A stretch of 64,000 nucleotides of DNA from the NCBI RefSeq assembly GCF_014400405.1, contig NZ_CP060496.1, positions 1,426,001-1,490,000 on the forward strand. Reading direction: 5' to 3'. Origin of the DNA: Brachybacterium sp. Z12. GTDB lineage: Bacteria; Actinomycetota; Actinomycetes; Actinomycetales; Dermabacteraceae. Positions 1 through 64,000 of this stretch are shown piece by piece (within the stretch, counting starts at the first letter, position 1; each line of letters begins with the position of its first letter). The translations under genes and the position numbers were made by a program. The notes below the pieces were generated by a model, which made no database searches, was not told the DNA's origin, and saw only the letters and a program-made list of their open reading frames with translations.

Positions 1-128
1 ATGCCGTCCTCGTCCTCGACCATGTACTGGCACATGGGCGCGAGCCAGATGCGATTGCGCATCTCGAGGGAACGCAGCCGTGCAGGTGCCAGGAGCGCCG
101 GCGAAGCGGCGACGGGATCGGAGAGCAT
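1..128 (-). CDS. NADH:flavin oxidoreductase (Old Yellow Enzyme family), N-terminal fragment
   Basis: Only the first 42 codons lie in the window; the gene runs off the left edge. Reading leftward from an ATG at 128, the product contains RLRSLEMRNRIWLAPMCQY, the N-terminal strand and FMN-binding motif typical of YqjM/Old Yellow Enzyme flavoproteins, which reduce activated C=C bonds using NAD(P)H. It is divergent from acs. A TACCGT box (137-142, read on the minus strand) lies 8 nt before the start and no Shine-Dalgarno sequence is visible, so the message may be nearly leaderless. Family call is good; substrate cannot be told from this fragment. Confidence 0.75.
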   Translation of the reverse strand, partial: MLSDPVAASPALLAPARLRSLEMRNRIWLAPMCQYMVEDEDG

Positions 129-216
129 GGTCCCCTACGGTAGTCGCCCCACCTGCGAGCCCGCGCCTGCCGGCTGGTCGCGGCGGGGTATCCCGCCCGT
201 GTGACCGCAGAGGGCG

Positions 217-234
217 GTGTGCGGGCGTGCACAC
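217..234. promoter_or_regulatory. CRP/GlxR-like inverted repeat upstream of acs
   Basis: GTGTGC-N6-GCACAC, a perfect 6-bp-arm inverted repeat, lies in the 293-bp divergent region between the flavin oxidoreductase and acs. It resembles the TGTGA-N6-TCACA site bound by CRP/GlxR regulators, which control acs in several bacteria. It is a single site found by eye, so function is inference. Nothing else of note was seen between 129 and 421. Confidence 0.35.
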
Positions 235-421
235 GACGGACCCTGATGGCGAGCATCTCGAGATCCACTCGGGACCCGCACGGTGAACCGGCAACCGGGT
301 CCTCGTCAGGAGCGCGCAGCGACCGAGCTGTGTGACGAAGGCGCGTGACGTGCGTCTCCTGCGATACGGTGTCCGCGTCCATCCGCCCCGGTCGACCGGG
401 GCCCGTGAAGCAGGAGTGTTG

Positions 422-2401
422 ATGTCTGACGACGCGAAGACCGGGATCGAGAACCTCTCGCAGGAGAGCCGCACCTTCTCCCCGCCCACCGAATTCGTGC
501 AGAACTCGGTCGGCCGTCCCTCCCTCTACCAGGAGGCCGAGCGTGATCGTCTGGCGTTCTGGCGCTCACGGGCGAGCCTGCTGAGCTGGGAGACTCCGTT
601 CACCGAGACTCTCGACTGGTCCAACCCGCCCTTCGCGCGCTGGTTCGCCGACGGCACGCTGAATGTCGCGTACAACTGCGTGGACCGTCACGTCGAGTCC
701 GGGCACGGTTCGCAGGTCGCGCTGCTGGCGGAGTACGAGGACGGCTCCGACGCGTCCTTCACCTACGCCGACGTCAAGGACGAGATCTCCCGGATGGCCA
801 ACGTCCTGACCGATCTCGGGGTCAAGACCGGCGACCGGGTCGTGATCTACCTGCCGATGGTCCCCGAGGCGGTCTTCGCGATGCTCGCCTGCGCACGCAT
901 CGGTGCACCGCATTCGGTGGTGTTCGGAGGCTTCAGCGCCGAGGCGCTGCGCTCCCGCATCGAGGATGCCGAGGCCCGGGTGGTCATCACCGCGGACGGC
1001 CAGAACCGTCGCGGCAAGCAGCTCCCGCTCAAGACCGCTGTGGACGAAGCGCTCGCCGGCGGCGGCGCCTCCGTCGAGAAGGTCCTCGTGGTGCGCCGTA
1101 CCGGCGGCGACGTCGAGTGGGCCGAGGGCCGGGACGTGTGGTGGCACGAGGCCCGCGAGACCGCCTCGAACGAGCACGCGCCTGTCGTGGTGGAGGCGGA
1201 GCACCCGCTGTTCATCCTCTACACCTCCGGCACCACCGGAAAGCCCAAGGGGATCATCCACACCACCGGCGGATACCTCACCCAGGCGGCGTACACCCAC
1301 CGCAACGTCTTCGACCTCAAGCCCTCCACGGACGTCTACTGGTGCACCGCGGACGTCGGCTGGGTCACCGGCCACACCTACGTGGTGTACGGCCCGATGG
1401 CCAACCGCGCCACGCAGGTCATCTACGAGGGCACCCCGGACACCCCGCACCAGGGACGCTGGTGGGAGATCATCGAGAAGCACAAGGTGTCGCTGTTCTA
1501 CTCCTCGCCCACCGCGATCCGCACCGCGATGAAGTGGGGCGAGGACATCCCCGCCAAGTTCGACCTGTCCTCGCTGCGCCTGCTCGGCAGCGTCGGTGAG
1601 GCCATCAATCCCGAGGCATGGATGTGGTACCGCCGGGTCATCGGCGGCGACCGCTGCCCGATCGTGGACACCTGGTGGCAGACGGAGACCGGCGGCATCA
1701 TGATCTCGCCGCTGCCGGGCGTCACCGCGACGAAGCCCGGCTCGGCTCAGCAGCCGCTCCCGGGCATGAGCGCTGATGTCCGCAATGATGCCGGTGAGCC
1801 CGTCGCGAACGGGGAGGGCGGCTACCTCGTGCTCGATGAGCCCTGGCCGGGCATGCTGCGCGGCATCTGGGGCGACCCCGAGCGTTTCAAGGAGACCTAC
1901 TGGTCTCGCTTCGAGGGCCTCTACTTCGCCGGCGACGGCGCCAAGCGCGACGAGGATGGCGACATCTGGCTGCTCGGTCGTGTGGACGACGTCATGAACG
2001 TCTCCGGCCACCGCCTGTCCACCATGGAGATCGAGTCCGCGCTGGTCAGCCACGAGTGGGTGGCCGAGGCCGCTGTGGTCGGCGCGAACGACGAGACCAC
2101 CGGCCAGGTGCCGGTCGCCTTCGTGATCCTCCGCTCCGGCAACGAGGACGCCATCGCCGCGGACGGCGGTGAGGACGCCGTCCCCGAGATGCTGCGCGCC
2201 CACGTGGGCCGTGAGATCGGCCCGATCGCCAAGCCGAAGAAGGTCCTGCTCGTCTCCGAGCTGCCCAAGACCCGCTCCGGCAAGATCATGCGTCGACTGC
2301 TGCGGGACGTCGCCGAGAACCGTCAGGTGGGCGACACCCAGACCCTGGCCGACGCCTCCGTGATGGATCTGATCCAGAAGGGTCTCACCAGCAAGGACTG
2401 A
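422..2401 (+). CDS. acs: Acetyl-CoA synthetase (AMP-forming)
   Basis: A 659-residue cytosolic enzyme that activates acetate with ATP and CoA to acetyl-CoA. It has the AMP-binding P-loop YTSGTTGKPKG near residue 267, the adenylate motif WWQTETGG near 418, and the C-terminal PKTRSGKIMRR segment near 617-627, whose lysine is the usual regulatory acetylation site. Length matches the Acs family (about 650). I chose the ATG at 422, preceded by CAGGAG about 7 nt upstream; the frame stays open to 332, but that extension has no family resemblance. It is transcribed alone, with a strong hairpin beyond the stop and a CRP/GlxR-like site upstream. Confidence 0.95.
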   Translation: MSDDAKTGIENLSQESRTFSPPTEFVQNSVGRPSLYQEAERDRLAFWRSRASLLSWETPFTETLDWSNPPFARWFADGTLNVAYNCVDRHVESGHGSQVALLAEYEDGSDASFTYADVKDEISRMANVLTDLGVKTGDRVVIYLPMVPEAVFAMLACARIGAPHSVVFGGFSAEALRSRIEDAEARVVITADGQNRRGKQLPLKTAVDEALAGGGASVEKVLVVRRTGGDVEWAEGRDVWWHEARETASNEHAPVVVEAEHPLFILYTSGTTGKPKGIIHTTGGYLTQAAYTHRNVFDLKPSTDVYWCTADVGWVTGHTYVVYGPMANRATQVIYEGTPDTPHQGRWWEIIEKHKVSLFYSSPTAIRTAMKWGEDIPAKFDLSSLRLLGSVGEAINPEAWMWYRRVIGGDRCPIVDTWWQTETGGIMISPLPGVTATKPGSAQQPLPGMSADVRNDAGEPVANGEGGYLVLDEPWPGMLRGIWGDPERFKETYWSRFEGLYFAGDGAKRDEDGDIWLLGRVDDVMNVSGHRLSTMEIESALVSHEWVAEAAVVGANDETTGQVPVAFVILRSGNEDAIAADGGEDAVPEMLRAHVGREIGPIAKPKKVLLVSELPKTRSGKIMRRLLRDVAENRQVGDTQTLADASVMDLIQKGLTSKD

Positions 2402-2441
2402 GCCTACGACTCGGCATCTGACCGGGCACGGGACAGGAACA

Positions 2442-2477
2442 GGGCGGGTTCCCGGTCGATCGACCGGGCACCCGCCC
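2442..2477. terminator. Bidirectional terminator between acs and the DUF4097 gene
   Basis: GGGCGGGT pairs with ACCCGCCC (2470-2477) and CCCGGTCG pairs with CGACCGGG, giving a 17-pair near-perfect hairpin followed by a T-rich tract on the plus strand. It lies between convergent genes once the DUF4097 gene is given its repaired stop at 2510. Confidence 0.75.
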
Positions 2478-2509
2478 TCCTCTTTCCGGCTCCGCTGAGC
2501 GCAGCAGGG

Positions 2510-3457
2510 TCATCGAGAGATGGTGATCCCCCGAGTTCAGAGGTCACCGTGAGGGTGCCGTTCACGGCGGTCGTGCCACCCGTGAGCGACCGATCCACAT
2601 CGACGCTCCCGAGCTCGGACTCGGCGGCCACCTCCCAGCGGGCTGACCCGGGCAGCGCGACATCGACGCTGCCGAGCTCTGCGGTGATCGCGACGTCACC
2701 GCCGGCATCCACGGGCAGCAGCAGATCGACATCCCCCACCGCGGCAGTGATGTCCACGGAGGCAGGCGCGGGCGAAGCGAGCTCGATGTCGATATTGCCC
2801 ACCTCGGACGTCGCGGTGAGCCTCTCGGTGGCGGTGAGCGGCCCGAGCACGAGGTCACCCACATCGGCGTGCACGCTGAGCGTGTCGAACTCGCCGTCGA
2901 CCATGACGTTGCCGACCTCGGCGCGCAGGTCGAGGGACAGCTCGTGGCCGACGGGGACGAGCAGCAGCAGGTCGTGGCTGGGGTTCATCCAGGGCAGCAC
3001 GGAGTATCGCTGAGGCTGGCTCACGACTGCCGTGGCGCCCTGCGAATCGGTGCCACGGGTGATGCGGGCGCGCACCGTCTCCTGCGGCGGGGGAGAGCCG
3101 TCGCGCCCGGCTCCACCAGGGCCAGGGTCACCTCGTCGACGTCCTCCGAGGGGAGCACCCGGACAGAGCCCACCTCGCTGGTCAGACTCAGCGAGGTGGG
3201 GGTGCCGAGCCCCGTGGTGGCCGACACCTCGGAGTACCCACGACCGGTCGCCCAGCTCGCCGCGGTGGCCAGGGTGAGCCCGCTGATCAGCATTAGCACG
3301 ACCGCGGAGCCCAGCAGCACCGTGAGCACCCGCCAGGGCCGGTCCCGGTCGGGTGACGGGGTCAGCTGTTGGCCGGGGAGGAACAGAGGCTGCTGCGAAG
3401 GGGGCGGCGGAGCCTGTGCGGTCTGCGCCGGGTGAGCGGGGGAGCAGTGGTCATCAT
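2510..3457 (-). CDS. DUF4097-family membrane-anchored protein (three apparent frameshifts)
   Basis: The repaired product is about 316 residues: a Pro/Gln-rich cytoplasmic N-terminus, one membrane segment (VLTVLLGSAVVLMLISGLTL), then repeated short beta strands of the type VGDVDLLLP and LGSVDVALP, characteristic of the DUF4097 beta-helix-like fold. Start is the ATG at 3457, which overlaps the response-regulator stop as ATGA. One C is missing from each of three C5 runs on the coding strand (3438-3442, 3089-3093) and one G at 2528-2532. Restoring the last gives a natural end, SELGGITISR, before a terminator; unrepaired, the frame runs through that terminator to 2404. It is the last gene of a kinase/regulator operon and is probably its envelope-sensing or output partner (inference). 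Confidence 0.7.
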
Positions 3458-4106
3458 CGTTCCTCTGATTCCAGATAGCGCAGGACTGCCATGACGCGTC
3501 GGTTCTCCCCGTCCACGGGCGGGAGGTCGAGCTTGCCGAGCAGCGAGGAGATGTGCTTCTCCACGCTGCCGGCGGAGACGAACAGGGTGTCGGCGATCGC
3601 CTGGTTCGAACGGCCCTGGGCCATCAGCGAGAGCACCTCGCGTTCACGCGGGGTGAGGCCCTCGAGGGTGCGCCGGCGACGGGAGCGGATGAAGATCTGC
3701 TGGATCACCTCGGGATCCAGCCAGGTGCCCCCGGAGCCGACATCGGCCACGACTCCCAGGAAGTCGTCGACGTCCGCGACCCGGTCCTTGAGCACGTACC
3801 CCAGCCCGGTGGGGAGTCCGCGATCAGCTCGGAGGCATAGCGCTCCTCGACGTACTGAGAGAGGACGAGCAGCGGCACCTCCGGATCCTGGTTGCGGATC
3901 AGCACAGCGGCCCGGATCCCCTCATCGGTGAAGGTGGGCGGCATCCTCACATCGATCACCGCGAGATCAGGGCGGTGCTGGGAGACCGCGCTCAGCAGTG
4001 CTGTGCCATCGCCGACGGCAGCGACCACCTCGTGGCCCGCATCGGTGAGCAGTCGTTCGAGCCCTGCGCGCAGCAGCACGGCGTCATCGGCGATCACGAT
4101 CCTCAT
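3454..4106 (-). CDS. NarL/LuxR-type response regulator (one apparent frameshift)
   Basis: The receiver domain has acidic residues D7-D8 and the phosphoacceptor D52 in VIDVRMPP. The C-terminal LuxR-type helix-turn-helix has LTPREREVLSLMAQGRSNQA and a recognition helix around SAGSVEKHI. The frame breaks at 3811-3814, where one C is missing from a coding-strand C run; restoring it gives DSPTGLGYVLKD and a 217-residue protein, the normal NarL-family size. The start overlaps the kinase stop as ATGA, and the stop overlaps the DUF4097 start the same way, so the three genes form one operon. It is presumably phosphorylated by the neighbouring kinase. Confidence 0.88.
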
Positions 4107-5428
4107 CGGAGGGCCTCCTGGGTGGTGGGGTGAGAGATGGTGGTGGCAACGGGATCGGTGCGTCCCGTCAGCGGGATCACGGCGACCAGCACCGTGCCGC
4201 CTCCGGGTGGGCTCGCCACCTCGAGCAGGCCGCCGGTGGCGCGAACCCGGTCGGTGAGCCCGGCGAGGCCGGTGGACAGCCCGTCACGGCGCACCTGTGC
4301 ACCACCGCGCCCGTCGTCCTCGACACGCACCCGCAGCACGTCGTTGTTCCGGGTCACCGAGACATCCGCGGTGGAGGCCTCGGCATGCTTGGCGACGTTC
4401 GTCAGCGCTTCGGCGACCACGAAATACGCGACGGCCTCGAGCTCCCGGTCGAGCCCCGGCCCGGTGTCATTCCTCAGCTCCACCCGCAGCTCCACCGGGA
4501 CGAGCGACCGGGCGACGAGTGCGGACAGGGCCGCATCCAGCCCACGGTCGGTGAGGACGGCAGGGTGGATGCCGCGGGCGAGCTGCCGCAGATCGGTCAT
4601 GACCGACTTGGCTTCCGCGTGGGCCTCGCCCACCAGCTGCTCAGCGCGCTCGGGGTCGGTCCGGACGGTGTTCTTGGCGATCCCCAGTGTCATCGCGAGG
4701 TTCACCAGGCGGGGCTGCACGCCGTCGTGGAGATCGCGCTCGATGCGCAGCCGTTCCTGGGCCGCGGCGTCCACGGCACCCTGTCGTCGCTCGGCCAGCT
4801 CGGCGACCTGCACTCGCAGGTCGTCCTCGGAGCCGGAGACCAGCCCGCGGGCTAGTCCGCGATCTGCCAGGGCGCCGAGTGCCAGCATCACCACAGCCAG
4901 GAGCAGGCTCACCGTGCCGATCCCGCCGAGCGTCCAGCGGGACAGCTCGAGCGTTCCCAGCTCCACCGGTCCGTGGGCGAGCGCGGTCTCCCATCCCGCC
5001 CAGCCGAGCCACAGCAGCAGCAGGAAGGCCGTGAAGAAGGCCCCTGCGACCAGGATCGCCAGATGATGGTGCAGCACCCCGCGCCAGAACGCGCCGGTGC
5101 CGAGTTCGAACCAGCGGTTCTGCAGCCAGCCGGCGGCACCAGCGCGGCGGGAGCGGCGGAGGGGCGGCAGGATCACGGGGATGCCGTGGATCGCGACCGC
5201 CCGGCGCCGCTCGACCCGCACGGCCAGCTGCATCAGCAGCGTCCAGGGGATCAGCAGGAGCAGTCCGGTGCCGAGCGCCGGCAGGCTCGTCAGGCCGGCC
5301 ACGAAGAGCGTCAGACTGATCCAGAACCAGCTGCAGAACAGGAGTCCGCCCACGACCACGGAGGCGAGGGAGGCGGGGGTGAGCCGGGAACGCGGTCGCG
5401 GTGCGCCCCGGGCAGAGGTGTCGTCCAT
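4103..5428 (-). CDS. HisKA_3-type sensor histidine kinase
   Basis: 441 residues. Hydrophobic segments lie near residues 22-48, 52-70, 122-146 and 168-188. They are followed by a dimerization domain with the phosphoacceptor His in ERDLHDGVQPRL (H234) and an ATPase domain with the N-box NVAKHAEAS and G-box DDGRGG. This layout matches NarL-partner kinases with an intramembrane sensor. The ATG at 5428 has TAGTGT exactly 6 nt upstream and no ribosome-binding site, pointing to a leaderless message. It is the first gene of the kinase/regulator/DUF4097 operon and divergent from the LacI gene. The stimulus is unknown; envelope stress is plausible from the membrane topology and DUF4097 partner. Confidence 0.88.
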   Translation of the reverse strand: MDDTSARGAPRPRSRLTPASLASVVVGGLLFCSWFWISLTLFVAGLTSLPALGTGLLLLIPWTLLMQLAVRVERRRAVAIHGIPVILPPLRRSRRAGAAGWLQNRWFELGTGAFWRGVLHHHLAILVAGAFFTAFLLLLWLGWAGWETALAHGPVELGTLELSRWTLGGIGTVSLLLAVVMLALGALADRGLARGLVSGSEDDLRVQVAELAERRQGAVDAAAQERLRIERDLHDGVQPRLVNLAMTLGIAKNTVRTDPERAEQLVGEAHAEAKSVMTDLRQLARGIHPAVLTDRGLDAALSALVARSLVPVELRVELRNDTGPGLDRELEAVAYFVVAEALTNVAKHAEASTADVSVTRNNDVLRVRVEDDGRGGAQVRRDGLSTGLAGLTDRVRATGGLLEVASPPGGGTVLVAVIPLTGRTDPVATTISHPTTQEALR

Positions 5429-5434
5429 GCCATG

Positions 5435-5440
5435 ACACTA
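5435..5440 (-). promoter_or_regulatory. -10 box of the histidine kinase operon (leaderless)
   Basis: TAGTGT on the minus strand, followed by six bases and then the ATG at 5428. Confidence 0.6.
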
Positions 5441-5453
5441 TGCGGACCGATGC

Positions 5454-5473
5454 CGGGCACCCCAGGGTGCCCG
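5454..5473. promoter_or_regulatory. Inverted repeat between the divergent kinase and LacI-type genes
   Basis: CGGGCACC-CCAG-GGTGCCCG, perfect 8-bp arms. It covers roughly -26 to -45 relative to the inferred kinase start, the -35 region. It could be an operator or a small hairpin. Confidence 0.35.
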
Positions 5474-5561
5474 CCCTCCGCTCCACCGGGGAAAACCCCG
5501 GTCGGGTCGCTCCGTGACGCAACTCCGCTCGGACCGATGCGGATCGGGGCTCAGAATGCGG

Positions 5562-5567
5562 TTCAAT
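5562..5567 (+). promoter_or_regulatory. -10 box of the LacI-type regulator (leaderless)
   Basis: TTCAAT followed by six bases and the ATG at 5574. It is a weaker match than the TAnnnT boxes elsewhere, but the spacing is identical. Confidence 0.45.
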
Positions 5568-5573
5568 GGGTGC

Positions 5574-6761
5574 ATGAGCAGTGACGCCACTTCATCCGAC
5601 GAGTCCATCGACCCCATCTCCGACTCCGGGGACCCACAGCGTGATGCCGGTACCATCGGCCAGGTCATCGAGAACGTCGAGCGGACCGCCGCGGAGCTCA
5701 GCGACGACGGCCAGGACCGTGGCACCCTGCACGACGTCGCGAACTCCCTGGGGATCTCCAGCGCGGTCGCGCTGCGTGCCCTGCGCGAGTCCGACGAGAT
5801 CAAGCCGCAGATGATGCGCCGCGTCCGGGAGACCGCCGAGCGGCTGAACTTCCCGCTCGCAGAGCTCAGCGAGGAGACCGAGCATCGCGGCGTGGTCGCG
5901 GTGCTCGTCAACACGATGCGAAACACCTGGATCTCCGATCTGGTGCGCGCCATCCGCATCGAGCTGACCGCGACCGGGCGCACCGCTGTCGTCGTCCCCA
6001 CTCGTCGTCGTCTCCCCGAGTACCCGGTCGCCGCGGACACCGACGCGATCGAGAACCTGGTCCACCTCGGGGTCGACGGCTTCCTGATGATCTCCGACCT
6101 CGCAGACATGGACAGCGTGCTCGAGGCCGCCGGCAACCGTCCCGTGGTCGGCATCGGCTGCTCGAAGGGATTCGTCGGCCGCTTCGACACCGTCCGCATC
6201 GATGATGAGGTGGGTCAGGGGCTGCTCGTGGACCACCTGGTCAGCCTGGGGCATCGCGAGATCGCCCACGTCGGCGGAGTCGGGGCGGCAGTGGCCCGTG
6301 AGCGGGCGGAGGCCTTCCGCAAGGCCACGGAGCGTCACGGCCTCGGAGAGGCGGCACGGGTCGAACCCGGTGATTTCACCGAGCAGGTCGGCCAGACCGC
6401 CGGTTCGATGCTGCTGCGAGGAAGCCGGGTGCCCACCGCTGTCACCTGCGCCAACGACGTCACCGCCGTCGGAGTGCTCTCTGCGGCCCGCGACGCCGGC
6501 TTCTCCGTCCCCGAGGAGCTGGCGGTGGCCGGGTACGGCAACACCTCCCTCGCCTCCTCCGGCGTCTCGCAGCTGACCAGCGTCGACCCCAACTCCGATC
6601 GGCTCGGTGCGCTCGCCGCACAGTTCCTCGTCGAACGAGTCTCCGGTCACGAGGGTCCGTCGCGCGATGTGGCGGTGGCGCCGTCCATCGTGGTGCGCCG
6701 CACGACCTCCGCGGGCCCGCGCCCCGAGACCACCAAGCGCAAGCGGATCTCGGTCGACTGA
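5574..6761 (+). CDS. LacI-family transcriptional regulator
   Basis: 395 residues. After about 45 acidic, probably disordered residues comes a LacI-type helix-turn-helix (GTLHDVANSLGISSAVALRA) and then a periplasmic-binding-protein-like effector domain (VVAVLVNTMRNTWISDLVRA at its start; SVPEELAVAGYGNT near its end, close to the family's conserved VPEDVAVVGFDD). LacI regulators normally repress sugar-utilization genes and are relieved by a sugar. No sugar operon is adjacent, so the target is unknown. The ATG at 5574 is favoured over 5514 because of the upstream -10-like box at the leaderless spacing. Confidence 0.85.
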   Translation: MSSDATSSDESIDPISDSGDPQRDAGTIGQVIENVERTAAELSDDGQDRGTLHDVANSLGISSAVALRALRESDEIKPQMMRRVRETAERLNFPLAELSEETEHRGVVAVLVNTMRNTWISDLVRAIRIELTATGRTAVVVPTRRRLPEYPVAADTDAIENLVHLGVDGFLMISDLADMDSVLEAAGNRPVVGIGCSKGFVGRFDTVRIDDEVGQGLLVDHLVSLGHREIAHVGGVGAAVARERAEAFRKATERHGLGEAARVEPGDFTEQVGQTAGSMLLRGSRVPTAVTCANDVTAVGVLSAARDAGFSVPEELAVAGYGNTSLASSGVSQLTSVDPNSDRLGALAAQFLVERVSGHEGPSRDVAVAPSIVVRRTTSAGPRPETTKRKRISVD

Positions 6762-6800
6762 CCCCGCCCCCGGAACTCACGAACGCCCTCCTCCCTGCGA

Positions 6801-6806
6801 TAGGCT
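6801..6806 (+). promoter_or_regulatory. -10 box of the holin-like gene (leaderless)
   Basis: TAGGCT, six bases, then the ATG at 6813; no Shine-Dalgarno sequence. Confidence 0.6.
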
Positions 6807-6812
6807 CCGATC

Positions 6813-7295
6813 ATGATCAACACCACGAACGACCCGAGCACGCCGCCCACCCAGCGGTCCATCGGAGAGCTCGTCCAGTCCATCCGTGACGAGCTCCTCG
6901 GTGTCGTGCACCACGAGATCGACATCGCCAAGAAGGAGTTCACGGCACTTGCGATCAAGGTCGGCATCATCGCCGCCTGCGCAGCCGTGCTGCTGTTCCT
7001 CCTCCTCTCGGCCTGGGTGATGCTGCTGTTCGCCGCCGCCACCGGCCTCGAGGCGCTGGGCCTTCCCGCCTGGGGCGCATTCCTGATCGTCGCGGGAGTG
7101 TTCGTCCTGCTCGGCGCGATCTTCGGACTGGTCGCCTTCCTGGTGTCGAAGAAGCTCAAGGCCCCCGAGACCACGATCGAGACCGCCCAGGCCGCCGTCA
7201 ACGCGGTCCAGGGCAAGCGGCGTCAGAACGCCGTCTCCTATGACGACACCTTCGAGGAGCTCTACGGCAAGCAGGTCAGCGCCCGCACCGACTGA
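6813..7295 (+). CDS. Phage-holin-family (holin-X/DUF1469) membrane protein
   Basis: 160 residues with a soluble, charged N-terminus (ELVQSIRDELLGVVHHEIDI) and two long hydrophobic hairpin segments (about 46-76 and 84-112), followed by a basic amphipathic tail. This is the layout of the actinobacterial holin-X family found widely on chromosomes. Despite the name there is no endolysin or phage gene nearby, so it is best treated as a housekeeping membrane protein of unknown role. It stands alone between the LacI regulator and cysS. Confidence 0.8.
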   Translation: MINTTNDPSTPPTQRSIGELVQSIRDELLGVVHHEIDIAKKEFTALAIKVGIIAACAAVLLFLLLSAWVMLLFAAATGLEALGLPAWGAFLIVAGVFVLLGAIFGLVAFLVSKKLKAPETTIETAQAAVNAVQGKRRQNAVSYDDTFEELYGKQVSARTD

Positions 7296-7363
7296 GCAGC
7301 CCACGCACCACCCACGCGCCTGCCCCCGCGCGAGCCGGGGCCATCCGCCGCGCTGCGGGGCAG

Positions 7364-7369
7364 TACCCT
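7364..7369 (+). promoter_or_regulatory. -10 box of cysS (leaderless)
   Basis: TACCCT, then GGGGGA, then GTG at 7376. Confidence 0.6.
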
Positions 7370-7375
7370 GGGGGA

Positions 7376-8815
7376 GTGACTCTCCACCTGCACGACACCG
7401 CCACCCGTACCGCCGCACCGTTCACCCCGGTGCGCGAGGGGGCGGTGTCGTTGTATGTCTGCGGTCCGACCACACAGGGTGCCCCGCACCTCGGACATCT
7501 GCGCACCTTCCTCGCCTTCGACGTGCTTGTGCGCTGGCTCGAGCGCAGCGGCCTCGCGGTGACCCATGTCCGCAACGTCACCGACATCGACGACAAGATC
7601 CTCGTGAAGTCCGCCGAGGCGGATGCCGACTGGTGGGCGTGGTCCCTGCGCTTCGAGCGCGAGTTCCAGGACGCCCTGGACCGCATCGGCAACCGCCGCC
7701 CCAGCTACGAGCCGCGCGCCACCGGGCACGTGCCCGAGATGATCCAGCTGATGCAGCTGCTCATCGAGCGCGGGCACGCCTACGCCGACGGGAACGGCTC
7801 GGTCTACTTCGACGTCGCCTCCCACCCGAGCTACGGCTCGCTCACCCGCCAGTCCCTCGAGGACATGCAGGACGCCGGCGAGGAGATGGAACCCGGCAAG
7901 CGGGACCCTCGCGATTTCGCGCTGTGGAAGGCGGCGAAGCCGAAGGAGCCGGCCTCCGCGTCCTGGGACACGCCTTTCGGTCGGGGACGACCGGGCTGGC
8001 ACCTCGAATGCTCCGCCATGAGCCGCAAGTACCTCGGCGAGACCTTCGACATCCATGCCGGAGGCCTCGACCTCCGCTTCCCCCACCACGAGAACGAGCA
8101 GGCCCAGTCGCACGCCGCGGGCTTCGGCTTCGCCCAGCTCTGGATGCACTCCGGGGTGCTCACCGTGGACGGGCAGAAGATGGGCAAGAGCCTCGACAAC
8201 TTCGTGACCTCCGCGCAAGCTCTGGCCGAGCACCCGACGCCGGCCGTGCGGCTCGCTCTGGTGAGCGGGCACTACCGGGCCACCGTCGAGTACAACGCGA
8301 CCGCGATGCGCGAGGCGGAGACGGTCTGGGAACGCTTCAGCGCCACCGCGCGGCGCGCCGCCGAGCTGCTCGGCGAGGACCCCTCCGCGGCTCCTGAGGC
8401 GGAGCTGAGCACGATCGAGCTGCCCGCGGACTTCGTCGCAGCGATGGATGACGACCTCGCAGTGCCCGAGGCCCTCGCCGTCATCCACCGCGAGCAGTCG
8501 GCGCTGAACTCCCTGCTCGCCGCCGGCGCGCTGGGCCCCGAGGTCGCCTCCGGACTCGGCCGGCTCCGCGCCATGCTGGACGTGCTGGGCCTGGACCCGC
8601 TGTCCCCTCAATGGGGCGGCACCTCTGGGGCGGCAGGCGCTGAGCATGCCGCGCTGGATGCACTGATCACCAGCCAGCTCGCAGCCCGCGAAGCGGCGCG
8701 CGCCGAGAAGGACTGGGCCCGCGCCGATGCGCTGCGCGACGCGCTGACCGCTGCCGGGATCCGTATCGAGGACGGCCAGGAGGGCGCCCGATGGGCCCTC
8801 GAGACCAAGAACTGA
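7376..8815 (+). CDS. cysS: Cysteinyl-tRNA synthetase
   Basis: 479 residues; charges tRNA-Cys with cysteine. The class I signatures are present as HLGH (38-41, in place of HIGH) and KMGKS (268-272). Zinc ligands fit C29 of YVCGPT, the Cys of WHLECSAMS, and the HHENE segment. The GTG at 7376 gives the conserved start leading to LYVCGPT and lies 6 nt after a TACCCT box, so translation probably begins at the transcript's 5' end. rlmB follows after 19 nt and is likely cotranscribed, a common actinobacterial pair. Confidence 0.95.
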   Translation: MTLHLHDTATRTAAPFTPVREGAVSLYVCGPTTQGAPHLGHLRTFLAFDVLVRWLERSGLAVTHVRNVTDIDDKILVKSAEADADWWAWSLRFEREFQDALDRIGNRRPSYEPRATGHVPEMIQLMQLLIERGHAYADGNGSVYFDVASHPSYGSLTRQSLEDMQDAGEEMEPGKRDPRDFALWKAAKPKEPASASWDTPFGRGRPGWHLECSAMSRKYLGETFDIHAGGLDLRFPHHENEQAQSHAAGFGFAQLWMHSGVLTVDGQKMGKSLDNFVTSAQALAEHPTPAVRLALVSGHYRATVEYNATAMREAETVWERFSATARRAAELLGEDPSAAPEAELSTIELPADFVAAMDDDLAVPEALAVIHREQSALNSLLAAGALGPEVASGLGRLRAMLDVLGLDPLSPQWGGTSGAAGAEHAALDALITSQLAAREAARAEKDWARADALRDALTAAGIRIEDGQEGARWALETKN

Positions 8816-8834
8816 AGGACTGAGGAGACGCCAG

Positions 8835-9809
8835 ATGGCAGGAAACAGCTCGCGCCGCGGTGCGGTGCGCAAGGGCAAGAAGGGCGCGACCGTCGGCTCC
8901 GGCGGTGTGCGTCGTCGAGCTCTCGAAGGCAAGGGCCCGACCCCCAGGGCCGAGGACCGTCCCGCTCATAAGGCGTACAAGGGGGCCTCTGGATCCGCCG
9001 GCGGATCCACCGGGCGCCGAGCGCCCGGCGGCGCCAAGAGCGCGCGCAAGCAGCTCGGCAGCGATCAGGTCGCAGGCCGCAACTCCGTGCTCGAAGCGCT
9101 GCGGGAGGACGTGCCCGCCACCAAGCTGACGGTCATGGTCCGCCTCGACACCGACGAGCGGGTGGGCGAGATCATGCGACTGGCCACCGCGCGCGGCCTG
9201 CCGATCGCAGAGGCCACCCGCACCGACCTCGACCGCATGACCGATCATTCCGTGCATCAGGGTGTGGCGCTGACCATCCCGCCGTACGAGTACGCCGAGG
9301 TCGATGAGCTGCTGAGCATCGCCGCGGATCGCTTCGAGCCGCCGCTGCTGGTCGCTCTCGACGGCATCACCGATCCCCGCAACCTCGGCGCGATCCTCCG
9401 CTCTGCGGACGCCTTCGGTGCGCACGGGGTGATCCTGCCCGAGCGGCGCAGCGTGTCGATGACCGCGAGCGTCTGGAAGGTCGCCGCGGGCGCCGCAGGC
9501 CGTATCCGGGTCGCCCAGGTCACCAACCTCAACCGCACCCTGACCTCCCTCAAGGAGCAGGGCGTGTTCGTGCTCGGCCTCGATGCCGAGGGCGATGTGA
9601 CCACGCGGGAGCTCGAGCTGGGCACCCAGCCGGTCGCCCTGGTCGTCGGTGCGGAGGGCAAGGGGCTCTCCCGCCTGGCCAGGGAGATCAGCGACCAGGT
9701 GGTCTCGATCCCGATGGGCGGGCGCGCGGAGTCGCTCAACGCCTCGGTGGCCGCCGCGATCGCGCTCTACGAACTCTCCGGGGTCAGGGAGAGTCAGGGA
9801 CTGGGCTGA
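8835..9809 (+). CDS. rlmB: 23S rRNA (guanosine-2251-2'-O)-methyltransferase
   Basis: 324 residues of the TrmH/SpoU family. A basic, low-complexity N-terminus of about 75 residues (Lys, Arg, Ser and Gly rich) precedes the substrate-binding domain (VAGRNSVLEAL) and the knotted methyltransferase domain with motif 1 DGITDPRNLGAILRSADAFG, motif 2 LVVGAEGKGL and motif 3 IPMGGRAESLNASVAAAIAL. It modifies the ribosomal P-loop. The extended basic N-terminus is typical of actinobacterial members. Its 3' end overlaps the convergent YczE-type gene by 16 nt. Confidence 0.92.
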   Translation: MAGNSSRRGAVRKGKKGATVGSGGVRRRALEGKGPTPRAEDRPAHKAYKGASGSAGGSTGRRAPGGAKSARKQLGSDQVAGRNSVLEALREDVPATKLTVMVRLDTDERVGEIMRLATARGLPIAEATRTDLDRMTDHSVHQGVALTIPPYEYAEVDELLSIAADRFEPPLLVALDGITDPRNLGAILRSADAFGAHGVILPERRSVSMTASVWKVAAGAAGRIRVAQVTNLNRTLTSLKEQGVFVLGLDAEGDVTTRELELGTQPVALVVGAEGKGLSRLAREISDQVVSIPMGGRAESLNASVAAAIALYELSGVRESQGLG

Positions 9810-10504
9810 GGCGAGCGGGGCAGCGGCCGGGAGACCTCCCGGCCGCGCACCGTCCGCACGGACAGCGTCACGTGCGGGAGCGTGAGCTGGATGACCGGCC
9901 CCAGCGCGATCGCGTAGACCACGGTGCCCACCCCGAGCGGGCCGCCCAGCGCCCAACCGGTCACCAGCACGGTCACCTCCAAGACGATGCGCACCGGCCC
10001 CACGGGCCTGCTGAGCACCCGCCCCAGCCCCGTCATCAGCCCGTCACGCGGCCCAGCGCCGAGCTGGGCACCGATGTACGCCGCGCCGCTGATCCCGTTC
10101 AGGAGCACTCCCGAGGCCATCATCGCCAGGGCGATCGGCACTGTGCGGGCCTCGGGGAGCAGCAGCATCCCCAGGTCGACGCTGACGCCCACCCAGATCG
10201 CGTTCGCGACCGTGCCGATCCCGACCCTCTCCCGCAGCGGCACCCACACCAGCAGCAGCACGAAGCTCACTGCGATGCTCACCGTCCCCACGGTCAGCCC
10301 GATGTGATCTGCGATCGCCGCATGCAGCACGTCCCACGGTGCTCCTCCCAGTCCTGACTCGAGCAGCAGCGCCAGGGAGAACCCGAAACCGGTGAGCCCC
10401 GCCATCATCTGGAGCAGGCGCAGGGCGAGCCGGTCGGCCCCCAGCTGGTCGCGGAGGGAGAGATTGTTCAGCCGCGCCGGAGCGCTGTCGCGTGCACGGC
10501 GCAT
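9794..10504 (-). CDS. YczE/YitT-type integral membrane protein
   Basis: 236 residues with about five hydrophobic segments and the family's conserved pattern: ALLLESGLGGAPWDVLHAAI followed by GISGAAYIGAQLGAGPRDGL. Related proteins (YczE, YitT) are membrane proteins without an agreed biochemical function. It begins 16 nt after the DUF4032 gene, so the two are likely cotranscribed. It overlaps the 3' end of convergent rlmB. Confidence 0.8.
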   Translation of the reverse strand: MRRARDSAPARLNNLSLRDQLGADRLALRLLQMMAGLTGFGFSLALLLESGLGGAPWDVLHAAIADHIGLTVGTVSIAVSFVLLLVWVPLRERVGIGTVANAIWVGVSVDLGMLLLPEARTVPIALAMMASGVLLNGISGAAYIGAQLGAGPRDGLMTGLGRVLSRPVGPVRIVLEVTVLVTGWALGGPLGVGTVVYAIALGPVIQLTLPHVTLSVRTVRGREVSRPLPRSPQPSP

Positions 10505-10520
10505 GGGACGCCCGACCCTC

Positions 10521-11762
10521 TCAGGACTCGAAGATCGGCAGTGCGGACGTCTCCGTCGTCACCAGCGAGCGCTCGTCCGGACGGTGGATGAGGACGTTGA
10601 GGATGTAGTGGCGCACGGTGTCGTCGAGGCTGACATCCTGCCCAGCCTGCTCGGAGAGGAACCACTTGTGCTCGAGGATCTCGTGGAAGAACTCCGGCGG
10701 CTCGAGCTTGGAGCGCATCGAGCGCGGCACCGCACGGACCACCGGCTCATAGTGATCCTTCAGCCACTCGTGGGCCACGAACTCCTCGTCCTCGAGCTGC
10801 TGTTCGGTGTCGGCACGGAACTGGTCGAGGTCGTTGAGGAGGCGGCGAGCCTGATTCTCCTGCGCGTCGATGCCGGTCAGGCGCATCAACCGGCGTGCAT
10901 GATGCCCTGCATCGACCACCTTCGGCATGATCGACAGCGAGGTGCCGTCGAGGTCCGTGGTGATCTCGAGCTCGCCCACGTCGAAGCCCAGCGCATTGAG
11001 CTTCTCGATGCGGGCGGAGACGCGCCAGCGCTCATCGGCGGAGAACCGCTCCCGGGAGGTCAGCGTCTCCCACAGCTCCTCGTAGCGGGAGACCAGGTCA
11101 TCACCTACCGCAATCGGGTCAGCCTCGGGATCGAACATGTCCCCGGCCTGGAGGTCCATCAGCTCGCCGATGATGTTGGTGCGTGCCAGGTCGAGGTCGT
11201 AGCGGCGCTGACCGACAGTGAGCCGCTCATGGAGGACACCGGTCTCGACGTCGACGAGGTAGGCGGCGAAGGCCCCCGCGTCGCGGCGGAAGAGCGTGTT
11301 GGACAGGGAGACGTCACCCCAGTAGAAGCCCTCGAGGTGGAGGTGGACGAGCAGCACCGCCAGGGCGTCCAGCAGCCGGTGGGCCGTGTCCGGGCGCGAG
11401 ACCTGGCTGAACACTGCGCGGTACGGCAGGGAGAACTGGAGGTGCCGGGTGATCAGCATCGCGTCGAGCGGCTCTCCCGTCGGCGTGCTCCGGCCCGAGA
11501 TCACGGCGAAGGGCTCCACGCAGGGGATGCCGAGCCGGCCGAGGATGCGGAGCATGTCGTACTCGCGCTGTGCGAGATCGCGGGAGATCTCCTTCAGCGC
11601 GAGGACCCGTCCCGAGACGCGCACGAAACGCACGACGTGACGGGAGATGCCACGCGGGAGCGCGGCGAGCATGTCCTCGGGCCACTGCTCGAGCGGTTGC
11701 TCCCACGGCAGGTCCAGCAGTGCCGGATCTGCACGGGACGCGGTGATCTCCAGGGGTGCCAT
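10521..11762 (-). CDS. DUF4032 protein with a lipopolysaccharide-kinase-like N-terminal domain
   Basis: 413 residues. The N-terminal half looks like a divergent protein-kinase-fold domain: a lysine candidate in VLALKEISRD, a catalytic-loop-like segment LEGFYWGDVSLSNTLF, and LVDVETG in the position of the metal-binding DFG. The C-terminal half is the DUF4032 module with many conserved charged residues (HEWLKDHYEPVV; FFHEILEHKWFLSEQAG). Substrate is unknown; the family is broadly actinobacterial. The ATG at 11762 follows a GGAG sequence. It lies between an ABC ATPase gene (155 nt upstream) and the YczE gene. Confidence 0.8.
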   Translation of the reverse strand: MAPLEITASRADPALLDLPWEQPLEQWPEDMLAALPRGISRHVVRFVRVSGRVLALKEISRDLAQREYDMLRILGRLGIPCVEPFAVISGRSTPTGEPLDAMLITRHLQFSLPYRAVFSQVSRPDTAHRLLDALAVLLVHLHLEGFYWGDVSLSNTLFRRDAGAFAAYLVDVETGVLHERLTVGQRRYDLDLARTNIIGELMDLQAGDMFDPEADPIAVGDDLVSRYEELWETLTSRERFSADERWRVSARIEKLNALGFDVGELEITTDLDGTSLSIMPKVVDAGHHARRLMRLTGIDAQENQARRLLNDLDQFRADTEQQLEDEEFVAHEWLKDHYEPVVRAVPRSMRSKLEPPEFFHEILEHKWFLSEQAGQDVSLDDTVRHYILNVLIHRPDERSLVTTETSALPIFES

Positions 11763-11917
11763 TGCTCCATTCTCTCCCGAGCGAAGACGCTTCGAGCACT
11801 CCCGGCATGATGTCACGTCAACGGGACGGACAGCACACCGCGAGGCAGGGCCTCGGACGACGGCGACGGGCGCCCGGCAGCAGCCGGACGCCCGTCGCGC
11901 GGTGCTTCTGCTGCGGT

Positions 11918-13002
11918 TCAGTCGCCCAGGCGCTGACCGTTCTTCGCATCGAAGAGGTGGGTGTGCTCCGGCGAGGGACGGAAGTACACCGTCTCGCCCT
12001 TGGCCGGAGGACGACGGGCGTCGACGCGAGCGATGAACGGCTTGGCCGTCTCGTCGCTGCCGGCGCGGCGGCCGTAGATGAACGCGTCCGCGCCCAGCTC
12101 CTCGACGAGGTCGACCTCGACGGCGAGACCCTGGTTGTCGGGGGCGAGCTCGAGATCCTCGGGACGCACACCCACGGTGACCGTGGTCTGATCGGTCTCG
12201 GAGAGGGTGGAGCGGTCCACGGGGATCACGGCGCCGCCGAACTCGACACCCTGATCGGACAGCGGGGCGTCGAACAGGTTCATCGCGGGGGAGCCGATGA
12301 AGCCGGCCACGAACACGTTGTCCGGGTGGTCGTACATGCGGCGGGGGAGTCGATCTGCTGGAGCACGCCACGATCGAGGACGGCCACGCGGTCGCCCATC
12401 GTCATCGCCTCGGTCTGGTCGTGGGTCACGTAGACGGTGGTGACGCCCAGACGACGCTGCAGAGACGCGATCTGGGTACGGGTGGAGACGCGGAGTTTCG
12501 CGTCGAGGTTCGACAGCGGCTCATCCATGAGGAACACCTGGGGCGAGCGCACGATCGCGCGGCCCATGGCCACACGCTGACGCTGACCACCGGAGAGGGC
12601 CTTCGGCTTGCGGTCGAGGTACTCGGTGAGGTCGAGGATCTCGGCGGCGTCCTCGACGCGCTTGCGGATCTCGGCCTTCGGGTTGCCCGCGATCTTCAGG
12701 GCGAAGCCCATGTTGTCGGCGACCGACATGTGGGGGTAGAGCGCGTAGTTCTGGAACACCATCGCGATGTCGCGGTCCTTCGGCGGCACATCGGTGACGT
12801 CGCGGTCACCGATGAGGATGCGGCCGGCGTCGATCTCCTCGAGGCCGGCGAGCATGCGCAGCGAGGTCGACTTGCCGCAACCGGAGGGGCCGACCAGGAC
12901 GAGGAACTCGCCGTCGCCGATCTCGATGTTGAGGTTGTCGACGGCCGGGCGCTCCTGGCCCGGGTAGACGCGCGAGGCGCTGTCGAACGTGACTGTTGCC
13001 AT
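11918..13002 (-). CDS. ugpC: Sugar ABC transporter ATPase, UgpC/MsmK type (one apparent frameshift)
   Basis: The repaired product is 361 residues, the normal size for the shared ATPase that energizes several carbohydrate importers. It has Walker [10 protein letters not shown] (about 39-47), signature [15 protein letters not shown], Walker [13 protein letters not shown] and the His-loop [10 protein letters not shown], followed by a TOBE-containing regulatory domain ([12 protein letters not shown]). The frame breaks at 12343-12347, where one C is missing from the coding strand; restoring it gives [26 protein letters not shown] precedes the ATG at 13002. No permease or binding protein is adjacent, consistent with a multitasking ATPase serving distant transporters. 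Confidence 0.9.
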
Positions 13003-13106
13003 GGTGGTTCTCCTTCACCGGCAGGTACGTGCCGGACGGTCCGTTGTGAAGTGATACGTGGCCGGGACGAGGTCGCTCTCACGGGAGGTGCTTCTTCGCA
13101 CCGGCT

Positions 13107-13134
13107 CGAGTGAGTGTATCCCAGCTCTCACTCG
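13107..13134 (-). promoter_or_regulatory. Inverted repeat spanning the probable ugpC promoter
   Basis: CGAGTGAG-N12-CTCACTCG, perfect 8-bp arms. Inside the spacer the minus strand reads GATACA (13115-13120), a plausible -10 box, with TTGTCT further upstream. A regulator bound here would cover the promoter of the sugar ATPase gene, about 105 nt before its start codon. Confidence 0.45.
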
Positions 13135-13226
13135 CGCGGAGACAACCCAGGCCGTCCGTCTCGCGTGTCGGGACAGCGTTCTCCGGCGGGGCGGTCGGCA
13201 GTGCGTGGGAAGGGGTGCGCCTGCGG

Positions 13227-13232
13227 GATACT
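13227..13232 (+). promoter_or_regulatory. -10 box of def (leaderless)
   Basis: GATACT, then GGGGGA, then GTG at 13239; same spacing and spacer sequence as cysS. Confidence 0.55.
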
Positions 13233-13238
13233 GGGGGA

Positions 13239-13919
13239 GTGGACATCACTGAGCTGACCCGGAAGATCCTCGACCGCCGCGAGAAGGAGAGTGCTCCCCT
13301 GCGGATCGTGCAGGCAGGGCATCCCGCGCTGCGCCGGAAGGCGGTGACCGCCCTCGAACGGCTCGACGTCGAGCTGCTGCTCGAGCTCGCCGAGGCGATG
13401 ACGATCACGATGCGTGACGCCCCGGGCGTGGGCCTGGCGGCACCGCAGATCGGCCTGCCGCTGCGGTTCTACGTGGTCGAGGACAGCTTCGCCTCCGATG
13501 AGGAGGACCCTGACGACGATCTGTTCGAGCGGCGACCGCTGGCCCTCCGCCTCCTGCTCGATCCGGTCGTCGAGCCGCTCGGCACCGAGCGGGTCTACGC
13601 CTTCGAGGGGTGCCTCTCGGTCGATGGCTGGCAGTCCATCGTGCCGCGATCGCGCCGGGTGCGCCTGCGCGCCACAGAGCTGCTGCAGGACGGGCGGATG
13701 CAGGAGATCGACGAGGAGCACGTTGGCTGGACCGCCCGCATCTTCCAGCACGAGACCGACCACCTGGCCGGGACGCTCTGCCATGACGTGGCGGTCCCGC
13801 GCTCCTTCATGGATGCCGGATACGCCGGGCACTACGCCGACCTGGATGACGCGGTGCGACGGCTCGGACTGACCGGTGAGATCACCGAGCTGGGCGAGGG
13901 TGAGGTCGTGATCGGCTGA
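13239..13919 (+). CDS. def: Peptide deformylase
   Basis: 226 residues; removes the N-terminal formyl group from nascent proteins. All three motifs are present: GVGLAAPQIG (about residue 63), EGCLS with metal-binding C125, and HETDH (171-175, in place of the usual HExxH form HEYDH), which supplies the two histidines and the catalytic glutamate. It is longer than E. coli Def (about 170) because of an acidic insertion (SDEEDPDDDLF) and a C-terminal extension. The GTG at 13239 is preferred over upstream starts because of the GATACT box at the leaderless spacing. Confidence 0.92.
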   Translation: MDITELTRKILDRREKESAPLRIVQAGHPALRRKAVTALERLDVELLLELAEAMTITMRDAPGVGLAAPQIGLPLRFYVVEDSFASDEEDPDDDLFERRPLALRLLLDPVVEPLGTERVYAFEGCLSVDGWQSIVPRSRRVRLRATELLQDGRMQEIDEEHVGWTARIFQHETDHLAGTLCHDVAVPRSFMDAGYAGHYADLDDAVRRLGLTGEITELGEGEVVIG

Positions 13920-14051
13920 GGCGCGCGGCGGCTCGCGCAGCCGCCCGCCGCAGTGTCCCGCCGCGCCGGGGCGATCGACGAACCCTTCAGGATGTCCCGG
14001 GTCGTCGCGATAGCTTGACCCTGTTCCCCAACCGACAGAACGGAGCCGACG

Positions 14052-14804
14052 GTGGCAAAGAGCGACCCGAACACCCCGAACCACGACCCGCACGGACCTG
14101 AGGCGCTGCCCGGGAACGATGAGCTGGTCGAGCAGATCGACGAGCGCTGGCTGGGGCTGATCGACACCGCGCTGAAGGTGCAGTCCCCGCTCGCCCACAG
14201 CTATGTGGCGAAACTTCGCCAGAAGCATCCCGAGGCCACCGACCGGCAGCTCCTCGAGCACGTCACCAAGCGCTTCACAGCCCTGACCACGCTCACCGGG
14301 GCGGGCATCGGCGGTGTCGCAGCGCTGCCCGGACTGGGCACTGCGGCCGCCCTCGCCCTCACGGTCGGTGAAGGCGTCTCCTTCGCCGAGGCGTGCGCCT
14401 TCCTCACCCTCGCCTCCGCCGAGATCCACGGCGTCGACATGACGGACAAGAACACCCGGCGTCTGGTGCTGATGGGCGTGCTCGGCGGAGAGCGCGGCAC
14501 CGAGATCATCGCCAAGACGATGGGCAAGCAGGGACTGCAGTGGCAGGCGGTGCTGGGCGGAGGAGGCGGCTTCGTGCCGGGCCTGATCAGCAAGCAGGTC
14601 TCGCGCTATGTGCGCCGCCGGGTGGTGGCGCGGACCGGCAAGCTGTGGCTCATGCGGCTGCTGCCCTTCGGGATCGGTGCCGTGCTCGGCGGCTTCGGCG
14701 CCAGGGCCGTGTCCAGGTCGGTCGTGGAGGCGATGCTCGAGATCTTCGCGCACGGGCCCACACTCGAGGGCGAGCTCGCCCAGCAGGGCGGCCTCACGGC
14801 CTGA
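14052..14804 (+). CDS. EcsC-like membrane-associated protein of unknown function
   Basis: 250 residues. A polar N-terminus precedes a glycine/alanine-rich hydrophobic segment (LTGAGIGGVAALPGLGTAAA) and a second one near the C-terminus (LPFGIGAVLGGFGARAVSR). Between them lies EACAFLTLASAEIHGVDMTD, which resembles EcsC-family proteins. The GTG at 14052 follows GGAG. It is followed by two strong hairpins and faces convergent ppa. The family call is tentative and I would not assign a role. Confidence 0.5.
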   Translation: MAKSDPNTPNHDPHGPEALPGNDELVEQIDERWLGLIDTALKVQSPLAHSYVAKLRQKHPEATDRQLLEHVTKRFTALTTLTGAGIGGVAALPGLGTAAALALTVGEGVSFAEACAFLTLASAEIHGVDMTDKNTRRLVLMGVLGGERGTEIIAKTMGKQGLQWQAVLGGGGGFVPGLISKQVSRYVRRRVVARTGKLWLMRLLPFGIGAVLGGFGARAVSRSVVEAMLEIFAHGPTLEGELAQQGGLTA

Positions 14805-14828
14805 GCTCCGCTCCGCCCCTCGGCGGCC

Positions 14829-14874
14829 GCAGCAGAAGAGGGCCGGCCCCACAGGGTCGGCCCTCTTCTGCTGC
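14829..14874. terminator. Strong hairpin terminator
   Basis: GCAGCAGAAGAGGGCCGGCC pairs along 20 positions with the complementary arm at 14855-14874, broken only by one G-T pair; loop of 6. It serves the EcsC-like gene and possibly ppa from the other side. Confidence 0.75.
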
Positions 14875-14877
14875 ACG

Positions 14878-14917
14878 GTGAGGTTTCCCGGGAGCCGCGG
14901 CTCCCGGGAAACCTCAC
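14878..14917. repeat. Perfect 40-bp palindrome overlapping the ppa stop codon
   Basis: A 20-bp arm (GTGAGGTTTCCCGGGAGCCG) is followed immediately by its exact reverse complement with no spacer. It includes the ppa stop codon (14914-14916) and sits 3 nt from the preceding terminator. As RNA it would form a very stable hairpin, so it may be the ppa terminator, although it starts inside the coding sequence. Confidence 0.85.
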
Positions 14918-15426
14918 ACGTCCTGGGTGAAGTCGTTGGCGTGCTCGGTGCCGACGGCACGCTGGTAGGAACGGCGGATCTCCGCCTCCGCGTCGCTGCG
15001 GCCCTCCCAATGTGCGCCCTCGACGCTCTTGCCCGGCTCGAGGTCCTTGTAGACCTCGAAGAAGTGCTGGATCTCCAGGCGATGGAACTCCGAGACGTCG
15101 GTGAGCTCCTGGCGACGGACCTGACGGCGATCGCCCACGGGCACCGCCACGATCTTGTCGTCGCCGCCCGCCTCATCGCGCATGCGGAACATGCCGAGCG
15201 CGCGACAGCGGATCAGGCAGCCCGGGAACGTGGGCTCCTCGAGCAGGACCAGACAGTCCAGCGGATCGCCGTCCTCGCCGAGAGTCCCCTCGATGAAGCC
15301 GTAGTCATCCGGGTAGCGAGTGGCGGTGAACAGCATCCGGTCAAGCCGGATCCGTCCGTTGTGGTGGTCCACCTCGTACTTGTTTCGATTTCCGCGAGGG
15401 ATCTCGATGGTCACGTCGAATTCCAC
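14914..15426 (-). CDS. ppa: Inorganic pyrophosphatase
   Basis: 170 residues of the soluble family I enzyme, which hydrolyses pyrophosphate and pulls biosynthetic reactions forward. Active-site segments are visible: [31 protein letters not shown], and [19 protein letters not shown] with its metal-binding aspartates. I chose the GTG at 15426, giving [12 protein letters not shown] at the N-terminus; upstream in-frame sequence lacks family similarity. It is divergent from dacB and convergent with the EcsC-like gene. The CDS ends inside a 40-bp palindrome. Confidence 0.93.
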
Positions 15427-15460
15427 GACAGCCGCTCCATTGCTCCGGCCCCATGGGCCA

Positions 15461-15474
15461 CTGGTAATGACCAG
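15461..15474. promoter_or_regulatory. Small inverted repeat between ppa and dacB
   Basis: CTGGT-AATG-ACCAG lies 20-33 nt before the inferred dacB transcript start, between its -35 and -10 positions. Function is speculative. Confidence 0.25.
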
Positions 15475-15481
15475 AGCACCA

Positions 15482-15487
15482 TATCGT
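15482..15487 (+). promoter_or_regulatory. -10 box of dacB (leaderless)
   Basis: TATCGT, then GGGGGC, then ATG at 15494. Confidence 0.6.
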
Positions 15488-15493
15488 GGGGGC

Positions 15494-16900
15494 ATGGCGC
15501 TGAGAGCAACAGATCGTATCTGGCGCACCACTGCGATCGTGATGTGCGCGGCGGTGCCCACGAGCTTCTACGTGCTCGGAGACCTCACCGACGCCTTCCC
15601 CGGGGTGATCACGGTGCGCACCGTCGAGGAGGGACCGGCATCCGGCCCGCGAGCCGTCGCCGAGGACTGGGAGCGGCTGAGCGCCGAGGATCTGCTGTCC
15701 CCCGCCGCGCCATCGGCTGCCCCCGAAGGTGTGACTGACCTCGAAGAACGCATGGCAGCCGGGGCGGCGCTGCCCGTCGTCGACGGAGGCCTCGCCTTCA
15801 GCGTGGTCGATGCCGACAGCGGGGAGGTGGTCGCCGAGCGCCAGTCCGGCACCGCTCTCGTGCCCGCCTCGACCCTCAAGCTCCTCACCGCCGCGGCGGT
15901 GCTTCGCCAGTACAGCGGCGACGAGGTGCTCACCACGCGGGCCACGGTCCAGGACGGTGTGGTCACCCTCGTGGGCGGCGGTGACATGACTCTCAGTGAG
16001 GCGGAGCTGCGCGATCTCGCGACCCAGGCGGCCGAGCTGGCATCGACTCAGGAGATCGACGAGGTCTCGGTCGCCTACGACGACAGCTATCTGGTCGGTG
16101 GGCACAACGCGGCCTGGGGCAACAACGGCGCCGCCGACGGCTGGGTGACCCCCACCGCGTCGCTCGCGCTTGACGGCGGATGGCTGGACGGCCAGCAGTA
16201 CGGGCCGAAATCGCTCGACCCGGCCGGCGACGCCGCCGAACGGTTCGCGCAGCTCCTGTCCGATGCCGGGATCGAGGTCACCGGTGAGGTCTCCGAGGGC
16301 GCCGCGCCCGATGCGGCGCCCTCGGTCGAGATCCACTCCGAGCCGCTCGAGGAGATCGTGCGCCGAACCCTGCTGATCTCCGACAACACCACGTCGGAGC
16401 TGCTCGCCCACCTGGTGGCCCTCTCCCGAGGGGAGGAGACCACGCCTGCCGGGGCCGCCGCCGCGGTCGAGGCCGAGATCCGAGAGCTGGCCGAAGAGCT
16501 CGCGGTGCCGGCGGAGGCGCTCGCCTCCCTCGAGCTGCACGACGGCTCCGGCCTCTCGCGTCAGAACCGGGTGCCGCCCGCGCTGCTGTCCGCGGTCCTC
16601 GCCGAGGTGGCCTCCGGTGAGGTGCCCAGCCTCGAGCAGATCCTCTTCGACATCCCCATCGCCGGTCTCTCCGGCACGCTGGCGGAACGCTTCGATGCAG
16701 AGGGAACCGACGAGGCCAGCGGGCTGGTGCGTGGCAAAACCGGCTACCTCGGCGGAGCCGCCACGCTGGCCGGCGTCGCCGTGCTGCCTGATGACCGCAC
16801 TGTCGGCTACTCGATCGTGGTGCACGGCTTCGACGGGGCCGATGCTGATGCCGCACGTGCCGCCGTCGACCAGATCGCGGCCGAGATGGTGGTCCGATGA
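15494..16900 (+). CDS. dacB: D-alanyl-D-alanine carboxypeptidase/endopeptidase (PBP4 family)
   Basis: 468 residues, acting on peptidoglycan outside the membrane. An N-terminal hydrophobic segment ([18 protein letters not shown]) acts as signal or anchor. The penicillin-binding active-site motifs are all present: SxxK as S126-TLK-129, SDN at 296-298 and KTG at 415-417. The large insertion between SxxK and SDN is typical of class C PBP4-type enzymes. Start at 15494 is supported by the TATCGT box 6 nt upstream. The stop overlaps the tilS start as ATGA. Confidence 0.92.
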
Positions 16901-17992
16901 TGGCCGGCCCCCTCCCGTCGTCGCCCGTGCCCGCACCGCCGTACGCGCGGCGGTGACCGCGCGTCTCGAGCAGCTCGCGGACGACACCGCCGTCGGCCAT
17001 CTCTCGCCCCGCCTGCTCGTCGGCTGCAGTGGGGGAGCGGACTCCCTCGCCCTGCTCGCGACCACCGCCTGGGTCGGGTCCCGGATGGGGCTCGAGACCG
17101 AGGCGGCGATCGTCGACCACGGGCTGCAGGAATCTTCCGCACAGGTCGCCGAGCGTGCGCTCGTCCAGGCGCAGCGGCTCGGCGTCCAAACGCACGTGCT
17201 GCGCGTCGACGTCGACGCCGACGCGCCCGGCGGGATCGAGAACGCCGCCCGGATCGCACGCCACGCCGCCCTCGAGGCGGCCCTCGAGGAGCGCGGGGCG
17301 ATCGCCCTGCTGATGGCCCACACCCTCGACGACCAGGCCGAGCAGGTGCTGATGGGCCTGGCCCGCGGAGCCGGCCCCGGGCGCTGGCGGGGATCCCCCG
17401 CACCCGCGGCGCGCTGCTGCGGCCCTTCCTGGGGACCGGGAGGGACGAGAGCACCGCCCTGCGCCGCGCCGACACCGAGGAGATCTGCCGCGTGCACGAC
17501 CTGGAGTGGTGGGAGGACCCCATGAACGCGGACGAGACGCTGCTGCGCTCCCGCGTGCGCCACCGTGCGCTGCCGCTCCTACGGGAGATCCTCGGCGACC
17601 AGATCGACGAGAACCTCGCACGCACCGCGGACCTGGTGCGCCCCGACGTCGACCACCTCGACGAGGAGGCCCGGGAGCTGCTGGTCTCCCTGCGCCGGGA
17701 CGGCGGCGAGCTGCGCGAGGACGGCGACCTGCTCCTGCTGGACGTGCACGCCCTGGCCGCCGCACCGGCACCGCTGCGCACCCGGATCCTGCGCGACGCC
17801 TCACGTTCCGCTGACCGCGCAATCCGCCCCGACCGCTCCTCAGGTTCGACGAAGTCCCTGCTTCGGCGACAGGTGCTCGCGATCGATGCGCTGGTCGTCT
17901 CATGGCGCGGTCAGGCTGCCGTGCCCGTTCCGGGTAGGATCGAAGTCGCTCGCCGCGACGGCCTGTTGGTGTGGCGCCGCCTCGATCCGTGA
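16897..17992 (+). CDS. tilS: tRNA(Ile)-lysidine synthetase (two apparent frameshifts)
   Basis: The repaired product is 365 residues. It modifies the wobble cytidine of tRNA-Ile(CAU) to lysidine so that AUA is read as isoleucine. The PP-loop VGCSGGADSLALLA and the HTLDDQAEQVLMGLARG segment are diagnostic. One C is missing at 16908-16912; restoring it links the ATG at 16897 to the main frame as MMAGPPPVVARA. One G is missing at 17379-17381; restoring it gives GALAGIPRTRGALLRPFLG. The function is essential in bacteria, so these breaks are more likely sequence errors than decay. ATGA overlap with dacB; hpt follows 44 nt later. Confidence 0.9.
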
Positions 17993-18036
17993 TCCGCGGC
18001 TGACGCACCCCACCACGTTTCATGGAGGAGATCCGC

Positions 18037-18591
18037 GTGCCCCAGACGCACCCCCACCCCGATGTCGACCGCGTGCTGCTGGACGAGCAGCAGATCCGCG
18101 ACCGGCTCGCCGAGCTCGGTCAGCAGATCGCCGCGGACTACGCGGACGAGCCGCCGGTCCTGGTCGGCGTCCTGCGAGGCGCGGTGATGGTGATGGCCGA
18201 TCTCGCACGCCAGATCGACCTCAAGGTCGAGATGGACTGGATGGCCGTCTCCTCCTACGGGTCGGGGACGAAATCCTCCGGCGTGGTGCGCATCCTCAAG
18301 GACCTCTCCGGTGACATCACCGGGCGCAACGTGCTCATCGTCGAGGACATCATCGACTCGGGGCTCACCCTGAAGTGGCTGCTGTCGAACCTGCGCTCGC
18401 GCGGGCCTAAGAGCGTGGAGATCGCCGCCCTGCTGCGCAAGCCCGATGCCGCGCGGGTGGAGATCGACGTGAAGTACATCGGCTTCGACATCCCGAACGA
18501 ATTCGTCATCGGCTACGGGCTGGACTACGCCGAGAACTACCGCAACCTTCCCTACGTGGGCGTCCTCGCACGCTCGGTCTACGAGGACTGA
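18037..18591 (+). CDS. hpt: Hypoxanthine(-guanine) phosphoribosyltransferase
   Basis: 184 residues; salvages hypoxanthine and guanine using PRPP. The PRPP-binding motif [14 protein letters not shown] is centred near residue 103, with [14 protein letters not shown] upstream and [20 protein letters not shown] as the purine-binding C-terminal segment. I chose GTG at 18037 because GGAGGAG lies 7 nt upstream; the ATG at 18022 would place that Shine-Dalgarno sequence inside the gene. It forms a tilS-hpt-ftsH run, the classic order in many Gram-positive bacteria; ftsH follows after 4 nt. Confidence 0.94.
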
Positions 18592-18595
18592 TCCC

Positions 18596-20727
18596 GTGGC
18601 AGAATCCCCCAAGAGCTCCGGCAGCAACAAGAGCTCCGGCAGCAAGAAGCGCCGCCCGTTCTCGAGCATCGCGCTGTGGATCGTCGTCGCGCTGCTGCTG
18701 GGCATGGCCATGTTCTCGCTGTTCGGTCGCGACGGCTATCAGCAGATCGACACCCAGCAGGGTCTCGAGCTGCTCGCCGGGGACACCGTCGAGCAGGCGA
18801 AGATCACCGGCGGCAACCAGCAGCGGGTGGACCTGGTCCTCACCGAGGAGTTCGTCGACGGCGAGGAGAAGAAGGGCACCGAGGTGCGCTTCGCCTACGT
18901 CGATGCGCGAGGAGACGCGATCGTCCAGGCCGTCGAGGAGGCGGCGCCGGCCAAGGGCTACACCGACGAGATCGCCTCCAGCTCCTGGTGGTCGACGCTG
19001 CTGCTGTCCTTCCTGCCCCTGCTGATCTTCATCGGCCTGTTCTGGTTCCTGATCATGAACGCCCAGGGCGGCGGCAAGGCCATGCAGTTCGGCAAATCCA
19101 AGGCCAAGCTGTTCAACAAGGAGGCTCCGAAGGTCACCTTCGCCGACGTGGCGGGCGCCGAGGAGGCCGTCGAGGAGCTCGACGAGATCAAGCAGTTCCT
19201 GGTCGATCCGGGCCGGTACCAGGCCGTCGGCGCGAAGATCCCCAAGGGCGTGCTGCTGTACGGCCCTCCCGGCACCGGCAAGACCCTGCTGGCGAAGGCT
19301 GTCGCCGGCGAGGCGAACGTGCCCTTCTACTCCATCTCCGGCTCCGACTTCGTGGAGATGTTCGTCGGCGTCGGCGCGAGCCGCGTGCGCGACCTGTTCA
19401 ACACCGCCAAGGAGAACTCCCCGGCGATCATCTTCATCGATGAGATCGATGCCGTGGGCCGTCACCGCGGCGCCGGCATGGGCGGCGGCCACGACGAGCG
19501 CGAGCAGACCCTGAACCAGATGCTGGTGGAGATGGACGGGTTCGACGAGAACCAGAACGTCATCCTCATCGCCGCCACCAACCGGGTGGACATCCTCGAC
19601 CCTGCGCTCCTGCGCCCGGGCCGCTTCGACCGCCAGATCGCGGTCGAGGCTCCCGACCTCAAGGGCCGCCTGCACATCCTCGGCGTGCACTCCAAGGGCA
19701 AGCCGCTCGCGCACGACGTCGACCTCGAGCACGTCGCCAAGCGCACCATCGGGATGTCCGGCGCGGATCTCGCGAACGTGCTCAACGAGGCGGCGCTGCT
19801 GACCGCCCGCTCGGGCAACCAGATCATCGACAACCGGGCCCTGGACGAGGCGATCGACCGTGTGTCGATGGGCCCGCAGCGGTACTCGAAGGTGATGAGC
19901 GAGCGCGAGCGCCAGATGACGGCCTACCACGAGGGCGGCCACGCCCTGGTCGCGGCCGCCATGAACAACTCCGCGCCGGTCACCAAGGTGACGATCCTGC
20001 CGCGCGGCCGCGCCGGTGGATACACGATGGTGGTGCCCACCCAGGACCGCAACTACCAGTCCCGCAACGAGCTGCTGGACCGCCTCGCCTACGCGCTCGG
20101 CGGCTACGCCGTGGAGGAGAGCATCTTCCACGACGTCACCCCACCGGCCCCAGCTCCGACCTGCAGAACGCCACCAAGATCGCGCGCACCATGGTGATGC
20201 AGCTGGGCATGAGCGACGCCGTGGGCCAGGTCGCACTGGCCGGTGAGCAGGACGAGGTGTTCGTGGGCATGCAGCAGGCCCAGGGCCCCCGCTTCAGCGC
20301 CGAGACCGCGAGCCTCATCGACCAGGAGGTCCGCACCTTGCTGGACACCGCGCTGGATGAGGCCTGGGCGGTGATCGTGGAGAACCGCCACGTGCTGGAT
20401 CGCCTGGTGGAGGAGCTGCTCGAGCGGGAGACCCTCAACGAGCACGAGCTCGCCGAGATCTTCCGCGACGTGAAGAAGCAGCCGCCGCGCGAGGTCTGGG
20501 TCTCCAGCTCTGAGCGTCCCGCGCTGGCCGCACCCTCCGTGGGTGCGACCACGACCGGCACCGGGACCGAGTCCTCGGACGCCGGCGAGCCGCTGCAGCC
20601 GGGCGCGCCCGAGCTGCCGCACCCCGGTGGCGATGGGCCCCAGATCCCCGGCGCCCCGCACGGGGGCGGTCCGGGCGATGGCGGCACCGGCTACGGCTAC
20701 GGGAGCAGCGACGGGACGGAGCGCTGA
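18596..20727 (+). CDS. ftsH: ATP-dependent zinc metalloprotease FtsH (one apparent frameshift)
   Basis: The repaired product is 710 residues: two membrane segments (about 22-42 and 128-150) around an extracytoplasmic region, an AAA+ domain with Walker A GPPGTGKT (223-230), Walker B IIFIDEID and SRH arginines near [10 protein letters not shown], then the protease site HEGGH (445-449). One C is missing at 20139-20142; restoring it gives [20 protein letters not shown]. It degrades damaged or unassembled membrane proteins. The last 80 residues are Gly/Pro-rich and probably disordered. Start is GTG 18596, 4 nt after hpt. Confidence 0.93.
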
Positions 20728-20728
20728 G

Positions 20729-21295
20729 ATGAGCGTGGACCAGCCCCGGGTCGAAGCCGCAGTGCGCGAGATCCTCGCCGCGATCGGCGAGGACCCGGAC
20801 CGCGACGGGCTGCTGGACACCCCGGCCCGTGTCGCCCGGATGTACTCCGAGGTCTTCGAGGGGCTCGGCCAGGATGCGCAGGAGCCTCTCTCGACCACCT
20901 TCGACATCCAGCACCAGGAGCTGGTGCTGGTGCGCGACATCGCCTTCTACTCGATGTGCGAGCACCACCTGCTGCCCTTCCACGGCACCGCCCACGTCGG
21001 GTACATCCCCGGCGGTGGCGTCGTGACCGGGCTGAGCAAGCTCGCCCGGCTGGTGAACGTGTACGCCCGCCGCCCCCAGGTCCAGGAGCGGCTGACCTTC
21101 CAGATCGCGGACGCGCTGATGGACGAGCTCGGCGCCGACGGAGCGATCGTGGTGATCGAGGCCGAGCACATGTGCATGTCGATGCGCGGGGTGCGCGCCG
21201 CCGGTGCCCGCACCGTCACCAGCGCGGTGCGCGGCATGCTGCGGGACAGCGCCAGCACCCGCGGCGAGGCCATGGCACTGATCAACAGGGCGTGA
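20729..21295 (+). CDS. folE: GTP cyclohydrolase I
   Basis: 188 residues; converts GTP to dihydroneopterin triphosphate, the first step of folate synthesis. The zinc site is visible as CEHHLLPF (C77, H80) and the Cys of [11 protein letters not shown]. The segments [19 protein letters not shown] and [13 protein letters not shown] match the family. It starts one nucleotide after the ftsH stop and precedes folP by 5 nt, so the folate genes are read from the same message as ftsH. Confidence 0.95.
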
Positions 21296-21300
21296 GGCAC

Positions 21301-22158
21301 ATGCACACCGCGTCCCGCCGCCCCGATGGCCTCCCCGAGCGTCTCGGCGGAGACGACACGCTGGTGATGGGCGTCCTCAACGTCACCCCCGACTCCTTCT
21401 CCGACGGCGGTGAGCACGACGACGCACCCTCCGCGATCGACCACGGCCTGCGGCTGATCGAGCAGGGAGCTGCGATCGTCGACGTCGGAGGCGAATCCAC
21501 CCGGCCCGGCGCGCCCCGCGTCGACGAGGACGAGGAGCTGCGCCGGGTGCTGCCCGTCGTCGCCGCCCTCGCCGCGGAGGACGTCGTGGTCAGCGTCGAC
21601 ACCATGCGCGCCTCCGTCGCCGCCGCGAGCATCGAGGCCGGCGCGCTGATCGTCAACGACGTCTCCGCCGGCCGGGCCGACGAGGACATGGGACGGGAGA
21701 TGGGCCGGCTGCGCACGAGCAGGGGCACTCCGCCGGTCTTCATCGCGATGCACTGGCGCGGCCACAGCGACGTCATGAACGAACTGGCCGTCTACGAGGA
21801 CGTGGCACGGGACAGCGCCGCCGAGCTCGCAGAGCGTCTGCAGTCGCTGCGCGAGGCGGGGGTGGAGGACCGCTTCCTGGTGGCGGATCCCGGTCTGGGA
21901 TTCTCCAAGACCGGTGAGCAGAACTGGCAGCTGCTGGCGGACTGGCCGACGATGGCCTCCCACGGGCTGCCGCTCCTGATCGGTGCCTCCCGCAAGCGCT
22001 TCGTCAGCGCGCTCGGCGTGGACCGGGACCTCGCCACCGCCGCCATCAGCGCCTACAGCGCCCAGCACGGTGCCTGGGCGGTGCGGGTCCACGACGTCGG
22101 ATCCTCCCTCGCCTCGGTGCGGGTGGGCGACCGACTGCGCCGGAGCGTGCGCCGATGA
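21301..22158 (+). CDS. folP: Dihydropteroate synthase
   Basis: 285 residues; condenses p-aminobenzoate with dihydropterin pyrophosphate and is the sulfonamide target. Signature segments: MGVLNVTPDSFSDGG (substrate loop 1), DVGGESTRPGA (loop 2), LIVNDVSAG, DPGLGFSKT and GASRKRF near the C-terminus. The stop overlaps the following folB-folK start as ATGA. Confidence 0.94.
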   Translation: MHTASRRPDGLPERLGGDDTLVMGVLNVTPDSFSDGGEHDDAPSAIDHGLRLIEQGAAIVDVGGESTRPGAPRVDEDEELRRVLPVVAALAAEDVVVSVDTMRASVAAASIEAGALIVNDVSAGRADEDMGREMGRLRTSRGTPPVFIAMHWRGHSDVMNELAVYEDVARDSAAELAERLQSLREAGVEDRFLVADPGLGFSKTGEQNWQLLADWPTMASHGLPLLIGASRKRFVSALGVDRDLATAAISAYSAQHGAWAVRVHDVGSSLASVRVGDRLRRSVRR

Positions 22159-23078
22159 GCACACCGCCCTGCTCCCACCGCTGCGATGATGCCTTCTCGC
22201 GCCTGGACCGCATCGAGGTGACCGGGATCCGCGCCTGGGGCCATCACGGCGTCCTCGCCGAGGAGAAGCGGATGGGCCAGGAGTTCGCGGTCGACGTGAC
22301 CCTCCACCTGTCCACCACCCCGGCCGGCACCGCGGATGCGCTCTCCCGCACCGTGAACTACGCCGAGGTCGCCCTCGCCGTCCATGAGGAGATGACCGGC
22401 GGCCCCTACGATCTGGTCGAGACCCTCGCAGAGCAGATCGCGCAGCGGATCCTCACCGACACCGGGCACCCCCTGGTGCGCCGCGTCGGGATCCAGGTCC
22501 ACAAACCCGCCGCGCCCATCGGGCTCCCCGTCGGCGACGTCACCGTGAGCATTGAAAGAGATGCCGCCCCGGTCACCGCGGTGCTCGCGCTCGGCACCAA
22601 CCTGGGGGAGCGAGAGCAGCACCTCCGCGGAGCGCTCGCCCGCCTCACCGCGACCGAGGGGATCGAGCTGGAGTGGGCCGGGCCGGTCCTGGAGACCGCT
22701 CCCGTCGGCGGGCCCGAGGGCCAGGGCGCCTTCCTGAACTCCGTGATCGCGGTGAGCACGGTGCTGGGACCATATGCGCTGCTCGACGCGGCCCATCGGG
22801 CTGAGCATGCGGCCCACCGCGAGCGCCTGGTGCGCTGGGGGCCGCGCACCCTCGACGTCGACCTCATCACCTACGGCGACTGGACCAGCGAGGACCCGAC
22901 CCTGACGGTGCCGCACCCTCGCGCCCATGAGCGCGCCTTCGTCCTGGCCCCCTGGCATGCGGCCCGCCCTGAGGCGGAGCTGCCCGGCCACGGCCCGATC
23001 GAGGCCCTGCTGGCCCGCACCACCGACCGCGACGGTCTGCAGGAAGGACCTGAGGTCGAGGGGTTCGGGATCTCGTGA
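22155..23078 (+). CDS. folBK: Bifunctional dihydroneopterin aldolase / HPPK
   Basis: 307 residues fusing two consecutive folate enzymes. The N-terminal FolB domain (about 15-125) has RIEVTGIRAWGHHGVLAEEK and the NYAEVALAVHE segment. The C-terminal FolK domain (about 133-290) has AVLALGTNLGEREQHLRGAL and the kinase signature RWGPRTLDVDLITYGD, then VPHPRAHERAFVLAPW. Fusion makes dihydroneopterin cleavage and pyrophosphorylation of the product adjacent. It overlaps folP by ATGA at the start and DUF3180 by GTGA at the end. Confidence 0.93.
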   Translation: MSTPPCSHRCDDAFSRLDRIEVTGIRAWGHHGVLAEEKRMGQEFAVDVTLHLSTTPAGTADALSRTVNYAEVALAVHEEMTGGPYDLVETLAEQIAQRILTDTGHPLVRRVGIQVHKPAAPIGLPVGDVTVSIERDAAPVTAVLALGTNLGEREQHLRGALARLTATEGIELEWAGPVLETAPVGGPEGQGAFLNSVIAVSTVLGPYALLDAAHRAEHAAHRERLVRWGPRTLDVDLITYGDWTSEDPTLTVPHPRAHERAFVLAPWHAARPEAELPGHGPIEALLARTTDRDGLQEGPEVEGFGIS

Positions 23079-23584
23079 AGCCCCTGAACGTACCGGTCCT
23101 GCTGCTGATCCTCGTGGTCGGGGCAGGTTTCGGGGCGCAGATGCTCGAGACCCTCTCCGCACGGGGCCACTCGCTGCCGATCGCCGGCTGGCTGACCACC
23201 GTGGTGCTGCTGGTGCTGGCCGCCGTGCTGCTCGTCCACGGCCTGCCCCTGCGGCGCTACATGCTCGAGAGCGCCGAGCGCAAGGAGCACCCCAGCTTCG
23301 CGCCGCGCCGCCACCAGATCGACCTGCCCACCGCCTACCGCACCGTGCTGCTGGCCCGCGCCTGCGCGTACACCGGCGCGGTGGTGGGAGGGATCTTCAC
23401 CGGCCAGGCATTGTTCCTGCTCATCACCGGCATCGGGGACCCGCTGCTCGGGATCCTCCCCACCGCGGTCGCGGCGGTCGCGGGGATCGTGCTCGGGGCG
23501 CTGGGCGTCATCGTCGAGCGTTGGGGACAGCTGCCTCCCGAGGACGGAGAGGGCTCGGCGGAGGGTGCTGGGGCCGGCAGCTGA
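23075..23584 (+). CDS. DUF3180 membrane protein
   Basis: 169 residues with four hydrophobic segments (about 5-24, 32-53, 88-115, 121-145) and a short acidic tail. DUF3180 proteins accompany the folate cluster in many Actinobacteria but have no known function. GTG start overlapping the folBK stop implies translational coupling. Confidence 0.85.
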   Translation: MKPLNVPVLLLILVVGAGFGAQMLETLSARGHSLPIAGWLTTVVLLVLAAVLLVHGLPLRRYMLESAERKEHPSFAPRRHQIDLPTAYRTVLLARACAYTGAVVGGIFTGQALFLLITGIGDPLLGILPTAVAAVAGIVLGALGVIVERWGQLPPEDGEGSAEGAGAGS

Positions 23585-23687
23585 GCCGTTCGGCCACGAG
23601 CGTGCCCGGCATCCTTCGACCTTCGGCGGATCTTCTCCCGCCCCGGGGCGGAGCGGGTCGGGGCCTGGGGATGACACGATGGTTCCC

Positions 23688-24294
23688 ATGACCTCAGCGC
23701 CCGACCCCCACGAGCCCCCGATCTCACAGTCCGCATCGCTCGACGAGGCCCCGGCGGCGGCTCCCACTGCCCCCGCGGCGCCTGCTCGCACCCTTTCCGA
23801 CGATCCCTCCGGCCGGCTCGGCGCGGACGGGCTGCGCCCGGTCTCCCCGAAGCTGATCCCCGCCCGCTACGTGGGCGGCATCGCCGGGAACGTCTTCTGG
23901 CTGCTGCTGGTCATCGCCGCGATCGTGGGCACCGTGCTGACCGGGTGGTGGTGGATCGCGGCCTGCGGCCTGCTGCCGCTGGTGCTCATCGCCCAGAGCC
24001 TGCTGCTGACCCCGCGCCGGGTACGGGCCATCGGCTACCTGGACGGCGAGGAGGACCTCACGATCGCCAGCGGCATCATGTTCCGCTCCGTCCACACGAT
24101 CCCCTACGGCCGCGTCCAGTCCGTGAAGATCGGTGAGGGCCCTGTCGAGCGGCGCTACGGGCTGGCGACCCTCACCATCACCACCGCTGCGGGGTGGCGG
24201 CACGGAGACCCTGCCCGGGCTCCCGAAGGCTGAGGCGGAGCGTCTGCGGGTCCTGCTTGCCGACCGCGGCATCGAGCTGATGGCGGCGCTGTGA
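23688..24294 (+). CDS. PH-domain (bPH_2, YdbS-type) membrane protein (one apparent frameshift)
   Basis: The repaired product is 201 residues. An Ala/Pro/Ser-rich N-terminus of about 55 residues is followed by two membrane segments (VFWLLLVIAAIVGTVLTGWW; IAACGLLPLVLIAQSLLL) and a bacterial PH-like domain (DLTIASGIMFRSVHTIPYGR). One extra G in the run at 24191-24194 breaks the frame; removing it yields ITTAAGGGTETLPGLPKAEA, and the stop then overlaps the next start as GTGA. ATG 23679 is an alternative start. YdbS/YdbT pairs are membrane proteins of unclear role; in Bacillus they have been linked to antimicrobial-peptide tolerance. Confidence 0.78.
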
Positions 24295-25951
24295 GCACGC
24301 CTCTGTCCAGCCCGTCCAGCCAGACCAGCCCTTCCAGCCCGGCCAGTCCGGCTCCCGAAGAGAGCGTGCCACCGACCACAGCGGAGCAGCCCACGGCGAC
24401 CGTACCGGACCCCTCGACCCCGCGTCGCCGCACCCACCCGATCACCCCGCTGGTGACCGGCTGGAAGCTGGTGGTGGGCGTGATCGCAGTGATCGCGGCA
24501 CAGAACATCGCGCAGCTGCTCAACGAGTTCACGCTCCAGCGCGCTCTCATCGGGGCCGGCCTGCTGCTCGCCGCAGCGATCATCGCGATCGTCTTCTCGA
24601 CCCTCAGCTGGTGGTTCACCACCTACGCGGTCGACGAGGACGGCGTCTCCCTGCACAGCGGCATGATCAGCCGCTCCCGCGAATATGCGCCTCGTGCCCG
24701 CATCGAATCGGTCTCGGTCGAACGCCCGCTGCTGGCCCGGCTGCTGGGCCTGGCGAAGGTGCGGGTCGAGGTCGCCGGAGGCGGCGAGTCCTACCTCGAC
24801 ATCGAATACGTGAAGTCCGCCGCGGCAGAGGACCTCCGCCGGGGATCCTCGGCATCGCCGAGCTCGCCGCCCCGGACACTCCGGGCGAGCCGGCCACGGA
24901 CACCGCCGCCGAGGCGATGCCTCCCTCGGAGCCCGGTGACCAGAGCGCACAGGACGCGAACGCCGCCGGTGCCGCCTCCGGGCGGCTCGAGCAGCTCCTC
25001 TCCGACGGGGTCACCGACGGCGAACTGATCGCGCACGTGCCCACCGAGCGCCTCATCCGCTCCCTGCTGCGGGACATCGGCTTCCTCATCGGCGTGGTGA
25101 TGAGCATCGTCGGCGTGGCCGTCGCCGTGGCGCTCGCGATCTGGCAGGACGGCATCAACATCGCGATGTTCATCGCCCTGGCGCCCGCCGCGATCGCCGT
25201 CCCGAAGTACATCTTCGGCCGCATCGAGTCCGGGTGGGGCTTCGTCTCCAGGATCACCGAGCGCGGCCTGCGGATGCGCCGCGGCCTGGCCAACACTCGC
25301 ACCGACAACATCGTCTCCGGGCGCATCCAGCGCATCGAGCTGCGCCGTCCGCTGCTCTGGCGCGGTCCCGGCTGGACCGCTGCCACCGCCACCGTCGCCG
25401 GGATCGACGACGACAGCGAGAACGGCGCCGAGAACGTGCTGCCCGTCGGCACCCGCGAGGAGCTGCAGGCGACGCTCGGCCACCTCGCCGTGCCGCTCGG
25501 CACCGCGGACGACACCGCCTTCATCGAGCACCTGCTCACCGCCCCGGCCCGCGAGATCGACGGATTCCGCACGCGGGTGCGGATGTACTGGATCGCCCGC
25601 CGCACCGAGGTGAGCGTGCTGCTGCCCGGCGCGCTCGTGAAGCGTGGGGGACTGCTGACCAAGCACATCGAGATCGTCCCCCGCGAACGCATCCAGCAGC
25701 TCTCCGTCGACGACGGCCCCCTGAACAGGAAGCTCGGCGTCCTGGATCTGCAGGTGGGGATCGCCGGGGAGACGGTGGCCGTGAGCAACCTGCCCCGCAG
25801 GCAGGTGCTCGACCTCCATGCCACGCTCTCGCACGATGCGGCCACGCTGCGCCGCTACCGGGACCGGCAGCACTGGCCGCAGCCCGCCCTCAGCCTCGCC
25901 GCACCAGCCGGTCAGTCGCCGGGCCCGTCACAGCCCGAGGAGCAGCGATGA
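24291..25951 (+). CDS. PH-domain (bPH_2, YdbT-type) membrane protein (one apparent frameshift)
   Basis: The repaired product is 553 residues with a Ser/Pro-rich start and several membrane segments alternating with bPH_2 domains (VDEDGVSLHSGMISRSREYA; ITERGLRMRRGLANTRTDNI; KHIEIVPRERIQQLSVDDGP). One G is missing at 24841-24844; restoring it gives EDLRRGILGIAELAAPDTPG. It is coupled to the smaller PH gene by a GTGA overlap and to the DUF2520 gene by ATGA. The two PH proteins probably form one membrane complex. Confidence 0.8.
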
Positions 25952-26857
25952 CCCCGCCCCGCCTCGGCATCGGGGTGATCGGCGCCGGCCGCGTAGGCGC
26001 CGTGCTCGGTGCCGCGCTGCGGGCCGAGGGCCACGCGATCACCGGGGCCTACGCCGTCTCGGACGCCTCCCGGGAACGCGCCGCCCTGCTGCTGCCCGGA
26101 GTGCCGCTGCTGGATGTCCCCGCACTGGTCGAACGCAGCGAGATGCTCCTCCTGGCCGTCCCCGACGATCAGCTGGCGCCGCTGGCCGCAGGCATCGCTG
26201 CGACCGGGATGATGCCCGGAGGCCAGCTCGTGGTGCACACCTCCGGTCGCTACGGCACCGAGGTCCTCGCCCCGCTCGCCCAAGCCGGCAGCGCCACCCT
26301 GGCCATCCACCCGGCGATGACCTTCACCGGCACCCCCACCGATCTCAGGCGTCTGGTGGGCTGCCCGATGGGCATCACCGCACCGCCGGAGCTGCTGCCG
26401 ATCGCGGCCGCGCTGGTGGTCGAGCTCGGGGGGAGAGGCGACCGTGCTCGCCGAAGGGGACCGCTCCCTCTACCACGCCTCCCTCGCGCACGCGGCGAAT
26501 CACCTGGTGGTGCTGGTCGACCAGGCCCGCGAGGCGCTGACGAGGCTCGGCATCGAGGATCCCGGCGCCTACCTGCGCCCACTGCTGGAGGCCGCGCTGG
26601 ACGAGTCCCTGCGCCACGGCAGGAAGGCCCTGACCGGGCCGGTGGTCGTCCGCGGGGACGCCGGCACGGTCGCCTCTCACCTCGAGGCCCTCGACGACCT
26701 CGACGTCACCGGCGTGCCGGGCGAGCACGGCGACACCTCCGCCACGTACCGCGCCCTCGCGAAGGCTGCGCTCAGCCGTGCCAGACTCCCCGAGGAGTCC
26801 CGCGCAGCGATCCAGGGCCTGCTGGAGGACCACCCGCCCATGGAGGAGGACCGATGA
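25948..26857 (+). CDS. Rossmann-fold/DUF2520 protein (one apparent frameshift)
   Basis: The repaired product is 302 residues. The N-terminal dinucleotide-binding motif GVIGAGRVGAVLGAAL and HPAMTFTGTP loop are followed by an alpha-helical DUF2520 domain (AEGDRSLYHASLAHAANHLV). The family resembles ketopantoate reductase-type dehydrogenases and often sits beside panC, so a step in pantothenate metabolism is a reasonable guess, not a demonstrated one. The G run at 26428-26433 is one too long; removing one base gives VVELGGEATVLAEGDRS. ATGA overlaps at both ends. Confidence 0.82.
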
Positions 26858-27729
26858 CCCCGGACCGCACTGCTGCGACGGCGCGAGGCGTCACCACGAC
26901 TCTCCTCACCACCAAGGACGCGCTGCGCGAGCACCGCGCGGCGATGCCCGGCACCGTCGCCGCCGTGCTGACGATGGGTTCCCTGCACAGCGGACACCTG
27001 GCACTGGTGGAACGGGCGCGTGAGCTCGCCGACCACGTGATCCTCACCGATTTTGTCAACCCTCTCCAGTTCGGGCCGGGTGAAGACTTCGAGGCGTACC
27101 CGCGTGACCTCGAAGGAGATCTCGCGCTGGTCGACGGGCTGGTCGACGTGGTGTTCGCCCCCTCGGTCCAGGAGATGTACCCGGTTCTCCCGCCGACGGT
27201 CTCCGTCACGGCCGGACACGCCGGGACGATCCTCGAAGGAGCCGCACGGCCCGGGCACTTCGACGGGGTGGTGACCGTGGTCGCCAAGCTGCTGCAGCTG
27301 ACCGCACCGCACCTGAGCGTGTTCGGGCGCAAGGACGCCCAGCAGCTGGCCATCATCCAGCGCCTGGTCGCCGATCTCGACCTGCCGGTCCGGATCGAAC
27401 CGGTCGAGATCCAGCGCGAGCCGACGGGGCTCGCCCGCTCCAGCCGCAACGTCTACCTCAGCGAGCAGGGCCGGGAACAGGCGCTCGCGCTGTCCCGCAC
27501 CCTCGCCGAAGCCCTCGCGGCCGCGCCCTCGGCCGCCGGGATCCGTGATGCTCTCGACGCCGCAGTCGACCGCGCCGAGATCGACTGGGACTACGCCCAT
27601 GCCCTGGATCCGGACACCCTCGAGATGATCGGACCGGACCATCGCGGAGAGGTGCTGCTGGTGCTCGCCGGCCGGGTCGAGGGCACCCGGCTGCTGGATG
27701 CGGCTGTGGCAGTGGCTACAGCCCCGTGA
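26854..27729 (+). CDS. panC: Pantothenate synthetase
   Basis: 291 residues; joins pantoate and beta-alanine with ATP to make pantothenate, the coenzyme A precursor. Signatures: [14 protein letters not shown] (HIGH-type nucleotide site), [54 protein letters not shown] and [16 protein letters not shown]. It is translationally coupled to the DUF2520 gene and precedes lysS by 44 nt. No panB or panD is present in this window. Confidence 0.93.
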
Positions 27730-27773
27730 TCCTCACGGGCATTCCCCACGGCGGTGATGAGACAATCGCCCCT

Positions 27774-29282
27774 ATGAGCGAGAATCTCCCTGCCCCCGAC
27801 ACGACGGACACCTCCGACCAGGTCGCGGTCCGAAAGTCCAAGCGGGAGCGACTGCTGGCGCGCGGCGAGGAGGCCTACCCCGTCTCCGTCCCGGTGACCA
27901 CCACCATCGCCGAGGTGCGTGCCCAGTACGGCCACCTCGAGGCCGGTGAGGAGACCCAGGACGTCGTCGGCATCGCCGGCCGCGTCGTCTTCCAGCGCAA
28001 CACCGGCAAGCTCGCCTTCATCACCCTCCAGGACGGTGCCGGGCAGCGACTGCAGGTCATGGCCTCCCAGGCGGTCATCGGCGAGCAGCGCCTGGCGGAC
28101 CTCAAGGCCGATGTCGATCTCGGCGACCACGTGTTCTTCCACGGCAGGGTGGGCGCCTCCCGCCGTGGCGAGCTGAGCATCTTCGCTGACACCTGGCAGA
28201 TGGCGGCCAAGGCGGTGCGTCCGCTCCCGGTGCTCCATGCCGGCCTCTCCGAGGAGTCCCGGGTCCGCCACCGCTACGTCGACCTGATCGTGCGCCAGGA
28301 GGCGCGGGACACCGTGCGCCAGCGCGCCGAGGTCATGCATTCGCTGCGCACCTCCTTCCACGATCGCGAGTACGTGGAGATCGAGACGCCGATGCTGCAG
28401 GTGATCCCCTCCGGTGCGGCGGCACGACCTTTCGTCACCCACATGAATGCTTTCGACCTGGACCTCTATCTGCGGATCGCTCCCGAGCTCTTCCTCAAGC
28501 GCGCGGCCGTCGGCGGCCTGGAGAAGGTCTTCGAGATCAATCGGAATTTCCGCAACGAGGGCGCGGATTCCACGCATTCTCCGGAGTTCGCGATGCTCGA
28601 GGCCTACCAGGCGTACGGCGACTACGACACCATCGGCGATCTGACCCGAACCCTGGTCCAGGAAGCCGCTGAGCGCGCGACCGGCTCTCAGGTGGTCACA
28701 CTCGTCGACGGCTCCGAGTACGACTTCTCCGGGGAATGGGCCAAGATCACCGTCTACGGCTCCCTCTCGGACTCCCTCGGCGAGGAGATCACTCCCGAGA
28801 CCACGCCGGAGCGCCTGCGCGAGATCGCACGATCTCTCGACCTGGATCTCGATCATCCGAAGTACGGGCACGGGAAGCTGGTCGAGGAGCTGTTCGAGAA
28901 CCGCGTCAGCGACCACCTCCACGAACCGACTTTCGTCCGGGACTTTCCCGTCGAGACCAGCCCGCTCGTGCGCGCGCACCGCTCGCAGCCCGGCGTGGTC
29001 GAGAAGTGGGATCTGTACGTGCGGGGCTTCGAGCTCGGGACCGGCTATTCGGAGCTCGTGGACCCGGTCATCCAGCGTGAGCGCTTCGCGCAGCAGGCAG
29101 AGCTCGCCGCGCAGGGCGATGACGAGGCGATGCGCCTGGATGAGGACTTCCTCGAGGCGATGGAGTACGCGCTGCCGCCCACGGGTGGCATGGGCCTGGG
29201 AGTGGATCGCCTGTTGATGGCGATCACCGGCCTGGGGATCCGCGAGACGATCCTGTTCCCGCTCGTGAAGCCGGAGGCCTGA
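27774..29282 (+). CDS. lysS: Lysyl-tRNA synthetase (class II)
   Basis: 502 residues. An OB-fold anticodon-binding domain (about 60-165) precedes the class II catalytic core with motif 2 [20 protein letters not shown] and motif 3 [13 protein letters not shown]. The ATG at 27774 is chosen: a GACAAT box lies 7 nt upstream and no Shine-Dalgarno sequence is present, suggesting a near-leaderless message independent of panC. A small membrane-protein gene follows after 1 nt. Confidence 0.94.
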
Positions 29283-29283
29283 G

Positions 29284-29466
29284 ATGGGATCCGGATTCTG
29301 GTTCGAGGCGGGGGCGCTGCTCCCGTCGATCGGCGTGGGCCTGCTGTTCTGGTTCGTGATTCGCGCGATTATGCGTGCGGATCGCGGAGAGCGCGATATG
29401 GAACGAGAAGCCGAACGCGAATACCGTGAACGTCGTGACCGGGATGAACAGAATCACTCCACCTGA
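29284..29466 (+). CDS. Small single-span membrane protein
   Basis: 60 residues: one hydrophobic segment (about 9-30) followed by a very highly charged cytoplasmic tail (RADRGERDMEREAEREYRER). It starts 1 nt after the lysS stop, so it is cotranscribed. I do not recognise a named family; the location between lysS and lsr2 suggests a conserved small actinobacterial gene. Codon use is slightly less GC-rich than its neighbours. Confidence 0.65.
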   Translation: MGSGFWFEAGALLPSIGVGLLFWFVIRAIMRADRGERDMEREAEREYRERRDRDEQNHST

Positions 29467-29468
29467 TT

Positions 29469-29513
29469 GAATATCGGAATGGTATTGATATTCACGAGGT
29501 GGAGCCCGATACT
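29469..29513 (+). promoter_or_regulatory. lsr2 promoter with an AT-rich inverted repeat over the -35 box
   Basis: -35 TTGATA (29485-29490), a 17-bp spacer and -10 GATACT (29508-29513) form the best canonical promoter in the window. GAATATC-N11-GATATTC (29469-29475 and 29487-29493) overlaps the -35 box. The stretch is strikingly AT-rich for this genome and therefore a candidate Lsr2 binding site for autoregulation. Confidence 0.65.
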
Positions 29514-29515
29514 TG

Positions 29516-29565
29516 GGTCTGACGCCGATCTCGTGAGAGATCGTGCGGAACTTTGAAGTCAGACC
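29516..29565 (+). promoter_or_regulatory. Structured lsr2 mRNA leader
   Basis: GGTCTGAC (29516-29523) pairs with GTCAGACC (29558-29565), enclosing a second hairpin GATCTC-GTGA-GAGATC (29527-29542). The outer stem begins close to the predicted transcript start and ends 3 nt before the GAGGAG ribosome-binding site. Function is inferred from the fold alone. Confidence 0.5.
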
Positions 29566-29581
29566 AACGAGGAGAACCCCT

Positions 29582-29911
29582 ATGGCACGGAAGACGTACG
29601 TGGAGCTCATCGACGATCTCACCGGGGATAAGGCCGACGAGACGGTGAATTTCGCCCTGGATGGCGTCGCTTACGAGATCGACCTCACCGAGGAGAACGC
29701 GAAGAAGCTCCGCGAGGCGCTGGGCACCTGGGTGGAGAAGTCGCGTCGCGTAGGCGGCCGTCGGGCGCGTGGCACCGCCACCTCCCGCAGCAGCTCGAAC
29801 GACTCTGCGCGGATTCGTGAGTGGGCCCGCGAGGCGGGCTACGAGGTCCCCGATCGCGGCCGGATCTCCGGCACGATTCGCAAGGCCTACGAAGAGGCCC
29901 ACGGGGCGTGA
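29582..29911 (+). CDS. lsr2: Lsr2-type nucleoid-associated protein
   Basis: 109 residues, the H-NS functional analogue of Actinobacteria, which bridges AT-rich DNA and silences horizontally acquired genes. The N-terminal oligomerization domain (KTYVELIDDLTGDKADETV, then a beta hairpin) is linked by a basic Ser/Arg stretch to the C-terminal DNA-binding domain (IREWAREAGYEVPDRGRISG), which carries the RGR minor-groove motif. GAGGAG precedes the ATG at 29582. It has its own strong promoter, a structured leader and a perfect terminator, so it is monocistronic. Confidence 0.93.
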   Translation: MARKTYVELIDDLTGDKADETVNFALDGVAYEIDLTEENAKKLREALGTWVEKSRRVGGRRARGTATSRSSSNDSARIREWAREAGYEVPDRGRISGTIRKAYEEAHGA

Positions 29912-29960
29912 TCCCCGCTTCCCGCAGGCGCTGAGGCACGCGACCTGTGGGATCCCTCAG

Positions 29961-30004
29961 CAGCGAAGAGGCCCGTCACCACTCGGTGACGGGCCTCTTC
30001 GCTG
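29961..30004. terminator. Bidirectional terminator between lsr2 and the sugar transporter operon
   Basis: A perfect 20-bp stem (29961-29980 with 29985-30004) and a 4-nt loop ACTC, between convergent genes. Confidence 0.85.
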
Positions 30005-30014
30005 TCTCGTGTGC

Positions 30015-31071
30015 TCAGGACTCGAATGCCGTGCCGATGTACTCCTCGACGTTCTCCTTGGTCACCACCGGGGCGAAGAGCTGGACCTGACGGGGGATCT
30101 CGTTCTCGACGAGGTCCGAGAGCGCCTTGTCCTGGGCGAGCAGCCGTGCCAGCGCCACGCCGTTAGCGGCCTGAGTGGGAGGGGTAGACCACGGTGGCCT
30201 CGACCACGGAGTCACCCTCCTGGATGTGGCGCATCATGTTCGCCGAGCCAGCTCCGCCGACCATGAAGAACTCGTCGCGGCCAGCGTTCTCGATGGCGGC
30301 CAGCACACCCACGCCCTGGTCATCGTCGTGGTTCCAGATGGCGTCGATCTCGGGCGCGGCCTGCAGCAGGTTGGCGGTGGACGACTCGCCGCCCTGGACG
30401 GTGAAGTCCGCGGCGACCCGGTTGTCGACGTCCTGTCCGCATTCGCTGAGCGCATCCTCGAACCCTTGAGTGCGTTCCTCAGTCAGGGGCAGGGAGGAGA
30501 TGCCGGTGACCTCGGCGATCACGGCCTCGGGATCATCGCCCACCCGTTCGCAGATGTACTCACCGGCGTTGTGGCCCATCCCGTAGTTGTCGCCCACCAC
30601 GGTCACGCGTGCTGCGTTGGGATCGGAGAACTCGCGGTCGACGTTGATGACCGGAATCCCGGCCTTCATCGCTTCCAGCGCGACGCCGGTCAGTGCGGCA
30701 CCGTCGAAGGGCACCACCACGATCGCGTCCACCTCATCGTTGTTGATGAACGTCTCGATCTGGCTGATCTGCAGGTTGACGTCGTTGGTGCCCTCGGCGA
30801 CCAGCAGCTCGACGTCGTCGTACCCGTCGGCCGCTTCCTGCGCGCGGGTGCTCATCGCACCCATCCAGCCGTGATCGGCGGCCGGGGCGGAGAAACCGAT
30901 GGTGACGGTCTCACCCGTCTCATCGTTGCTGCTGCCGGCGTCCGACCCGCCGCCGCCGGCCTCGCCGGTTGCCTCCGGCGTGTTGCCGGTGCACGAGGCG
31001 AGGAGGGCTGTCGAGGCGAGTATCGCGAAAGCGGCCGTGACACGGCGACGCAGCGTCAGTGATGCAGTCAT
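30015..31071 (-). CDS. Sugar ABC transporter substrate-binding lipoprotein (one apparent frameshift)
   Basis: The repaired product is 351 residues. The signal peptide ends in the lipobox LLASC (Cys27), so the mature protein is lipid-anchored outside the membrane. A Gly/Ser-rich linker is followed by a periplasmic-binding-protein type 1 fold (VTIGFSAPAADHGWMGAMST; VVVPFDGAALTGVALEAMKA; GIPVINVDREF) like ribose or galactose/YtfQ binders. The coding strand has one extra C near 30177-30184; removing it gives VVYPSTQAANGVALARLL. AAGGAG precedes the ATG. It is the last gene of the operon, with an unusual 9-bp repeat array before it. Exact sugar unknown. Confidence 0.87.
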
Positions 31072-31091
31072 GGGAGGTGCTCCTTGGTGTG

Positions 31092-31172
31092 GGGACGAAC
31101 GGGACGAATGGAACGGATGGGACGGACGGGACGGATTGGGTGAACGGAACGAATGCGGAGAACGGGAAGGAC
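31092..31172. repeat. Nine degenerate 9-bp tandem repeats upstream of the binding-protein gene
   Basis: Units begin at 31092 with GGGACGAAC, GGGACGAAT, GGAACGGAT, GGGACGGAC, GGGACGGAT and continue more degenerately to GGGAAGGAC. On the transcribed (minus) strand this is a pyrimidine-rich GTTCGTCCC-like array about 10 nt upstream of the Shine-Dalgarno sequence of the binding-protein gene, within the 165-nt gap after the permease gene. Confidence 0.8.
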
Positions 31173-31236
31173 GACGAACGACCGGCCGCAGTCGACGAAC
31201 CGGGTGGGGAGGGCCAGGGCCGGGGTGCGGATCCGC

Positions 31237-32316
31237 TCAGGTCGATCTGGCGCGGACGACGAACCGCTGCTGGAGGAGGACCGCGACCACGATGATCGCG
31301 CCCTGCACCAGCGCCTGGACCGAGGTGGACAGGTTGTTCAGCACGAAGACGTTGGACAGCGTCTGGAAGATGAGCACGCCGAACACGGTGCCGACGATCG
31401 TGCCTCGCCCACCGATGAGGAGCGTGCCGCCGACGACGACGGCCGCGATCGCATCGAGCTCGTACAGCGTCCCGTTGGTCGAGCTGCCGGCGCCCGTGCG
31501 TCCCAGCATCATCACCGCTGCGAGCCCGGCGGTGAAGCCGCTCAGGGCGAAGACGTAGACGGTGTGGCGCTTGATGTTGATGCCCGCCAGTCGGGCGGCC
31601 TCCGCGTTGCCGCCGACCGCGACGGTGCGGCGGCCGAAGGTGGTCCGGTTCAGCACCACCCAGCCGATCGCCGCGACCACCAGGAACATCCACACGATGG
31701 TCGGAATGCCGAGGAAGCTGCCGCTGAAGAAGTTGTCGAAGCCGTCGTTGCGGACCAGCTGGGTCCCGCGACCGGAGATGATCTCGGCGAGTCCGCGGGC
31801 GGCGATCAGCATGGCGAAGGTGGCGATGAAGGAGACGACCCTGCCGTAGGAGACGACGATCCCGTTGACGATCCCGGCCGCAGTGCCGACCGCGACCGCG
31901 GTGAAGACCATGACGACCCAGTGCACGTCCTCAGCCATGGCCTGTGTGGCCAGCGTGGTCGCCCAGACGCTCGCCAGTCCCAGCACCGAGCCGACTGACA
32001 GGTCGATGCCGCCGGCGGTGATGACGAAGGTCATCCCGATGCTCACCACTCCGAGGACCGCGGCCCCGCGGACGATGGTGAGGAAGTTGGCGACGTCGAG
32101 GAAACGGTCACCGGTGGTCAGGGCGCCCACGACGCAGATCAGGAGGAGGGCGATGACGAGCCCGAGGTTGCGGACCAGCCCGGCGCTGCTGCCGGGGCGG
32201 GCGCGCACGCCCTTCTCGCCTCCGTCCGGCACGGGCAGCATGGCGCGATTCCCCAGCGGCACCGAGCCGCTGTCCGGCTCTTCCCCTCCGACACTGCGCT
32301 GTGCCTGATCATTCAT
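31237..32316 (-). CDS. Sugar ABC transporter permease (RbsC-like)
   Basis: 359 residues with about ten membrane segments and the BPD_transp_2 family pattern: GMTFVITAGGIDLSVGSVLG in the conserved loop, GRRTVAVGGNAEAARLAGIN and YELDAIAAVVVGGTLLIGGR. I chose the ATG at 32316 (MNDQAQRSV), which overlaps the ATPase stop by 8 nt, over the ATG at 32349. It forms the membrane channel for the adjacent ATPase and binding lipoprotein; a homodimer is expected because only one permease is encoded. Confidence 0.9.
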   Translation of the reverse strand: MNDQAQRSVGGEEPDSGSVPLGNRAMLPVPDGGEKGVRARPGSSAGLVRNLGLVIALLLICVVGALTTGDRFLDVANFLTIVRGAAVLGVVSIGMTFVITAGGIDLSVGSVLGLASVWATTLATQAMAEDVHWVVMVFTAVAVGTAAGIVNGIVVSYGRVVSFIATFAMLIAARGLAEIISGRGTQLVRNDGFDNFFSGSFLGIPTIVWMFLVVAAIGWVVLNRTTFGRRTVAVGGNAEAARLAGINIKRHTVYVFALSGFTAGLAAVMMLGRTGAGSSTNGTLYELDAIAAVVVGGTLLIGGRGTIVGTVFGVLIFQTLSNVFVLNNLSTSVQALVQGAIIVVAVLLQQRFVVRARST

Positions 32317-33828
32317 GTGCGGTTCCTTCCATGACGAGGTCGAGCACACCGTGCTCGTCGATCTGATCGGTGGGCCCGTTGTGCACGACTGCGCCGTCCG
32401 CGATGACGAGGACCTGGTCGGCGAGCCCGAGCACCTCGTCGATCTCGCTGGAGACCATGACGACGGCGGTGCCCTGGCGTGCCAGCCGACGGATCAGTCC
32501 GTAGATCTCGGCGCGCGCACCGACGTCGACACCGCGCGTGGGCTCGTCCAGCAGGAGAACCTCGCAGCCGTGCACCAGCCAGCGGGCCAGCATCGCCTTC
32601 TGCTGGTTGCCTCCGGAGAGGGTCCGGATCGGGCGGTCGGGATCGTCGGGGGCGAGCTGGAGGGCCGCGATCTGTTCCTTGGCCGCCCGACGTTCTGCAC
32701 GCTCGTCGAGAAAGCCGCCGCGTGCGAATCTCGCGAAGGTGGACAGGGTGATATTGCGGTAGACCGGTTCGTCCAGCAGCAGTCCCTGGCTCTTGCGTTC
32801 CTCGGGAGCCAGCCCGATGCCCCGGTTCACGGCGCGGACGACGGAGCCGGTGCGCAGCGGTCGTCCGCCGAGCGTGACGGTGCCCGCGGCCGCTGGACGG
32901 GCGCCGTAGAGCGTCTCGAGGATCTCGGAGCGCCCGGCGCCGACGAGGCCCGCCAACCCGAGGACCTGCCCAGCTCGGACCTCGAAGCTCACGTCCTCGA
33001 ACACGTCGGACAGTGCGAGGCCGTCGACCTGCAGCACCACGTCGCCGAACTCCTCGACTCCGGCACCGCCGAAGTCGCTCTCGACCCGGCGGCCGGTCAT
33101 CATCTCGATGAGGTCGCCGGTCGGGGTGTCCGCCACTGCGAGCCCGGAGGTGACGGTCCTGCCGTCCTTGAGCACGGTGATCCGGTCCCCGATGCGGCGG
33201 ATCTCCTCGAGCCGGTGGGAGATGTAGATGACGGCCAGACCCTCGGCGGTGAGCGACTCGACGACGTGGAAGAGGTTGTCCACCTCCTCCGGGTCGAGCA
33301 CGGCGGAGGGCTCGTCCATGACGATCACGCGCGCGTCATGGGACAGGGCGCGCGCCATCGAGACGATCTGCTTGCCGGCCGCGGAGAGGGACCCCACGTC
33401 CTGGCCCGGGCGGATCTCCGGGTGGCCGAGCCGGTGCAGCAGGTCCTTGGTGCGAGAGCGCGCCTCGGAGTGCCGCAGGAACCCGCCGCGGGAGAGCTCG
33501 TGCCCCAGATAGATGTTCTCCGCCACCGTCAGGCCGTCGACCACGTCGAGCTCCTGATACATGGTGGCCACGCCGAGGTCGAGCGCTTTGGTGGGCGACG
33601 GGATCGTCACCACCTGATCCTGCCAGCGGATCTCGCCGTCATCGGGCTGGTGGGCGCCGGCGAGGACCTTGATGAGAGTGGACTTGCCCGCACCGTTCTG
33701 CCCGAGCAGGCAGTGGACCTCGCCGGCGCGGACGTCGAAGTCCACTCCGTCAAGCGCCTTCGCTCCGGGGAAGTGCTTGATCAGGTTCGTCACGCGCAGC
33801 AGCGCTGCTGGGGAGCGTCAGTGATCAT
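32309..33828 (-). CDS. Sugar ABC transporter ATPase, RbsA type (one apparent frameshift near start)
   Basis: The repaired product is 506 residues with two fused nucleotide-binding domains. Domain 1 has GQNGAGKSTLIKVLAG, signature-like SLSAAGKQIVSMARAL and VIVMDEPSAVLD. Domain 2 has a degenerate Walker A (GLVGAGRSEILE), LSGGNQQKAMLARWL and LLLDEPTRGVDVGA, as usual for ribose-type importers. One C is missing at 33810-33813; restoring it extends the protein to the ATG at 33828 as MITDAPPAALLRVTNLIKHF. That start lies inside a 14-bp palindrome just downstream of a promoter. First gene of the transporter operon. Confidence 0.9.
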
Positions 33829-33866
33829 GATCACTATAGTATCGGAGATTTTTTACAGTCAGACAA
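33821..33866 (-). promoter_or_regulatory. Promoter and palindromic operator of the sugar transporter operon
   Basis: On the minus strand, -35 TTGTCT (33861-33866), a 17-bp spacer and -10 GATACT (33838-33843). GTGATCATGATCAC (33821-33834), a perfect 14-bp palindrome, contains the start codon and directly follows the -10 region, a classic repressor position. Confidence 0.6.
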
Positions 33867-33921
33867 AAGGGTGGGGCTCGGGGGCATGCCGAGGACCCTT
33901 ACCGCATGGCGGCGGGCGAGC

Positions 33922-34888
33922 TCACCAGCCCCGGAGGGTCCAGGCTGCCGCATGCTCGGCGCCGGGGCGCAGTCGCACCACGTCCGTCCCGCTGCGGAAC
34001 GCATCGGGCGGGCAGGTCATGGGCTCCACCGCCAGGCCCAGCCGATCATTCTCGGGCTCTGGGCGATCACCGGTGTGCACCTGCAACCAGGGGCACTCAG
34101 GGCCTGCAGCGAGCTGGACCCCGGTGCCGCCGGGGGCGGTCACGGTGACCGTCAGCTGCCCCTTCTCGTCGCGGCCGAGGTCGGTGAAGGCATGGTCGAT
34201 GAACAGCTCCCCGAGCACTTTGGCGCTGCGGAAGTCGAACTCGCTGCCGGGCTCCACGGGGGCGGTCCCAATGGGCAGCAGCCGGTCCTCGGTGACGGTC
34301 AGCACCGTCGCGGCCTCGACCTGCAGTGACCACGTATTCAGGGGTTCCGTCCCGGCGACCAGGTACGGATGCGGGCACACTCCGTAGGGCGCGTCCTGCT
34401 CGCCGAGGTTGCGGGCGGTGACCGTCGTGGTCAGGCCCTCCTCAGGGTCCAGTGCGTAGTGCACCGACAGCAGGAGGTGGAACGGGTACCCCGTGGAGGG
34501 GAACAGCCGGGTGCTCAGCACGAGCTCGTCCTCGGCCACCGTCACAGGGGTGAACAGCTGGAAGGACACCAGCCCGTGGAGTGCGTTGCCCCGCTCGGGC
34601 TCGGTGAGGGCGGTCTGGATCTCCTGCCCGTCCCACGTGTAGGCGCCGTCCCGATCCGGTTGGGCCACGGTGCCACGATCGCGCCGCGGTAGACCTGCAT
34701 CGGTCCCGTCTCGGGGCTTCGCACTAGCAGGTCGCGACCATCGATGCTGAGCCCTTCGAGGGTCGCACCCACCGCCGAGATCTCGGCGGAGTAGGACCCT
34801 GCGGTGAGGCGGAACAGCTCGCCGCGGTCGCGGGGGTGCCCTCGACCGGCAGCTCGATACCGGCGGTGGTGGTGGTGGAATCGTTCAT
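33922..34888 (-). CDS. Aldose 1-epimerase family protein (two apparent frameshifts)
   Basis: The repaired product is 322 residues. It has the galactose-mutarotase-type segments AGSYSAEISAVGATLEGLSI, GAIVAPWPNRIG (substrate Arg), NALHGLVSFQLF (His), GVCPHPYL (His) and DHAFTDL. It would interconvert the anomers of a sugar, or act on a phosphorylated sugar as in YeaD-type members. One G is missing opposite 34650-34652 and one C opposite 34832-34836; restoring them joins NRIGDGAYTWDGQE and GTPRDRGELFRLT. Its start overlaps the lutC stop as ATGA, so it is the last gene of the lactate operon although it lies beside a sugar transporter. Confidence 0.82.
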
Positions 34889-35625
34889 GAGGTCTTCTCC
34901 TGCTCGACGGCTTCGGCTTCAGGCTCTGGTTCGGGCTCGATGAGCACCACCTCGAGGCGGCGCGGCCCATGGACGCCCTCGACGCGCTCCAGCTCGATAT
35001 CGCTGGTCGCGCTCGGGCCGGAGATCATCGTCCAGGCGGCGCGGGGATCCTCGGACATGCGCTCGATCGCCTTGGGGACGCCGAGGACCACCTGATCGGC
35101 CTCGACCACCACCACGTGATGGTCCGGCACCAGCGAGATCGCGCGCCGGCCTCCCCGGCCATCGCCCCGCAGCACGATCGTGCCCGTCAGCGCGATCGCG
35201 GTGTGACAGCCGGTGAGCACGGCATCGATTGCATCGAGCTCATGCGGGTCGGCGCTGCCGTCGTCGATGATCAGCTCGGACTCCACCTCGCTGGTCCACG
35301 TACCGGGCAGAGCAGCGGGGATCACGACGGTGCGCGCATCAGCCAGCGCGGCGGCGATGGCCTCAGGGGCCTTCGACGGGGTGGTCCGATGCACGATCGC
35401 GGTGTAGTCCTCCAAACGCTGGACCAGCACTCCGCGCACCTTCTCGGGTGCGGTCCGCAGCTCCTGCTTGTCATCCGCGCGCTGGTAGCTGCGCGGCACT
35501 TCCTCCGCTGTGGTGACCTCATCACGGCGCGGGGCGGACAGCGCTGTGCGGACGCGGGCGAGGATCTCCTCCTTCGCGCTCATCCCGGGAGCCCGGGACG
35601 GGCGCGCATCGTTCCAGTCGTTCAT
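34885..35625 (-). CDS. lutC: L-lactate utilization protein LutC (LUD domain)
   Basis: 246 residues of the LUD family. Conserved segments: SAKEEILARVRTALS, a polar middle region, DAVLTGCHTAIALTGTIVLR and VPKAIERM. LutABC together oxidize L-lactate to pyruvate; LutC is a required component of uncertain exact role. The C-terminus carries a glutamate-rich tail (EPEPEPEAEAVEQE). ATGA overlap with lutB upstream and with the aldose epimerase downstream. Confidence 0.88.
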   Translation of the reverse strand: MNDWNDARPSRAPGMSAKEEILARVRTALSAPRRDEVTTAEEVPRSYQRADDKQELRTAPEKVRGVLVQRLEDYTAIVHRTTPSKAPEAIAAALADARTVVIPAALPGTWTSEVESELIIDDGSADPHELDAIDAVLTGCHTAIALTGTIVLRGDGRGGRRAISLVPDHHVVVVEADQVVLGVPKAIERMSEDPRAAWTMISGPSATSDIELERVEGVHGPRRLEVVLIEPEPEPEAEAVEQEKTS

Positions 35626-37213
35626 CCCTGCTCCTCGGGCGTGGTGGTGCCGTCCTGTGCTGAAGGCTCGTCCGAGGGCACCTGTGCGGGGTCTGCCTGC
35701 TTCGCGTCGCGGTCCTTCTCATGCTGATCCCACCACGAGCGGAAGGACGTGCCCGGCTTCGGAAGGTCCCGATGATCGGTCCAGCCGGGCACCAGGGGGA
35801 GCACACCGGGGACCTTTCCGATGTTCTTCCCGCGCAGCACCGACGACAGCGGGCCGGCCGAGCGCACGGCGAGGTCATAGGCGCGAGGAGAAGCCATCAG
35901 CTTGCTCGCGCCCTGCAGCGCCATGTCCCAGGTGCTGTGGAAGTCCCCGCGGGTCTCTCGGCGGCGGTCGACATCCTTCGCCCGCAGGTGCACCAGGATC
36001 TCCGGGATGTTGATCTTGACGGGGCACACGTCGTAGCAGGCTCCGCAGAGGCTGGAGGCGTAGGGGAGGGTCGAGTTCGGGTCGTCGGTCCCGCTCATCC
36101 CCGTCATCTGCGGCGAGAGGATCGCGCCGATCGGGCCGGGATAGGTCGAACCGTAGGCATGGCCGCCCGTGCGTGCGTAGACCGGGCACACGTTCAGGCA
36201 CGCGGAGCAGCGGATACAGTGCAGAGCGCTGCGACCCTCCGGATCCTCGAGCACCGCGGAGCGGCCGTTGTCCAGCAGCACCAGGTGGAACTCCTCGGGG
36301 CCGTCGCCCTCGTGGACCCCGGTGAACATCGTGGTGTACGGGTTCATCCGCTCCCCGGTGGAGGAGCGGGGCAGCAGCTGCAGGAACACCTCGAGGTCCT
36401 GGAACGTGGGGACGATCTTCTCGATGCCGACCACGGAGATGAGCGTTTTGGGGAGGGTCAGGCACATGCGGCCGTTGCCCTCGGACTCGACGACCACCAT
36501 GGTGCCGGTCTCTGCGACCGCGAAGTTCGCCCCGGAGATCGCGACCGACCCCGGCATGTCCAGGAACTTCTCCCGCAGGAAGCGTCGTGCCGCCTCCGCC
36601 AGCTCGGAGGGCTCATCGGTGATCGAGGGGTCCAGATCCGGCATCGCGGCGAGGAAGATCTCGCGGATCTCTGCCCGGTTGCGGTGGATCGCGGGGACCA
36701 GGATGTGGCTGGGGTGTCATCGGCGAGCTGCACGATGAGCTCGGCGAGATCGGACTCGATCGCGCGGATGCCGGCATTGGCCAGCACCTCGTTGAGGTTG
36801 ATCTCCAGTGTCGCCATCGACTTGACCTTGAGCACCTCGCTCGCACCGCGCTCGAGGGTCAGGCGGGTGACGATGTCTCCGGCCTCGTCGGCGTCGCGGG
36901 CCCAGTGCACCACTCCGCCAGCGGCGGTCACGGAGTCCTCGAGCTGCTCCAGCATCTCGGGCAGATGGTCGGTGACCTGCCACTTCAAGGCGCTGCCCGC
37001 GTTGCGGAGCTTCTGCCAGTCCCGCACCTCTCGCACCGCCGCGCTGCGCTTGGACTGGATCGTGGAGGTGGCCTGCCGCAGGTTCTGCCGCAGGGTGCCG
37101 TCGGCGAGGTCCTCGCGGGCCGCCTCCGGGAACCCGCGCTGCCCGCGCAGGGTCGAGCCGGGAGAGGCATGCTGCGGACGGATCGACGGGATGCCGAGAT
37201 CGACTGTGTTCAT
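35622..37213 (-). CDS. lutB: L-lactate utilization iron-sulfur protein LutB (one apparent frameshift)
   Basis: The repaired product is 530 residues. A LUD-type N-terminal half (ESDLAELIVQLADD; SGANFAVAETGTMVVVESEG) precedes two cysteine clusters, CIRCSACLNVCPVY and CGACYDVCPVKI, which fit two [4Fe-4S] centres. One C is missing opposite 36711-36714; restoring it gives DDTPSHILVPAIHRNRAEIR. The C-terminal extension is Pro/Glu-rich. It passes electrons from lactate toward the respiratory chain. Separated from lutA by 52 nt. Confidence 0.9.
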
Positions 37214-37265
37214 ACGTCCATCTCCTCCCGCTCGTTCCTTGCAGTTCGTCTACCGGCACGGATGC

Positions 37266-38052
37266 TCACAGCGCCCTCCCCAGAATGGTCTCCGACGGGA
37301 TGAAGGGATCCTCGCGGGTCGAGGCGAGGATCTGCGCCAGGTGGATGACGCGCGGTGCCGCATCCGTGCGACGCAGCTTGCCACCGATGTTCATCAGGCA
37401 CGAGGCGTCACCGGCGACCACGAAGTCGGCGCCGCTGCTGACCACGTTGGCGGCCTTGTCCGTGACCATCGCATCGCTCGTCGCATCGTTCTTCACGGAG
37501 AAGGTGCCGCCGAACCCGCAGCAGGTGTCCGATTCGGGCAGGTTCTTCACCTCGATGCCGTCGACGGCGCGCAGCAGCTTGAGAGGCCGCGCACCCACCT
37601 TGAGGAACCGCATCGAGTGGCAGGTCGGGTGGTAGGTCACGGAGTGGGGGAAAGTGGGCGCCCACATCGGTCACCTTGAGCACGTCGACCAGCAGCTCGG
37701 ACAGCTCATAGGTCTTCGCCGAGACGGCCGCGGCCCGCTCCTCGAGCTCGCTGTCGCCCTGGTGGCGGGCCACCAGCTGGTGCTGATCGCGCACGCAGCC
37801 GGCGCAGGAGCCCGAGGGCATCACGATCGCATCGACTTCGTCGAGCGAGGGCTCGAAGGTGTCCACGAAGGAGCGCACCACCGGCGCGGCCTCCGTGTAG
37901 TAGCCGGAGTTGGTGTGCATCTGGCCGCAGCAGGTCTGGCGCTTGTCGAACACGACCTGGTGCCCGAGCCGTTCCAGCAGCGTGACGGTCGCGCGGGCCA
38001 CATCCGGGGCCATCACATCCACCAGGCACGTGGTCATCAGTGAGATGCGCAT
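37266..38052 (-). CDS. lutA: L-lactate utilization protein LutA (one apparent frameshift)
   Basis: The repaired product is 261 residues with two CCG domains: QTCCGQMHTNSGYY with SGSCAGCV, and SDTCCGFGGTFSVK later. These cysteine-rich modules ligate an iron-sulfur cluster and are shared with glycolate oxidase GlcF and heterodisulfide reductase. The coding strand has one extra C opposite 37646-37650; removing it gives GAHFPHSVTYHPTCHSMRFL. First gene of lutABC, 77 nt downstream of mqo on the same strand. Confidence 0.9.
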
Positions 38053-38129
38053 CTGCTGTCCTTCTTCCTCGTCATGCGCTCGGGGCAGGCGCGGGGTCGC
38101 GGAGCGCGGAGCCGCACCCTGCCTCGAGA

Positions 38130-39611
38130 TCAGGTGTGGTGCAGTCCCAGGGCGTCGGCCGTGCGCGCGAGCGTCCGGTGCGCCTCGTCGGCCTCCTCTG
38201 ACAGCGACCGGCCCCAGCTCGGGACCATCTGGGTGAGAGCGGGCCGCCAGGCGTCGATGCGCTGGGGGAACATGCGCTCCAGCATGGTCAGCATGATGCT
38301 GGTGGCGGTGGAGCGCCGGGGAGGCGCCGAGCATGCCGCCGATCGAGCCGTCCGCAGCGGTGATCAGCTGGGTGCCGAACTGGAGCACGCCATGCTTCTT
38401 CTTGTCAGGAGCGATCACCTGCACGCGCTGGCCGGCGGTGACCTCCTCCCACTCGGAGGCCCGGGCGCCTGGCATGTACTCGAGCAGTGCGTCGAAGCGC
38501 TGCTGGTGGGTGGCCGCGAGCTGGGAGCCGAGGTAGACCATGAGGTCGAGGTTCGGCGGCGCGACAGCCAGCATCTGGGTGATGTTCGAGGGCTTGATCG
38601 ATTCGAACAGATCGGTGTAGCGACCGGTCTTCAGGAACTTCGGCGTCCAACCGGCGTACGGACCGAACATCAGTGATCGCTTGCCGCCCACGTAGCGGGT
38701 GTCGAGATGGGGGACGCTCATGGGCGGGGCGCCCACGGCGGCCTTGCCGTAGACCTTCGCATCGTGGCGGGCGACGATCTCAGGGTCCGTGCACCGCAGC
38801 CACTGGCCTGAGATGGGGAAGCCGCCGAAGCCGCGGATCTCCTCGATTCCGGACTTCTGCAGGAGCGGCAGGGCGTAACCGCCCGCGCCGACGAAGACGA
38901 AGGGCGCGCGCACCACCCGGACCGAGTCATCCTTCGTGGAGCGCACCATGACGCCCCAGTCCTCGCCCATGCGGCGCAGGTCCACGACCTCGGAGCCGGT
39001 GGCGACCGTGGTGCCGGTGCGGGAGGCGAAGTCGAGCATCTGCCGGGTCAGGGCGCCGAAGTCGACGTCGGTGCCGTCGGGGAACGGGTCGCGGCGATCG
39101 TCTCGGTGACCGGCCGGCCCTCGGCGACCAGCGGCGCCCACTCGGCCAGCTGAGCGTGCTCCGTGGTGAAATCCATGCGGTCGAACAGCGGGTTCGCCGC
39201 GAGCGCTTCGTGGCGGCGACGCAGGTAGTCGGCGTTCTCCACGCCGTGCACGAAGCTCATATGCGGGACGGTGTGGATGAACTCGGCGGGATCGCCGATG
39301 CGATCGTTCTCCACCAGATGGGCCCAGAACTGCCGCGAGACCTGGAACTGCTCGTTGATGGAGATCGCCTTGGCAGGGCTGACGGAGCCGTCCACGTCCT
39401 GCGGCGTGTAGTTCAGCTCGCACAGCGCGCTGTGGCCCGTGCCCGCGTTGTTCCATCCGTCGCTGGACTCCGCACCGAGGGTGTGGAGCCGCTCGAGAAC
39501 CACGATGTTCCAGCTGGGCTCGAGTTCGGTGAGCATCGCGGCGAGCGTCGCGCTGGCGATGCCGCCACCGATCAGCACCGCATCCGCACGGGTCACATCC
39601 AGGTCTGCCAT
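38130..39611 (-). CDS. mqo: Malate:quinone oxidoreductase (two disrupted sites)
   Basis: The repaired product is about 493 residues. This peripheral-membrane FAD enzyme oxidizes malate to oxaloacetate and reduces quinone. It has the FAD motif [33 protein letters not shown] and [13 protein letters not shown]. One C is missing opposite 39086-39088. Near 38316-38321 a conserved GASPGAST segment is broken; it is recovered by adding back one G and one C. Total repaired length is a whole number of codons, and the C-terminus becomes a normal Mqo end ([11 protein letters not shown]). It precedes lutABC on the same strand. Confidence 0.9.
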
Positions 39612-39737
39612 GTCTCTCCGTTCGAGCGTTCGCGGGATCCGCCCGGAGGTCCGCGCTTGCCTCGCGCGGCACGGGCGGCCGTGGCGACCAGGGTATCGCC
39701 TGTCGCCTCGGTGCATGGCGGCCGCCCGGAGGTCTGC

Positions 39738-39980
39738 TCAGACGGTGGGCGGCGGGTCCCGACGCTCGGAGACCGAGCGTCCCGGCGCGTTCTGCGTGTT
39801 CACGACCGTCTTGCGGGAGCGGAGCATGAGCAGCAGCCCCACCAGGAACAGCACGGCTCCCGCGACCATCAGGATGGTGCCGAGCATCGCGGAGTCCACT
39901 CCGGGCAGGTCGAACTCGAGTGCGAAACGGGCAATGGCCCCGAGCACGAAGAGGATGATGCCGCCGACGATGGCGCCCAT
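39738..39980 (-). CDS. DUF6458-type small membrane protein
   Basis: 80 residues with two hydrophobic segments (about 4-23 and 30-53) and a basic/Pro-rich tail. The pattern [20 protein letters not shown] then [14 protein letters not shown] matches a widespread actinobacterial two-span family without known function. It has a TAAGAT box (40019-40024, minus strand) and AAGGAG, a conventional leadered start, and is divergent from clpC. Confidence 0.7.
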
Positions 39981-40207
39981 GGGGTGCTCCTTCCGAGCGT
40001 GCGAATGTGACGCACGCCATCTTACTCGCTCCGGTCGTGGGGCCGGGCCGGTTCCGGGGCGTGGGGCGCCGCGTCGAGGCGACGTGCACCTCGACGAGCT
40101 CGGGGCGGAGGGCCGAGAGGCAGCGTCACGCCAGCGGCGAACAGGCGTCGAATCCGCTGCGAATCCGCGTAGTCTCGATCCATCACCACCACCGGACGGG
40201 GAGGACC

Positions 40208-42791
<2,584 letters not shown>

Positions 42792-42796
42792 TCCAG

Positions 42797-42833
42797 CGGT
42801 GCCGGCCCCGTCTTTCAGGCGGGGCCGGCACCG
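42797..42833 (+). terminator. clpC terminator
   Basis: CGGTGCCGGCCCCG pairs perfectly with CGGGGCCGGCACCG (14 bp, 9-nt loop), starting 6 nt after the clpC stop. Confidence 0.85.
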
Positions 42834-42960
42834 TCGCCGCGAACGGCCGATCACGGCCGAGCGCGCGTTCCCGGACTCGAGCTGATCGCACCGGGAGCCG
42901 CCACCCGGGGTTTCCCACCGGTCCCGGGCAGTCCACCGGGACCTTCGATGGAGAGGACGC

Positions 42961-43784
42961 ATGGTCGACGTCATCGACTGGCTGCTGTCCCTGACAGGAC
43001 AGCTGGAGAGCTGGATCCTCAACTTCGCAGATGCCTGGTGGGTCCATCTCGTGGTGTACCTGTTCGCCGCCTTCGACGGCTTCTTCCCCTCGGTGCCCAG
43101 CGAGTCGACGATCGTGACGCTCTCCTCGCTGTGGTCGACCTCGAGGAGCCCCTCGATCATCCTGATCGGCCTGGCCGCCTGGCTGGGTGCGTGGACCGGT
43201 GACAACATCGGCTACCTGATCGGCAACAAGATCGGCTGGGAGCGCTTCAAGTTCCTGCGCGAAGGCCGGGGACGCCGAGCGGTCGACGCCGCAGACCGGG
43301 GCCTGCAGAAGCGGGCGCTGGTGTTCCTGATGACGGCCCGATACATCCCCTTCGGGCGGACCGCGGTCAACCTCGTCGCCGGTGCCGTCCACTACCCCCA
43401 TAGCCGTTTCTGGCCCCGCTCGCTGCTGTCCACCTTCGTGTGGGCGGTGTACTCATGCGCGATCGGCGCCCTCGCCGGGGCATGGTTCGAGCACAACCAC
43501 CTTCTCGGCATCACGGTCGCGCTGATCGCCGCCATGGTGATGGCCCTCGTGCTCGAGCGCATGATCTCGATAGGGCACCGCGCCCTGGACCGACGTGCGG
43601 AGCAGCGTGAGGCGGAGCAGGCGCTCGTGCACCAACAGGAGCAGGCCCTGCGACCGAGCAGGGAGCGGGCGAGACCGCCGCTGACGGACAGCAGCCCGGC
43701 CCCGTGGATCAGCGGCCCTCACCGGCCGCCACCGGCGGCGTCGAGTCGCCGAGCACACCTCGCGGAGAAGAGAGCCCGACATGA
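42961..43784 (+). CDS. DedA-family membrane protein (one apparent frameshift near the 3' end)
   Basis: The repaired product is 274 residues of the DedA/SNARE-associated family, probable phospholipid or undecaprenyl-phosphate flippases. Visible family features: the reentrant segment AAFDGFFPSVPSESTIV, LGAWTGDNIGYLIGNKIG and the conserved basic FLMTARYIPFGRTAVNLVAG. One G is missing around 43667-43669; restoring it gives a disordered tail ending ESPSTPRGEESPT whose stop overlaps the next start as ATGA. Unrepaired, the frame would run 145 nt into the next gene. GGAGAGG precedes the ATG. Confidence 0.85.
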
Positions 43785-44290
43785 GCATCACCATCCGTCC
43801 CGCACTGCCCGCCGACGTGCGAGGCATCAACGCCCTGGTCGAGCCCATGACCCACACGGGGGTGCTGCTCGGCAAGGACCTGGTCTCCTACTACGAGGCG
43901 GTGCAGGAATTCCTCGTCGCCACCGATGAGGAGGGCCGGGTGGTCGGCTGCGGCGCCCTCCACGTGATGTGGGAGGACCTTGCCGAGGTGCGGACCCTGG
44001 CCGTCCACGATGAGCAGCGGGGGACAGGGCTCGGTCACCGTCTGCTGGACTGCCTGCTGGACCGGGCCGTCCAGCTCGGCCTTTCGCGAGTGTTCTGCCT
44101 GACCTTCGAGGTCGAGTTCTTCTCGCGCCACGGCTTCGAGGTGATGAGCGAGGTCGTTGACCCCGAGCTCTACAACCAGCTGCTCCGTTCACCGGATGAG
44201 GGGATCGCCGAGTTCCTCGACCTCGCTCGGGTCAAGCCGAACACTCTGGGGAACACGCGCATGATCAAGCTGCTCGACCGCAGCAGCTGA
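43781..44290 (+). CDS. argA: N-acetylglutamate synthase, short GNAT type
   Basis: 169 residues of the GNAT fold. It has the acetyl-CoA-binding segment VHDEQRGTGLGHRLLDCLLD, preceded by DLAEVRTLAV, and an N-terminal MSITIRPALPADVRGINALV. The length and TFEVEFFSRHGFEVMSEVVD match the stand-alone amino-acid N-acetyltransferases that start arginine biosynthesis in Actinobacteria. It is translationally coupled to dedA; no other arg genes are near, so the role rests on family resemblance. Confidence 0.78.
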   Translation: MSITIRPALPADVRGINALVEPMTHTGVLLGKDLVSYYEAVQEFLVATDEEGRVVGCGALHVMWEDLAEVRTLAVHDEQRGTGLGHRLLDCLLDRAVQLGLSRVFCLTFEVEFFSRHGFEVMSEVVDPELYNQLLRSPDEGIAEFLDLARVKPNTLGNTRMIKLLDRSS

Positions 44291-44308
44291 TTCGGGGCGC
44301 CCCGCCGC

Positions 44309-45283
44309 TCAGGGCAGACGCAGACTCCCACCCTCACGGACGGCGAGCCCGTCAGCGACCAGCGACGCGGAGCAGCGGTGCACCCGGGGCACGTCCTCGC
44401 GGTCCAGGTCGAGCAGCTGCTCATCGCTCACCGAGCCGCCTCGGCGCAGCAGCGCCATGATCTGGCCGCGCATCTGTCGATCCGTCCCCTCGAAGGCCTG
44501 CCGTCGCCGGGTGTCCTCGACCGGTGCCGGGCGGCCCGCGGCGAACCAGGCGCAGCCGCCGGCGGCCAGCGGACAGTCCGCGCAGCGGGGTGAGCGGGCT
44601 GTGCATACCAGTGCGCCGAGCTCCATCACCGCCTGGTTCCAGGCGACCGACCTCAGGCGCTCCGTGGGCAGGCTCCGCGCAGCGAGCCCGCGCTCAGCGG
44701 CGCTGTAGGAGCGATCCGGCAGCGCATGACCTGTGCGGGAGCGGGCCAGCACACGCCGGATGTTCGTGTCGACCACCACGGCGCGTCCGTGGTGGGCGAA
44801 GGCAGTGACCGCGGCGGCGGTGTACTCGCCGATCCCGGGCAGCGCCCGCAGCGCCTCCTCCCCGCGGGGCACCTCGCCGCCGTGCTCGCGGACGATGGCG
44901 CGGGCGCATTCCTGCAGCCGCAGCGCGCGCCGGGGATAGCCGAGCCGGTCCCAGCGCCGCAGCACCTCGGCTGCGGGTGCGTCGGCGAGGTCGGCCGGGG
45001 TGGGCCAGAGCTCCATCCACTCCTGCCAGCGCGGCAGCACGCGGACCACGGGGGTCTGCTGGAGCATCACCTCGGAGACCAGGATCGCCCAGGCGGAGAC
45101 GCCCTCGTGCCGCCAGGGGAGGTCACGGCCCGCGTGGGCGAACCATGAGATCACCGCGTCGACGGCATCCTCATCGGCACAGGAGACAGCAGCCTCCGGC
45201 ACCTCAGGGGCATCACGAGCGGCGCGGGCCGGGACCTGGTGGTCCCGACCCGCGCCGCGGGATGGTGCCGAGGCACCGCGCAT
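44309..45283 (-). CDS. mutY: A/G-specific adenine glycosylase
   Basis: 324 residues as drawn. It removes adenine mispaired with 8-oxoguanine. The helix-hairpin-helix LPGIGEYTAAAVTAFA with the catalytic Asp in VVDTNIRRVLA, the catalytic Glu in VSEVMLQQTPV (E71), and the [4Fe-4S] motif C-x6-C-x2-C-x5-C (CTARSPRCADCPLAAGGC) are all present. The C-terminal domain is short. The first 35 residues show no similarity, so the true start may be downstream of 45283. It follows mscL by 5 nt. Confidence 0.92.
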   Translation of the reverse strand: MRGASAPSRGAGRDHQVPARAARDAPEVPEAAVSCADEDAVDAVISWFAHAGRDLPWRHEGVSAWAILVSEVMLQQTPVVRVLPRWQEWMELWPTPADLADAPAAEVLRRWDRLGYPRRALRLQECARAIVREHGGEVPRGEEALRALPGIGEYTAAAVTAFAHHGRAVVVDTNIRRVLARSRTGHALPDRSYSAAERGLAARSLPTERLRSVAWNQAVMELGALVCTARSPRCADCPLAAGGCAWFAAGRPAPVEDTRRRQAFEGTDRQMRGQIMALLRRGGSVSDEQLLDLDREDVPRVHRCSASLVADGLAVREGGSLRLP

Positions 45284-45288
45284 ATCGC

Positions 45289-45720
45289 TCAGACCTGCGG
45301 CGTGGTGCCGCCGGACGGGGCGGCGCCGCCGCGCTGTGCGGTGAGCGCGTCGCGGATCTCGGTGAGCAGGACGATGTCCTCGGAGACTGCGCTCTCCTCC
45401 TCCTCGGGAAGGCCACGGCGCTTGCGATCCAGCTTGCGTGCGCTGGAGATCGGCAGCACGAAGACGAAGTAGACGACGGCCGCCGTGATCAGGAAGGCGA
45501 TGACCGCGGAGAGGACCGCTCCGATATCGACCCTGGTGGCCTCGTTCGTGATCGTGAACGAGAGGCCGTTCACGTTGTTGCCGCCGAAGACATTGATCAC
45601 CGGCTGGATCAGGTTGTCGACGAAGGCGCCGATCAGCGCGGTGAAAGCGCCGCCGATGACGACACCGACTGCCAGGTCGATGACATTGCCCTGCATGACG
45701 AAGTCTTTGAAACCCTTCAT
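45289..45720 (-). CDS. mscL: Large-conductance mechanosensitive channel
   Basis: 143 residues. The N-terminal amphipathic helix and TM1 (MKGFKDFVMQGNVIDLAVGV, then VIGGAFTALIGAFVDNLI) and TM2 (VLSAVIAFLITAAVVYFVFV) match MscL, which opens under membrane tension to release solutes in osmotic downshock. An acidic C-terminal helix (EEEESAVSEDIVLLTEIRDA) follows. AAGGA lies upstream of the ATG. It is followed closely by mutY. Confidence 0.93.
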   Translation of the reverse strand: MKGFKDFVMQGNVIDLAVGVVIGGAFTALIGAFVDNLIQPVINVFGGNNVNGLSFTITNEATRVDIGAVLSAVIAFLITAAVVYFVFVLPISSARKLDRKRRGLPEEEESAVSEDIVLLTEIRDALTAQRGGAAPSGGTTPQV

Positions 45721-45779
45721 GGGGAATCCTTCTCGGGTCGGGGATGGGGAGGAACCGCAGCAGCGGTTCCGCACGGACT

Positions 45780-46411
45780 CTAACCGATCACCGAGACGGC
45801 CACGGCGCTTGCGCTGAGAGCGTGAGCCAGTTCTCCCGCGTGTGCACGCGGCACAGCGACGAGGATCTCGGGCGATGCACCGGGGAGCCGCCCAGTGCGA
45901 CGCCCGAGGACTCGTGAGGGACACCCTCCACGACCTGGGCCGTGATCCCGGCCCGTGCCCCGGCAGTGGCATCCGTGGGGAACAGCTCAACCCTGCTTCC
46001 CGGTGCCAGATGGGGCAGGAGCACCTCGGACACGGGGACAGCCATCAGCGCCGTCCCCTCTGGGAGCATCGTCTCTTCATGACCGGCGAGCATGGTGGGC
46101 AGCAGCGGGGTCCCGGCCGGCAGCGGATGAGCGGTGGCCGACCCGAGCACGTCTTCGGGGGCATTCGGCGCCTCCGCGGGGACGAGCTCCTCGGCGACGC
46201 GGACGGTGCGAAGGTGCTCGGGCAGCAGCTCGGTGCCCGCCGGGAGGTCCTCGGTGACGACGAGCGCCTCGACCCCCTGGACCGAGGGCGGCAGAAGGGT
46301 GGGAAGCAGTGTCGCGGCGATGGCAGCGAGCGCGAGGGCGGCGAGGACCCGCCGGCGGCGACGCAGGGCACGGCGCCAGGCGGGCAGGTGACTGCGGAGT
46401 CGGGTGAGCAT
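45780..46411 (-). CDS. SAF-domain membrane protein, CpaB/RcpC-like (one apparent frameshift)
   Basis: The repaired product is 210 residues: a strongly basic N-terminus, one membrane segment (VLAALALAAIAATLLPTLL), then a SAF domain (EALVVTEDLPAGTELLPEHL; AHPLPAGTPLLPTML) as in CpaB pilus-assembly proteins. No Flp/Tad pilus genes are nearby. One C is missing opposite 45870-45872; restoring it gives HRPEILVAVPRAHAGELAHA and a stop at 45780-45782. The ATG at 46411 is chosen over 46456 because TAGCGT (46419-46424, minus strand) lies 7 nt upstream. Confidence 0.72.
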
Positions 46412-46418
46412 GCGGCCG

Positions 46419-46424
46419 ACGCTA
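46419..46424 (-). promoter_or_regulatory. -10 box of the SAF-domain gene (leaderless)
   Basis: TAGCGT on the minus strand, 7 nt before the ATG at 46411. Confidence 0.5.
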
Positions 46425-46571
46425 GAGCGGCGACGAGCGCTCCGGGATCCCCACACCAGTTAGGTGGATGAGGCCCCTCTGGGGAGGAACAGTCAGTGTC
46501 GGAGGCGTGGCCGTCCTCGCCGCTGCCCAGTGTCTCCGTGGAGGATCTATGGATCTACCGGACCGAGCAGC

Positions 46572-46910
46572 TCAGGATGCTGCGGCGGCGGGCTGAGCGC
46601 TCGCGGACGTCGCGGAGCCCTCGCTCGTGGAGGAGGACGGGGCGCTCTTCGCGGCGGCCGGCTCCGAGGAGCTCGGGGAGGCTTCCCCGGAAGAGCTCGA
46701 AGAGCCCGCGGACGCGGTGGAGGACCCGGAGCTCGCGGAATCCGTGGAGTAGAAGCCCGAGCCCTTGAAGACGATGCCGACGGAGTCGAAGACCTTGCGC
46801 AGCGTGTCCTGCGTGCACTCGGGACAGGTCACCAGAGAGTCCTCGCTGAAGCTCTGGTACTGCTCGAAACGATGTGCGCAGCTCTTGCAGGCATAGACGT
46901 ACGTGGGCAC
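46572..46910 (-). CDS. FmdB-family zinc-ribbon protein
   Basis: 112 residues. The N-terminal 50 residues form a CxxC...CxxC zinc ribbon (YACKSCAHRFEQYQSF and VTCPECTQDTLRKVFDSVGI), the FmdB/CxxC_CXXC_SSSS regulatory-protein family; the rest is a low-complexity Ser/Ala/Glu tail, as is common in the family. The GTG start (46910) follows GGAGGA. Function is not established. Confidence 0.85.
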   Translation of the reverse strand: MPTYVYACKSCAHRFEQYQSFSEDSLVTCPECTQDTLRKVFDSVGIVFKGSGFYSTDSASSGSSTASAGSSSSSGEASPSSSEPAAAKSAPSSSTSEGSATSASAQPAAAAS

Positions 46911-46985
46911 GCGGATCCTCCGGGGTCATCGATGGGCAGGTCGTGCACGGGGCCGACCATCGACCATCTTACGACCGCGATGAGC

Positions 46986-47646
46986 TCAGAAGCCCGCTGA
47001 GGTGACCAGTGAGACGAGCGCGTCGGCCGTGAGCACGGCGGGTATGGGCACGTCGTGCTCCTCGCGCACCAGCGCACCCTTCTCGAGCAGCTCGTCGGGG
47101 TGGACCACGGCGACCACCATCGCGCTCGAGGGGACCGTGGTCAGCGCGCGGTCGTAGTACCCCGCCCCGTGCCCGATGCGGGTGCGGGAACGGTCGACGG
47201 CCACAGCAGGGGTCAGCACGAGCATCGCCTCACCGAGCGCGCCGGTCCCCAGCCGCTCACCCTGCGGCTCTCTGCCGAAGCCGGCCCCGGGGAGGGATGG
47301 AAGGTGCTCGCGCCGTCCCAGGAGATCCATTCCAGCTCCTCGCCGGCAGCGGCGGGGAAGACGAGCCTGGCGCCCGCCTCCACCAGCCGGCGGGCGAGCG
47401 GCATGATGTCGGCCTCGGTGGGTGTGGGGTGATACGCCGCGACCAGGGGGCGGGTGCGCCCTGGGAGCGTGAGAAGGCCGCAGCCCTCTCGACGGCGATG
47501 ATCAGCGGGGCCGCGTGCTCGAGGAGACGCTGAGCCTCCTGGGCACGGCGCTGGGCACCTTCATCGCCGCTGTAGCGGGCGGCTCGTCGGGCTCGCAGGG
47601 TCTTGCGCAGCTCCTGCTTCCTCGCTGCGGTCATCTCCGGGTCCAT
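46986..47646 (-). CDS. 5-formyltetrahydrofolate cyclo-ligase (two apparent frameshifts)
   Basis: The repaired product is 220 residues. It converts 5-formyl-THF to 5,10-methenyl-THF using ATP. The basic N-terminal helix KQELRKTLRARRAARYS and the C-terminal signature RIGHGAGYYDRAL are diagnostic. One C is missing opposite 47446-47450 (restored: APAPLVAAYHPTPTEADIMP) and one G opposite 47285-47288 (restored: FHPSPGAGFGREPQGERLG). It is divergent from the acetyltransferase gene. Confidence 0.86.
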
Positions 47647-47733
47647 GGGGCCAGACTCCCACAGCACGGCCTGTTCCGCGGCCGAACCCCGCAGGAGTCG
47701 ACGGACGGGACGGTGCGCCCGTGCGCGGGCGTC

Positions 47734-47739
47734 TACTAT
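47734..47739 (+). promoter_or_regulatory. -10 box of the RimJ-type gene (leaderless)
   Basis: TACTAT, six bases, then ATG at 47746. Confidence 0.6.
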
Positions 47740-47745
47740 GACGCG

Positions 47746-48371
47746 ATGGTTCACGTGTGGCCGCTGACACTGCGCGACGGAGAGCTGGCACTGCGTCCGC
47801 TGCGCCGGCGCGACCGTGCGGCCTTCGAAGGGTTGCGGGTGCGCAACGCCGAATGGCTGCGCCCCTGGGACGCGATCGATCCCGCGAGCGGACGCGGGAT
47901 GCCGCCCTTCCGCGCGCTGCGCCGGGGAACGAGTCGCAGGCACGTCTGGGGACCCATCTGCCGCTGGTGATCACGGTGCACGGTCGTCTGGTCGGCCAGA
48001 TCACGGCCGGCCCCATCCAGTACGGCGCCCTGCGCTCAGCGGTGCTGGGCTACTGGGTCGACCGGGAGGCCGCCGGGAGGGGAGTGGTGCCGCGCGCCGC
48101 GGCGCTGCTGATCGACCACCTCTTCGTCGAGCTCGGTCTGCACCGCATCGAGGTCACCGTGCGCCCGGAGAACGCCGCGAGCCTGCGCGTGGTCGAGAAG
48201 CTGCACCTGCGCCCCGAGGGGATGCGGCAGGCGGCGATCCACGTCGATGGTGCCTGGCGTGACCACCTCGTGTTCGCGCTCACCGCCGAGGAAGTGGCCA
48301 CGGGAGATGATGGCCGAGGAGTGCTGCGACGACTTCACAGAGAGTTTCCCGGCGACACGCCCGTGACGTGA
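47746..48371 (+). CDS. GNAT acetyltransferase, RimJ/RimL type (one apparent frameshift)
   Basis: The repaired product is 208 residues. N-terminal DGELALRPLRRRDRAAFEGL and the acetyl-CoA segment GYWVDREAAGRGVVPRAAAL fit the RimJ/L group that acetylates protein or small-molecule amines; VRPENAASLRVVEKL is the usual C-terminal strand-helix. One G is missing at 47924-47927; restoring it gives RRGNESQARLGTHLPLVI. Start from the TACTAT box 6 nt before ATG 47746. Substrate unknown. Confidence 0.82.
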
Positions 48372-48395
48372 CCAGGGGAATCACATCGGTGTCAC

Positions 48396-48401
48396 TAGTG
48401 T
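48396..48401 (+). promoter_or_regulatory. -10 box of the small membrane-protein pair (leaderless)
   Basis: TAGTGT, then GTCGGT, then GTG at 48408. Confidence 0.6.
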
Positions 48402-48407
48402 GTCGGT

Positions 48408-48599
48408 GTGGAGTCGATCAATCTCGGAGCCGTCCTCTTCGGCATCCTGCTGCTGCTGTGGCTGGCGTACGCGCTGCCGCGCACCGCGAGCCGTCGTGAC
48501 GTCATGGGCCGTGCCCGTGCCGCCGACGATGCAGAGATGACCCCCAGGCGCGGGACCTCTCCGCGGCCGTCCACGCCCGCCGCCCTACCGCCGAGGTGA
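48408..48599 (+). CDS. Small membrane protein of unknown function
   Basis: 63 residues: an N-terminal hydrophobic segment (AVLFGILLLLWLAYALP), then a basic, Pro/Thr-rich tail. The GTG start is set by the TAGTGT box. It is coupled by GTGA overlap to the following membrane protein. I do not recognise the family. Confidence 0.65.
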   Translation: MESINLGAVLFGILLLLWLAYALPRTASRRDVMGRARAADDAEMTPRRGTSPRPSTPAALPPR

Positions 48600-49297
48600 A
48601 CCCGCCCATGTCCCAGGACCGCCTGCTCCTGCGCCCCGCTGACCCCACGCGTCGGCCCCGCTTCGATGCCGAGCCCGGGACCCGCATCGACCTCGTCCAG
48701 GAGCGCGCCCGCTCGCGCCGGCTGCTCCGAGTGGCGCTCGGGGTGCTGCTGGCCTCGACCGCGGCGCTCCTCGGCCTCGCCGTCGCCCAGGTCGTCAGCT
48801 GGTGGCTGCCGGGCGTCGCTCTGATCGGAGTCGCCGCCTACCTCGTGGGACTGCGGCGCATCGAGCTCGAACGTCGTGCCCGGATCACCCGCGCCGCCAC
48901 CCTCGCCCGCCAGCAGCGCGCCGAGCAGGAGACCGCCCGCCGACGGGACACCGCCTCGGACCGCCAGGTCGCCGCCACGCCGGCCGCTGCTCCCGAGACC
49001 GCCGCGCCGACCACGCAGGACGAGGCCACGCGGCTCGAGACGGGCGCCGAGCGCGCCGCCGAGCAGGTCACCCGCCCGGGGGAGTGGACCCCGCGGCCCG
49101 TGCCCCGGCCCACCTATGCACTGCGCGGCGAGGTGGACGATCTCGCCAGCCGCCACGCCGCCCACCGCCAGAGCATCATGGCCACCTCGGTGCCGCTCGA
49201 GAGCGAGCAGGTGGAAGAGCTCGAGGCCGTCGAGGAGAGCTTCGCGCCGGCACAGGATCTCCAGCTCGACGAGATCCTCGCCCGCCGCCGAGCCTGA
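48596..49297 (+). CDS. Two-span membrane protein with a long polar tail, unknown function
   Basis: 233 residues: a basic juxtamembrane region (VQERARSRRLLRVALGVLLA), two adjacent hydrophobic segments (about 42-60 and 66-86), a coiled-coil-like Arg/Gln/Ala-rich stretch and a disordered Thr/Pro-rich tail ending in an acidic segment. GTG start overlapping the preceding stop. The pair probably acts together at the membrane; no function can be named. Confidence 0.65.
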   Translation: MNPPMSQDRLLLRPADPTRRPRFDAEPGTRIDLVQERARSRRLLRVALGVLLASTAALLGLAVAQVVSWWLPGVALIGVAAYLVGLRRIELERRARITRAATLARQQRAEQETARRRDTASDRQVAATPAAAPETAAPTTQDEATRLETGAERAAEQVTRPGEWTPRPVPRPTYALRGEVDDLASRHAAHRQSIMATSVPLESEQVEELEAVEESFAPAQDLQLDEILARRRA

Positions 49298-49386
49298 GAT
49301 GGCCGCGGGTCGCCGCATCGCAAGCAGCACGCAGTGGCTGAGGCGTCCGCACCGCAGGCGAACGCCCCGTCACGCACGGGGACGGC

Positions 49387-49392
49387 TAGCCT
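49387..49392 (+). promoter_or_regulatory. -10 box of the IMPase gene (leaderless)
   Basis: TAGCCT, seven bases, then ATG at 49400. Confidence 0.5.
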
Positions 49393-49399
49393 GACAGCG

Positions 49400-50281
49400 A
49401 TGAACACCACCGCGCCCCTGTCCCCGTCCGTCCCCTCGCCCTCACAGCTGCTGGAGATCGCGACCACCGCGGCCTTCGCCGCCGCCGAGTACATCCGCGG
49501 CCTGGACCGCGATGGCATGGCCCGCGAGTACAAGACCTCCAGCCACGACATCGTCACCGAGCACGACCGCGCGAGCGAGGAGATCATCGTCTCCGAGCTG
49601 CGGCGCCTGCTGCCCACCGCCCGCATCGTCGGCGAGGAGGGCGGGGAGCGGCCCGCGGAGGAGCGTGCCCCCGGTACCGAGGGACCTGAGGTCAGCTTCT
49701 ACGTCGACCCCATCGACGGCACCAGCAACTTCGCGGCGGGCCTGCCGCTGTTCTGCGTCTCGATCGGTGTGACCGTCGATGACGAGCTGGTCGCCGGTGT
49801 GATCGACGCGCCGATCCTGGGTCAGGTCTTCGCAGCGGCCGACGGCGAAGCGACCCTCAACGGGCGCCCGCTGCGCCCACGCTCCACCCGCCCCGCCGCC
49901 GACGCGCTGGTGCTCTCCGGCTTCCCCGGGCAGCGGATCGGGAACGAGTTCCCCGACTTCGCCGCCCGGGCCCAGCGTGCGCTCGACAACGGGGTCTCCT
50001 CCGTGCGCCACCTCGGCACGGCAGCGCTCGAGCTCGCATACGTCGCCGCCGGCTGGGCCGACGCGACCTCCCTGGGCAGCATCAACTCCTGGGACGTGGC
50101 GGCAGGTTTCCACATCCTGCGTCAGGCCGGCGGCACGATCCGCACCTGGCCCGGGAAGGGCGGCATCGAGCAGGCCGATCACCTGCAGCCCGCCTACGTG
50201 GCCTGCACCGGCCAGGAACGCCTCAGCGTGCTCGACGAGCTGCACAGCGAGCTGCAGGAGCTGCGCAGCACTGCTGTGTGA
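49400..50281 (+). CDS. Inositol monophosphatase-family phosphatase
   Basis: 293 residues of the Li+-sensitive, Mg2+-dependent family. Metal-site segments: EEGG near residue 76, DPIDGTSNFA (D103, D106) and SINSWDVAAGFHILRQAGG (distal Asp). These enzymes dephosphorylate inositol-1-phosphate, histidinol phosphate (HisN) or PAP; the sequence alone does not decide. Start from the TAGCCT box 7 nt upstream of ATG 49400. tRNA-Ala follows 76 nt downstream. Confidence 0.88.
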   Translation: MNTTAPLSPSVPSPSQLLEIATTAAFAAAEYIRGLDRDGMAREYKTSSHDIVTEHDRASEEIIVSELRRLLPTARIVGEEGGERPAEERAPGTEGPEVSFYVDPIDGTSNFAAGLPLFCVSIGVTVDDELVAGVIDAPILGQVFAAADGEATLNGRPLRPRSTRPAADALVLSGFPGQRIGNEFPDFAARAQRALDNGVSSVRHLGTAALELAYVAAGWADATSLGSINSWDVAAGFHILRQAGGTIRTWPGKGGIEQADHLQPAYVACTGQERLSVLDELHSELQELRSTAV

Positions 50282-50357
50282 GCTTCGTCAAGGCGCTCCA
50301 CCCCATGCGACAGCAGCCCCTGAGCAGTGCTAATCTGTCGTGGTCGCCACGCGACAT

Positions 50358-50430
50358 GGGGCTATGGCGCAGTTGGTAGCGCGTCTCGTTCGCAATGAGA
50401 AGGTCGGGGGTTCGAATCCCCCTAGCTCCA
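50358..50430 (+). tRNA. tRNA-Ala (anticodon CGC)
   Basis: The cloverleaf is complete: acceptor GGGGCTA/TAGCTCC, D-arm GCGC-AGTTGGTA-GCGC, anticodon stem TCTCG/TGAGA with loop TTCGCAA (anticodon CGC, reads GCG), T-arm GGGGG-TTCGAAT-CCCCC, and discriminator A. The CC after the discriminator is encoded but the terminal A is not. Confidence 0.97.
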
Positions 50431-50435
50431 CCGAA

Positions 50436-50468
50436 AACCCCTGGTCAGGAAATTGGCCAGGGGGTTCT
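50436..50468 (+). terminator. Terminator after tRNA-Ala
   Basis: CCCCTGGTC pairs with GGCCAGGGG (one G-T wobble) and is followed by TTCTTCTGTTT. Confidence 0.75.
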
Positions 50469-50515
50469 TCTGTTTCCAGGAGAAGGTCATGGAAGCGGTC
50501 GCGGGCCGGCGGCGC

Positions 50516-50853
50516 TCACTGTGGAGCGATCGGTCGGAACCGGCCTCCCGCACCCCGCGTGAGCACCACGGCCTCGCCCGGGCCGACACTCGCCGCGGTG
50601 TCCTCCAGGTGCTCGATGACCACGGCGAGCGCGTGGCGCGCGGCAGCATCCTCGGCGTCGTGGGTGGTCGCATCGACCGCGAAGCGCAGCGCCACCCGCC
50701 CCACCCGTCGGCCGCCCACGGTCGGTGCCTCCACGTCCTGTTGCTCGACCACGTGCAGGGTGCCGAGCGCGAGCACGGCCTGCTCCATCACATCGACGGG
50801 GAGCATCCTCGGCGGAGCGCGCCGATCGGCAGGTGCATGCGATAGCTGGGCAT
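50516..50853 (-). CDS. Small conserved-looking protein of unknown function (one apparent frameshift)
   Basis: The repaired product is about 112 residues: PSYRMHLPIGALR, then DVMEQAVLALGTLHVVEQQD, VALRFAVDATTHDAEDAAAR and a C-terminal GGRFRPIAPQ. The alternating beta strands suggest a small alpha/beta domain. The frame breaks in 50808-50816, where one base is missing. Expression is supported by a TAGCCT box (50860-50865, minus strand) exactly 6 nt before the ATG at 50853, the same arrangement as many genes here. Family not recognised. Confidence 0.6.
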
Positions 50854-50859
50854 GGGGGA

Positions 50860-50865
50860 AGGCTA
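50860..50865 (-). promoter_or_regulatory. -10 box of the small gene at 50516-50853 (leaderless)
   Basis: TAGCCT, then TCCCCC, then ATG on the minus strand. Confidence 0.55.
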
Positions 50866-51007
50866 TCCGCGCATGGCACAGCGGGCCCCGCAGCACTGAC
50901 GCCGTGGAGGCCCTTGGGTCTGTCGGGCGTGCGACCGGCAGAGGAGCCGCCGCAGCCGGTACGCTCCTGCTGGGAGCTGGCCGTGCCGTACGGGGAGGGG
51001 ACCACCC

Positions 51008-51730
51008 ATGACGCAGAGCATCGTGCTGATCCACGCCGTCCGCTCCTCGCGCACCATGTGGAAGGGCCAGCTGCGACGTCTGCGGGAGCGCGGGTTCGAG
51101 GTCACCGCCCCGGATCTGCCGGGCCATGGCCGCCGCCGCGGGGAGCCGTTCACGCTCACCGGGGCGCTGGCCACGATCGACGAGGCCGTCGCCGCCTGTG
51201 CGGAGCCGCCGCTGCTGGTGGGACTGTCTCTGGGCGGCTACCTGACCCTTCACTGGGCGGGGACGCACCCCGGCAGGCTGGCCGGCGTCGTCGCCGCCGG
51301 CTGCACCATCGTCCCGGGCCCGGCGACGGCACGCCTGTACGGGCTGTGGATCTCGATGAAGGACTGGCTCCCCGGCGACTCCGACGCCCGGGTCAGCCGC
51401 GCCTTCGCCCGCCGGAACACCCGCAAGGCCGCCAAGCGCTACTACGGAGGTGGCCGCGCCCATGGCGTGGTCCGGTCCGTGGTGCGCTTCATCGGCGGCC
51501 TCGATCTGCTCGCCGACGTCGCCGCGATCGACGTCCCGGTCACCTTCGTCAACGGGGAGCATGATCCGTTCCGTCGCCACGAGGGATTGTTCCTCCAGGC
51601 CGCCGAGGACGGTGAGCTGGTGATCCTCGAGGACGCCGGGCACATCGCGAACCTCTCCCGCCCCAAGCGCTTCGCGAAGCTGCTGCGCCGCTGCGCGGCC
51701 GCCGCGGTGACGCAGGACGTCCCGGCATGA
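51008..51730 (+). CDS. Alpha/beta hydrolase (first of a tandem pair)
   Basis: 240 residues. Nucleophile elbow GLSLGG, Asp in NGEHDPFR and His in EDAGHIANLSRP form the expected Ser-Asp-His triad, and HAVRSSRTMWKGQL sits in the oxyanion position. It shares the segment TxPDLPGHGxRRxEPFTLxxALATI with the next gene, so the two arose by tandem duplication. It has a Shine-Dalgarno sequence (GGGGAGGGG). Its stop overlaps the second gene as ATGA. Substrate unknown; esterases and small-molecule hydrolases share this fold. Confidence 0.85.
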   Translation: MTQSIVLIHAVRSSRTMWKGQLRRLRERGFEVTAPDLPGHGRRRGEPFTLTGALATIDEAVAACAEPPLLVGLSLGGYLTLHWAGTHPGRLAGVVAAGCTIVPGPATARLYGLWISMKDWLPGDSDARVSRAFARRNTRKAAKRYYGGGRAHGVVRSVVRFIGGLDLLADVAAIDVPVTFVNGEHDPFRRHEGLFLQAAEDGELVILEDAGHIANLSRPKRFAKLLRRCAAAAVTQDVPA

Positions 51731-52500
51731 GCAGCGACGGGGTCGGCGAGCCCTGGCCGGTGGTCCTGATCCACGGGACCCGCACCTCGCACAGCCAATG
51801 GGATCTGCAGCTGCCGTCCCTGCGTGCGGCCGGCCACCGTGTGCTGACCCCGGATCTGCCCGGCCACGGCAGTCGGCGAGATGAGCCCTTCACCCTCCAG
51901 GAAGCACTGGCCACCATCGAGCAGGCCGTCCGCCGGAGCCATGCGGGCAGCGGCCTGCCCGTGCATCTGGTGGGCAGCTCGCTGGGCGGGATGCTCGCGA
52001 TGCGAGCCGCCGCCGAGATCGAGACGTCACCGGGCGTCCTGGGCGGGCTGGTCGCCTGCGGGGCCGCTCTGCAGCCGGGACCTCGCGGAACGCAGCTGTA
52101 CGGGCAGCTGTTCGGCTGGGCGGAGGCGGTGCCCGGCATGCGCGACGGCGGATGGATGTTCCGCTGGCTGCTCGGGGCCGACGGTGCTCGCGCCTACCTC
52201 CGCGGCGGCCGCGCCGACCTGTCCGTGGTCGCCCCTGCCTTCGCCGCGGTCGCCTCGCTCGACCTCCGCGCGGACCTGGCCCGGATCGCGGCACCCGTGA
52301 CCTTCCTCCACGGCCGCGGCGACCAGTTCCGCGCCCATGAGCGGATCTTCGCAGCAGCTGCGCCTCGGGGCCGCGTGGAGACGCTCCCGTACGGCAACCA
52401 CATGGTGAACCTCGTGGCGCCCGGGAGGTTCAACGCCGATCTGCTGCGGGTCCTGGACCGCACCCAGCGCGAGCAGCGGAAGCCTCCGGAAGGGCCGTAG
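51727..52500 (+). CDS. Alpha/beta hydrolase (second of a tandem pair)
   Basis: 257 residues. Nucleophile elbow GSSLGG, DQF in the Asp loop (HGRGDQFRAHE) and His in YGNHMVNLV make the triad; the HGTRTSHSQWDLQL segment gives a canonical HG oxyanion motif that the first paralogue lacks. Translationally coupled to the first hydrolase. Its TAG stop codon forms the first three bases of the -10 box of the next gene. Confidence 0.85.
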   Translation: MSSDGVGEPWPVVLIHGTRTSHSQWDLQLPSLRAAGHRVLTPDLPGHGSRRDEPFTLQEALATIEQAVRRSHAGSGLPVHLVGSSLGGMLAMRAAAEIETSPGVLGGLVACGAALQPGPRGTQLYGQLFGWAEAVPGMRDGGWMFRWLLGADGARAYLRGGRADLSVVAPAFAAVASLDLRADLARIAAPVTFLHGRGDQFRAHERIFAAAAPRGRVETLPYGNHMVNLVAPGRFNADLLRVLDRTQREQRKPPEGP

Positions 52501-52503
52501 GCT
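52498..52503 (+). promoter_or_regulatory. -10 box of the LysR-like gene, built on an upstream stop codon
   Basis: TAGGCT, then GGGGCC, then ATG at 52510; its TAG is the stop codon of the preceding hydrolase. Confidence 0.6.
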
Positions 52504-52509
52504 GGGGCC

Positions 52510-53055
52510 ATGCACACCACCACCCTCCGCGTCGGCTTCGTCCCGGGCGTCGAGCCCGACCGTTTCCTCCGCCGCTGGAAGTCGGGCCGCCGGCAGGCCT
52601 GGCTCGAGCTGGTCCCCGTGCCGCTCTCCCGTCAGGGCGCCGCGCTCACGGACGGTGAGGTCGACATGTGCTTCGTCCGCCTCCCGCACGCCTCCGAGGA
52701 CCTGCACCTCGTGCCGCTGTGGGAGGAGCGCGCCGCGATCGTCGTCGGCACCGAGAACGCGCTCAGCCTGCTCGACGAGATCGGCGAGGACGATCTCGAG
52801 GGAGAGACCGAGATCCCCTCGACGCATCTCGACGATGCTGCGGAGCGGGTCGCCGTCGTCGCCACCGGGATCGGCTACACCCGCATGCCGCTGTCGCTCG
52901 CCCGGCTCCATCACCGCAAGGACGCAGCCTCGCGGATCCTGCGCGATGCGGAGCCGACCCGCATCGCCCTCGCCTGGCCCCGGGCCGCCGACGACGCCGT
53001 GCGTCAGGAGTTCGTCGGCGTCGTCCGGGGTCGCACCGCCCGCTCCAGCCGCTGA
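52510..53055 (+). CDS. Stand-alone LysR-type substrate-binding domain
   Basis: 181 residues. It begins directly with [20 protein letters not shown], the start of a LysR effector-binding domain, continues with [20 protein letters not shown] and [20 protein letters not shown], and ends after [12 protein letters not shown]. No DNA-binding helix-turn-helix precedes it: the ATG is fixed by the TAGGCT box and the upstream sequence is another gene. It may bind a small ligand or modulate a partner regulator. Confidence 0.8.
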
Positions 53056-53117
53056 CCGCGCGCTTCAGCCACGCCCTGCACGCCTGCCACCGACCGCACC
53101 ACGAAGGAGCATCCTCC

Positions 53118-53590
53118 ATGACCGAGCAGCCCCACATGAACGTCGAGAGCTTCAACCTCGACCACCGCACCGTCGCCGCCCCGTACCTCCGCATCGCGGA
53201 CCGCAAGGAGCTCGCCGGAGGTGATGTGCTCACGAAGTTCGACGTGCGCTTCACCCAGCCCAACGTCACCCACCTCGACTCCGAGGCGGTCCACTCCCTC
53301 GAGCACATGATGGCCGAGCACATGCGCAACCATTCCGGGGACGTCCTGGACGTCTCTCCGATGGGCTGCCGCACCGGCTTCTATGTGCTGCTGGTGGGGA
53401 CCACACCGTCGAGGGCTTCGCCCCCGTCCTCGAGGCGACGCTGCGCGATCTGCTCGCTGCGAGCGAGGTGCCCGCCGCCAACGAGATCCAGTGCGGCTGG
53501 GGAGCCCACCACACCCTCGAGGGCGCGCACCGGGCTGCTCGCGAGTTCCTCGATCAGCGCGCAGCGTGGGACCAGGTCAGCGTGAGCTGA
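53118..53590 (+). CDS. luxS: S-ribosylhomocysteine lyase LuxS (one apparent frameshift)
   Basis: The repaired product is 157 residues, the normal LuxS size. It cleaves S-ribosylhomocysteine to homocysteine and the AI-2 precursor DPD. The metal-binding HSLEH (H59, H63), catalytic C84 in [10 protein letters not shown] and later [20 protein letters not shown] are present. One G is missing at 53397-53400; restoring it gives [26 protein letters not shown] precedes the ATG. No pfs (mtn) or methionine genes are adjacent. Its 3' end overlaps malQ by 14 nt. Confidence 0.93.
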
Positions 53591-55703
53591 TCCCCTCGCG
53601 CACCGCCGTCAGCAGGCGTGCGGTGCGCGCATCGGTCGCGATGTCGTCGACCGTGACCGGCGCGCCCTGCGCGTCCGCGAGCGGGATCCTCCAGTTCGGG
53701 TACTCCTCGTCGGTGCCCGGCTGGTTCTGGATCCGACGTTCTCCCACGCAGTCCACGAGCGAGACGCCCAGCAGCATCGACGGGGTGCGCGCCAGGTGTC
53801 GGTGCAGCGCGATCACCGTCTCCTCGATGTCCGCACCCGCGGACAGCAGCCCCTCGGCGCGCAGCAGGTCCAGCACCTGTTCACGGCCGGCTGCATCCGC
53901 CGCATGCTCCTGTTCGAGTTCGCGCTCGAGCAAGCCCAGCTCGTGGCGCAGAGCCACGTGGTCGCCCTGGAGGTATCCGGCGGTCGGCGGGAGGTCATGG
54001 GTGTTCACCGAGGCCATGCACAGCGTGCGGTAGTCCTCCGCGCGCAGGGGCCTGCGCTCCCCGTCGTACTCGAACCACAGGATCGAAGTGCCGAGGATCC
54101 CGCGATCGATCAGGTAGTCGCGCACCCAGGGCTCGAAGGTGCCGAGGTCCTCACCGACCGACCACCAGGGTGCCCGAGCGCTGGGCCTCCAGCACCAGGA
54201 TCCCGATCATCGCCTCGTGGTCGTAGGAGACGTAGGCGCCGTCGGCCGCCTCCTGTCCCTCGGGGATCCACCACAGCCGGAACAGGCCGAGCACGTGATC
54301 GATGCGCAGCGCGCCTGCGTGCCGCATCAGGGTGCGGAGCATGTCGCGCCAGGGCTTGTAGGAGGCGTCGCGCAGGCGCTCCGGGTGCCATGGCGGCTGA
54401 TGCCAGTTCTGTCCCTGCTGGTTGTACTGATCGGCGGGGGCGCCGACGGCCACGCCGTCGGCGAGCACATCGCGCAGTCGCCAGGAATCCGCGCCGATCT
54501 GTTCGACGCCGACGGCGAGGTCGTGCATGATCCCGATCCGCATCCCGGCGTCCCGGGCCGCGGACTGCGCCGCGCCCATCTGCTCGTCCAGCAGCCACTG
54601 CACGCGGAGGTGGAACTCGATCCGGTCGGCCAGCTCGCGGCGGGCCTGTGCGAGCGTGGCCTCGTCGAGGTTCTGCAGGCAGGCCTCGTCGGCAGTTCCG
54701 TGCACGCTCTCGGCGATCGCGGACCACAGCGCGAAGTCCTCGAGCCCCCGACCCTCACGCGCGCGGTAGGCGTCCAGCAGGGCGCGACGGCCCGCGGTCA
54801 GCGGCACGGCGAGGATCTCCTCGAGGGCCTCGAGCTTCGCGGAGAGGACCTCATCGCGTTCGAGGCGGTCGACGCGGGAGTTCCAGCCGCGCACCCCTCG
54901 CGCAGCAGCTCCACGCGCTGGCGAGCGAAGCTGGGCAGCTCCCGGTACTCCGGGATGTCCTCGATGCGCAGGTAGAGCGCGCTGGTGAAGCGGCGGGTCA
55001 CCGGCAGGTAGGGGGAGGGCTCGACCGGAGCGGTCGGGTACGAGGCGTGCAGCGGGTTGATCAGCAGGAAATCCGCGCCATGGCGGGCGCCGCTGATGGC
55101 GGCGAGATCCCGCAGGTCGGCGAGATCGCCGATGCCCCAAGAGCGCTCCGAGCGCACCGAGTACATCTGTGCCTGCAGCCCGAAGGCGCGGCGCGAGGCG
55201 AAGTCCTCATGGACGGTGAGCCGGGCGGGGGTGACCACGAGATCGGCCTCGGAGCAGCCCTGCTCGGTCTCGGCGACCAGCCGATGCCAGCCCAGCGGGA
55301 GCCCTGCCGGGAGGTGGAAGCGGGCACGGCCGCGCAGCGTCCCGTCGAGGTCGAAGGGCGGCGTGTGGTCCTCGGCCTGCTCCAGATCGCGCCGATCGCC
55401 GTCCTCGAAACGCAGATGCACCTGCACGGAGGCACCGTCATCGACATGGACGGGAATGGTCGAGGCGCGGTCCTCTCGCAGCACGGTCACAGGAGGGAGC
55501 GTGCGGGTCCATGGCTCACGCTCGCGGGCGGCGCGGACAGCGGCGACGTCCTGCTCGGAGCGCACTTCCGCGCCGAGCGCGCCGAGGATCGCGTGCAGGG
55601 TGGCGTCGGCGACATCCTTCTGGGTGCCGTCCCACCCCCAATACTGGGTGCTGACGCCGAGGTCGCGGGCGAGATCTCGCAGCATTGAGGAATCTGAGGC
55701 CAT
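53577..55703 (-). CDS. malQ: 4-alpha-glucanotransferase (amylomaltase; two disrupted sites)
   Basis: The repaired product is 707 residues of GH77, as for actinobacterial MalQ with its extra N-terminal domain. Catalytic-region segments include [54 protein letters not shown] (nucleophile Asp) and LVVGEDLG (acid/base Glu). One G is missing opposite 54894-54897. At 54153-54160 the sequence ACCGACCG is a 4-bp tandem duplication; removing one copy restores [20 protein letters not shown]. It disproportionates maltodextrins. TACGAT lies 6 nt before the ATG. Confidence 0.9.
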
Positions 55704-55709
55704 GCGGCA

Positions 55710-55715
55710 ATCGTA
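55710..55715 (-). promoter_or_regulatory. -10 box of malQ (leaderless)
   Basis: TACGAT, then TGCCGC, then ATG at 55703 on the minus strand. Confidence 0.6.
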
Positions 55716-55814
55716 ACGGCCCGGCGAGCGGGCTCTCCCACCGGCTGCGGGACGGGAGCGGGCCTCCCGGGCAGTACTCAGTCCGTGTGGCATGTCGCCA
55801 TCGTAGGGGGACGG

Positions 55815-57415
55815 TCAGGTCCAGGAGGGCAGCCACATCCGGTAGCTCCACTGCTCCACATCGATCACCTGGCCCGTCCAGACCGGCCAGAAGAACGCCG
55901 AGACCAGGATGATCAGCACCAGCAGGGAGCCGACGAACAGCCCGCCCGCCAGGCGCCGGTCACGGTCGCCGCCCGCTGGACCGATCACCAGCGCCATCAC
56001 ATAGGCCAGGCACAGGATCAGCCAGGGGGCGAAGGCCACCGTGTAGAAGGTGAAGATCGTCCGGTCCGTGTACAGCAGCCACGGCACGTACCCGGCGATC
56101 AGGCCTGACAGCGCCGCCCAGGCACGACCGTCCCGGCGCAGCACCGCGAGTACCACGGTCACCACGACGGCGAGGGTCCCCAGCCACCAGATCAGGGGTT
56201 CCCCACCGAGAGGATGTGCGCCCCGCACTTGGCGACCTCGCAGCCCTGCTCACCGTATTCGTAGGAGCGGTAGTAGAAGTTCGTGGGCCTCAGCTGCAGC
56301 AGCCACCCCGCCGGATGCGCCTCGTAGGGATGCTCGGAATCGAGACCGACGTGGAAGCTGTAGGCCTGGACGTGGTACAGCCACAACGAGTGCAGCGAGT
56401 CAAGCAGCCCGTTCCCGGTCCCCAGGCCCTTCTCCGCGGCGACGTGACGGTTGTAGCCGGTGTCGCTCGCGAACCAGCCGGCGAACGAGACCACGTAGGT
56501 GACCAGGGCAGTGCCGACGATCGCGAAGAAGGCGGGGATCGCATCCCGCACGAGCCCCCGAGCAGCCAGTCGCGCTGTGCGGCCGTGTGGCGCGCCCACC
56601 AGTCCCACAGCACCGTCATGATCCCGAAGACCGCCACGAAGTACAGCCCGGACCACTTCACCGAGCACGCCATGCCCAGCAGCAGCCCCGCCAGCAGCCG
56701 CCACGGGCGCAAGCCGCCGGAGGCGCCGAGCGCAGGAGCGGCCTCTGCACTCATGTGCATCCGCGCAGCGGCCAGCGCGAGCCGTTCACGAAAACGGTCG
56801 CGATCGATCAGCAGCGCCCCGAAGGCGGCCAGGGCGAAGAACATCAGGAACGGATCCAGCAGGCTGGTGCGGGAGTGGACCAGGGTCACCCCGTCGACCG
56901 CGAGCAGCAACCCGGCGATCAGCCCTGCGGTGGTCGAGCGGAACAGCCTGCGCCCGATCCGTGCGAGCAGCAGCACCGCCAGCGAGCCGAGCAGCGCTGA
57001 GGAGAGCCGCCAGCCCCAGGGGCTGTCCGCCCCCAGCAGCGTCATCCCGCCGCCGATCAGCCATTTGCCGAGCGGAGGATGGACCACATACGCACCGTCC
57101 GCCTCGTAGGAGTCGATGTCCCCGGCCTCGAACGCCGCGTCCGGCTCCTCGGGCCAGGGACATCTCCACGCCCTCCTGCGTGATGGCGTAGCCGTCCTTG
57201 ACGTAGTAGGTCTCGTCGAAGATCAGCTCCTCGATCGCGCCCAGGCCCCACAGCCGCAGCACCAGTGCGAGCCCGAGCAGCGCCATCGCCCCTGCCCACG
57301 CTGCTCGCGAGGCAGGAAGATCGAAGGTCTTCAGCCGCCGCCGGTAGGAGGCGCGAAGCGCGCCCGGCTCGTCCTTGACGGCGGCGCGGTGGGTCGCTTC
57401 CTCCTCCGTGTGCAC
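55815..57415 (-). CDS. Dolichyl-phosphate-mannose--protein mannosyltransferase-type GT39 (three apparent frameshifts)
   Basis: The repaired product is 533 residues with about ten membrane segments. It transfers mannose from polyprenyl-phosphate-mannose to exported proteins. The family signature is IFDETYYVKDGY in the first extracellular loop (catalytic acidic residue), with HPPLGKWLIGGGM, HAGW-like YEAHPAGWLLQLRPTNFYYR and SVGNPLIWWLGTL later. The run at 57151-57153 is one base too long; one G is missing opposite 56555-56559 and one C opposite 56195-56198. I chose GTG 57415 because TAGCAT lies exactly 6 nt upstream; GTG 57421 is the alternative. Confidence 0.88.
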
Positions 57416-57421
57416 TCGCAC

Positions 57422-57427
57422 ATGCTA
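57422..57427 (-). promoter_or_regulatory. -10 box of the mannosyltransferase gene (leaderless)
   Basis: TAGCAT, then GTGCGA, then GTG at 57415 on the minus strand; mirror image of the rsmI promoter 48 bp away. Confidence 0.6.
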
Positions 57428-57474
57428 GGACATCCACACCGGGGGCCTGCGGAGCCGCCGAGCCGCGGGCTGGC

Positions 57475-57480
57475 TAGCAT
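57475..57480 (+). promoter_or_regulatory. -10 box of rsmI (leaderless)
   Basis: TAGCAT, then GGCGGG, then ATG at 57487. Confidence 0.65.
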
Positions 57481-57486
57481 GGCGGG

Positions 57487-58329
57487 ATGCTCGAACCCGG
57501 AGTCCTCACCCTCGCCGCCACCCCGATCGGCAACCCGCTGGATGCCTCGGTGCGTCTGATGCGGGCGCTGTCCGAGGCGGAGCTGATCGCCGCCGAGGAC
57601 ACCCGGCGCCTGGCCCGGCTCGTACGAGACCTCGAGGTGGAGACCACCGGGCGGATCATCTCTTACCACGAGCACAACGAGGCCGAGCGCACCGAAGTGC
57701 TGCTCGAGGCCCTCGCCGCGGGGCAGCGGGTCCTGATCGTCACGGACGCCGGGATGCCCGTGGTCTCCGATCCCGGGTTCCAGGCTGTGCGCGCGGCGAC
57801 CGAGGCCGGCTTCCGGATCACCGTCATCCCCGGCCCCTCAGCGGTGCTGACCGCCCTCGCAGCCTCCGGCATCGCCCCGGACCGCTTCACCTTCGAGGGC
57901 TTCCCGCCCCGGCGCGACGGGCGGCGGGCCACGGCGCTGGACCCTTTGATCGACGAGCAGCGCACGATGGTGTTCTTCGAGTCCCCGCGCCGCACCGCCG
58001 CGACCCTCGCCGCGATGGTCCAGGCCTTCGGGCCCGATCGCCGCGCCGCGGTCGCGCGGGAGCTGACCAAGACCCACGAGGAGATCGTCCGCGGCTCCCT
58101 GGCGGAGCTCGTGGACTGGGCCGAGGGCGGGGAGGTGCTGGGCGAGGTGGTGCTCGTCGTGGCCGGAGCGGAACCTGTCGCCGCGAGCGCGGAGGACCTC
58201 GTCGACCAGGTGCTGGCCCGCGCCGAGGCCGGGGCGCGGCTCAAGGACGCGGCCAAGGAGATCGCCCGGAGCCACCCCGGGGTGGGAGCCAGCGAGCTCT
58301 ACGATCTCGCCCTGAGCCGCCGTCGCTGA
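57487..58329 (+). CDS. rsmI: 16S rRNA (cytidine-1402-2'-O)-methyltransferase
   Basis: 280 residues of the tetrapyrrole-methylase fold. Signature segments: VLTLAATPIGNPLDASVRLM, AEDTRRLARLV, VTDAGMPVVSDPGFQAVRAA, VIPGPSAVLTALAASGIAPD and FFESPRRTAATLAAM. It methylates the ribosomal P-site cytidine. Divergent from the mannosyltransferase gene, a common actinobacterial arrangement. TAGCAT lies 6 nt before the ATG. A strong terminator follows. Confidence 0.95.
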   Translation: MLEPGVLTLAATPIGNPLDASVRLMRALSEAELIAAEDTRRLARLVRDLEVETTGRIISYHEHNEAERTEVLLEALAAGQRVLIVTDAGMPVVSDPGFQAVRAATEAGFRITVIPGPSAVLTALAASGIAPDRFTFEGFPPRRDGRRATALDPLIDEQRTMVFFESPRRTAATLAAMVQAFGPDRRAAVARELTKTHEEIVRGSLAELVDWAEGGEVLGEVVLVVAGAEPVAASAEDLVDQVLARAEAGARLKDAAKEIARSHPGVGASELYDLALSRRR

Positions 58330-58372
58330 ACCGCGGTGCTCCGGGTGAGCGCTTCGCCGTCCGGACATGACA

Positions 58373-58401
58373 ACGCCCCCGGCAGCAGCTGCCGGGGGCG
58401 T
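58373..58401. terminator. Bidirectional terminator between rsmI and rpmF
   Basis: ACGCCCCCGGCAGC pairs perfectly with GCTGCCGGGGGCGT across a single-base centre. Confidence 0.75.
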
Positions 58402-58458
58402 GGTCAGAAGGTCAGTCTCAGCTGATCTCCTGCGCAGCGCGAGCGCGCTGCGGGGTGA

Positions 58459-58629
58459 TCAGTCCTCGATCTGGATGAGGCCGCGCTGGTACGCCTTCGC
58501 GAGGCGACGCGGCACGGAAGCGGTACGGCCGCGAACCGTCACCTGCACGAGGTCGGCGTTGTTGGCCTTCCACTGCGAGCGGCGGGAGTGCGTGCGCGAG
58601 CGGGACATCTTGAACTTGGGCACTGCCAT
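58459..58629 (-). CDS. rpmF: 50S ribosomal protein L32
   Basis: 56 residues, basic: [20 protein letters not shown] at the N-terminus and [16 protein letters not shown] at the end. It lacks the four zinc-binding cysteines of C+ L32 and is therefore the zinc-independent form. AAGGAG lies upstream of the ATG at 58629. Confidence 0.95.
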
Positions 58630-58917
58630 GGGATGCTCCTTGACGGTCCGGAGGATGAACGGGCGCTGGCGTCCGTCCCGAGCAGCGACCCGAACCCGGT
58701 CCTGAGGAATCGGGGCGCTCGGGTGCACGAAAGGACGCGCAACGACGACCCATCTTGCCATATCGGAGCCTCCGCCGCTCACCCAGGGCCCGTGAGCTAT
58801 CACACCGCGAGCGGCTGGGGCGGCGCAGCTCACGCCGTTCACCTGCCCCTCGAGCACGGTCGGGTCACGCTCATGCCCTCAGGCTCAAGGGTGGTCCGGT
58901 GTGCTCCTCGGCCCTCC

Positions 58918-58923
58918 TACCAT
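58918..58923 (+). promoter_or_regulatory. -10 box of the tatD-rsmA-ispE operon (leaderless)
   Basis: TACCAT, then GGTTGC, then ATG at 58930. Confidence 0.6.
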
Positions 58924-58929
58924 GGTTGC

Positions 58930-59904
58930 ATGCCGTCATCGCCCCAGAACCAGTCCGGCGCCGCCCCCATGCCGCCGGTGCGCGACCGCGAGGAGATCGA
59001 TCCGCGCGGCAGCAAGCGCGACCGCTCCTGGCCCCCGGCCCCGGAGCCGCTGCCCTTCCCGGTGATCGACAACCACTGCCACCTCGACTTCGCCGACGGC
59101 GACGAGCAGTTCAGCGTGCACGACCACGTCGCCCGCGCTGCAGCCGCCGGTGTCGATGCGCAGATCACCATCGGCTCGGACCTCGACGCCGTGCGCTGGA
59201 CCGCGGCGCTGCTCGCCTCCGAGGACTGCCCCGCCTCCCTGCGCGGCGGGGTCGCCGTGCACCCGAACGAGGCGGCGCTCCATGCCCGCGGCCACGATCT
59301 TCAAGGCCGTGAGCTGGTGGGGCTCGACGAGGCGATCGCGGAGGTGTCCGAGCTGCTGCGCGGCCCCGGGATGGTGGTGGTGGGGGAGACGGGGCTGGAC
59401 TGGTTCCGCACCTCGCGCGACGACGAGAAGTCCCGCAACGCCCAGATCGACTCCTTCCGTGCACACATCGCGCTTGCCAAGGAGCTGGATCTGCCGCTGC
59501 AGATCCATGACCGGGACGCCCACCGCGACGTGCTCGAGGTGCTCGAGGCGGACGGCGCCCCCGAACGCACCGTCTTCCACTGCTTCTCCGGCGACGCCGA
59601 CTTCGCGCGCACCTGCGTGGACCGCGGCTGGTACCTTTCCTTCGCCGGCACCGTCACCTTCAAGAACGCCGGCGGCCTGCGCGCGGCGCTGGCAGAGGTG
59701 GGCCTGGGCCAGATCATGGTCGAGACCGACGCGCCCTTCCTCACCCCCGTGCCCTATCGCGGCCGCCCGAACTCCTCCTACCTGATCCCGCACACCATGC
59801 AGACCATCGCCGAGGTGACCGGCACCGGCCTCGAGCAGGCCTGCCGCACCATCCGGGCCACCACCCAGGATGTCTACCGCTTCTCCGAGGGGGTGGCCGC
59901 GTGA
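58930..59904 (+). CDS. TatD-family metal-dependent deoxyribonuclease
   Basis: 324 residues. Metal ligands fit DNHCHLDF near residue 48, GETGLDWFR, LQIHDRDAH, VFHCFSGD and ETDAPFLTP. The first 40 residues are a polar extension. TatD proteins act as 3'-5' exonucleases in DNA quality control. The start is fixed by the TACCAT box 6 nt upstream. The stop overlaps rsmA as GTGA; tatD-rsmA-ispE is a standard actinobacterial operon. Confidence 0.92.
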   Translation: MPSSPQNQSGAAPMPPVRDREEIDPRGSKRDRSWPPAPEPLPFPVIDNHCHLDFADGDEQFSVHDHVARAAAAGVDAQITIGSDLDAVRWTAALLASEDCPASLRGGVAVHPNEAALHARGHDLQGRELVGLDEAIAEVSELLRGPGMVVVGETGLDWFRTSRDDEKSRNAQIDSFRAHIALAKELDLPLQIHDRDAHRDVLEVLEADGAPERTVFHCFSGDADFARTCVDRGWYLSFAGTVTFKNAGGLRAALAEVGLGQIMVETDAPFLTPVPYRGRPNSSYLIPHTMQTIAEVTGTGLEQACRTIRATTQDVYRFSEGVAA

Positions 59905-60791
59905 ACGCCGAGGACTCCTCGAACGCAGGCCTGCTGCTGACCGCCCGCGATATCCGTGAGCTGGCTGAGGCCGCCGGGATCCGGCCCTCTAAGCAGCGCG
60001 GGCAGAACTTCGTGATGGATCCCAACACGGTGCGCACCATCGTGGGCCGGGCGCATGTGGAGCCGGGCCAGGCGGTCCTCGAGGTCGGCCCGGGGCTGGG
60101 TTCTCTGACTCTGGGCCTCCTCGAGGCGGGGGCCGACGTGGCCGCCGTCGAGCTGGACCGGGGCCTGGCCGAGCTGCTCCCGCTCACCCTCGAGGCCCGC
60201 GGCGTCGACGCCGACCGCTTCCGCCTGGTGCACGACGACGCGCTCCAGGTCACCGAGCTGCCTGCGCTCCCGCGAGCGGGGGAGCCCACCGCGCTGGTCG
60301 CGAACCTGCCGTACAACGTGGCAACCCCCATCCTGCTGACGATGCTCGAGCGCTTCGACTCCCTCCGCAGCGCCCTGGTGATGGTGCAGTCCGAGGTGGT
60401 GGACCGACTCACCGCCGGGCCGGGCTCACGCACCTACGGCGGGCCCAGTGTGAAGGCCGCCTGGTACGGGCGGGCCGTGCACGCCGGGCGGATATCGCGA
60501 CAGATCTTCTGGCCCGTCCCCAACGTCGACTCCGCTCTGGTGGAGCTGATCCGTCACCAGCAGCCGCTGGGCAGCTCCGAGGAGCGCGAGGCGGTGTTCG
60601 CCGTCATCGACGCCGCCTTCGCCCAGCGCCGCAAGACCCTGCGCGCCGCACTGTCCGCATGGGCGGGCTCCCCGACGCGATCCGAGGCGATCCTGCGCGC
60701 CGCCGGCATCGACCCCGGGGCGCGCGGCGAGACCCTGGAGATCGAGCAGTTCCGTGCGATCGCCCGCGCCGAGAAGGAGATCACCGGATGA
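59901..60791 (+). CDS. rsmA: 16S rRNA (adenine-1518/1519-N6,N6)-dimethyltransferase
   Basis: 296 residues (KsgA). The SAM-binding motif VLEVGPGLGSLTLGLLEAG, the catalytic NLPYNVATP and FWPVPNVDSALVEL are diagnostic. It dimethylates two adjacent adenines near the 3' end of 16S rRNA. GTG start overlapping tatD, and stop overlapping ispE as ATGA. Confidence 0.95.
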   Translation: MNAEDSSNAGLLLTARDIRELAEAAGIRPSKQRGQNFVMDPNTVRTIVGRAHVEPGQAVLEVGPGLGSLTLGLLEAGADVAAVELDRGLAELLPLTLEARGVDADRFRLVHDDALQVTELPALPRAGEPTALVANLPYNVATPILLTMLERFDSLRSALVMVQSEVVDRLTAGPGSRTYGGPSVKAAWYGRAVHAGRISRQIFWPVPNVDSALVELIRHQQPLGSSEEREAVFAVIDAAFAQRRKTLRAALSAWAGSPTRSEAILRAAGIDPGARGETLEIEQFRAIARAEKEITG

Positions 60792-61715
60792 CCTCGGCAC
60801 TGCAGCGCGTGGTGGTGCGCGCCCCGGGCAAGATCAACCTCTCGCTGATGGTCGGCGCCGTCGACTCCCGCGGCTACCACTCGCTGGCCACGGTGTTCCA
60901 GGCAGTGGACCTCTACGAGACCGTCACCGCGACCCGCGCCGACGACCTCAGCCTGCAGGTGACCTCCGATGTCCCCGGTGAGCTCCCGCTGGACGGCAGC
61001 AACCTCGTGCTGAGGGCGGCAGAGCTGCTGCGTGAGGAGTGCGATCTGCGCCTCGGTGCCGCGCTCCACGTCCACAAGCAGGTGCCGATCGCGGGAGGCA
61101 TGGGCGGCGGCTCGGCCGACGCCGCAGCGACCCTCGTCGCTCTCGACCGGCTGTGGGGGGACCGGACTGGACGCCGAACGCCTGCGCGAGCTCGGCGCAC
61201 GGCTCGGAGCTGACGTCCCCTTCGCGATGCTCGGCCACACCGCGCTCGGCAGCGGCAACGGCACGGACCTCACCACGGTGCTCACCCACGGGGAGTGGAC
61301 CTGGCTGCTCGCCGTCCCCGGCGGACACCTCTCCACCCCCGAGGTCTTCCGCCGGTTCGACGAGATCTCGCTCGCCTCCGGTCGGCCGCTGGCCGAACAT
61401 CCGGTGCTCGACGAGCGTCAGCTCCAGGCCCTCAGCGGCGGCAACATCGAGCTGCTCGCGGACACCCTCCACAACGATCTGCAGATCGCCGCCTTCGAGC
61501 TGCACCCGGGACTGGAGCCCGTCGTGGAGGCCGCCGAGCTCCTCGGCGCACAGGCCGCTCTGGTCAGCGGCTCCGGTCCGACGGTGGCGGTGCTGGTCGA
61601 GGACGAGGCGCAGGCCCGATCGATCGCCGCAGGCCTGATGCGCGACTCCCTGGTCCAGACGTGCCTGGTGGCGCGGGGCTCCGCGCCGGGTGCGAGCGTG
61701 CTCGAGGAGAGCTGA
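60788..61715 (+). CDS. ispE: 4-diphosphocytidyl-2-C-methyl-D-erythritol kinase (one apparent frameshift)
   Basis: The repaired product is 308 residues of the GHMP kinase family, in the MEP isoprenoid pathway. It has VRAPGKINLSLMVGAVDSRG, the ATP loop PIAGGMGGGSADAAATLVAL and the C-terminal VSGSGPTVAVLVED. The G run at 61155-61160 is one too long; removing a base gives DRLWGTGLDAERLRELGARL. The pathway is normally indispensable in Actinobacteria, so the break is probably not real. Last gene of the tatD-rsmA-ispE operon. Confidence 0.92.
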
Positions 61716-61728
61716 GCGGGCGCCGCCG

Positions 61729-63539
61729 TCAGCCGAGGAGCTCGGACAGCTCCAACCACCGCTCCTCGAGCTCCTCGATCTCAGCGTCGATCGTTCGGAG
61801 CCGCTCGGTGATCTTCTGCAGCCCCACGAAATCGGACTGATCATGCGCTGCGAGCTCTGCATGCAGCGAAGTCTTCTGCTTCTCCAGCTTCTGCACCCGG
61901 CGCTCGGCCGCACCGAGCTCCTTCTGCGCCGCATGCGAGTCCGCGCCCGAGAGCGATGAAGCAGGGGCTGTCGAGGCCGAGGCCGCCGAGCCCGCGCCAG
62001 CAGTGCGAACTCCCTCTGATCCGCCAGCTCCCTGTGTGCTCTCCGCGCGTAGCGCGAGGTACTGCTCGACCCCGCCCGGCACGTGCCGTACAGCCCCGTC
62101 CAGCACCGCGTACTGGGTGTCGGTGACACGCTCCAGCAGATACCGGTCGTGGGAGACCACGATCAGGGGACCGGGCCACGTGTCCAGGAGATCCTCCATC
62201 GCCGCGAGCATGTCGGTGTCCATGTCGTTCGTCGGCTCGTCGAGCACCAGCACATTGGGCTCCTCGAGCAACGTGAACAGCAGGTTCAATCGACGCTGCT
62301 GGCCGCCGGAGAGGGCCCCCACCTTCACCTTCTGATGCGCGGTGGTGAAGCCCAGACGCTCCAGCAGCTGCCCGGGGAGACTTCGTCCTTACCCGCGCGG
62401 AACGTGGTGCGGTAGCGCGCCACCACATCGCTGATGCGGGAATCCAGATGCTCCTCCAGGCCCTCCAGGCGCTGGGACACCTCCCGGACCGTCACGGTCT
62501 TGCCGCGCTTGACTCGTCCGGACTGCGGCTCGAGCTTCCCGGTGATCAGAGCGAGCAGCGTCGACTTCCCGGCACCGTTGGGTCCGAGCACGCCGATGCG
62601 GTCCGCCGGCCCGATGTGGAGAGTCACGTCGCGCAGCACGGTGAGGTCGCCGTAGCCGGCATCGACGTCGAGAATGTCGAGCACATCGCGACCCAGCCGC
62701 GAGGTGGCCAGCTGCGTCAGCTCGACGGTGTTGCGCACCGGCGGCTCCTCAGCGATCAGCTCGGTGGCGGCATCGATGCGGAACTTCGGCTTCGCGGTCC
62801 TGGCGGGAGCGCCGCGCCGCAGCCAGGCCAGCTCCTTGCGCATCAGGTTCTGGCGCTTCGACTCGATCGTCGCCGCTTGCCGGTCACGCTCGACCCGCTG
62901 CAGCACGTACGCTGCGTAGCCGCCCTCGAAAGGATCGACGACTCCGTCATGGACCTCCCACATCCGGGTACATACAGCGTCGAGGAACCAGCGGTCGTGG
63001 GTGATCACCACGAGCCCGCCATCCTTCGGGCTCCAGCGGCGACGCAGGTGCTCCGCGAGCCAGGCGATGCCCTCGACGTCCAGGTGGTTTGTCGGCTCAT
63101 CCAGCAGCAGCACATCCCAGTCGCCCACCAGCAGCTCCGCGAGATGGACGCGTCGCAGCTGCCCGCCGGAGAGGCCGTCGAGCGGCGCGTCCAGAGAGAT
63201 GCCCTCGAGCAGACCGGCGAGCACGTCGCGGATCCGTGGATCGGAGGCCCACTCGAACTCGGGCCGGTCGCCGAGCACCCGCTGCTGCACAGTGGTGCTC
63301 GCGGTGGCCTCATCCTGCTGGTCCAGCACGCCGACCCGGATCCCGCCACGCACGGTGACCCGGCCCTCATCCGGCTCCCGGGTGCGGGCGAGCAGGTTCA
63401 GGAGCGTGGACTTCCCGTCGCCGTTGCGTCCCACCACCCCGATGCGGTCGCCCTCGTCGATGCCGACGGTGATGTCGTCCAGGAGCACGCGGTCGGGCAG
63501 TGCGACGTGCAGGGACTGGGTGCCTAGCAGATGGGCCAT
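61729..63539 (-). CDS. ABC-F family ATPase (one apparent frameshift)
   Basis: The repaired product is 603 residues with two ABC domains and no membrane segment, the layout of ribosome-associated ABC-F proteins (Uup type). Domain 1 has GRNGDGKST, LSGGQLRRVHLAELL and LLLDEPTNHLD; domain 2 has GPNGAGKST, LSGGQQRRLNLL and LVLDEPTNDMD. A C-terminal coiled-coil (LQKITERLRTIDAEIEELEE) matches Uup-type DNA- or RNA-binding tails. One G is missing opposite 62371-62377; restoring it gives VSPGQLLERLGFTTAHQKVK. It converges with ispE, 13 nt apart. Confidence 0.9.
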
Positions 63540-63615
63540 GCGATGAAGTTCCTCAAGGTGCGTGGTGGACGGAACGATGAGCGGCCGCCGGCTGCTGCCG
63601 GTGCGCCGCTGAGCC

Positions 63616-64000
63616 TCACGTAGTGAGCGGGTCGTCCGATTCGAAGGTCAGGAGCAGTGAGCGGAGGGTGTCGGCCAGGGCGGATCGCCCGTCGGGGGCC
63701 AGCGGCTCGAGCAGCTCCTGCTCGGCCTCCAGCAGCCGCTCCATGGCCGCGTCCACGCGGGCGACGCCGTCGGCGCGCAGCCGCACCTCGACCGCGCGGC
63801 CGTCATGGGGGCTGCGGTTCTTGCTCACCAGGCCGCGCGCCACGAGCTTGTCGATCCGCGTGGTCATGGTGCCGCTGGTCACCAGGGTCTCGTGCATGAG
63901 CGCACCGGGGGAGAGGGCGTCCTCGCCGCTGCGGCGGAGCGCGGAGAGCATGTCGAACTCCCAGCCCTCGAGCCCGGCGTCGGTGAAGGCGCTGCGGCGC
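63616..64000 (-). CDS. MarR-family transcriptional regulator (5' end outside window)
   Basis: The C-terminal 127 codons are visible. The winged-helix segment reads GLEGWEFDMLSALRRSGEDA, LSPGALMHETLVTSGTMTTR (recognition helix), IDKLVARGLVSKNRSPHDGR (wing) and a C-terminal dimerization helix (LLEAEQELLEPLAPDGRSAL). MarR proteins usually repress adjacent genes; the ABC-F gene lies 76 nt downstream on the same strand and may be cotranscribed. Confidence 0.9.
   Translation of the reverse strand, partial: RRSAFTDAGLEGWEFDMLSALRRSGEDALSPGALMHETLVTSGTMTTRIDKLVARGLVSKNRSPHDGRAVEVRLRADGVARVDAAMERLLEAEQELLEPLAPDGRSALADTLRSLLLTFESDDPLTT

What the first reader, a model, noticed from the sequence alone, without database searches (positions are those of the whole stretch)
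2510..63539. About 35 frame breaks in 25 genes, almost all one-base changes in G/C runs
Seen directly: broken genes include tilS (2 sites), clpC (2), ftsH, ispE, malQ (2), the mannosyltransferase (3), lutA, lutB, mqo, luxS and others. About 27 sites look like one lost base and 6 like one gained base, nearly all within runs of G or C. Correcting them makes every gene a whole number of codons, of family-typical length, and restores conserved motifs or 4-base overlaps. Essential genes are hit as often as dispensable ones. I infer homopolymer-length errors in the sequence, not decay. Automatic annotation would wrongly split or call these pseudogenes.
Basis: partly seen in the sequence, partly recalled or inferred. 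Interest (0 to 1): 0.75.

Follow-up and report, generated by a model that had tools for sequence, protein, structure and literature searches.

The report
Sequencing run-length errors, not broken genes
Almost half of the comparable genes in this stretch of a Brachybacterium genome look broken, but the breaks are very probably counting errors in runs of G or C made when the genome was read and assembled, an ordinary and well-known artefact that would mislead automatic annotation.

Summary
Proteins of four Brachybacterium relatives, aligned to the window with frame switches allowed, show 31 accepted break sites in 24 of 57 alignable genes: 23 of type -1, six +1, one +2, one -2. 26 of 31 lie within 6 bases of a G/C run of 4 or more (13.7% of random coding positions do). 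The same code finds one majority-supported break in 258.6 kb of relatives, against 29 in 55.1 kb of the window.

Breaks recur elsewhere in the genome (52 in 70 kb, one reference genome) and split the replicative polymerase gene. Broken genes follow length (24 seen, 22.7 expected). There is one in-frame stop in 18,144 aligned codons and no significant loss of constraint. Two G/C runs of 23S rRNA are short. Runs of 5 and 6 are rarer than in relatives, with strong context dependence. This matches the known residue of unpolished long-read assembly; platform and public name remain unknown and no reads were available. Corrections: one tilS break found, not two; one gain is a four-base tandem unit; two of 31 sites are weak.

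The parts
2530..3434 (-). DUF4097-type protein, one -1 break near 3091 beside a G/C run of 5
   Evidence: 4 of 4 references
3457..4106 (-). NarL-type response regulator (below curated cut-offs), one -1 break near 3808
   Evidence: 4 of 4 references
11921..13002 (-). UgpC/MalK-type sugar ABC ATPase (msiK leader RNA at 13004-13062), one -1 break near 12347
   Evidence: 4 of 4 references
16908..17986 (+). tilS, one -1 break near 17380
   Evidence: 4 of 4 references
18596..20724 (+). ftsH, one +2 break near 20145
   Evidence: 4 of 4 references
23679..24291 (+). bPH_2-domain protein, one +1 break near 24193, close to the gene's end
   Evidence: 4 of 4 references
24351..25942 (+). bPH_2-domain protein, one -1 break near 24844
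   Evidence: 4 of 4 references
25948..26851 (+). Rossmann-like/DUF2520 protein, one +1 break near 26431 at a G run read as 6
   Evidence: 4 of 4 references
33925..34888 (-). aldose-1-epimerase type protein, -1 breaks near 34651 (4 of 4 references) and 34839 (weak, 2 of 4)
35697..37192 (-). lutB-type iron-sulfur protein, one -1 break near 36708
   Evidence: 4 of 4 references
   Evidence: 4 of 4 references
38133..39611 (-). mqo, -1 break near 39083 and -2 break near 38313
   Evidence: 4 of 4 references
40208..42788 (+).
   Evidence: 4 of 4 references
42961..43775 (+). VTT-domain protein, one -1 break near 43623 (weak: placed differently by the 4 references, in a poorly conserved tail)
45786..46411 (-). 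SAF-domain protein, one -1 break near 45882
   Evidence: 4 of 4 references
46995..47646 (-). 5-formyltetrahydrofolate cyclo-ligase, breaks near 47283 (-1) and 47450 (-1 by two references, +2 by two; same frame change)
47746..48368 (+). GNAT acetyltransferase, one -1 break near 47927
   Evidence: 4 of 4 references
48408..49294 (+). SepX/GlpR-like protein (below the curated cut-off), one -1 break near 48542
   Evidence: 4 of 4 references
50495..50853 (-). short protein without a family match, one -1 break near 50795
   Evidence: (2 references, one just under the score filter)
53118..53581 (+). luxS, one -1 break near 53395
   Evidence: 4 of 4 references
53589..55703 (-). malQ, -1 break near 54896 and +1 break near 54156 (a four-base tandem unit, not a homopolymer)
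   Evidence: 4 of 4 references
55818..57409 (-). protein O-mannosyltransferase, breaks near 56193 (-1), 56552 (-1) and 57154 (+1)
   Evidence: 4 of 4 references
60809..61709 (+).
   Evidence: 2 of 2 references
61732..63539 (-). ATPase with two ABC domains and an ABC_tran_CTD domain (ABC-F type, label recalled), one -1 break near 62377
   Evidence: 2 of 2 references

Best explanation
The frame breaks are consensus errors of the assembly. The sequencing read-out mis-counts the length of G or C runs, mostly one base too few, and the finished sequence was not corrected with accurate reads. The living organism very probably has intact genes. Shown: break positions, their link to runs, their recurrence elsewhere in the genome, the open state of the same genes in relatives, and a shortage of longer runs in certain contexts. 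Inferred: that reads of this strain would show the longer runs, and that the source was a long-read-only assembly.
For: 31 sites in 24 of 57 genes, 26 of 31 beside G/C runs of 4 or more. One majority-supported break in 258.6 kb of relatives against 29 in 55.1 kb of the window. 52 breaks in 70 kb of five other stretches, 32 of 62 aligned genes broken, judged by one reference genome. Break rate by run length as read: 7 of 3637 (length 3), 45 of 994 (4), 17 of 197 (5). The replicative polymerase model matches in one piece in four of four relatives and in four pieces here; a second locus of that model is likewise in four pieces here. Two loci met by the valS model are in one open frame in four of four relatives and in two or three frames here, though no genome reaches that model's cut-off. 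Broken genes follow length: 24 seen, 22.7 expected. One in-frame stop in 18,144 aligned codons; identity 0.84 before and 0.85 after the first break. Runs of five and six per kb: 1.68 and 0.026 here, 2.37 and 0.131 in relatives. Two G/C runs of 23S rRNA are one base short in all three copies, where 13 of 13 copies of five relatives have the base. Completeness is 85.7% for a single contig, while the eight genus relatives held in 110 contigs or fewer are at 99-100%.
Against: rpoB is whole. 16S rRNA has no indels in three copies; it holds 14 G/C runs of 4 or more per copy, so about 0.8 would be expected per copy at the rates (my arithmetic), and repeat copies may have been polished with pooled reads. 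Of six private 23S indel columns, two are gains and two are losses of A in one copy; relatives have 1, 2, 1, 0 and 4 private columns of their own. Sites are not perfectly even along the window (KS p = 0.026). Flank-matched runs in the window are mostly unchanged: 175 of 177 of length 3, 29 of 29 of length 4, 10 of 11 of length 5, so errors hit a minority. Runs of 7 or more are commoner here than in relatives (0.017 vs 0.003 per kb). The relatives have somewhat higher GC (71.6-73.5% vs 70.0%), which may explain part of the run shortage. One gain (54156) is a tandem unit.
Confidence: 0.97

Rival explanations
1. Real gene decay (pseudogenes) in a lineage undergoing genome reduction.
For: The frame breaks are present in the deposited letters. 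Broken genes have a slightly higher ratio of divergence at codon positions 1+2 to position 3 (0.28 vs 0.24), not significant (p = 0.17).
Against: One in-frame stop in 18,144 aligned codons and equal identity before and after breaks. Genome size 3.51 Mb lies within the genus range of 2.6-4.6 Mb. The replicative polymerase is split. Broken genes follow length.
Confidence: 0.01
2. A mutator lineage with real run-length slippage that has just swept through the genome.
For: Slippage also favours homopolymers, and very recent changes would leave no stops or relaxed constraint (established knowledge and inference).
Against: About 0.5-0.7 breaks per kb, the replicative polymerase among them, should not be compatible with life (inference). 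Dependence on the two bases before a run is more naturally a signal-reading effect (inference).
Confidence: 0.01
3. Programmed frameshifting or transcriptional slippage at G/C runs restores the proteins in the cell.
Against: The relatives carry the same genes in one open frame, so the sites are not conserved; +1 and -1 changes and a tandem unit are mixed; 24 of 57 genes are hit in proportion to length; 23S rRNA runs are short as well.
Confidence: 0.005

Closest known systems
Residual homopolymer indels of nanopore assemblies (Homopolish, PMC8011154; passages seen)
   Same: Systematic errors are mainly indels in homopolymers that shift reading frames; the paper reports 151-5298 pseudogenes in R9.4 genomes from the Racon-Medaka pipeline.
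   Different: There the platform is known and truth genomes are available; here neither.
Gene-fragmenting errors of long-read assemblies (Kastor, PMC12007338; passages seen)
   Same: Deletions are most frequent after runs of four to five; 23.3% pseudogenes before correction of errors covering less than 0.05% of the genome.
   Different: In that 59% GC Pseudomonas assembly most errors followed A/T runs; here 26 of 31 sites are at G/C runs, in a 70% GC window with about 0.13 A/T runs of 4 or more per kb.
One-base-short G/C runs in assemblies of a high-GC actinobacterium (PMC11649196; passages seen)
   Same: Assemblies differed within G/C homopolymers of 4-10 bp, one base shorter in the PacBio-derived version.
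   Different: 3 to 8 differences per genome there; here an extrapolated 1,600-2,300 breaks (inference).

Membership tests
Homopolymer-length errors of an unpolished long-read assembly | Indels concentrated in homopolymer runs | tested here: met
   26 of 31 sites within 6 bases of a G/C run of 4 or more, background 13.7%; rate rises with run length
Homopolymer-length errors of an unpolished long-read assembly | Same genes intact in relatives | tested here: met
Homopolymer-length errors of an unpolished long-read assembly | Genome-wide, including indispensable genes | tested here: met
   (of 20 fetched stretches, 10 were given references and 5 of those matched); but rpoB is whole
Homopolymer-length errors of an unpolished long-read assembly | Non-coding sequence affected too | tested here: inconclusive
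   23S rRNA: 6 private indel columns, two of them a G/C-run base missing in all three copies, against 1, 2, 1, 0, 4 columns in relatives; 16S none
Homopolymer-length errors of an unpolished long-read assembly | Accurate reads disagree with the assembly | not testable with these tools
   no reads available
Pseudogene decay | In-frame stops and relaxed constraint in broken genes | tested here: not met
   1 stop in 18,144 codons; identity 0.84 before and 0.85 after the first break, n = 22, p = 0.73
Pseudogene decay | Indispensable genes spared | tested here: not met
   replicative polymerase split; tilS and ftsH broken
Programmed frameshifting | Site conserved among relatives | tested here: not met
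   the references covering each site carry one open frame

The most novel reading that the evidence does not exclude
The run shortening is strongly context-dependent: the ratio of five-C to four-C runs after CT is 2.8 times lower than in relatives, and low after AA and TT, while after GG, GT, AG, TG or CG it is not lower. If part of this reflects a base modification in the native DNA that misleads the base caller, the error pattern would be a faint trace of this strain's methylome.
Probability: 0.07. Interest if true: 0.3.

Novelty: not a real feature. Interest (0 to 1): 0.1.

Why it matters
As biology it does not matter: the genes are very probably intact. As a caution it does: an extrapolated 1,600 to 2,300 false frame breaks in this genome (inference: 0.53-0.74 per kb, times 3.51 Mb at the relatives' coding share of about 0.88) would yield false pseudogenes and false gene losses, and may explain the low completeness of 85.7%. 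Any loss-of-function claim from this genome needs accurate reads first.

Tried and rejected
A run comparison that demanded 9 identical bases on each side was too strict at about 80% identity and gave few sites; it is kept as a result against wholesale run shortening. The 23S alignments mixed strands and were replaced; only the 16S part and the run counts are used. One search ended with an error after printing its rRNA result; its run spectra were redone. The one genome-contig scan used a frame antisense to lutB as query; its best hits still name the genus. Gene decay, a mutator sweep and programmed frameshifting were considered and rejected (see rivals). The CT effect is not seen among runs read as five (2 of 24 against 15 of 173). 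Rows dropped before counts: alignments scoring under 300, and two one-reference clusters (35648, 60780); 72 of 288 reference proteins did not match the window.

Full report
Source. The window lies at 1,426,001-1,490,000 of a one-contig genome of 3,511,914 bases, rated 85.7% complete with 0.37% contamination. The best named hits of a window query are Brachybacterium, and two of the unnamed relatives equal named records in contig length (3,410,111 for strain SGAir0954; 906,390 for B. paraconglomeratum KCTC 9916). The genome's own public name was not found. The genus is not on the control lists as far as I recall.

Observation. I called genes in four syntenic relatives, 77-82% identical to the window in DNA, and aligned their proteins to the window with frame switches allowed (216 of 288 proteins matched). 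Among alignments scoring 300 or more the breaks form 33 clusters; dropping two one-reference clusters leaves 31 sites in 24 of 57 genes. 23 are -1, six +1, one +2 and one -2. Differences: tilS shows one site in four of four references, not two; mqo shows two sites, of which 38313 looks like two single losses; 54156 is a four-base tandem unit. Sites 34839 and 43623 are weak.

More than chance. The same code applied to the relatives against each other finds one majority-supported cluster in 258,628 covered bases, eight at any support; the window with three reference sets has 29 in 55,144, 33 at any support. 26 of 31 sites are within 6 bases of a G/C run of 4 or more, against 13.7% of random coding positions.

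Elsewhere in the genome. I fetched 20 stretches of 20 kb at even steps and reference stretches of one relative for ten of these places. Five of the ten had matching proteins: 52 breaks in 70,047 covered bases, 32 of 62 aligned genes broken, no in-frame stops. These rest on one reference each. The model of the replicative polymerase matches in one piece in four of four relatives and in four pieces here; a second, weaker locus of that model behaves likewise. The valS model meets two loci that are each in one open frame in four of four relatives but in two or three frames here; no genome reaches that model's cut-off, so these are valS-type loci only. rpoB is whole.

Against decay. Broken genes number 24, with 22.7 expected if breaks fall by length. 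Identity to relatives does not differ between broken and intact genes (medians 0.85 and 0.87, p = 0.17), nor between the parts before and after the first break (0.84 and 0.85, n = 22, p = 0.73). The ratio of divergence at codon positions 1+2 to position 3 is 0.28 in broken and 0.24 in intact genes (p = 0.17). There is one in-frame stop in 18,144 aligned codons.

Independent of reading frame. In 464 kb of this genome runs of five G or C occur at 1.68 per kb and runs of six at 0.026, against 2.37 and 0.131 in 708 kb of relatives; runs of seven or more go the other way, 0.017 against 0.003. The relatives have a somewhat higher GC (71.6-73.5% against 70.0%), so part of the shortage may be composition. 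Of five coding runs read as six, four sit at break sites (two +1, one +2, one -2). In 23S rRNA, two columns in G/C runs are empty in all three copies here and filled in 13 of 13 copies of five relatives; four further private columns are two gains and two losses of A; relatives have 1, 2, 1, 0 and 4 private columns. 16S shows no indel.

Context. Runs read as four C and preceded by CT carry a break in 20 of 108 cases, other runs of four in 25 of 886; among runs read as five there is no such effect (2 of 24, 15 of 173). In the run spectra, the ratio of five-C to four-C runs is low after CT (0.18 here, 0.52 in relatives; odds ratio 0.36, p = 4e-14), after AA (0.29) and TT (0.48), weakly after CA (0.73, p = 0.02) and perhaps AT (0.65, p = 0.07), and not after GA, TA, CG, TG, AG, GG or GT. 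The CT ratio varies among the relatives from 0.36 to 0.56, all above the 0.18 here. I read this as a signal-context effect in base calling; a base modification is possible but less likely because several contexts are involved.

Literature. Passages seen describe the same artefact: frame-shifting homopolymer indels in long-read assemblies, large false pseudogene counts, and one-base-short G/C runs in a high-GC actinobacterium. Passages of PMC6591954 show that consensus errors of nanopore base callers include homopolymer errors and errors at methylated motifs. [quoted passage not shown]

Results against the reading, told together: rpoB whole; 16S clean; sites not perfectly even along the window (p = 0.026); 175 of 177 flank-matched runs of three, 29 of 29 of four and 10 of 11 of five unchanged; more runs of seven or longer than in relatives. 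None of these favours a biological cause.

Verdict. Interest is low.

Noticed in passing
30163-33793: A sugar-type ABC transporter cassette (periplasmic binding protein, permease, ATPase) stands where the syntenic stretches of the four relatives are shorter and lack it; its three main frames are open.
   Followed up: partly
13004-13062: An msiK leader RNA (Rfam RF01747) sits just upstream of the sugar ABC ATPase gene.
   Followed up: no
window and 20 other stretches of the genome (L111-L130): Runs of five C after CT, AA or TT are scarce relative to relatives, while those after GG, GT, AG, TG or CG are not: a context fingerprint of the read-out.
   Followed up: partly
35721-37679: A long open frame lies antisense to lutB, and its product finds matches among relatives and other actinobacteria; antisense frames in GC-rich genomes can mislead protein searches.
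   Followed up: no
window and L111-L130: Runs of seven or more G or C are commoner than in relatives although runs of five and six are rarer.
   Followed up: no
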